40,562 nucleotides of DNA, taken from assembly GCA_000310025.1 (NCBI GenBank), contig FN649731.1, positions 118,840-159,401 on the forward strand, given 5' to 3'. The stretch is from Ectocarpus siliculosus. Taxonomy: Eukaryota > Sar > Phaeophyceae > Ectocarpales > Ectocarpaceae. This document shows positions 1-40,562 of this stretch, piece by piece. Every line of letters starts with the position of its first letter. Positions within the stretch are counted from its first letter, which is position 1. The notes beneath the pieces were generated by a model. It worked only from the letters and a program-made list of their open reading frames with translations. It searched no databases and was not told the origin of the DNA. Made by a program: the position numbers and the translations under genes.

Positions 1-203
1 CCCCCCGTCGAGTCGATTTCGATGTTGCCCCCGTGACCCATAATTGGTTTCCACCCTTTTTTCGTGTTACTAAACTTGAGCTGTTTGGGGCACAAAAGTG
101 TCGCAAAAACCAGGGGGGGGGGGGGGGGGGGGCATGAGCGCCAAGACGAGAGTATGGCATCGGCGATGCGCTGGTGAGGCGCGCTACTGAAACACGCCGG
201 CAA

Positions 204-205
<2 letters not shown>

Positions 206-234
<29 letters not shown>
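206..234. repeat. (GT)n microsatellite
   Basis: About fourteen GT units lie here, shortly after a run of more than 20 G at roughly 111-132. Apart from these, the first 440 bases show only a short possible beta-helix-type reading frame at 1-38 on the minus strand. Confidence 0.9.
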
Positions 235-238
<4 letters not shown>

Positions 239-547
239 GTCCTATTTGTACAAGCAAAACCTGACCACAGCTATAGATACTAGTATCGGGGTGAACATGA
301 AATACTAAAATCGTTTGCGTGCATGCCTGACACAAGAGACGAAGCGCCCGATACGCTGATGGGAAGCAGGCAAGTCTTGGCTACGCACAAACTGCCTCCC
401 GACCGAACGCTCACCCTTGCGGACGTACGATCAAAACTCTAAAATCCGGTGTGAGACACGACACTCCTAAGGATGCAATGCAGACATTCCAAGATAGACA
501 CTTTCCTCAAGGGTGTACGGCAGACATTAGAAAGCATGTAAATACAG

Positions 548-816
548 ACATCCTCCAGGCAAAAGGGCCGCGAGTTTCCACTAATCGAACAGAGTCGTTC
601 ATTGGCTGCGTTCGGGAACACGCCGTTACTCTTGAGAAAAGAAAAAATACAATGAATACTACATGCGTATATTATACCACACGGGATAAAAACATCAACA
701 CCTTCAAATTGGCATCTGAAGGATGTGGAGTTAGTTTTTGGAGAGGGCGGCTTCACCAACCTAGCGGCAGGTGGTGAAGCCGCTGTCATATCCCACATCC
801 TCCAGGCAAAAGGGCC
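548..816. repeat. 22-bp direct repeat pair
   Basis: An identical 22-bp sequence containing CATCCTCCAGGCAAAAGGGC occurs at 548-569 and 795-816, 247 bp apart, inside the intron downstream of gene A exon 4. The intervening sequence shows no reliable coding potential. Confidence 0.75.
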
Positions 817-853
817 ACACAAAGACACCCATCCCATCCCATATCAAACCTAC

Positions 854-3800
854 CTCGTCGCAGTCGCCGCCGATGCTGGTGCCCTTGATCTCGAAGGTGA
901 CGCCGTTCGTGATCACCACCGACGTGTCCAGCAGCCAGATACCCGTGGGCGTCGCCGTAGTACCGTTGACCGCGGTTTCCGTCGTCGAGTCCACCGTCAG
1001 AAGCATGCCCTACAAAAACAAGTGAACGGCGGCAGGTATTGTGTACCATAGATGAGAGAAAAAAAGGGGGGCGGGCGGGCGGGCGGGGGGTTGGGTGAGG
1101 CGGCTAGGGATTGGGGTGGAACCGAAAAACAAGCATCTTATGTACATACATGCCCACAGCACAAAAAAATGCTACAAAAAAAAAGGGTAAAAGATCTGCA
1201 TATTTTCACCACCAGCACACACAACACACATACGATTTCTTAAAAAAGAATAAAACTGCAAAAAGAGATATCTGCACAGCACCACCAAATACTATGTACC
1301 GCTGCTGTAAGGCACACACACACACGGAAAGCATTCCAAAACGAACAAGAGTGCAACGTAGCGGCCTTCCTCGACACGTGCAGTTCTGTTCTGTCGCTAC
1401 CGTTTCTGTGTTTGATCCGGAGAATAGCTCAGCCCCCCCCCCTCACGGGGTCCCAGTTAACGGCATTTACAAGTGTTTTTGTGTCTTCAACCGCGCTGAG
1501 AATGACGTCGTTTCGTTGCTCAGCCGGTTAGCGCGGTCGATGCTAATAATAAAAAAGACATCACACACACACGCACCGTGGGGACATCCGCGGGCTCCGT
1601 GGCCAGCCAGTCGTAGAGCTTGGTGAGGGTGAGACACCCGGCCTCGGATCGGTCTCCGCTGGCGTGAGCCACCGTAACAAGGGGCCTCTTCGTGTCCTCG
1701 AGGGTGTAGACGAAGCTCAGCTCGGCCGAGTCGTCGCAAACCACCTTGTCGGGCACCTGCGTCGCAATAGATGGATGGTAGAAAAATCAGCAGTCAGTTC
1801 CCGTCCGCACCCACGGCTCCCCCACAGCTACAAGCAAAAGTTCTCTATTGTTAAAAACTAATAACAAAAAAAAAAGAACTATGAAACGTTCTCATGTTCA
1901 CGAGAAATCAAGAAAACTTGAAAGAGATAAACATGAAAACACAGGTCAGTCTAGGAGGACCCTCACCTCAATAGCATACAAAAACTGGTACTCCACGGCG
2001 GCAACTGAAAAACAGCAGGCGAAGTACCGAATTTCAGAGTCTCTTTACTGACGTATACTTTCGAAAACAGCAGTTGACGGATACTTCTCATACTCAGCAC
2101 ACAATGCAACCACAGATCTTACCGGCGTGGGCGGGAATCCCGGACTCCCGGGCTCGCTGCTAGAGCTCGAAGCCACCGGCGCCGCCACCGGCGCCGCCAC
2201 CGGCTCGCTGCTAGAGCTCGAAGCCACAGGCGCCGCCACCGGCGCAGCTGCAGCGGGCGCGGCGTCAGCAATCGGAGCATCGGTGGTAACGGCGGCTGCA
2301 GGTGTTACTACGGGGGTGGGTGTGGGGAGAAGGGGCGCACCGGTTGCTACCGGAGCCAGGGGGGCGCCCGTGGGGGCGGGCGGGGCGGCGGTGGCAACAA
2401 CAACGGGGACAATCGGAGCATCGGTGGTAACGGCGGCTGCAGGTGCTTCTACGGGGGTGGGGGTGGGGAGAAGGGGCGCACCGGTTGCTACCGGAGCCAC
2501 GGGGGCGCCCGTGGGGGCGGGCGGGGCGGCGGTGGCAACAACAACGGGGGCGGTCGTCATCATCGTCGCTACTGCTACGCTCGAAGGAGCCACTGAGGGC
2601 GAGGCCGTGGGGGGGGTGGCCGGTTCTGCTACCGTCGCTGCTGCTACCGGCGAGGGCGTGGTAAAAACCACGGGGGCGGGGGAGGGGGCCGCCGAGGCGG
2701 CAACAACGGAGGGGGCGGCGGAGGGGGAAGAGGTCGGCGCACCTGTCACCGGAGCCGGCGTAGGCGCCACCGGCGCGAAGGTCGGGAGCGGCGGCGGCGA
2801 CGGGGCCGGCGTCTCATCGACGGGGGTCTCTGTCGGGCTTACCGCGGGCGCGCCCCCGGCCTCCACCACGAGGAAGCTCGAGGCCGTGCAGCTCGAGACG
2901 TCCGTGTCGTCGGCGCTGACGACCTCGAGCTTGTACTCGCCGACGGCCTGGTCGGCCGGGACGGTCACGTCGTAGTCGCCAGTGCCGGGGTCGTAGCAGC
3001 CGGCGTCGCCGCAGAGGGCCGTCGAGAAGGTCCCGCACCTGTGGTGGCATGGACGTAGAACTCAAAGTCATTGTTGTACCTAGATAGTTGACGACCTCGT
3101 ATCCTACACAAAGGAGAAGTCTATATGGGGGTGCTTGATTTAATTAATTGTTTTGGGGTTTGGGGAGTACATATATATGGAGGCGGCTTGCGGTCGACGC
3201 TCTTTGGCCTTGTGCAAAAATCGCCAAAGTTGGGGGAATCGAACTCAAGGCGAGTAAGCTCACGGACAGAAGTCTGTCCCCTAGCACACACTTGGAAGCG
3301 TTTCAAAATTGGACCGCACAGCAGCTTCAAAAATCTAGCTTGTAGCTCACCGAACTCGATGATAGAAGGATCGTTTGGAAAATCGCGGACCGCTAGACTG
3401 TAGTGTATCGCAAGGGGTACAACCTCAGCTACTAACATTGTACACAAGCGACCGCTGCGGGCGGTTAATTTACGATGGTAGTTTCGTACTGGAGTTAGAC
3501 TTATGAAAACCGAGATTTGCAGGCGTTTCCTGGATTTTTCAGAGGAGGTAGTGCGATCCCCCCAGGCCCTTAAGCAATTTTCGGTTTTTAGGAGACGATA
3601 ATATCGGGACGCTGCACCCTTTTACCTTTTACCTCGCATCCCTACAACGCCGGGACGGCGCGGTATGTTGTTGGGTGGTGTGTGTGATGACAAGTTTTTG
3701 GCTTTGACGTGCTTTTTATTCATCTGGGGGTGATACGCTACAAGTGTTATTTTAGGTGCTTTCGGCGAAGTCTAATTTTAGGCTGCGATGGATCAATGTT

Positions 3801-5414
3801 GCACAGGAGTACACACGATGGGCAAAAGGAACGCGTCTCTCAAGATCTCTCGACGTGTGATACATACACCTTCACCTTTCCAGTGGGTGCGTCACAGGTT
3901 CAGCAACGACCATGAGGTTTTGGGTGGCCACATCTTTTTGTTTGGAACCAGAAGTCGAGAGAACAACCTCTAAAAAGAGGCAATTCAGCAAAATACCGAG
4001 AAGCAACGCTCCCAGGACCGGTGCACCCAAGCACCAGAGCGGGAGGACGCAAAAACAACGTCAACGTAAATCAACGCAACACAACCTTGCTGCTAACGGC
4101 GCAGTCACCGAACCTAGAGAGCAGCTCAGAGCGGTGAGTACACAACCCACAGAGAAACAGCAAAAAAAAAGGCTTGTAAGTGCGCTCCCATTTACAAATT
4201 GTTGTGGGATAAATAATGTTTGTGGACGATGCTTCGGCAGGAAGGCAGGAAGGCCAGCAGCAGGCCACCACCCACAACGGATCGTTGTCGTCTTCAAAAA
4301 ATAGTAGTAATTTGGTCTGCCAACGGGGGTACGAACGGAATACTTTTGAGAACAGACAGGGAGGAGAGAGAAGGGCAAGCCGTCCCTGCCGCCGTAGCGT
4401 CTAGCCTGCGCGTCGTCGGACGGGAGGACCGAATCTCCTCACAACGCATGCCCACCAACTCGGGCTCGGACCCCGAAATAATGGGGTCATGAAACGAAGG
4501 CGGTAGTTCTTTTTCTCGGCAAACGTGTCAACGTGTCAAAATCAACTGCAATAACAGACCCTCCGATATTTTTTCTTTATTTTTGTCGAAAATCTCTTGC
4601 CAATTTATCCAGCGGTCTACAGCAGCAGCTGCCGCTGCTAACGCGGACGGCGCAACACGAACCCAACCGAACTAGGAAGGGAGAGGCGAGCAGCAACGGC
4701 GCGTGCTGCGCTCCCACCAACACACATCTCTCTCAACAACAACAACAACGACAAGAACCTCTCTCACCCTCCGTTTTCGCAGGCACCCTCATCCCCGCAG
4801 GCGTTGAGGTTAATCTCGAAAGTTCCCCCGCCCGCGCCGCCGCCGTCGTCGTACACCCAGCGGGAGGTGAAGGCCGCGCCCTGCTCCAGGTAGGTGGACG
4901 AGGCGGCTTCCACCTCGACCTCGCTCACGCTGGCCTCGCCGGCCAGGATCGCCAGCCCATCCTCGCCCGTGGGCCTGGTGACGTTGAACGCGTCTGTGCA
5001 GGCGTACACGGAATCGTCGTCCGCGAGCATGATCTTGATCGAGTACTTGCCGGCCTCGGCGTCTTCGGGGATCTGCACGTCGTAGGAGCCGTCCGAGTCG
5101 CTGCAGACGCCCGCGGCCTCGCGGGTGCAGAGGGAGGCGAGGGCCTCGTCCCCGCAGCCCGTCGTCGCGTCCGCGCTGTCGTGGCTGCGCAGCTCGATGT
5201 CGAAGCTCGTCAGGTCTCCCGTCGTGCCCCCGGAGTCCGTGTAGGCGAACGACAGCCCGAAGGTCTCGCCCGCCTCCTTCGAGTTCGCCGGCGTCGAGAC
5301 CACGATCTGGTAGGCTGTCGCCGCGCGCATGCTGCCGAGGAGCACGGAACCCAGCAGCGCGAGGGAGCGCGCTGCGCGTGGCTGCTGCTGCTGCTGCTGC
5401 TGTGTGGACTTCAT
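854..5414 (-). CDS. Gene A: secreted Kre9/Knh1-like surface protein with mucin-like stalk (3' partial)
   Basis: Four exons join in phase: 5414-4768, 3038-2123, 1756-1577 and 1009-854, giving 633 codons before the model leaves the readable part of the window. The start chosen is the ATG at 5414 because it begins a short polyQ run followed by a hydrophobic stretch (ARSLALLGSVLLGSMRAATA), a good signal peptide; an in-frame ATG lies 91 codons upstream. Two cysteine-bearing beta-sandwich domains follow, each closing with a strand pattern like GSYDVQIPEDAEAGKYSIKI, which is typical of Kre9/Knh1 (Ser-Thr-rich GPI-anchored) domains. Exon 2 then codes a Pro/Ala/Thr/Val stalk rich in AP, TP and SP dipeptides, like AGP glycomodules. 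Exons 3 and 4 begin a further domain, with GIWLLDTSVVITNGVTFEIK near its end, which I read as the possible edge of a parallel beta-helix. Donors are GTGAGA, GTAAGA, GTGCGT and GTAGGT; acceptors are CAG, CAG and TAG. Gene B has the same plan. Exact function is unknown; a cell-wall or adhesion role is inference. Confidence 0.8.
1431..1560 (-). repeat. Intronic repeat element shared with gene B
   Basis: Read on the gene A sense strand, this element starts about 16 bases after the exon 3 donor. It contains TTAGCATCGACCGCGCTAAC, a divergent spacer, a CAGCGCGGTTGAA-type segment and CTGGGACCCCGTGAG. The same order of blocks occurs twice in tandem at 38741-38995 in the corresponding intron of gene B and in the same orientation. 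On the opposite strand, GCTCAGCCGGTTAGCGCG resembles a tRNA D-arm/A-box, so a tRNA-related origin is possible. No B-box was found. Confidence 0.7.
2151..2252. repeat. 51-bp in-frame tandem repeat in the gene A stalk
   Basis: Two copies of a 51-bp unit start at about 2151 and 2202. On the coding minus strand they give a 17-residue unit with a serine run followed by EPVAAPVAAPVA. The period is a multiple of three, so copy-number change would keep the frame. Confidence 0.8.
2269..2550. repeat. 141-bp in-frame tandem repeat in the gene A stalk
   Basis: Two nearly identical 141-bp units begin at 2269 and 2410. On the minus strand each codes 47 residues of Ala/Pro/Thr/Val-rich stalk, including ATAAPPAPTGAP and LLPTPTPV. 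Only scattered substitutions separate the copies, which suggests recent duplication. The length keeps the frame. Confidence 0.85.
3039..4767 (-). other. Intron 1 of gene A
   Basis: This is a phase-2 intron of 1729 bp with donor GTGAGA and acceptor CACAG. It is AT-richer than its flanks and carries no convincing coding sequence on either strand. A short copy of the dispersed repeat also present near 8.5 and 27.6 kb lies at about 3631-3661. The equivalent intron in gene B is about 3.2 kb and has the same phase. Confidence 0.75.
3631..3661. repeat. Dispersed repeat, copy 1 (core only)
   Basis: A core of about 31 bp, starting ACCTCGCATCCCTACAA and continuing through GCCGGGACGG, matches 27669-27699 closely. 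The surrounding sequence does not clearly extend the match. It lies in intron 1 of gene A. Confidence 0.55.
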
Positions 5415-5904
5415 CGCCTGCTGCTGTTCCTGTTCCTTCTCGGAAATCGAACAACTGCTCTCTGTCCGTTGCCCCCGCCTGGCTGCTGCTGTTGTTGCGC
5501 CTTTTGGTCTACAGCGGTGCGCTGCACTAGGGACAGTCGGGTGATGGCCTTGCGACGACGAGCAAGCCCCTCTGCAACCACTCGTCCTTGGGCGTCTGGG
5601 GTGGTTGTAGGGATGCTTGATGCAGAGCGTCGCGTCACGTGTGTGTGGGGGGGTGACTTTTTCAAGAAGCTGCCGCTTTTCCCCCACCCGAAAGCGGGAG
5701 ATTCCAATAAAAGAAAATAAATAAAAGCGCGAGGGTGGTCCCTAAGTCGCTATACCGCTATACCCTATACTGCTGTACCCTGAAATGATACCGAACAACT
5801 TTGATAGAATAAAAAAGAAAATGAGAGAGGAAGAGAGAACGAGAGAACCAATCCCATGGCATGTGCATGTCAACCAATCATCTCATGTCAACCAACATGC
5901 CGGT

Positions 5905-6105
5905 CGCCCCGGTGGTCTAGTTGGTAGCCTCGTAACCTTCTAGAGGTCAGGTCAGGGGTTCGAATCCCGGCGTAAGCGAGCTTTTCTTGCAAAGTGAATT
6001 TTTCTCTCGCTTCCGCTCCTGGCCAAGTGGATAGCGCTACTTGTAGTTCGTGTGTACACAGAGGGGAGAGAGTGCTGCTGAACTCTTCTCGCATTAAAAA
6101 TTTAA
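5905..6105 (+). repeat. tRNA-like SINE candidate
   Basis: A tRNA-type A-box (GGTGGTCTAGTTGGTAG) begins at about 5910 and a perfect B-box (GGTTCGAATCC) lies at about 5958, the usual spacing for an internal RNA polymerase III promoter. The acceptor and T stems do not pair properly and the anticodon loop is too long, so it is not an intact tRNA gene. A second D-arm-like segment (GGCCAAGTGGATAGCGC) follows at about 6022. The stretch ends near an A/T-rich tail around 6095. This fits a tRNA-derived SINE, perhaps dimeric. No second copy was seen in the window. Confidence 0.45.
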
Positions 6106-6109
6106 GGCG

Positions 6110-7078
6110 AAGTACCGCAGGAGGGGAGGGTAGAGAAAAGCTCTTCTATGTGACCACGGGTTGGAATAAACGGCACTAGTAGTGCTGTGAGCGCTGATTT
6201 GAAGTGAACAAAAAAAAAAAAACTGAAACTACAAGTACGCTTGTGCACAAGATCTTGGTGCTTTACAGCATCATCATCAGAAGTACACCACCGGAATTTA
6301 GCGGTCCAGATGTCTGAACGACACCCACCCGGCGCACATCAATAGAATCGACCAGAATAATACCATACATAACCGTAGCACTCTACTTGCCCTCCCCTAA
6401 TACTGTTTGTAGCACAGGTGACACGACGACGCCGTCTCCTCTCAGCCAGTCAACTTGTCTCAGCCCTCAACACCCAACCAATTACAGAAAAAAAAAAAAT
6501 CGGGGGGGAGTCTTCTCGGCATTCGGCAGAACGTACAACCTTTGTTCCGCACTCGTGGTGTTTGCTCTGCTGATGATGTCAGAAGTGCGGTGAGGAACGA
6601 ATAACATATATGGTACAGCAGTATATGTGATGGTTGGTTGGGAACGGTTGCACTGTACCTACCTTGTTCTGCGTGACATGCACTCACTCTCTCTGCACTT
6701 CGGTGCCTCGCATTGCGTCCGTTTTGAACCTCGGGTGTACGCGATGCCAAACTATAACTATAACTACTGCTGCTGCTTGCTGCTGCTGTGCGTATTAAAT
6801 AAACAGTGCTTATAAAATAAATACAGGGGGAATGAATCTGATTTGTTTTTAGTCCGTCCCCCGAACACTTTTTTTGTCAACTTGCTTGTCAATGATGTTA
6901 GACGACGTGCCGTAGATTAGGCTAGACTACAGAACACATCATCATACGGGTAGCTAATAATGTGTCTGTCGTGGGCGTGTCCAAAGCGTTTGAGCAAATT
7001 CTCCAACTCAATAATAATTCCGTGTTTTTTTGCGCACCCACCACCCGCATACGTACATCGTCTAGACTACGCTTATTT
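6110..7078. other. Intergenic stretch without recognised features
   Basis: This region lies upstream of gene A and downstream of gene D. It holds short A-runs, short CTG clusters near 6770 and AT-rich patches. No open frame on either strand shows domain motifs, and I see no RNA gene. Confidence 0.5.
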
Positions 7079-8204
7079 AGGGCCGGTCTCAACGAAGGAA
7101 TCGGTTCTCGATTTCGAATTTGATTATAAGAATACAAGACAAGAGTCGGATCTACCCAAATCCGGACAGAAATGTGGAAGGTTGTGTTGTACAACCTGGT
7201 GTTTTGGCAGAACGGTTAGAAAGATCAAAGGGGGCACCGTAGGTAAGAGATAATTGATAGATAGGTAGGCATGTGTACCGGAAAGAAAAGAAAAGAAAGA
7301 TGCACCTTGCCCACAACAGAAGAAACATCTGAACGAAAGAGCAAGACAACAAACAAACAAGAGGAGGAGGAGGAGTAGAAGAGAGACAGAGGAGGAAGAA
7401 GAAGGAAGCGAGCGTACGGAAGGGAGGAGACAGACAGAGAAAGAGAGCAAGAGCATCGTCGGTTCATTTCTGCAGTCCACCACGAACAACCCGAGAGGTC
7501 CGCCGCTTGCCAACTGCCAGATTGCTGTTGTGACGTACTGCTATGACGTGGCCACACCACATGAGGAGCTATCGCTCCCGAGAAGCACACACCAAACGCG
7601 TACATGGCCTCTGTGTGGTACTGACACGATGTCTATGCATGTGGCACTTTGAATCGACCCTCGTCCGACGGAAAGCCGCCAATTCGTCTGTCTGTGCATT
7701 TGAAGTTCGACAACCCACAGGAGATTGCCCCACAGACCAACACATACATCCCACACACGTTTTTCTCGGGACCAGATGCTGGTGATGCTCCTGGTCACGC
7801 CCCCCGCCTTGCGAATAGGACATTCTTCCTCTACTGCTCTTGCGCAACAAGGTGCCCCACCGTGGGTGTGCCTGTGCGCACTCCGTGCTGGATTGGTGTC
7901 GCGGCTTGGTGTGGCGCCTTGCCACGACACTACTTTCTTTGCGTCAGTGCGTCACTTGCCGTTGACTGGACCGCTAATAATGTTCGAAGTTGGTTTCGTT
8001 TCACCCAAATCGGGATCCGATTAAATCATTTTACCTTTTTTTTTATTCCCGATTTGGAGAGGGTGGATCCGATTATAAGTCCTAAAGATTCCACGGGTTC
8101 CAGAACTTTTAGCCAATCAACAAGAGAGTTCTTTGGATCTTGTGGTCTTATAATCAAATCGGGAAGTGAAATCGGGAACCGATTCCTTCGTTAAGACCGG
8201 CCCT
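7079..8204. mobile_element. Non-autonomous inverted-repeat DNA element (about 1.1 kb)
   Basis: Imperfect terminal inverted repeats of 50 to 58 bp lie at 7079-7130 and 8147-8204. Both termini read AGGGCCGGTCT(C/T)AACGAAGG inward and continue through AATCGGTT to TTTGATTATAAG. Related AAATCGGGAnCCGATT blocks recur just inside the right end at about 8010-8070, as subterminal repeats do. The flanks are TTT on both sides, which could be a 3-bp target duplication. The interior has a strong polypurine tract (about 7280-7455) and no transposase-like frame. It looks like a MITE; the superfamily is not determined. Confidence 0.7.
7280..7455 (+). repeat. Polypurine tract
   Basis: The plus strand here is almost entirely A and G, with GAAAG, GAGGAG and GAGACAGA arrays. 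The frames through it are low-complexity and not credible genes. Such tracts can form triplex or slipped structures. It lies within the inverted-repeat element. Confidence 0.7.
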
Positions 8205-8510
8205 TTTACGACAAAGGGAACGAAACCTACAGTCAGCATTAGTACACCGCTACGACTATATTCTAGGGTACGATAGAACATTTATTTCTTGCCCAGAGCA
8301 AACAACAACATAGATTATATTGCTGTATTCTACAAAGTGCGGATGGATGGATGTGGAATCATTGAGTGCTGCGTTGTCGTTTGTGTACAACACCACGCAC
8401 GTCGGTTGCCTGCATGTCATTTCAAGTACTACTCTGGTGACTCTTGTTTTATAGTCTCAACAACCTCAAGTTATATAACCCAAAAGGTTCTAATGCTGTG
8501 AAGGGGGGGG

Positions 8511-8646
8511 GTCATAGCCGTGCATGCCGCAGGCCGTATAGTCGTTTGGCTAGACCATTGACCTCGCAACCCGCCCTACAAGCCGGGACGGAGCATGCCT
8601 TTCTTTCACCGGACCAGCTTATCACATCGCCAAGCGCGAAGCACCG
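8511..8646. repeat. Dispersed repeat, copy 2
   Basis: This roughly 135-bp segment matches 27617-27742 in the same orientation. Shared blocks include CGTGCATGCCG, CCATTGACCTCGCA, GCCGGGACGGAGCA, TCACCGGACCAG and CACCAAGCGCGAAGC-type sequence. Both copies are preceded by a G-run. A 31-bp core also occurs at about 3631. Confidence 0.75.
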
Positions 8647-9331
8647 GGGGGGGGGGGGGGGGCTATTGAATGTACACTACACACGATACCGATGTGGAGG
8701 ACGCAACAACATCAACAGAGAGACAACACTGCAGTAAAATCATTACACCGACCGACCGGGAGGCCAAATGTTGCTCTCGCTTCGGACGCGGAAAACTCGC
8801 ACACACACGCCGACTGAGACTACGAGGAGAGAAGCAGGGGCGGGAGGATAGTGTTTTCGTTTTCCCTAGCCACCGTGTTGCCCCCGTGTTGCCCGTCCGC
8901 TTCTCTTCCCCCCGCTTTCGACAACAACGAAGGGGAACCGGTGCTGGACTCCTCACCCCCGCCGTATTCACCGCCGCTACCACCAGAGGCACCAGCAGCT
9001 CCACCTCCTCCACCGAAAAGCCCTGCTGCGCCGACACCGCTCATGGTCGGGGCCGAAAGCGAGTGCAACAACAACGCCTGTTCCGAAAGAAGGCTCGTGT
9101 TCGCTGTTTCTCCTTGGCCACCGCTATCAACTTGCAGGCGCGATCCGCCCTCGGCCTTCGACCAAGTTTGGTTCCGTTTGTTCGTTGGGGCCGGGGCGCA
9201 AGCGCCACGGTGTCGCCCAAGGAAGACAGACAGGGAGGTGCGAGTGAGGTGGGAGTGGAAGGCCAGGACGACGGTTGGGAACGACATGACGAGCGCGCAG
9301 AAGGGGGGAGAGGTAGCAGGTGTGAAGCAGG

Positions 9332-9391
9332 TCAGGGGTGAAATTCATGTGCGCGACCTCGGTGGGCCCTCGAGCCGCGGTACATGGCGTC
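9332..9391 (-). CDS. Candidate terminal exon of gene D
   Basis: A pyrimidine-rich tract ends in TTCCAG just before 9391, followed by 19 codons starting DAMYRGSRAHRGRAHEF and a TGA. It opens in phase 0, matching the last secure exon of gene D, whose end is RDLHE. The composition is charged like that exon. The short length and the roughly 2.3-kb intron it implies make this tentative. Confidence 0.25.
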   Translation of the reverse strand, partial: DAMYRGSRAHRGRAHEFHP

Positions 9392-9770
9392 CTGGAAGCA
9401 GGGCTATAGGGGAAGGTGGGTTGTGGTGCGGTGTATTCGCACGCAATGTCCACACATGTTCCTACCTACGGTGCGTTTTCGGCGCTCGAAAAATCGCCGC
9501 ACTTGGAGGTCGTTCAGTTCGTGGGTGTTCGCCGTTTGTACCCGTCGACCATTTCGGAAGCGGGGCGGGCTCTATCCACGCAGGATTTTCAGTCACGGCA
9601 TGTCGGAGCAAGGGGTTTGGACACAACAAACGCGGATGGGTGCAATCCAAGCAACACCACCCCCCTGACGAACAACAACAGCACCAAGCTCGGTGTCATC
9701 ACCAACAACAGCAGCAATAACGTCGTCATCGACGAGACAGCCACAACAACAACGAATATGTTATGCTCAC

Positions 9771-9906
9771 CTTCCAACCTTCCAACACGCCAGGTACAAC
9801 CACCGCGCCCCCGCCAGACGGCGCCACCAATCCTTGTCGCTGGGCGATGTCCCTCTTCGACAAAGGTCCGCCTCCACCGTTTTGAGTCCGCCGATTCTGT
9901 TGGTAG
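9771..9906 (-). CDS. Candidate internal exon of gene D
   Basis: An acceptor GTGCAG precedes 9906 and a donor GTGAGC follows 9771. In phase 0 the exon reads LPTESADSKRWRRTFVEEGH, then a Gly/Arg/Trp-rich part, and ends in phase 1. Other frames are also open through it, so the coding call is weak. Confidence 0.2.
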
Positions 9907-11664
9907 CTGCACGGCGGCAGTCCTCTCACACGTCCGGGGGTGTTTCCGCGCTTCATTCCGTGGAACGCGGGCCTGCGATGATGCCCCCTGGATGATGCAT
10001 CCAACCAAGCATATGTGGATGGGAACGGCATTATTGTTCGTGCTGGGCGCTTTGGGCAGGGGGTACTACGCAGTTTGGGTCCTGGGTAGGTTATTGCCCA
10101 TTCCTCTTGTGCGAGTTCTTGAACAAGAGGTCGGGTTCAAGTGAGGTTGAAAACGGCTTGTCGTGACTTCACCGAGCAGTACAGCCCTGTGAATTTTTCT
10201 ACTCGGAAGGTCGTGTTCAAGGCCTGGACATTCTTATTCCCACCCACCAGAGCGTACGTACTTCGCCTACCTGGGTTGTGCGTTCCTCCAGTCGTACCCA
10301 CAAAGAGAACACGTCAATGAAATGTCGGCGTCTCCGGCCTTAAGCCCTCTGGTCGACAACGACTGCAAAAGCGTGGACGCCCATCGGGCGTGGAGCCGTC
10401 GATAGCGCGTCTGGTATCGGTGGACAACGGATATTGGTGTAAGGGCAGCGGTAGAGAACACGGCACACGCGCGCGTTACGGGCGGAGCAGCAAGGCTGAG
10501 AGTAGGAGCGAAGGAGTGCGTACGAGAGGGTGCGTAGGCTAGAGCTTGGACATAACGTACCATAAAATCTCGAACAAGAAAATGGGAACGAGGGAGAGAA
10601 TGAGACACAGAAAGATGAATGAAACTGTTTTCTTGGACTGCCATCGTATACCAAGTCCGTGTGCCCACCACACGAACAGACGTTCCCGCTGTTTCTACGG
10701 GAAACACTCTGCTTACAAGAGGGGCGTAGACGCGACAACAGGGTGAACTTGACGACCGGTGGTACCCATTGCTTCACTTCAGACTCATGCCCGGACTACA
10801 CACGAGCATATCCACTCTTCTTTACCCGGACCCGCCTCAAGAGCGGAGCGCTTCGGGCGCTTAGCTCCCGGAACCGGTCACGAAGCTCCGCGTGGGATAT
10901 ATGCCGGGGAACGGCACCATTCGTAGCCTGCGAATTGCCAACGCCGACGGATGGATACGGGTGTTACGCAGCGAGCCCTCGAGTTTGGAGCAGAGTCCAT
11001 GGTATTGGTGGTGAACGATCGTTGCGGGGATACAGAACCCTTCGTGCCCGTTCGGGTTGACGTAGTTTGGTGTCATGTGATCGAAGGATACTGCTGTATG
11101 CACCAAGGAAGGGGCAACGTTACCCCTGAAAGAGACACGGCCGGCTCTGAGTGCGAGCGCTCGGTGTTCGCTTTTAGTTTCGTGTGGAAATTCTTCCTCG
11201 TCCTGTCCCCTTGCTCGACCACGTTTTTTTTCCCCTCAAGCACAGATATACATCGTTTCCTCATTGATGACATGACTGCAAAGCGCCTAGAGCACTGTTC
11301 TGCTTCGAGAAAAACGTTGTTTTGCTCCGATAACAGTGACGACGTACACGACCCCGGGCGGTGGCATCGATATGTCTTCTGCCTTGGTGCGTAGACTATA
11401 TTCGGTAGCATCTTGCTGTTATGTGCTGCGGCGAGGGGCCACATCTCGGCGATGGACACCACGAACACTTGTCTCGTATAGTACGTCACACATCGCCTCA
11501 CAATGTCTTGGCTCCCGTTGAATCCCCTCCACGACGACCATCGGACACATGCTCCGCTGCGCTTCTACTTAACCGAATTGGCGCACGCCCAACTCAGCGC
11601 ACTCCCTGCAGTAGGCGAATCCCAACTTGATCCCCACAAGCCACACAATTCGAACCGTTCTCAC

Positions 11665-13764
11665 CTCATGGAGGTCTCGTATCTGCTTGGCGAGGTAGCC
11701 GAACTCCTCAACGATGTACGGCTCTTGCCTCAACGCCACAAACGCGAGGTTGGCTTGGGTGTCATCCGCCTTCGAGGGAAACGAAAGAAACGTGTGCATC
11801 AACGCCAAAGTATTGTTGTGCTGGCTTCCAAAAATTGTTCCAGGCGTTCGTTAACTGAAAGTGGCGTATTTTCCATTGACCGTGGCATCTATCTCGACGG
11901 GCAGACACAACGAAATTGTGGGGTGGATTAACGAAAAAGGTGCACGACACGCCGGGCGTTCTTTGGTGAAGTGGCGTGAAAGGGTGAGGAGGCGTTCGTG
12001 CAGAGTCCTGTGCATACGGCTTATTCAAGCAGACAAGGGTAGGTACGAAGTCGGATGTTGGTAGCCCTCTCGGGCAATGTACAGCATCATGACTGACTTT
12101 TGGGCAGCACTGGGCGTTGATATCGTCAGGGGAAAGCATGCCAGAATGCCTCTCCCGCTCCCCGTTGGGCTCATCGACCCATGTTTGCGGCCCTCAGAAC
12201 TCTCTTCGCATAGCCTGTGGGGTACGTTTTTCACAAAGCACCGGCCAGGGAATACCTATCACACTTGCCAAAGACTCACGCGTCCACTCACCCCCTTGAG
12301 GAACGCCTGCAGCGCCCTCTGTTGCCTCTTACGCTTTCTGTCCTCCTCCCCGTCCGTCTCATCTCCAGCACCGGCTTCGCCTGTCCCCCCACCCTCCGCT
12401 CCTTCTGACTCTCTTCGCACCCCGTCAGCTCCCTTCTTGTCACCGCTGTGCCTGGCCTCCTTCCCGGAAGCGCCTCGCTCGGCGACGGCGGGATTCCCCG
12501 CGACGGCGCCTGTCACGGCCATGTCCGGGCTCTCGTCGACGCCGCCGCCGGCAACGGCAAGGACAACGTCGCCCACGGTCTTGGGCATGTGCTGAATCCT
12601 GGCACGGCCTTGCACATCCTTTACCGACGCTGCTGGTGCCGGAGTCCCGCCGCCGCCGCCGCCGCCATATTCCCGGAGGTTGTCGGGAGACCCGCCAGCA
12701 CCACCATGTTGCCGATGCTGCTGCTGCCCTTCCTCCTGCTGATACCGCTGGCGCTGCTCGCCGGCGTTACCGCCAGAAGCCGGGGGCGAAGCGTGACGCC
12801 CTCCCTCGCGCCCCGAAACCACCCAATCACCGCCTTTCGCACCGCATCCGCCCGTTTGTTCGTTCTCCTGTCGTTGCGGACTATTGCGGCCGTCAACGTC
12901 TCTGCGGTGACCCTGGGTTTGTCCCATCTCTCCTCCTCTTCCTCCTTCCCGCGGGTCCCGCTGCTGCTGACCGAGCGGCGGAGCTGTCATCCCGGTGTTC
13001 GAATTCTGCGTAAATGACGTATCCGCCGTTAACACCGACACCGTCTGCTGGTCCTCCTCGACACGGCCGTCTAAGCCAGGGAAATTGTTGCTACTACTGT
13101 CTTCGCCAAAGTGACCCCCCCCGCCTTCGGTCACCCTTCCAGAAGGGGAGCGGAAAAGGCCCCTGCCGCTTTTCCGCCTAGGGGAATCTGGGCCGCCGTC
13201 TTTGCAGGAATGGCGCTTCCCCGCATCCCCTCTGCCGCCGCCGCCGCCCCGTTCTGGAGTGAACACGGAATGTAGTTGCTGTTGTTGTTGTTGTTGCTGC
13301 TGCTGCTGCTGCTGTGCCAAGAATGTGCCCGCGCTCTTCTCCCTTCGCAAGAGGCCGATGCCCGTGGACCCTTCCCAGTGGGCGTCTTTTCCGCCGCCCC
13401 CGTCTACCGGCGTTCTCGTTGGCGGCGGCGATAGGACGCCGCTAACGACGCCACCGACGTTGCCGACGCCATATTGAGCGGTGGGAATGCCCCCCTCCGG
13501 CCCGCCGTCTCTGCGCCTGGTGGCGGCGCTACCTGCGGCCTGCTGGTGGTACTGGTGCTCGTCGCGGGAGGTTACGCCACTGTGTTGGTGGTTATGGACC
13601 TCATCACGCTCGGGACGATCTCTTCCCTCCCACCCTTGTCGCCTTGCCGATCCCTCCCTGTCATCGCCATGCTGGTAGTGATGGTGTTCCTGTTCCTCGT
13701 CCCATTCAGTCGTTGCGTCATCGGCAATACCATGAGGTTCTCGTTCTAGTTCCGGGTCGAAGAA

Positions 13765-13803
<39 letters not shown>

Positions 13804-16800
13804 TTGTTGTTGCTGCGCGTTTAGGGGCAGTTGGTGGACAGTAGGGCTTCTCTCGCTTTCTTCTCGGTGTTCTGGCCTCGCGCTCCTCGCTTCAGCGGCT
13901 GCTTTTTCGCTGAGACGCCCGGCCTCGTGAGCATCGTTGATGTTCACCAGCCGGGTCTGTTGGTTAGTCGAACGACAGCATGCACAGACATTCTCTAACA
14001 AGCATCGTTGATGTTCGCCAGCCGGGTTGTTTGTTAGTTGAACGACATCTTGCGCGGACATTCTAACGGCAGCATCGTTGATGTTCACAAGCCGCTGCTG
14101 GTATTTTGTCAGAAGACATCATGCGCAGATACGATCTTCTGTCCAGTGGGTAGGTACCCCGCAAACTAATACCAGTGTTTGGAATCGGAGATGATGCTCG
14201 AGAGGGAGGTGGGAGACAAAAGGGGAAGCAACAGAGGTTATCGGGTAGGCTTCCCGCCCACTCCTGTCACCTCTGGAGGTGGGACCCGTCCGTTTTTCTA
14301 AAGCATGCATCTTACGCAGCCTGAAACGTGCTCAAGTTCATGAACGTCATCGGGCAGGAATTTGGTGCCGTCGAGAACAGTGCAAACAACAGTACAGTAG
14401 TACAGTGCCTTTTAGCGATAAGCACGCCTTACACTGTTGAGAGAGTTATGCTTGGTCGAGTTGAGCGCGTCTGAGAAAACATGCCGTTGCTTGCAAATTC
14501 CCAGAAAACTCCCCGGTCAATCCGATGCGCTCCATTGCCCTTTTGTTGAAGTGAGGGTTTGAGTGTTAATCTCACAGTAGGCAAACCTTACTTAGCCACC
14601 GCAAACGGGTACACCTTGCACCTGCAAGTCTTCAATGCGCGACCCCAGCTGCGTGATTCTTGCGTCTCGCTTCGCGAGCTCGGTTATCATCCTCATGCTC
14701 TCCGTCTCGGCGGTGGCCGACGCCTCCTCCGCGACCTCCCGCATATCCCTGCAGATGGTATCCTTCAACGACAACACCTGTGAGCAGCGGGCGGAGTGAA
14801 GAAACATGCTTCTATGTCGGTATTGGGCCCAATGATTTGATTATTTATTGCAGTCATCAACTGGGTGCGCTCACGTAGCTGTCATGAGCTGGGTGCGCTC
14901 ACGCACTCACTACCACTACCACGGAAGCCGTTTCTTGCCTGGTCCCGGAGGGCCGTCGACAGGTGCTTTCTGGCGGCAGGGTCCAGGCCGGACAGGGCGC
15001 CGAGCCTGTTCTTCATCGCGTGTTCGAGCCCCCTCATGGCCTCCAACGCGCGTCGGTTGGCCCTCTCTACGGTCGGGGCAACCATGCCGGCAGCGCCTTC
15101 TCCGAGAGACTCAGCGTCAGACGGGGGCGAGGAACTGCCGTCGTGTTCTTCTCCTTGGTCTTCCTGCTCCTGCTCCCCCTCTCCCAACGCCTCGAGTGAC
15201 ATTGCCGCCGTCATTGACGGCGGCGACGCCCCGTCAACGCCCCCAGCGGGGTCACACCCTTTCCCTTCCCTTGGTGCCTCAGCCTCTCCCTCCTCACCTT
15301 TCCCGCCGCTATCCTTCTCCTCTGCAGTGCTGGCGGCGTCTTGCCCACCGGGAGACGACTCCACCATCTGCTGCTGCTGCTGCTGCGGCTGCTGCTGCTG
15401 CTGCTGCTGTTTCGTCGTGCGATCTTCCCGTGCCGAAACGAAGGCTGGCGAGGAAGCTCCTGCCTCCTTCGTCGCCGCCGCTGACGCATGTTCTTTTCCT
15501 GGCGACTCCTCGCCCGCCGGTTGCTGGATCCCGCTCGTCCGTTGTGTCTCGCCTCGCTCTTCCACCTCCTCCTCTTCCTCTTCTGCCAACGCCTTTGCCT
15601 CCTCCGGTATCTTCGTAACCCCCGCGTCGTCCCGTGCTGGCGGCTCCGATTGCTGCTTCTCATTCTCTTCGCCTTCTCCAGTGCCGCTCTCCTCTTCTCT
15701 CAGCGGCGGCGGCGATTGTTGTCTGGCGTCGCCGCTTTCGCCGGCCGTGCGCCTCGAGACGCTGCCGCCCCGTGAGTGCCCGCGGGGGCCTTTCGCTGCC
15801 GATGACGGCGACACGCTGCCGCGGTGCCGCTCACCTCCCGACGTTGCACCGCCGCCGCCGCCCCCGCTGCCGCTCTCTCCGCCCGCTCCCTCACCCGCCG
15901 CTACGGCTGCTTGCGTCCTGTGTCGCCTCCCCAAGTTGGGAACACTGCCGCCGCTCCCGCCGACGGCGGTTTCGGTGTTCGTCGCCCGCCGCCCTCCTCT
16001 CCCTCCTCTCCCTCCGACGCGGTCAGTGGCGTTGTTGTTGCTGTAGGAATCTACGGCGGTGGATGCCGAAACGGAGATGGCCGTGCCGTCTCGATCCGCT
16101 CCCGCCCCGGCCCTCGCTGTCCTCAGAGATGCGTGCATCCCTGCCCGAGAAGAATCGGCGGCGGTGGCGGCGGTGCTGGTGGTGGTGATGCTCTGCCCGG
16201 CGTCGGTGGACGTGACGGTTGCGGCGTCATCGTCGTTTGTGGGAGTGTTGCACGACGAGGACGAGGGGCTGCCGGCCCGGGTGCCGCTGTACCTATCGCC
16301 GTTCAGGGCTCTCGCTGCTGAATGCGAGGAAGCCATGGACACGGCGGTGGAAACGGCGATCGACGCCGCCGAGGCCTTGTTGCCGTGCGTCGGGGACGGC
16401 GGCCGCCCTCCGGCCCTGCCGCCGCCACTGCCGCCGCTGCTGCCTCCCCCGGCGCTGCTCGCGCTGAAGCCGTAGGCGCCCCTCTTGCTCTTGCTCTTGG
16501 CGGCGGCGGTGGCGGCCGCCCTCTTGCGAGCGCGCTTCGAACTGCTGGCTCGCCCCATGTCCTTGATCGTCATCTCTGCCTGCTCGAGGTCGAGCTTCCC
16601 CCTCTCCACGAAGAACTCGAGCCTACGCATTCGTGTTCGCGTTCGGGGGTCGGTTAGAATTTGAATAAGTATTTCTTTGGCTGCGGCGGGAGGCCGCCAA
16701 TCTGCAATTCGTAGACGTAGTGCCTGACCCCTCCTTCCCTTCTAGCCTCTCCACTACCACGAGCCGTATTGCTTACCCCAGCGCAACCCTAACAGCGATC

Positions 16801-19800
16801 CCCCCTCGTTCCCCCTCTCTTTCCCCTTCTCCCACCTTCCGATGTGATCTTGCTGGCTGATGCAGGTCTCCCGCAGCTTCTTGATCATGCCGAACGCCGC
16901 CTGCGGTCGGTCGGGGCAGGGGATAGGGGTCGGCAAACACTTTCTTCGCCGTTTTCCTGGAGGCATGCTTCTACACGTACGTACGGGCGAGAATTTGCTC
17001 GCAGTCTTGGGCTATGTAGGCGGGGATGACTAGTTTTCTCTCAAGCGGATGCAACGGTGCGTGTATCAGGAACAAGTGGAAGTCATGAAGGGGATCTCTG
17101 GTTTGCTTCTAATGCCTATTATTGCTCTTTTGAAAACCATTGAGAACACGGTTATTTGAGACTGTGGGAGTATGTACATCGTCCCGATTCCCGATGCTCA
17201 TATCTGCAACACCCCCCGTGTCCCGGTGGCGCGCGTTTGACCCGGATTAGGTCACCCCTCAGCGCAATCGTCTCCTTTCTCGGCAGCCTTCAGTGCCACG
17301 ACGACGAGCAAATGCCGACTGACCCACCGAACAAGCCACGGGCGGTGGTTCCCGGAGCACCAAGTAGCCCGTGCCTCGCTACATACAGCCGCATGCACGG
17401 AGGCGACAACAACGAGCCAGAGGCATCCGTGACAGTAGTAGCGGTGGACGTGTGCAGCATTCGTCAAGGGGCAGCCAGCGCACCTGGGTAGCGCTGAGAG
17501 GTTCTCCGCTGGCGTCGTGGGTCATGAGCTCAAGACCGGCGGCGGTGACGGAATCATCGATCGCGCCAAATACGACACGCATGTCGCCCGACTCGGCCTT
17601 GATCCTCGCCGCGTACGCCTTTGCTGATTCCAGCTACAAGCGAGCGAGACGCCCGCAAGGGCGGGGGGAGTAAGGGGTGGGCGGAGTTGTTGGAGGGTGG
17701 GTGCGGGTGTGCTCCTCGGCTGCTCGTTTTTCCCCTTTGAGCGTTGACAAGAATCTATTTTTGTGAGGAGAAGAACGTGATTTTCTTCACCCAGTTTACA
17801 CGCCTCCAATAGGTAGTGTGGCACGTCTGCCTCCGAAAAGCGGCCACTGACTGTGCAACTTATCCGTCAGAGCAAAGAGTTAAGGTGTTGAACCCAACCG
17901 CAACGAAAATCAGGTTTTCGGAATCCCGCATTGGCGACCAAGACTGCACTTTCTTTTAGCGTGGGATTGGCCCCTGGCAAGTGGTTGTGTTATCAAGCCA
18001 CGGGTAGGTAACGCTTGTTTGCTGAACACGCAAACCACCTCGCCTGCGCCGCCGGGACAACAATAACTATCTTACACATGAGTTCATGTCGTGTTTCAAA
18101 GATGGTTACAAAATCCTTGTCTACATCGTAGCTGAAATCACCACCTGCGTTGGTCGATTCAGGGGGAAAATAGAATCCTTGTCGACGCGAATGTGTTTCT
18201 GCTCTATGGGCTTGTTGCCAGCATGTTGATCTTCCATCCCTCCAATACGCCGTGCACCACGGTAGTATGAGCGAGTGCCGACACATACACTGCAGTGTTT
18301 CTTAGCATGTCATGGATATCAATTCCGAGATTAGGGGATATGAGGCCCTGTGACGGGTTAAAGACTCATGATGGTTGCAAGAAGGAGGAGCGACGAATGC
18401 TCGTAAGGAACGACACATACTCGTATCTTGAGAAACCAATAATCCGACCGAAACAAGCAAACGCCTTTCTGCCATGAAAAACTCTTCCTCTCCAGGCTTA
18501 TCTTCTTCTCCTGCACCATGGCCGCGAAAGTTAACGTCTGGCGCTTCGTCCAAGACAGAAGCTACGCACAACATGCGTCTAGGTCGATCTTGAGAAAACC
18601 AGACCAACGAAATTGTTCTCTGGTGTGGGATATCTCTAGAATTTTGTCTCCCGAAAGCGAGACCAGCGAACCTCTTTTCTGGTGTGGAATATCTTGGCCT
18701 CCAGGCTCATGATCTCCTTCTGCGCCAGGGTAGCCTCCCTCGAGACCTGCGCGTTCTCCCTGTGCAGGGCGTGGGCTCTGTCCCTCTCCCTCCCAAGCGT
18801 CTCCATGGCCTCACCGGCCCAGCGGGACAGCGCCTCGGCGGTGTGAGCGGCGAACGTCACCTGATTTGTTTTTAGATTGTGCTCTTGTTTGTTGGAGGTG
18901 GCGTTGGTGGTATCATGGTTTCACGCACGCGGCCGAGAATCAGGGTTGCGTTGTCTCCAACGACGCCAATGCTAGAGGGTTGCCTCGCGTGTGTGGGCCT
19001 TGTCCAGTGCGGATCGTTGTCTACTCCCCGACCTACAGACTTAATCAGAAACACAGGGATGATCGACGAGTGTTGGCCATACGTCTGGTTCGTTTCACCG
19101 GGGTTGTCTCCGGCGGACAGGTTTCCCCTGGTCATTCTCGTGGGGTTGGTTGTGATCGAATATGTCGTGGAGACATTTCTATTGGACAGAGGAAGAAGTA
19201 GACAATTGTGCGATATGTATCGGTTCTCCGGAAAGAAACGTTCACTCACCTGAGACATGAGGGAGAGAATCTCCGTGGCCGTGATGCGCGCCCCCGTCGT
19301 CATGTAGCTCTTGAGGACGGCCACGCCAGACAGCAGGTAGGCCTCCAGCTGCTGGGTCGCCCGAACGGGTGCGATCGCGTTGTCGCAATCGGCGTCGTCC
19401 CTTTCGAAACGGCGGGACGCAGATAGCGGAAGGAGGAGGGTCAAAATAAGGACAACATTCGGCGGGAAGGAACACAACAGACCCACCTTGTAAGATGAAG
19501 CCCATCGCAAGGGGAGTGATTCCCACAACAATGCGGTACTTCCGCTTGAGTCTGACTCCTGAATTTTTGGGGGGGTTCGACCTGGAATTCTACGTACGCT
19601 CGAACACGTGATCAAGCACAGCAGTTGCTCTTCAGCACAACAATATTGTACCTGGATGGAGTGCACTACCGGCTGAATCCGCTTAGTTACAACAACATCT
19701 TAGCATTCTCTGCTGCCACAAAACTTACCTTACGCAAACACCAAACAAACAGGTCCTAGGGTGTACGGATTACGTTCTTACCTTTGACAATGATGTACTT

Positions 19801-22800
19801 CGGAAGCGTACAGAAAAGGATGGTTATTTCCAGGGCCAAGGCGCCCTTCTTCTACTATGACACCTGTTTGGTGCCTGCGACCGACTACACATGAAATCAA
19901 CGAAACTACTGTCGCCACCTTCTCCAACATGTATGCCGCGCTCTTCCTTCTTATGGGTGATGTGAATCCCAATCACCATGGAATCAGCCAAATTCGACCT
20001 TACATACCTCAGTTCGTTCATCTTCTTGGAAACCCGGATTTCCTGGGTTCTGGACTCGTGCCAAGCCATCTGTGTGCGCAAGGTCGTCACGAATCGGCGT
20101 GGAGTTAAAAAGTGCTCACCAAGCAATCGTCCAGTTGTCCGCAACCGTTTTATCGTGCGTCGGCCTCCCTTCCTTTTCCACCCCTCTCACGTATGCATCG
20201 AGGGTCAGAACCATCTGAAACGACGTCAATAACTGCATCAGCAGTAACGGCAGAAACAACAACCACGACAACAGCCAGAACAGCCGCAACAACAACAACA
20301 GCCAGAACAACGACGACGACCTCTACAGCGTGAGCAACAGAGAGGAGAACAACGGCAAGAAATTCAAACTTTTTACCTGGACCACGGCGGGGACCTCCTC
20401 CTCCCCATTATTGTCCATCTGCTCGAGCGTTCTCTCCCTGGACTCAAGCTCGCTGAAGAGGTTCTTGATGCGCCGCTGGTGCGCCACAGAGGCATCCACG
20501 AGTCCTACGGCCTTTGTGAGGGTTTCCCCTATCGGTCTCTGAGGGCATTTGGAAGGAGGAGTACGACGGGCGGCATCCGTCCACAGTGTCATGCGTTTGT
20601 CTCGGGGGAGAAGAGTAAAAAGAAAAAAACACAGCTAGAGCTCGGAGCTCATGGGAGGCAGCCGTTCGGTCTCCAGCTGACGACTCGTTGAAAGATTGCT
20701 TGAAGTGTCTCAAGAGCCTTGGTCGAAGACCCGGCGTCAAGGCCAGCATGGTAGGCGACCGGCACGCTGGATGTTACCTCAGATTGAGTTAGGCGTGTGT
20801 GTGTGCAGACTTCGAGGCTGGTGAATCTATCTGAGGATATCACCGCGTACACATTTGCACCGTTGACAATGACGGGATCACGGTTATCCCGGGAAAACCT
20901 CAATATTGACGGAAACTCGACGGGCAAAGCAATGTGCCATTCAGAGTGCGAACACCGTACGGTAACAATTGTTTTGCTTTGGTGGGATGAGGTTATGCCG
21001 GATTTCCAAGTTAACTCGAGCTCGTGCTGGAAAAGGCGGCATGCGAGGTTTTTCAAAGTACATTGAGCGACGCTAGTGTCCTTTTTCCAGTGCTTCCCGC
21101 CTCTGATGGATGCCCTTGTTCACCTCGTTCAATACTACTCCGCTCGGCGACTAGACTGCAGCTTCACCTTATTGGGCAACTTGTTGTAGCAACTGCAACT
21201 CAACAGCCTGACCTCGGTTGGACGAGTATGGTGCGTTGACCTCCGGTGACGACAGGATGGACTGAGTGCAACCACGTGGCGTTTTTGGAGATGTGGGTGC
21301 CTTTGTATCTATCTGTGCGAATCTCTCCCCGCTTACCTCGACCAGCAAGCCTCGCTGAGCATGTTTCTTGAGCCGCCTCGACGGGGTGACCTTGTGGTGC
21401 CATCTGTAGACAAACCACGAAGAAAAGAGACGCACCATCATGCGAATAATTCAGCGGGGGGGTGGGGAGGCAGGCCGGCAAGCCAAAGAAAGTCCGGCGC
21501 AACCGCGCGTACCAGAAAGTTTCTGTCATCATCTTATGGATTGTCATGCTCGTTTTATGCTCTTGTGGACACATCCCAAAACGCGGGAGTGGCGAAACCG
21601 TGTGTTGCAGAGGACCCATCGCCGAGGCCAACCTTCGCCATACGAAGAAAAATTACACTGCGTCATGTAACCATGTTGTGCGTGTGCCGGCTTTACGCCG
21701 CACATATGCCAGCAAACAGATGTCGTCGATTCTTACCCCCTTGAGTACTTACTACGGTACGTCATCCTTTGTGGTTTTCTGCGGGTGCTTTGCTCGCTTG
21801 TTGCCGTGAGTGAGAATATTGTGTTGACGGTTGCCGGACACTCACTACCTACAGTAGGTCGGGGATGTTTCGCCTGCGTTCGATCTGTCTTGTGCGTTTT
21901 CCCGACACGGCCGTGCAATACCGAAAATGCGACGTACATCAGGTAGGTGTAGGAGGCCCTGCAGTAGTACACCCAAGATTTCAGGTTCTGGACTAGAGAT
22001 GAACAATACGATGTAAAGAGAGGTGCCTTTGGCTGTGAGTTTCTCAGGCAACAAAGGAGCAAGACGAAAGGGGGGAAATCGAAAGTTTGCATCCGTCGTG
22101 TATTCGTGATGGCGCCGACCACCGTCCGCGTGCTTAACAATTTCACCGGGTGGTAAAGAGGAGGGTTATGTAGTGACACGTTATTGATGACGAAACTACA
22201 TATATATGCATGTATACAGTAGTGCGTTGTCTCGTCGCCATCCAGAGAGGAACCTTGTGTGTGTTTGTCCATCTATTCTGGCGTCAGCGTACACATACGT
22301 ACATCATGCCGTTCGGTGATTTTGGGTGCCGTACCATTGTATGCAACAGCCGGGGTTCCACAGAAGGAGGGTATCTCCCTGAGGCGCCATTCTGTTTGTC
22401 TATTGTTTCAATACTAATTTCCCTCCTCTCGCTGTGCTTGCAGGTTTGTAGTCTATTGTAGGGTCTACGGCGACAAGGGTTGAGCCGCCCCTTTCCCTCG
22501 TCGACAGTGAAGGCGAATATACTCGTATACTTCAAGGATAGACTATATGTAAAGCGAAGGTACGGGATAGACGCTATAACACTTTCATGGTGAAGATGTA
22601 TCACTACAAAAACAAACAAGGAACGTGTTGTGCCCATGGGCACAACACGTGCACTCGATGGCACCCGATGGCACTCGATGGTGGCATTTTGTTTGCCATG
22701 GAAATCACGAACGACGGCGGCGGCAGCACATCACCTACAGCTGATAGCCACTCACGTTGTCGCAAATTTCTGAACTGCCAATGCCGTCTTCAGGCTTTTT

Positions 22801-22949
22801 ACTGCGTCGTGGTTGTCCGGGCCGCTGTTTGTGTTAGCTGTCGCTGGACCGCCTCCGCCGTAGAGAACTTCCGCCTTCCTCGACGATAGCCCTCTCCGAA
22901 ACTCAGTGGCAACCTTGACGGGGGTAACGTCGAAGTGCGTCGACGGCAT
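11665..22949 (-). CDS. Gene D: large coiled-coil protein with polyQ and polyG regions (3' end unresolved)
   Basis: Fourteen exons join in phase: 22949-22756, 21403-21337, 20717-20685, 20538-20377, 20214-20191, 20069-20008, 19400-19250, 18860-18672, 17633-17484, 16900-16836, 16622-14903, 14777-14622, 13956-12292 and 11769-11665, at least 1581 codons. The start is the ATG at 22949 (MPSTHFDVTPVKVATEF). Exons 4 to 12 are mostly heptad-like charged helices, for example AHQRRIKNLFSELESRERTL and HALHRENAQVSREATLAQKE. Exon 11 has a basic stretch (SKRARKRAAATAAAKSKSKR) that could be a nuclear localisation signal, then Ser/Gly-rich sequence and polyQ. Exon 13 is highly polar with two long polyQ runs and a polyG run and ends in a basic RKRKRQQR segment. 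Exon 14 reads ADDTQANLAFVALRQEPYIV and ends RDLHE. There is no signal peptide or membrane segment, so the protein is likely intracellular. No known family was recognised. Exon 3 (33 nt, donor GTCGTC) and the exon 8 donor (GTTCGC) are the weakest joins. Confidence 0.7.
13277..13316 (-). repeat. CAG/CAA polyQ tract in gene D exon 13
   Basis: A mixed CAA and CAG run codes about 13 glutamines between FLA and LHSVFTPERGGGGGRG. The mixture of codons at one end and pure CAG at the other suggests ongoing slippage in the pure part. Confidence 0.85.
13766..13818 (-). repeat. CAG polyQ tract in gene D exon 13
   Basis: On the minus strand this codes a glutamine run broken once by Glu, between PLNA and HFFDPELEREP. 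Most of it is pure CAG, the most slippage-prone tract in the gene. Confidence 0.85.
13931..14129 (-). repeat. Triplicated acceptor/exon-start unit of gene D exon 13
   Basis: Three tandem units of about 70 bp start at 13931, 14002 and 14072. Each contains, on the minus strand, an intron-like tract followed by CGGCT(G/T)G(T/C)GAACATCAACGATGCT. The copies at 13956 and 14094 keep AG acceptors, while the middle copy has lost its AG. The frame stays open through all three, so using the upstream acceptor would add 46 residues. Confidence 0.8.
14853..14908. repeat. 28-bp tandem duplication of the exon 11 donor region
   Basis: Two 28-bp units start at 14853 and 14881, both with the core CTGGGTGCGCTCACG. 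On the minus strand each carries a GTGAGC donor. An in-frame TGA lies between them, so only the donor nearer the exon (last exon base 14903) keeps gene D open in the phase of the next exon. Confidence 0.75.
15366..15412 (-). repeat. CAG polyQ tract in gene D exon 11
   Basis: The minus strand codes glutamines interrupted by one Pro, between DRTTK and MVESSPGG. It sits in an acidic Ser/Glu-rich part of exon 11. Confidence 0.85.
18455..18740 (-). repeat. Duplicated and decayed end of gene D exon 8
   Basis: The exon 8 end (about 18672-18740) has two relatives downstream in the intron. Bases 18601-18636 match 18660-18695 at a 59-bp offset, including the block TCTGGTGTGG. Bases 18478-18525 resemble 18697-18740. 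On the minus strand the farther copy reads VQEKKISLERKSFSWQKG, against LAQKEIMSLEAKIFHTRKE in the exon. It looks like a pseudoexon left by tandem duplication. Confidence 0.6.
22623..22650. repeat. 28-bp perfect palindrome
   Basis: The half-site ACGTGTTGTGCCCA is followed at once by its exact complement, centred on CCATGG. There is no spacer, so it can form a cruciform or bind a dimer symmetrically. Three copies of a 10-bp unit (GCAC(T/C)CGATG) follow directly at about 22651-22680. It lies in intron 1 of gene D, just downstream of exon 1 in the coding direction. Confidence 0.9.
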
Positions 22950-25900
22950 AATGTTTGTAGTAAAGGAATGAATGCGTTGTGGCCCTCGTCCGTCTATCTT
23001 CGTGATCAACCGAGAGGAGCCAGCCGGCTGTCCATGGTTGGAGTTCTGGGTCCGTGAGCTCAGGTTGGAGTCTCTTTTTTCGCCAATGTGTGCTGCCGCG
23101 CGCTGGCGTACATGAAATGATCCTTTGTTCACTGAAAAAAAGAAGTCGGCAAGACTGTGATTTCTTACGGTTTCATGTTTCACGAACGAACCGTTCTCGT
23201 TCCTGTTCGTGCCATCGTTTTTTTTTTTTCATTTGTCGGCTTGTTGGCTTGTTGGGCCTGTTCGAGTTCTCGACTCGGTGAAACAAGCCCAATTTCCAGC
23301 CGGTTTCCTCCACTCACTGACACCAGCACATCCCTTTCGGCGGTGGTTTTATCTCGAACGGGTAGAGTCTCTCTGTTAGATCATGTAGTCTATCGTACAG
23401 CAGTAGTACATTGTACAACTATCCATATGAAGTTGTACGATATGGTATTAGTTTATTTTTAAAACTTTCATGTATTGGCCGATACCACAAATACGCAACC
23501 AGCGTCATCATCGCGGAGTTGATCGTCGCAGGTGAAGCTTGTGTTCGTTCGTCGCGACCAGGCCTGCCTGACGTTCAAAGAGGGTGTTGTTTCAGGAGAC
23601 TTGTGCATACAATGTCCACCTTCTGAAAGCATTTTTTTTTCCGTTCGCCCGAGACAACCACGCAAATAAATCAAGATGACCGCAGTGCGTATGCCAAGCG
23701 CTATTTTTTTTTTTTTGCTTCATCATGCCGTCGAACCACATGGATGGGTCATTTAATGAAAATTGCGGTATGCCCATAGTCATGTGTGCCACGATATATT
23801 GTACGTGCCGAAGTAAATGTGGGGGGTAATTTTACCTTCCGTTGCCTCTTGTTCGGCAAAAGCTTGGAGCGAGTGTGGCATTCCTTTCGCCGGCGACAGG
23901 ACAACCACAACCGACAGCGAGGTTGCTTCGATCGATGGCAGGAGGATGAGTCCAGTTCTTGGTAACAAACATCTGTACAACAAGGTGTTTGGGGGTCAGC
24001 CGCGTCATCCGTCACTCTCCGAAAGAGGAAGATGGAAACTGCTGTGTCCCTCGCAGCAGACACAACAGCTCAGCAGGAAATATGTAGTGAAAATCAACAT
24101 TTCAATTCAATTCAAAGATTGCTACTACTCGAACAGCTACACTCAACTCACGAAAACAACCAAAACCATATACAGGATGGGAGATGTAGCTGCTACTCTT
24201 CTTCGTCCTTCCCAAAATACTAGAACCCAAACCATCACGCCACCTGCCCAACAGCGCCTCTCGCCCATGGGTAACCCATTACTCGCCTACCCATGCGCTC
24301 GACGCACGGAGGTTTCAACACGCGCACACAACGTGAGGAACAACTTCGCCTCCCGCCCAGAGGTGGGGGTTGTGTGTCGAACGTGCCTCCTCTCTCTCTC
24401 TCGAAATGCTGCTGCTGCTGGCGATACTCGACAACATACATAAACTACACACGGTATAAGTCTCTAAACACCCTCAGATGACGACGTAGAACGAAGACAA
24501 CAAAACACAGAAGAATCTTCGAACACTCGCCGGAACCAGTCTTGAGATGGATGTGCGGATGACACGCCACCCTTGGCGGGATGGTACTCACTACTACTGA
24601 TTTCCCGTCGCGAGAGACGCGAGGCGAGCAAAACTCAATCGAGGTGGGAGCAAGCCCGAGGCGCGCGATAGACAAATGAAAGTGCAAAAACCCACCCGCC
24701 ATCACAGCCCAATTTTGCGTCACGACGTGCATCGTACCCGCCCAGCTGCAAGATCATCAGCGGATGTCTCATGCTCGGAGACAGCTGCTGCTGCACCAAC
24801 AACGCACCATCCAGAAACATCCATTCCCGAAAGCAACCTTTACAAAAAGAAAGCAACCATGATAAAACTATTCACTTTTTGCTGAGCCCAAGGGCTTCAA
24901 GCCATCGTACACGAAAGATGGATCCAACACCCGGACCTACGACCATATCCGAGGCAGCGGCGAGCAGGCAGCGTTTCTTCCAGCTCCCGCGCCTAGTGCA
25001 AAACAAACGACACAGACCACTGACCGCTGGCGGCGAAAAAAGCAACACACTGAGGACGGTGCTACCCCCGCTGGTTTGTCTCAACCGCCCCACCTTCTTG
25101 TGCGGGGGGCCCGCACACATACGCACGCAAGCACGTGGTAGCACAATATAAGACAATTAATACCCACATAACACGATGACACCGTTCGTTGCCCTCGCCT
25201 TCCTCCTACGATCATGACATACATTCTTCTTCCTCGACCCACTCCGCCGCCGCAGCACTCTTCAATGCCTCGTGTGCCGCTCCGCAGACCGCCCAAAAAA
25301 AAAACAACAGAGACAAGCTCGGGGCTGGGTATGACACACCACGCGTGTACGATAAAACGACAAAAACTACAATAACGACCCGACATACGACTTCCCGTGG
25401 GAAAGCTTTCAACTCAAGTGCTCGGAAGAAAACGCTCCAAGCAAGTAAAAGTAAACACGAACAAGCTCAAAAACCGGGGGTGCCCACCCAATCGAGACAA
25501 GTCTCTTCCACCAGGAGCGGCAGTTACGCAACCGTTGGCTGGGGTCCCGGCGGGGTTCCCTCTCGCGAACGGAGACAAGACTGCTAGAGATTTACCCCCC
25601 CGAGGTAGGTGGCAGTGCTCTAAGCAATCGAAATCACTCATCGTCAGCATCGAGTCTCCCACGAGAAAGGACAAGAGACAAAACAAAGCGGAGGAGGAAA
25701 GCGTCTCGCGATAGACATCTACCACCTAACCGGACAGAACTATTTGTATCTGCCTAACAATCGAAGTAAACGAGAAACCGGACAGGGTCAAGCGCAAAAT
25801 CATTGTCAGCGACCCGAGCGCAGAGCCTCGTGTGCCCGCTCGCTGCCGAGCCACCACCGAACTTTAGCGCTTGCCCCACCTCCGTGGCTACTTCCGTGCG

Positions 25901-26637
25901 TGCCACACAGAAAGTGCCGCACGCCAAAAAAAAAAAAAAAGGGGAACAAAAATGCCACGGAATCGTGGTTCAATTGCTGCTTACACGATATGGTTTCCCG
26001 GCCGGCCGCGATCTTCGTTGGGGGTGATGGCGCCGGAATCGCCGGAATCGCTTCCCACACCACCCGACTTCGACTTCAACCTCTGCGGCATGAAACGTCC
26101 CAACCAACCCGACACCCCACCGCTCGTCTGTTTTTTTCGATTTTGTGTTTATTTTTTTTGTGTTTGTTCAGATATTCCGAAAAAAAAATCCAAGAGGGAA
26201 CAACAGAAGAAGAAGAAGAAGAAGAAGGAAGAAGAAGAGCAACCCCGAAGGAAACAGTGAGCCATCCCGAGAGGGGAAGAGTCAGCAGCCACGAGAAAAT
26301 CACATGAAACGGGGGGGGGGGGAGCACGACAAAAAAAAAGACGGGTGGCAACAAAAAAAAAAAAAAACATCGTCATCAGAAATGAAAAAATGTACATGAC
26401 ATACGGTACATTTCATGCACCCGGAAGTAGCCCCCCTTCAAAAAATAAAAAAATGAACATCGAAACCCCACACGCAACGCTGCTTTCATCACGGAGCACT
26501 CAGGTATATATGGGGGGTTGGCTATCGCCCTGGATAAAGGTAAATGGTATACGTGATACACTTTCCCAAGTTGGGATCGCGTAAATTGTTGGGGGGGGGG
26601 GGGGGGGGGGGGGGGGGAAAAGAGGGAAGAGGAAAAG
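22950..26637. other. Intergenic region between genes D and C
   Basis: The part next to 22950 should hold the gene D promoter, and the part near 26900 the 3' region of gene C. I see no TATA box that stands out. The interval contains a solo transposon end at 23285-23375, A-rich and G-rich homopolymers, and a GAA-rich purine tract near 26205-26240. A 208-codon plus-strand frame at 23817-24443 has no motif or coding-like bias. Confidence 0.5.
23285..23375. mobile_element. Solo diverged terminus of the 35-36 kb transposon family
   Basis: This stretch matches the right terminal repeat at 36310-36400 in the same orientation: CCAGCCGGTTTCC, CACTCACTGA, CACATCCC, ATCTCGAA(C/T)GGGTAG and CTCT(C/T)TCTG-type blocks in the same order. 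No partner end was found nearby, so it is a fragment or half of a decayed copy. Confidence 0.65.
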
Positions 26638-26732
26638 NNNNNNNNNNNNNNNNNNNNNNNNNNNNNNNNNNNNNNNNNNNNNNNNNNNNNNNNNNNNNNN
26701 NNNNNNNNNNNNNNNNNNNNNNNNNNNNNNNN
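26638..26732. other. Assembly gap
   Basis: Ninety-five Ns, flanked by a G-run of about 27 bases on the left (26591-26617) and one of about 17 on the right (26733-26749). The gap is probably a single poly-G-rich stretch that could not be read. It is outside the gene C coding exons. Confidence 0.98.
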
Positions 26733-26941
26733 GGGGGGGGGGGGGGGGGCGGACTAGGCCACGAGGGAACACGGCAGTCGATTCGGGCCCGAATCGGGTG
26801 TTCGAGCCCGACCCCTCTTCCTATCCTAGGAAAAAAGCCCTCGCCAAGTCCAAGAACAATGTTCTTTCCGTTCATGAGAGCCCAGAGTTTTGTTCTTACG
26901 GTCGCCGATAACGAACAGGTATTTTCTGTTGTTGTCTTTTT

Positions 26942-29900
26942 TCAATCGTTCATGTTGCTTTGCGAGAGGCTGAACGACTTGCTGATCGTGCGTCCCACGT
27001 ATCGGCCCAGGTCACGGCTCCTGCGCCACATGGCCGAGTCTCCCGTGGGGGGCGTGATTTGACCCTCGTATTGCTCGGCGTGGAAGTTCTGGCTCGTGGA
27101 GTAAATGGGGTTGATGAACGCTCTCTGCCGTGCAAAAAAGTAACGACAACAACAACAACAACAACAACAACATTGGATGGAAGAAAAAAAATATGACACA
27201 CCATTAACATAAGAAAAACAGCAAATTGCTCCATGGCCAGTACACGCTACAATGACCAAGCCATCGGCATATTCACGAAGGTGTTCCATCTGGTTCATCT
27301 TGAGGTAGGGGGGGGGTCTCGCGCGGTGTAAGTGTGGAGAAAAGAGGGATGTGTTCGACTATATTCCACAAAAAAATCAGAACGCGCCTGTTTGGTACTT
27401 GAACAGCCTCACTACAACGTGGCTTCTTTGGTTGGTTGTGTGATAAGCGTTGGTTTTCTTGGTCAATATTTTTTGTGTGCCTAGGTTGTATCAACGAAAA
27501 AACGAAAAAACGACTCTACGAAAGAAACGCCGGTTAGAACAATTGAGCGGCAACACTACGCCTCAGCAAAAAGAATGGAGGAAACCGTGTGTGTGTGAGG
27601 GGGGAGGGGGGGGGGGGGTGTACTCATAGTCGTGCATGCCGTAGTCGTTTGACCATTGACCTCGCATCCCTACAAAGCCGGGACGGAGCACGCCGGGTTC
27701 TCACCGGACCAGGCTCTCACATCACCAAGCGCGAAGCGGCGTGAGGTATTTGGCGAGTCGCATGAAGGGTGAGCTGCCATCCTGCTAAGGGTGTTCGGCA
27801 TCTTGTGCTTACTTCCTTGCGTACGGATGACAGCTACGCATGACTTAATTTATTTTCTGGTGCTTTCACTTCCAGAGACAGTTGTAAGCACTGTGTAACT
27901 GCCTCGAGGATGCTTGACCATTTTAACACAACGTGGTGCGATCATCCCCCGTTGCGCGGAGTGAGGGTTCTCCACCCCGCACAACATGATCTACTCGACC
28001 ACCATTATGGTTACCGCCAAAAAAAAAACGAGGTAAAAAAAAAAACGGTAACCTGGTTGCCGAGTTCACGAAGTGAATTGGCTTGTTTTACAACGTCGTT
28101 GCCAAGCGACGAAAACCCAATCCCGATGGCAAACACCGAGTGGGGGGGCGGTGGCGACAGCATCATGAAAATCCAAAAACGCTTCGCGTTGATCTGCAGT
28201 CCGTTCGAAACCAAAAAACAACACTTGTGATGGCACATCAGACGTGTTCGAGGCTTTGCATGGGGTCTCTACTGCAAGACATCCAAGTCTAGCCAGCCTG
28301 CCAGGTCGACGGTTTTCCAAAACTGAAAATCATGTACAGAACGCTGATTTGCCCTTCCAACAATAAACACTGACGTGAAGGATGATAATTCGTCAAGGGC
28401 AAAAGACAAACAAAAAAAGCGCACCTGGTCGGGACTGTCGGGTTCCGCCATCCCCTCCACCGCGAGGGAGACGGAGGGCGCAGGCCTCCTCTTGTTGAGC
28501 ATGTCGAGGGTAGCGAGCTTCTCCTCGCGACGGCGGTTCTTGTTTTTCGTGCGGAAGCCGGCCAGGAGCACGGCCAGCAGGCAGACGCCTGAACGGAGGG
28601 GGGGAGGGAGGAGGGGGGGGGGAGAACGGGGCAGTTGTACGGCCGGCTGTTTGAATCAATCCCAAGGGTTGCCTTGACAGGGCCCTACGACAAGCTGCAT
28701 CGCTTCCGTAGTCATACCTGTGCGATGACGCAAAAACCAGCAGAACATCTCCAGAAGAACGTGATGGTGCAGCAACACATCAACAGCTTCGAAAAATTAT
28801 TCCCCAAGATATCACCCCCCCCCTTAGATGTGGCATCATCGCCGCTCACCTCCGGCGCTGAGGCCAATCACCAAGGCCAGCTTGGTCGCTGCGGACGAGT
28901 CGGAGCCGGTGTCGACGGAAGCAGCAGCTACGCCCACGGGCAGCTCGACGGACAATCCCCACGCGTCGTCGTTTACCTTGTCCACCACCTGTCGCCAAAA
29001 TCAGCGTACATGAGGGGGATGGTCGTACACCTGGCATGCAACTCCTAATGGTGAGCGACCTACAACACGGTCGTCCGTGGGACAACAGACAGGTGCTTGC
29101 GCCTACTCCGCCGGCGTCATGACAGAAAAAAACAACAACAATATAAGGCACTCCTGTACCCCGTATGATAAAAAATATGCTTGTATACTAGATAAACGCG
29201 AACCATTAGACTACCTGCAGAGCGCTGGCCTTACAAGTAGTATGCACAACATCGGAAAGACAAAACACTCCCGGAAAACTTATCTCGCAATCGAACCACT
29301 ATTCATGAAACAAAAACTTAATGAAACCCCTGCCTCAAGGGAACAAGGACAAAATAGTCCTCCCGTTTCACTCGTGTCTCACCAGCAGCCTGTAGTCGGC
29401 GCCGTTCTCGATCTCCTCGGGCAGCGTGATCGTGGCCGAGGCCACCGGGATCGTCGCCGTGCACGAGCCGCCCTCCTGGTCGGCGCAGAGGTTGTTGCTC
29501 ACGCGCTCGCCGTCCTGGCGCAGGTAGATATCGAACTCCGTGTTCTCGCCCACGTACAGCCACGACACCGAGAGGTCGCCTCCGGCGTTTAGCGTGGTGT
29601 ACCTGTTCGTTCGTTTCGTTTCGTTTGTAACGGTCGCACGGAAAGAAGGCAGGCACAAAAGGACCGTTCGACAGGTAGAAGTGAGGGAGAATGGCGGGGG
29701 GGGGGGATCGTGCCGATTGGTGAATGGGTTCAAGAAGTTTCGAGCGGAGATGCCGCAACTGCGCTCTGAAGGATCCACCTCCCAGCGGACGATCAACTGC
29801 TGCAAAGGGCCGCCAAAGACGCACAAACACCTCAACAAGTCAGCAGCTTCTCCGTTTCATACTCAAATGCCTATCCAAACCAAGCAGGGATTCTTTTTGT

Positions 29901-32900
29901 CCAACTCACCCGTCAGGCGACGTGATCTCGACGTTCGATGTCGACGTTCCGATGATGGTGAACGTTTCCGAGGTGTCCTCGAGGTCGGAGGACTGGTCTC
30001 GAACGCGCACAGTGTAGTCGGACCCAGACTCCAGGCTGATCCATTCATCCGTCCATCATGAGCCGGGCAGGGTTGGGATTCCAACGATAGGGTCGGGAAC
30101 GGGGGAAGGGTCGGGGAATTTGGTCAGCCCATGGATCTGCAGCACTTCACTCAAACAAAGCATGTTGAGCCGCTCCGCACGTGACGCGCTCTGCTAAAAA
30201 ACTGACCGCCGAACCAACGCTCGACCAATCAGAGGGCATCAGCACCAGTGTAAGGAAGAAGAGAAGTGCTTGTTGGCGACAAAGGATAGTGGAATCAACC
30301 GTCTCATACCAACGGAAATATTGATTGTTCCTATTAGTAACGGGGCAGGACAGATACTCGTGGCCTCGCGCCAATCAATCCACGATGCTGGGAGACAATA
30401 CCTGGCATGTATGTTTATCTACTCATCAACGGGAGTCGTCTACAACTGAACTCTTCGGCAGTTTCCGTGCGCACCTCAAGAGGAACAGTTTCCGTGCACA
30501 ACCTCTCTGCATAACCTGGTATAGTAAAAAGGTTTCGAAGGTCCAACACGCAACTACGCATCCTCAACATCCGCAGCAAGGAGCAGCAGCAGCCAAACGA
30601 CGACACACCCAAAACATTAACATTTGCAAAACACAAACATACACACACCACGCCACAACAAAACGACTACTGCTGTACGCGTCAACACAATACTGCTGTG
30701 GCGTCCTCCGGAGCTGCTCACCCAGTGTCCGGCAGGACGACACACAAATGACACCCCCAAAGACGACCATTTAGTCGTAAATGCTCACTCGGTGTCCGGC
30801 AGGATGACGGTCTGCTCCTGGGTAAGGTCGAAGCAGACGCCGTTCTCCTCCGCGAAGCAGAGGTCGGCCACCTCCTCGTCCCCCTTGAGGAGGTGGATGG
30901 CGAAGTTCTCGCCGGTACCCTCGTAGATCCACTCCACCGGTACGGCGTCGCCGGCGTGGTACGAAGACGTGCTGTGAGGGACACGTCGCGGGGCGAGGGA
31001 GGAGAAGCGGGCGGGGGGAATGCTGGTGTCGAGACAAAAGTACGGTGCGCATTGGCAAAACTAGGATATGGATTACGACCCCCGCTGAACCCACACTACG
31101 TGAACATGGGCCCGCGGATTCTCGCCTGGAGCATGTGTTTCGACCTCGAAGGTCAACTCCTTTACTTTTAAAGCTCCGAATTTAGTCGGCGGAAAAAAAA
31201 CACAAAAAGTAGATACATGCCGCCGAGTTTATGCCGTATTCGCGCATGAGGAACGCACGGCATACTATACCCCCTCTACCGCATCTACAAGTATGCACAT
31301 TGTCAAATCCAAATCAACACCCCGCCGCGTTTGAACGCTATCTATCTTCAAAGCGAACAAGGATACACATTTCGCAAGGAACTCGGCATGAACCGAAGCA
31401 CGCGTGTTTTTCGGCTTCCGGCGAGCTGTAGTATAAGCTCTTCATGTCCCTCGGAATAAAGTACAGGTCCATGCGGCTATTTATCTTCTCCCCATGGTCA
31501 TGCTGCCACTGGCGACCTACATAGGTAATCCGTTGTCTTTGGTAGACAGCTCGGAAAGATGTGGTACATACAAGCAAAGTCGACGAGAGATTGAGAACAA
31601 CCAGAAAACCACCTTCCCACTTGGTAGATAAACACGGGAAAAGTGCGCTTGGCTTCACAACCAAGAAGAGGGGTGCGAAAACCGACCAACATCAGGAAAG
31701 CCCCATGCAAAGGACACCGCGGTTCCTCCAAGCAAGACCAACCACAATAGTAACGTCATGGCAGAGGCCGCCGTTTAGAGCAAAAGAGACTAAAACGTGT
31801 TCACGAAGATGGATACTACGTAACAACTATTACAGGATTCAGAAACAAGAAACACAGAGAGCAGGTCAGCCGCTGAGGATCGTTGTGTACCGAATCCTCT
31901 CGATGTACTTGTATACAACCTTGACGGCCGTGGTGGTGAGTGTAACAACATAAAAAATTGAACAAACGGAGCCTCGAACCGCAATTGACGTTTCATATAT
32001 CCGGCCCCCTACATACTGCTGTCCTTTGAGCATTGGCGCCCGCTGGGATATGAAGCATGCGAGCTGTGAAACTCGGTCGAAGGGGTGTACACGCGATGAG
32101 TTGCGACCACTTGTTCCACAGAAACGAGGAATTGAAAAAGGAGCGCATCTGTTGCTGTTGCTCTGATCTGCTGTGCTCCATGCTCCGCATATCAACATTT
32201 GAAATCTCAGCAGCGACACGCATGCTGGGGTTTCCTCTACACGGGTCGAATCCGAACAGAGTTGGAATCTATACACCCTACACAAGAACTACCCGGTCCT
32301 GGGTGCATCTATGACATGATGCAGGAAAAAACGAAAAAACGGCACGGGTCGTTGCCGGCAAATTAATTTTGTCGACAAACGCGCCCTGTGATGACCCGCC
32401 TACGATCGCGCTGTGACGAGAAATAAAGAGCCAAACAAATCATGCGTTTGGCTCTTCCCCGTCGCTTCCTATATATTTTCCACGTGGGAGTTGACAATTA
32501 AACAACCGCACGTGCGGAAGGCGTGAACGAGTCGCCCTCCAACTACTGAGTCTGTCTGCACCGAAACATGGCTACACAGACGGAGAACACGCAGCTGCAT
32601 CCGAAGGGCAAAAAACGAAAAACAAAAAGAAAAAAGAAAAAGGTGGTCCACGGCGGCGCACGGGTAAACATTTGGGAATCTCAAAGAGAACGGGAGTCGA
32701 GCACCAACCATGTGTCACCATGATTCGAGCAAGCACACAAGCCACCAAGAAGGGTTGCAGATAAGAGAGCGCTGTAGTGGTGGGTGGTGGGTGGGTGTGC
32801 CTTGGCGTCCTCTCCTCTATTTCTGTTTATCTCTCTCGCACACGCTCGCTCACCTCGCGGGACTCGAAATGTCGAGCGTGGCTCCCAGCGCGACCCTCGC

Positions 32901-32981
32901 CGTGCTAGCACCAGCCACGAAGATGGCCGCTGCTGCTCTCCCGAAAGCCGTTGGCGGTCGGGTCCGCTTCGTGATCACCAT
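26942..32981 (-). CDS. Gene C: type I membrane protein with two Kre9/Knh1-like ectodomains
   Basis: Seven exons join in phase: 32981-32854, 30971-30789, 30035-29910, 29602-29383, 28988-28850, 28588-28425 and 27124-26942, 1143 nt with a TGA stop, or 380 residues. All donors are GT (GTGAGC, GTGAGC, GTGAGT, GTGAGA, GTGAGC, GTGCGC) and all acceptors CAG. Residues 1 to about 34 form a signal peptide (AAAAIFVAGASTARVALGAT). Two beta-sandwich repeats follow, with the opening pattern YHAGDAVPVEWIYEGTGENF and the matching LNAGGDLSVSWLYVGENTEF, closing strands SGSDYTVRVRD and NGADYRLLVVD, and a cysteine pair in each. A linker leads to one transmembrane helix (LALVIGLSAGGVCLLAVLLA), a basic stop-transfer stretch (FRTKNKNRRREEK) and a tail of about 110 residues rich in Ser, Pro and Tyr. 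It faces gene B head to head. The domain type points to a wall- or matrix-facing surface protein, and a sensor role is inference. Confidence 0.88.
27150..27173. repeat. (AAC)n microsatellite
   Basis: Eight or so AAC units lie just upstream of the acceptor of gene C exon 7. On the coding strand the tract reads GTT repeats and adds to the pyrimidine-rich region of the intron. Confidence 0.8.
27617..27742. repeat. Dispersed repeat, copy 3
   Basis: Same orientation and block order as 8511-8646, again preceded by a G-run. It lies outside the coding exons, in the intron between gene C exons 6 and 7. No open frame or terminal inverted repeat was found, so the element class is unknown. Confidence 0.75.
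30972..32853 (-). other. Intron 1 of gene C
   Basis: A 1882-bp phase-2 intron separates the signal-peptide exon from the first ectodomain exon. No open frame on either strand looks coding. It is AT-richer than the exons. Confidence 0.7.
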
Positions 32982-33476
32982 CCTCGGTTTGGACAGCTGA
33001 TGACAGCGAGAATGACAGACCAACAACAGCGTGCGTCAGGCACACAGCGTTTCCGCATGCGCTCTCTCCGATAGACAGGCACACTCTCCTCTCTGCTCGC
33101 TGCTGTTTTCATCGAATAACCGTCCCGCAGCAGACGCAAAAATAACAACCTGTTCCTGTTCCGTGAGCAGTTCGAAGAATTCAAACAACCATCCCACAGA
33201 ACGCATCCACTCATTACCTCGCACCTGGCTCTCTGGTCAGACGGGTGCGTGTGTCACGCGTGCCCTGATGTAGTCGCTGGTGTGGACGCGGCGGTTGTTT
33301 TGAATGAGGAACGGAAAGGAGCCGGTTGCAGGGCCGTTGGGTGTGTATGTGTGACAGATGGTGACCTTTCGGGGGGGGGTACGCCGAATCATAATGAGGG
33401 GGGGTGTTCTAGATCGAACGCGGCCGTGTGAGAGCGTGAGAGCATCCACCCGCTTTTTTGCACTGACATCCCGGGC

Positions 33477-33511
<35 letters not shown>

Positions 33512-33892
33512 GTGTCGCGCACTCTCTCCCTCTTCGCATGCCGGCACCCGCCCTGCCACGGTGCTTGCTGCTGTGAGTGGCGGTGTAAGGAGGCCTACGA
33601 GGCTGCTGTGGTTGGGCAAGAGAAGATACGTTGATTAAGTTTCCAGTATTTTTCCCCCCGGAAGAGAAAGGAGAGAGAGGGCGAGCCGTTCGCCAATTCG
33701 AGTTTACGACCACAACGCGGGACACGAAGACACAAGGACGCCGCGAGAGCAATCAGGATGCACGAAGCGGTGCGACACACGCTGGCAATGTCCAAGTCCG
33801 AGGTAAGAAGACGAGATCCCGCGCCAACGACGGCGGCGGCGGGAGCTTGCTTCTCGAGCGGGAGAAGACGCAGGCCTCTTCTCCCGAAAGTA
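32982..33892. promoter_or_regulatory. Divergent promoter region of genes C and B
   Basis: The two start codons lie 911 bp apart and point away from each other, so both promoters and both 5' UTRs must fit here. I see no clear TATA box. A pure (CTG)11 run at 33478-33510 sits in the middle. Shared regulation of two related surface-protein genes is plausible but not shown. Confidence 0.5.
33478..33510. repeat. (CTG)11 microsatellite
   Basis: Eleven uninterrupted CTG units lie in the B/C intergenic region. The frames crossing it code homopolymeric Leu, Ala or Ser and have no other support, so it is treated as non-coding or UTR. Confidence 0.85.
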
Positions 33893-36800
33893 ATGGCGAC
33901 TTGTTCTCCTTCAGCCGCCTTGTACTGCGGCATCTTATTGTTGCTGCTGCCAACCGCTACCACCAGAGTAGCGGCGCTGACGGAGATAACGAACGTGGCC
34001 GCGCCGACATCGATCCTCACGGCGGGCACCTACTACGCCGTCGGCTGGGTCTACTCCACGGACACCGGCGCCTGGGGCACGACGGGCGACCTCCGCCCCT
34101 TCGAGATCGAGCTCCGGTCGTGCGGAGGAGACGCCGCTCAGCAGGCCGAGTGCGGGCTTGGAGAGTCCTGCGGCAACCCGTACCGCGCGCTGTGCGATCT
34201 AGAGACAGGGGCCGCCTGCATGGACTCGGACGGCAGCTACGACGTGCTCATCCCGGAGGACGTCGACGCCGGCAGGTACGTCTTCAGCGTTACCCACCTC
34301 GGCCTCTCCAGCTGGACCTCCGGCACCTCATCGACGTCGGACTCCGGTTTGGTCACCGGCTGCTCGGAGAGCTTTTTTGTGGAGGAAGCGGCCGCGAAGG
34401 AGGTGCTGGCCGTGGAGGCTCCCGCGGCGAGCTCTCTGCAGCCGGGAGATGCGTTCACGGCGGAGTGGGAGTACGAGGGCGCGGACGGGGAGACCAACGG
34501 GAACTTCGAGGTCAACCTGTTCTCGTGCGCCGACCAGGCCTGCGAGCAAGACAGGTATGTAGGTCGAGCCAGCCTACTTCCCTCTCCCAAATCTCAAATC
34601 AGTGAAACATGTGTTTTTTTTGTTCTCGTTCTCGTTCTCTCTGTCTCTCTCTACTCCGTGGTCCTATCATACACCAGCAAGCATTCTCGGCTGTGTGCCG
34701 GCTGTGCCTGTCTACCGGCTGTATCGTACGGTTTGGGTTGTGCGTAGGTTTGCTATCCGCATGCCTCGAGGGCGCTGATGCTGCACGCTCGCCGTGTGTG
34801 CACCGCCTATTCGTATTTCATAGCTAATTTAGCCGTTACAAGCGTGCCTGCCACGAATTTATTGGTATTCGGAGCATCATCCGAAAATTATGCGACTGGC
34901 TCATGTTCCTGTTGTGTATGGATGCAAAAGTATGCATATGATCGTCTGCCGCCACATGGTTGTTGGTGGATGGATATATCTTTGTTTACCCGCCATTGCC
35001 AGCTAGCGTGATCGAAGGGCGGGCCACAATGAGCCTTTGACGAAGTGTATACTTTGGCCGTGCGTCCACGAGTTGTTACCAACTACTGCTGTACCTCTTG
35101 ACGAGCGAGCGTAAAGCGCGCCTAGTGGCGGAAAATAAGAACGAGTCGGGGTTCCTCCTCCTACCGCTCTATTCTTCACGTTCATTAAGGAATAATAAAA
35201 ACACACAGAAAGACTACCCATTCGAGATATACCCACAGTCGAACGGGATGTGGAGTCTTTTCAGTGAGTGAAGGGAAACCGGCTTTCGTACATAAGTCCT
35301 TTTAGGTTGGTTGTGTCATGGTGTTCTTTAGCTTCTTCGAAGAAATATTTTCATGTTTGCCGTTTACTCCCAACCCGTAGTCGCCCAAAAGGATTAGGAT
35401 TCCTCTCCCTGAGGCCCCCTACCCACCTCTCCTGCGGTGCTTTCATTCTTTCCCTTCGATTTTTTATGCGCTGAACTCGCACTCTCTTCTGTGTAGGTAC
35501 AGACGTAGCACAGACTCGAACCTTCATGTTGTATCGTAGCGCTTTCCACTCTTTTCGCCCTTTGAACGTTAGAAAAGAGCGAACCCATGGAATATCGACC
35601 GGTATGCAGTGTAGTGTAGCTCTCTTCATAATGGTTGTAGACCGCGGCTGTGGGTGTGTGGATCCCGCGGGGGAGTTTAAATCTTAACATCGTCGTAAAC
35701 GGTACATAGCGTGGCGTTCTTGTTTGACGAGCACAGGTCAGAATGAGCGCGCGCTAGGTTTGCGCGCGCATGGAGGGAAGCTTGTCTTGCAGCAGTATCC
35801 ATTTGATTGTTGTTGTGGTTTGCCCCCCCCGTCCCGGTCACTCCTCGGCCAGCTGTATGCATAGCACGGCGGGGACCAGAAAGGGCAAGTAGTTGCGTGA
35901 AAACGGAGCGCCCATATATGCGCGTGTGTTTGACCATCCCCAAATCGGCAACGAGAGGCAGCCTGGAAGGAATGTAGTCTATGTTATACGTAGTACAACA
36001 TGTAGCTTGATTCGCCCCCGGGAGCCTTTTGATGTTGTTCTCCTGTACATACGTAAGCTCGAAATTCTGGCGGCTAGACGTGTGTTGCCACAGCAGCACA
36101 ACAGCAGTACATATCTTTGCGGTGAGTTCGATTAGCGGCGAGATAGGACGCCCATCCTCCGTGATAATGTGATAATAGCTCGTCTAAATCCGGAACGGGT
36201 TTTAGTAGTGAAGACAACAAGATTACGTGCGCGGCGCGCGTTCCTCCGCGAGTAAATTATAAATCATCAGTGTATAGGCTTTAAAAGACTCGAAATAAGT
36301 CCAGTACCCAGCCGGTTTCCCTTCACTCACTGAAAAGACTCCACCACATCCCGTTCGACTGTGGGTATATCTCGAATGGGTAGTCTTTCTGTGTGTGTGT
36401 TTTTATTATTCCTTAATTAAATTAACCTGCTGAGTGCCCTTTGTTGGTGGTATGCATACAAACGCAACAGAGTACTTATCCCATGTGCGCCATCCATGAC
36501 TGGGTCTCCCCAACCCTACGCCTACAGTAGGTCGCTTGCAGGCGTTGGCAATCGACCACTCACTGCTGTTGTAACAGCTGGGGCAGACATGAATTCATGG
36601 TGTGTTCGCTCCAAAGATATTTCGAACCCGCTATCCCAGACAGCAGTAGTCAGAAAGATGCAACGTCACCAACTCAACCACAGGGGCGACCGTTTTTTTT
36701 ATCTCATGAAGCGTTGGATCCCGTGTGTCGCTGATGCGTCCAGACAACATGTTGGTGTACAAATAATTTGCAAAAGCGCAGCAGGCAGAAAAAAGGTGCG

Positions 36801-38489
36801 GTTCATATTTTTTACCCGCCGTCGGTTAAGGTGAACTTGTGTGGCCCTCATCTGCAAGAAAACTAATCATCTGCACGTATGCATACACGCATACTTCGCC
36901 CAATTACATGAGCTTGTTCACGTCAGTTTTCTGGAAAGTATAACTACAGCAGTATACATAGTCTCACTGATGGATTACCCGTTCGAGTTGGTAAACCATA
37001 AGTCTCCTCAGATAGCATGGGATCAAAAAGTGGCAGTACCTCCCACGGGCGGTGTGTCCACTTCCACTCACTTTCAAGTCCTGCGCCTGATGTATGCATA
37101 CGATCTTCGTTTGTAGGGCTTGAACAACGCCGTACATGCTCATTGACATAAAATGTTTTAGCAATTCTTCTACCATAACCTAGATACAGAGGTGGACCCC
37201 GCACATTCGTGAAAAAAAACAGAGAGAGGGGGAAGGAAGTGCTGAACACTTTCTAGCGGGCAAGAATTGCCGGCTGATTGCGCCGAGGGAAAGGCGGAGA
37301 AAAACGAACCGGGCTCATACGTGGGGCAATTTTCAATTTTCATGTTGGACAGGAAGAACTAAAAAGAAAACATATGGTATATTTTAGAGTGGTAGAGCCG
37401 GGTAGATACCCGTCCTCCCACCAATCACTTGGCGATCAGGAAAATTCAATTGTTTTTTGTTGGGCCCCTATGTATGGGAGGTGAACCGAGAAAAAATGTG
37501 CTCCAACTGTTTCCTTTGTAGCGCCCGCTGGTGCGGCACTCGTTACACAGGCACACGTGTTGAATGGTGCCCAAAATAGATACATGCGAGAATTCCCGCG
37601 CATCAATGCGAGACAGAGGGAAACAAAAAACGAGAGACTCTATAACAACACACCACGGAGCTCTCTCCCTCACCCCGCGCCGGATCCTCTCTTGACATCG
37701 GATCGCCACCCCAACCACCACCTCAGCCTCCCAACAATAAACTTCGCCACCCCCCAACCACACCGGCGCTATCCCCCAGTTGCGGGACCTTGGTAGCGGA
37801 GCTCTGTGGGGAGGCGGGCTGCTACGACCCGGGTCCCGGAGACTACGACGTCCGCATCCCGGCCGACACGACGCCGGGGACGTTCAAGCTCCAGGTGAAG
37901 AGGGTTCCCACCGGGGAGGAGGCGTGCTCCGCCGAAGCTTTCGCCGTCGAAGCGGCGTCCTCTGACAGCAGCAGCGGCGGCGGCGCCCGCGCCATCTCCA
38001 CGCCGGCGCCTGTCCCCGCCGCCTCGGCGGCGACCACCACGCCCGCGCCCGTCGTATCATCCACGGGGGCTCCGGTGAATGCGGCCACGGGGGCTCCGGT
38101 GCCTGCTGCTACGGGGGCTCCGGTGCCTGCGGCTACGCCGGCTCCGGTCGCCGCCGCCGCTGAGTCCGCTCCCGTCCCGCTGGCCACTTCTTCGGCGACG
38201 GAATCGGGAGAGATCCCGGGGACGCCGCCGACACCGGTGCCTCCCCGCGTGACGTGCGACCCGGCGGCGGTGGTGGCGTTCAGCTACAAGCTGGAGACGT
38301 CGACCCTGCTGCCGCTGATCACGATCTCGCACGAGAGCGAGGACAGGGACGAGGGGGGCTGCACGAACTTCTCGGGGCTCTGGGAGTGGGTGAAGGCGCA
38401 GGATGCGGACGTGCAGGTGTGACGGGAGGGAGGGAGGGAGGGAGGGGGAGGAAGGACAGGTTTTAAGAGCGAAGGGAAAGTAGGGGAGG

Positions 38490-38565
<76 letters not shown>

Positions 38566-39628
38566 CGCGCACGAATGTGAGGAACACTACAGGAGAGGCA
38601 CGAGACGGAGAGAGACAGAGAATTGAAAAGCGAGAACAGGTGTAACGAAAAATAGAGAGAGAGAGAGAGACAAGGCAAAGTGGTTGAGTACCGCATGCCA
38701 TCGACAGTGGGGCACTGGTGTGTGTGTGTGTGTGTGTGTTTAGTGTTAGCATCGACTGCGCTAACCTGTTGAATAGACGTCAGTCTCAGTGCGATTAATA
38801 TTCATGAATGCTTCTAAAGGCCATGACCTGGGACCCCGTGAAGGGGCGTCATATGTGTGTGTTTTTTTTGTCATTAGCATCGACCGCGCTAACCTGCTGA
38901 CTGATGAAAAATCGTCAGTCTCAGTGCGGTTGAAAACACACGAAATGCTTCTAAAGGCCATGACCTGGGACCCCGTGAGAGGGCGTCGTGTGTGTGCATG
39001 TCCGTGCTCTCCCGCGCATGTCGGGTCCGCTTATCGTCGACGATGTGTTGTCGTTGTCGTTGTGTTAGTCGTTGTCCTCGTACACCTTGGGGTACGGTCA
39101 TGTCTTAGTAGCATCCACGCACACATGTCCTTTGCACGACTTTTTTTGTCGCTCTCGGCTTTCTTGCTTATTGGCTAGAAATATATGTAGTGCCGCCGAA
39201 AAAGATCTCGAACAGAAGGAACATTTCGCTGCGGCGCTCCCTATTTAGCGTTGTCGTCTCTCTCGTCCTCACCCCACAGGCGTTAACGAATACCCTGCTC
39301 CAGCGCAACAAAAAACAAGGAAACACGACCCTAACAAGAGCAAAACATTAATTCGCCCTCTCGCCAACCCCCGTCCTCTCGAGGACGTGTGGTCAGTGGT
39401 GTAACCGTTACGGGATGCAAAACATGAGTCCCCCCCCCCCGCATCGCACGACTGCCCCCTCCCTTGTGTCAGGAACTCCTGTATCCTGCGGATCCCACGA
39501 CGGGCGAAGCGGACACGACCGGGGGGGCGGCGACGGGAGTGTGGCTCCTGCGGACCTCGGTGGACGTGACGAACGGGGTCATGTTCGAGGTGATGGGCAC
39601 CCAAGCCGAAGGGGGCGACAGCGACAAG
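33893..39628 (+). CDS. Gene B: secreted Kre9/Knh1-like surface protein, paralogue of gene A (3' partial)
   Basis: Three exons join in phase: 33893-34554, 37780-38416 and 39473-39628, 485 codons. The ATG at 33893 is chosen because it opens directly onto a signal peptide (MATCSPSAALYCGILLLLLP); an in-frame ATG lies 45 codons upstream. Two beta-sandwich domains follow, closing with GSYDVLIPEDVDAGRYVFSV and DYDVRIPADTTPGTFKLQV and with conserved cysteines (CGTLVAELCGEAGCYDPG). A Pro/Ala/Thr stalk with 24-bp repeats comes next, then a region starting TCDPAAVVAFSYKLE and ending GVWLLRTSVDVTNGVMFEVM. Donors are GTATGT, GTGTGA and GTACGT; acceptors are CCCAG and GTCAG. Exon phases equal those of gene A, but the intron gene A has inside PPTP/VP is absent here. 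The last exon is 156 nt in both genes. No stop is reached before the poor right end. Confidence 0.82.
35184..36417. mobile_element. Non-autonomous transposon with about 100-bp terminal inverted repeats
   Basis: The left end (35184-35284) and right end (36310-36417) are near-perfect inverted copies. Both read inward from ATTAAGGAATAATAAAAACA through AAAGACTACCCATTCGAGAT to GAAGGGAAACCGGCT. The right copy carries two or three extra bases at CA and TGG steps. The 1.0-kb interior has no transposase-like frame. It is inserted in intron 1 of gene B. A related single end lies at 23285-23375, so the family has several copies. The flanks are AT-rich, and I could not fix a target duplication. Confidence 0.82.
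38063..38150 (+). repeat. 24-bp in-frame tandem repeat in the gene B stalk
   Basis: Units beginning ACGGGGGCTCCGGTG start at 38063, 38087 and 38111, followed by a diverged fourth. They code TGAPVNAA, TGAPVPAA, TGAPVPAA and TPAPVAAA. The repeat resembles TGAPVAPVA blocks in gene A but has a different unit length. Confidence 0.85.
38491..38560. repeat. (AG)35 microsatellite
   Basis: A pure run of about 35 AG units lies in the intron after gene B exon 2, preceded by a GGGA array. A (GT)n run follows at 38719-38739. The corresponding intron of gene A is shorter and lacks the AG run. Confidence 0.95.
38741..38995 (+). repeat. Two tandem copies of the intronic element shared with gene A
   Basis: Units of about 128 bp align from 38747 and 38875, both starting TAGCATCGAC and ending with GACCTGGGACCCCGTGA. 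They also share TGCTTCTAAAGGCCATGACC. The single relative at 1431-1560 has the same block order in the same orientation relative to its gene. The second copy contains CTGATGA and CAGTCTCAG-type motifs, but no convincing C/D snoRNA geometry. Confidence 0.8.
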
Positions 39629-40066
39629 GTACGTACTGCGCAAGGTGTCTCTATTAAGTAAGTGTTGTTGGATAAAGCGCGCAATCGGGGAAGCTGGGGT
39701 ACGGGGTCTGTTGTACTTCCTCCCTTGTTCTATTTCCTCGTTTATTTGCTTAGTTTTTCGCCAAGGTGGTCCTCTGGAGTAGTATTTTATGGTTTATACC
39801 TTTGTGTTTGTTGTGTGATTTGGTGGGGTGTCCGCTGCGGTTGGCCCCCTGAACCATGCTCACGGAACGTGGAGGGTGCCGAAGATAGGCTGCCGGAGAC
39901 TGCTGTGACTTAGGAAAAGGACAGCTACGACACGAGCGTCGGCATGGAGTTACATTGGGCTGCGCACGAGGTGCTTTTTTTTGCAAACACATGCGGCACC
40001 AGACGCATCTGCTTGTGATGCCGCTCGAACGACAATGACGGTAATTGCACAACAGCAGTTGCTACA

Positions 40067-40094
40067 ACAGCAGTTGCCACTCGGCAACTGCTGT
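40067..40094. other. 12-bp perfect hairpin
   Basis: ACAGCAGTTGCC and its exact complement GGCAACTGCTGT are separated by a 4-base loop. A direct copy of the left arm (AACAGCAGTTGC) lies 16 bases upstream at about 40051. No T-run follows, so there is no reason to call it a terminator. Confidence 0.8.
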
Positions 40095-40100
40095 CACACC

Positions 40101-40562
40101 ATCTTTGTGACCCCCCCCCCCCCCCCCCTTTTTCGGGGGTGGGTGTGTTTTAAAAAAAAAAATGGGGGGAGGCCTCCCTAGTAAAAAATTTTAGGAGTCG
40201 GGGGGGGGGGGGGGGTCTTTATTTTTTTAAAAAAGGGGGGGGGAAAAAGGGCTTTGGGGGTGGGTTACCCCGGGGGGCCCCTTGGGCTTGGGGGGGGGAC
40301 CTAAATGGGGGGGACACAGGGGGGGGAAACCAGGTTTTTTTGGGGGAAGGGGGGGGGGGGGGGGGGGGCCCCCCAGGTGGGGGGGGGGAATCCCAAGGGG
40401 GGGGGGGGGGGGGAACAAAAGGAAACTTTTGACACCCGGAAAAACCCTTCAAGAATTTTGGGGCAAAAACGGGCGGGGGGGGGAATGAAAGGGGAAATTT
40501 TTGGGGGTTTTGGGTTCTCGGGGGGGGGGGGGCACCCTGGCCTTTTTTTTTTTTGGTTTAAG
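40101..40562. other. Homopolymer-dominated, low-quality contig end
   Basis: Long C, G, T and A runs break up every stretch here, far beyond what the rest of the window shows. The pattern suits compressed or low-quality read ends. Frames coding poly-Pro or poly-Gly across it are not credible, and the next exon of gene B may be hidden here or beyond. Confidence 0.7.

Follow-up and report, generated by a model that had tools for sequence, protein, structure and literature searches.

The locus raises the question of what is encoded by three neighbouring genes, designated A, B and C, in a 40,562-nucleotide stretch of the Ectocarpus siliculosus genome (the window), and of whether these genes belong together. 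In the original prediction, A and B formed a set of extracellular matrix proteins beside a related membrane protein, C. We consider A and B to be better explained as genes for secreted enzymes that modify alginate and carry wall-type modules at the front, namely as mannuronan C5-epimerase (ManC5-E) genes, with a probability of about 85%; this figure covers A and B as ManC5-E genes and does not extend to the role of C.

Both genes are predicted from the sequence as multi-exon; their exons are open, agree in phase and have GT/AG borders, with A lying on the minus strand and B on the plus strand:

4768..5414, minus strand: gene A exon 1, signal-like start, KNH-like unit 1 and first half of unit 2, with a phase-2 donor
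2123..3038, minus strand: gene A exon 2, second half of KNH-like unit 2, running into a 243-aa Pro/Ala/Ser/Thr (AGP-like) stalk
1577..1756, minus strand: gene A exon 3, start of the putative ManC5-E module
854..1009, minus strand: gene A exon 4, putative ManC5-E module, ending ..GGDCDE with a splice donor
33893..34554, plus strand: gene B exon 1, signal-like start, KNH-like unit 1 and first half of unit 2
37780..38416, plus strand: gene B exon 2, second half of KNH-like unit 2, 97-aa AGP-like stalk and start of the putative ManC5-E module
39473..39628, plus strand: gene B exon 3, putative ManC5-E module to ..GGDSDK, with a splice donor

The stalk in exon 2 of gene A contains two copies of a 141-bp repeat. 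In gene B, stalk and module are fused within exon 2, and the intron that separates them in gene A is lacking; an additional in-frame ATG is present at position 33758. Positions 854 and 39628 had been taken as the ends of A and B, respectively, but each is instead an exon border with a splice donor, and further exons are predicted beyond the left edge of the window for A and beyond the right edge for B. Truncation of both genes at the edges of the window changes the reading of what they are: a window edge can make an enzyme look like a "matrix protein of unknown role".

The further C-terminal domains originally ascribed to A and B are real as an additional third region, whose identity is now given as the start of a ManC5-E module. 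In blastp searches run with neither composition correction nor masking, this region of A matches the ManC5-E loci L010 and L019 at E values of 1.1e-12 and 2.3e-8, and that of gene D, a third gene of the same build on the same contig, at 3.5e-9 and 1.1e-8; the likeness of B is modest (1.6e-4 and 1.4e-4). The N-terminal part of the module is thus homologous to ManC5-E loci in both A and B, while a search of the A region against NCBIfam returned nothing. L019 is an intronless gene in which the third region and a catalytic part with the DPHD motif share one open frame. It matches Pfam Beta_helix (3.9e-16), the mannuronate C5-epimerase AlgG in the PDB (4nk6, E 3.7e-19) and NCBIfam AlgG (1.1e-23, yet far below the AlgG cut-off). 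The DPHD motif is also seen in L010, L011 and C26:6814593-6815111.

Across the genome, the third region has 14 matches, comprising two each in A, B and D and a further eight loci. In seven of these eight, a catalytic exon lies 176-1208 bp downstream on the same strand. Three of the loci (C21, C4 and C56) are near-copies of one another, with 89-97% DNA identity, and hence at most six independent lines support the pairing of module and catalytic exon; a stop falls within the third-region match of both C21 and C4, and the match of C56 is weak (E 0.008). All five loci outside this group possess the catalytic exon. At C4, no catalytic exon is seen, the downstream side reading N from 1.0 kb on. Catalytic matches number 43 in 22 loci, not including A, B and D, which is near the mean of 27 ManC5-E genes per brown-algal genome, all with DPHD, given in PMC11468063, and this was counted in favour of the ManC5-E reading.

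On contig C6, no catalytic match was found, and the sequence beyond A, B and D reads N there. As the sites of the A and B catalytic exons are N, we infer those exons. The same gap, with a catalytic exon seen in none of A, B and D, also fits the alternative that A and B are dead or truncated ManC5-E relatives, now serving as structural AGP-like wall proteins that retain only the front of the module. Sequence of this kind does decay in the Ectocarpus genome, as indicated by a broken fragment resembling gene A exon 2 at C33:3294568 (79% over 38 aa). However, the last visible exons of A and B end in donors at the point where L010 and L009 continue via LRIQS into their catalytic exons, and the exons of both genes have retained a strong codon bias; loss of the enzyme is considered unlikely, and intact ManC5-E genes remain our preferred reading of A and B.

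The glycoprotein-like stalks that had been proposed for A and B hold up as Pro/Ala/Ser/Thr stretches. These four residues make up 74% of the A stalk and 72% of the B stalk, against 33% of the KNH part of A, where 50% or more is the threshold for an AGP backbone. Both stalks also contain spaced X-Pro pairs: [ASTVG]P pairs number 48 in A (shuffle mean 40.0, maximum 49) and 17 in B (shuffle mean 13.8, maximum 19), and PP pairs are five in A against a shuffle mean of 12.0 and two in B against 3.3. In composition and X-Pro spacing both stalks fit an AGP backbone, on which hydroxyproline O-glycosylation would be expected. In the ectodomain of gene C, the proportion is 29%, and there is no long Ser/Thr-rich stalk.

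Gene C, on the minus strand, is likewise predicted as multi-exon, its exons being open, consistent in phase and bordered by GT/AG:

32982..33892, no strand: divergent interval of 911 bp separating the C start codon from that of B
32854..32981, minus strand: gene C exon 1, signal-like start and first strand of KNH unit 1
30789..30971, minus strand: gene C exon 2, KNH unit 1
29910..30035, minus strand: gene C exon 3, end of KNH unit 1 and start of unit 2
29383..29602, minus strand: gene C exon 4, KNH unit 2
28850..28988, minus strand: gene C exon 5, end of KNH unit 2, short linker and start of the TM helix
28425..28588, minus strand: gene C exon 6, remainder of the TM helix and basic cytoplasmic tail
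28053..28193, minus strand: gene C exon 7 (tentative), weak coding signal

The last exon is doubtful, with a third-position GC of 0.64 against 0.71-0.96 in the other six. The TM helix and cytoplasmic tail already ascribed to C were confirmed, with a single helix at about residues 252-279 by hydropathy followed by a basic tail, as was the 911-bp distance separating C from B.

All three genes combine a signal-like start, read by eye from the sequence, with two tandem KNH-like units, in agreement with the original prediction of signal peptides and paired Kre9/Knh1-like domains; only C, however, passes the curated Pfam cut-off for Kre9_KNH (PF10342; 24.6 bits). The spliced C protein scores 34.9 bits over two stretches, A remains under the cut-off at 22.2 bits, and B has no match to any Pfam family up to E 1. 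A search of the whole genome with PF10342, exon by exon, gave no matches, with one candidate scored; this zero is not taken as absence, because the search treats exons singly and C passes once spliced. Searches against the PDB gave nothing convincing for the KNH alignment (best E 0.028) or the C ectodomain (best E 0.11), and the best NCBIfam result for C was only E 0.065. A scan of viral contigs with the KNH pair of gene A returned three pattern-matching stretches, none of which was confirmed, in a set from which near kin of the host genome are possibly excluded. Separately, a giant protein was rejected as the reading of the 6274-aa open frame at C27:1328639, because N makes up about half of the locus.

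Whether the three genes form one family is best judged from direct comparisons. Between A and B, all four domain pairings exceed chance (z 11.1 to 38.3, 0/1000 shuffles), and two stretches of the proteins align, one of 223 aa with 38.6% identity (E 2e-34) and one of 108 aa with 43.5% (E 5e-18); on these alignments, A and B are true paralogs. The domain likeness of A and B to C is uneven. First units of C and A (z 8.7), the first unit of C and second of B (z 9.1), and the first unit of A and second of C (z 5.7) pair with 0/1000 shuffles each, and the other five of the eight pairings with C reach only z 1.9 to 3.8 (2 to 60 of 1000 shuffles). Gene C finds A and B by blastp at 2.6e-4 and 1e-3, respectively, and its profile aligns by hhalign with that of the A/B/D and C16 ORF units at 96% probability, on which basis C is a remote relative of A and B. 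An intron before "CGT" is common to A, B and D in place and phase, and D and A have only three introns in common, whereas the intron positions of C differ from those of A and B. It is D, and not C, that is built like A and B. Of the proposed local family of three, A and B stand as paralogs and C as a distant relation.

These comparisons also bear on the proposal that A, B and C are structural wall or receptor proteins acting jointly in wall sensing or adhesion. The KNH-like pairs in all three, the profile match of C and the divergent starts of B and C speak for it; A and B, however, proceed into a ManC5-E module, C is remote, and all five genome matches to C are C itself, no second copy having been found in the genome. 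In addition, A and C are separated by DNA whose coding signal points to another protein; six pieces of it gave no Pfam match. This reading as a whole is considered highly improbable. Shared KNH-like ectodomains, with predicted secretion or anchoring, are nevertheless supported by sequence for A, B and C.

With A and B read as ManC5-E genes, their products would be ordered as signal peptide, two KNH-like beta-sandwich units, AGP-like stalk and ManC5-E module, with the catalytic beta-helix exons situated just beyond the window. Such enzymes most likely act in the cell wall to convert alginate M residues to G residues, yielding a stiffer Ca-gel, and the KNH pair and glycosylated stalk probably retain the enzyme within the wall and determine how far it reaches. 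The product of gene C would be a distinct membrane protein of type I, in which two KNH-like units of divergent sequence are followed by a basic tail of short length; at the plasma membrane it would most likely touch wall polymer, with a tentative role as anchor or sensor. The alternative that C is an ordinary membrane-tethered wall-assembly protein with a role like that of yeast Kre9/Knh1, rather than a receptor, falls a little short of an even chance: the Kre9_KNH match lies above cut-off and the visible tail has no Pfam family above its own, but yeast Kre9/Knh1 are soluble, and C has a clear TM helix and basic tail.

In brown algae, alginate stiffness is set by a large epimerase family, and other ManC5-E genes carry Cys-rich or WSC-like fronts. 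These fronts, the KNH pair with AGP-like stalk and the KNH membrane neighbour are testable candidates for ManC5-E targeting in the wall. A bolder and very unlikely extension is that brown algae have used the KNH pair repeatedly as a module for wall binding, in four settings (the secreted ManC5-Es A, B and D; genes with no ManC5-E part in view; C as a membrane protein; and, within a virus-like island of this genome, a copy that has no introns), and that B and C, with a divergent promoter region in common, are an epimerase/wall-contact pair coupling alginate stiffening to wall feedback.

Among known systems, fungal WSC/Mid2 wall-stress sensors possess a single TM helix, a cytoplasmic tail and a WSC domain or long Ser/Thr-rich stalk. 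Gene C resembles them in its single-pass ectodomain with short basic tail but lacks both a Pfam WSC match and such a stalk. The Kre9/KNH-like N-terminal Ig-like domain is recognised in two stretches of C, with whose profile that of the A/B/D and C16 units aligns; it differs from the units of A and B, which score under cut-off or not at all, are longer and have inserted cysteine loops. The words KNH and Kre9 are absent from the main texts of two brown-algal wall papers (PMC11468063 and PMC8307928), and our search of the open literature found no paper pairing Kre9 with a brown alga and none for the KNH domain. Compared with brown-algal ManC5-Es, the catalytic beta-helix exons of A and B lie outside the visible sequence, but the third region corresponds to the N-terminal stretch, the start is of a secreted type and the family is multigenic within the same genome. 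Chimeric AGP-ManC5-E proteins have been reported from Ectocarpus (Fischl 2016 and Herve 2016, as cited in PMC5100021), and the AGP-like stalk joined to a putative ManC5-E module in A and B resembles these chimeras.

The exons of gene A (minus strand), gene B (plus strand) and gene C (minus strand) were read from the sequence one by one, and frames and splice borders were then checked by script; introns are present in the genes of the window, and third-position GC is 0.84–0.85 in all three. Positions 854 and 39628, originally taken as the ends of the gene family, turned out to be exon borders followed by GT donors, and A therefore seems to run out of the window at the left and B at the right. 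Outside the window, the contig (C6) reads N up to 118839 at the left and across 159402–175965 at the right (contig coordinates); within it, visual inspection of the 853 and 934 bases left beyond these borders gave no recognisable additional coding exon for either gene. To the last visible exon, A measures 633 aa and B 485 aa.

A and B lie in opposite orientation, and both open with a signal-like N-terminal stretch followed by two Kre9/KNH-like (KNH) units, the second of which is split by an intron at the same place and phase in both genes. Next comes a stalk rich in Pro, Ala, Ser and Thr (74% of 243 aa in A; 72% of 97 aa in B) and, after it, roughly 106 aa that form a third region. The stalk exon of A holds two 141-bp copies, 97% alike, at window 2269–2549, which indicate that this stalk was lengthened recently. 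A further gene on the same contig is of like build, ending in the start of a mannuronan C5-epimerase (ManC5-E):

Gene D (loci L053, L054, L006 and L007), C6:795534–800768, plus strand: signal-like start, KNH pair, stalk and ManC5-E start.

D lies about 640 kb from B and about 670 kb from A, and from C6:801541 on its sequence reads N. Three intron places are common to A, B and D (in KNH unit 2, phase 2; in the module start; and after GGDCDE/GGDSDK); the intron between stalk and module occurs in A alone among the three, and one between KNH unit 2 and stalk is seemingly D's own. Judged by their sequences, A and B are paralogs.

The identity of the third region emerged from a search of the same genome (189 Mb in 492 contigs, the window being part of C6), in which all 19 candidates were scored and 14 matches were obtained: two each in A, B and D and eight elsewhere. 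Seven of these eight other loci have a downstream ManC5-E catalytic exon in the same orientation, at a distance of 176–1208 bp. The exception is the locus on contig C4, where no catalytic exon was seen and the place reads N; it is a near-copy (97% DNA) of the C21 locus, whose catalytic exon lies 1205 bp downstream. The loci on C21, C4 and C56 (L015, L016 and L017) are mutual near-copies (89–97% DNA) of one ManC5-E-like locus, evidently recent duplicates and perhaps pseudogenes, with two of their third-region matches crossing a stop and the third being weak (E 0.008). Because of these features, independent support is counted as the other five loci (5/5 positive) plus this group.

At the ManC5-E locus L010, the matched exon continues ..GGDCDELRIQSTG.., and the next exons are the catalytic part of ManC5-E up to GFDPHDDS. 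At L019 (C16:4274204), third region and catalytic part stand in a single open frame, with a start codon of our choosing, and the protein matches both the AlgG C5-epimerase structure 4nk6 (E 3.7e-19) and Pfam Beta_helix (3.9e-16). Alignment of the third regions of A, B and D with L019 and L010 gave E values from 1.6e-4 (B) to 1.1e-12 (A). Given this homology and the downstream catalytic exons at the other third-region loci, A and B very probably represent the front portions of ManC5-E genes; the near-copies among the eight loci and the intron places of D leave this estimate unchanged, as it rests on the five independent loci together with L019. In A and B themselves, the build of the gene and the N-terminal homology are seen; their own catalytic exons and activity are predicted. 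A catalytic query of the genome gave no match on C6, where the sequence beyond A, B and D reads N; such a blank would be expected with exons lying in the N stretches, but also with exons that are absent. Of the extracellular matrix proteins originally proposed, the secreted-type KNH/stalk front of A and B stands, but their third region is the start of a ManC5-E module.

Spliced C amounts to 367 aa, of which the last 47 are doubtful. The Kre9/KNH likeness ascribed to it was borne out by the Pfam Kre9_KNH HMM, its two KNH stretches passing the cut-off as a whole. Its single transmembrane helix (maximum 19-residue hydropathy 2.61, at residue 256) is followed by a basic tail, in agreement with the original prediction of a membrane-anchored protein with a cytoplasmic tail, and the 911-bp interval between B and C is real. 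No domain supporting signalling by C was found. A genome search with C returned no other copies, all five matches being C itself. The relationship between the two units of C is clear (z 18.8), and their likeness to those of A and B is uneven, with z scores of 8.7 (A unit 1 to C unit 1), 9.1 (B unit 2 to C unit 1) and 5.7 (A unit 1 to C unit 2), and of 1.9 to 3.8 in the remaining five pairings. A profile of seven units from A, B, D and contig C16 matched the two C units with a probability of 96.1% (E 3.3e-9, a single comparison). The KNH-like units of all these genes are read as one domain superfamily with C as a probable early branch; C is a distant KNH membrane protein. In the proposed local family, A and B are paralogs, D on the same contig is of like build, and C is a remote relative; the original observation was confirmed in part, and its interpretation is supported in part.

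Between A and C, window 12340–19399 (minus strand) is coding-like, Gln- and Ser-rich, with coiled-coil-like pieces; six pieces from this stretch and directly beside it had no match in Pfam.

KNH units also occur elsewhere in the genome:

L056, L057, L058, L059, L060, L062 and L064: seven further KNH loci, with no ManC5-E module in the visible stretch.
L073, C16:4488652–4489287, minus strand: ORF without introns that encodes two KNH-like units (Kre9_KNH score 27.5 bits, against a cut-off of 24.6).
L072, C33:3294568–3294681, minus strand: broken fragment with 79% identity to KNH exon 2 of A across 38 aa.

Five of the seven frames in the first group end in MS-[M/Y/V]-[R/D]-[L/F] at the stop codon. 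L073 neighbours a SET-domain ORF and further long open frames and lies ~50 kb from C16:4438430, where the sole NCLDV capsid match of the genome search was located; this virus-like island may have captured a host KNH gene.

The ManC5-E family numbers at least 22 loci in this genome, some with in-frame stops, where matches on one strand are pooled into a single locus when no more than 5 kb apart. L019 is an apparently intronless member whose open frame also encodes a hydrophobic C-terminus; the rest of the family is split by introns. According to passages of PMC11468063, ManC5-E is confined among the screened stramenopiles to brown algae (on average 27 per genome) and their sister S. ischiensis (11), and DPHD is found in all members. 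On the strength of these loci and this distribution, the genome is taken to be brown-algal. Other fronts were observed on contig C26:

L074 and L075, C26: ManC5-E loci, both with Cys-rich repeats upstream on the same strand.
C26:6811598, at one of these two loci: WSC-like half domain, likewise upstream on the same strand (26.8 bits; cut-off 27.8).

Their place suggests that these fronts belong to the C26 ManC5-E genes, and front modules seem to vary between genes of the family. When the genome-wide KNH and catalytic match lists were compared, none of the KNH matches off C6 had a catalytic locus within 100 kb, so that A, B and D are the only genes here for which a KNH front is known.

In the proposed roles, the signal-like start of A and B would lead to secretion, and a catalytic end beyond the visible exons would, by analogy with the ManC5-E family, perform M-to-G epimerisation in the wall, where the KNH pair and glycosylated stalk may hold the enzyme. 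C, with the membrane topology predicted by hydropathy, may make contact with the wall.

Arabinogalactan-proteins (AGPs) in brown algae are mentioned in passages of PMC11468063, PMC8307928 and PMC7461865; in the open-access papers searched, no description of a KNH front on ManC5-E was found. With their AGP-like stalk and ManC5-E start, A and B match the chimeric AGP-ManC5-E mentioned for Ectocarpus in a passage of PMC5100021; they are very probably further genes of this already known chimera type, to which a KNH front is added.
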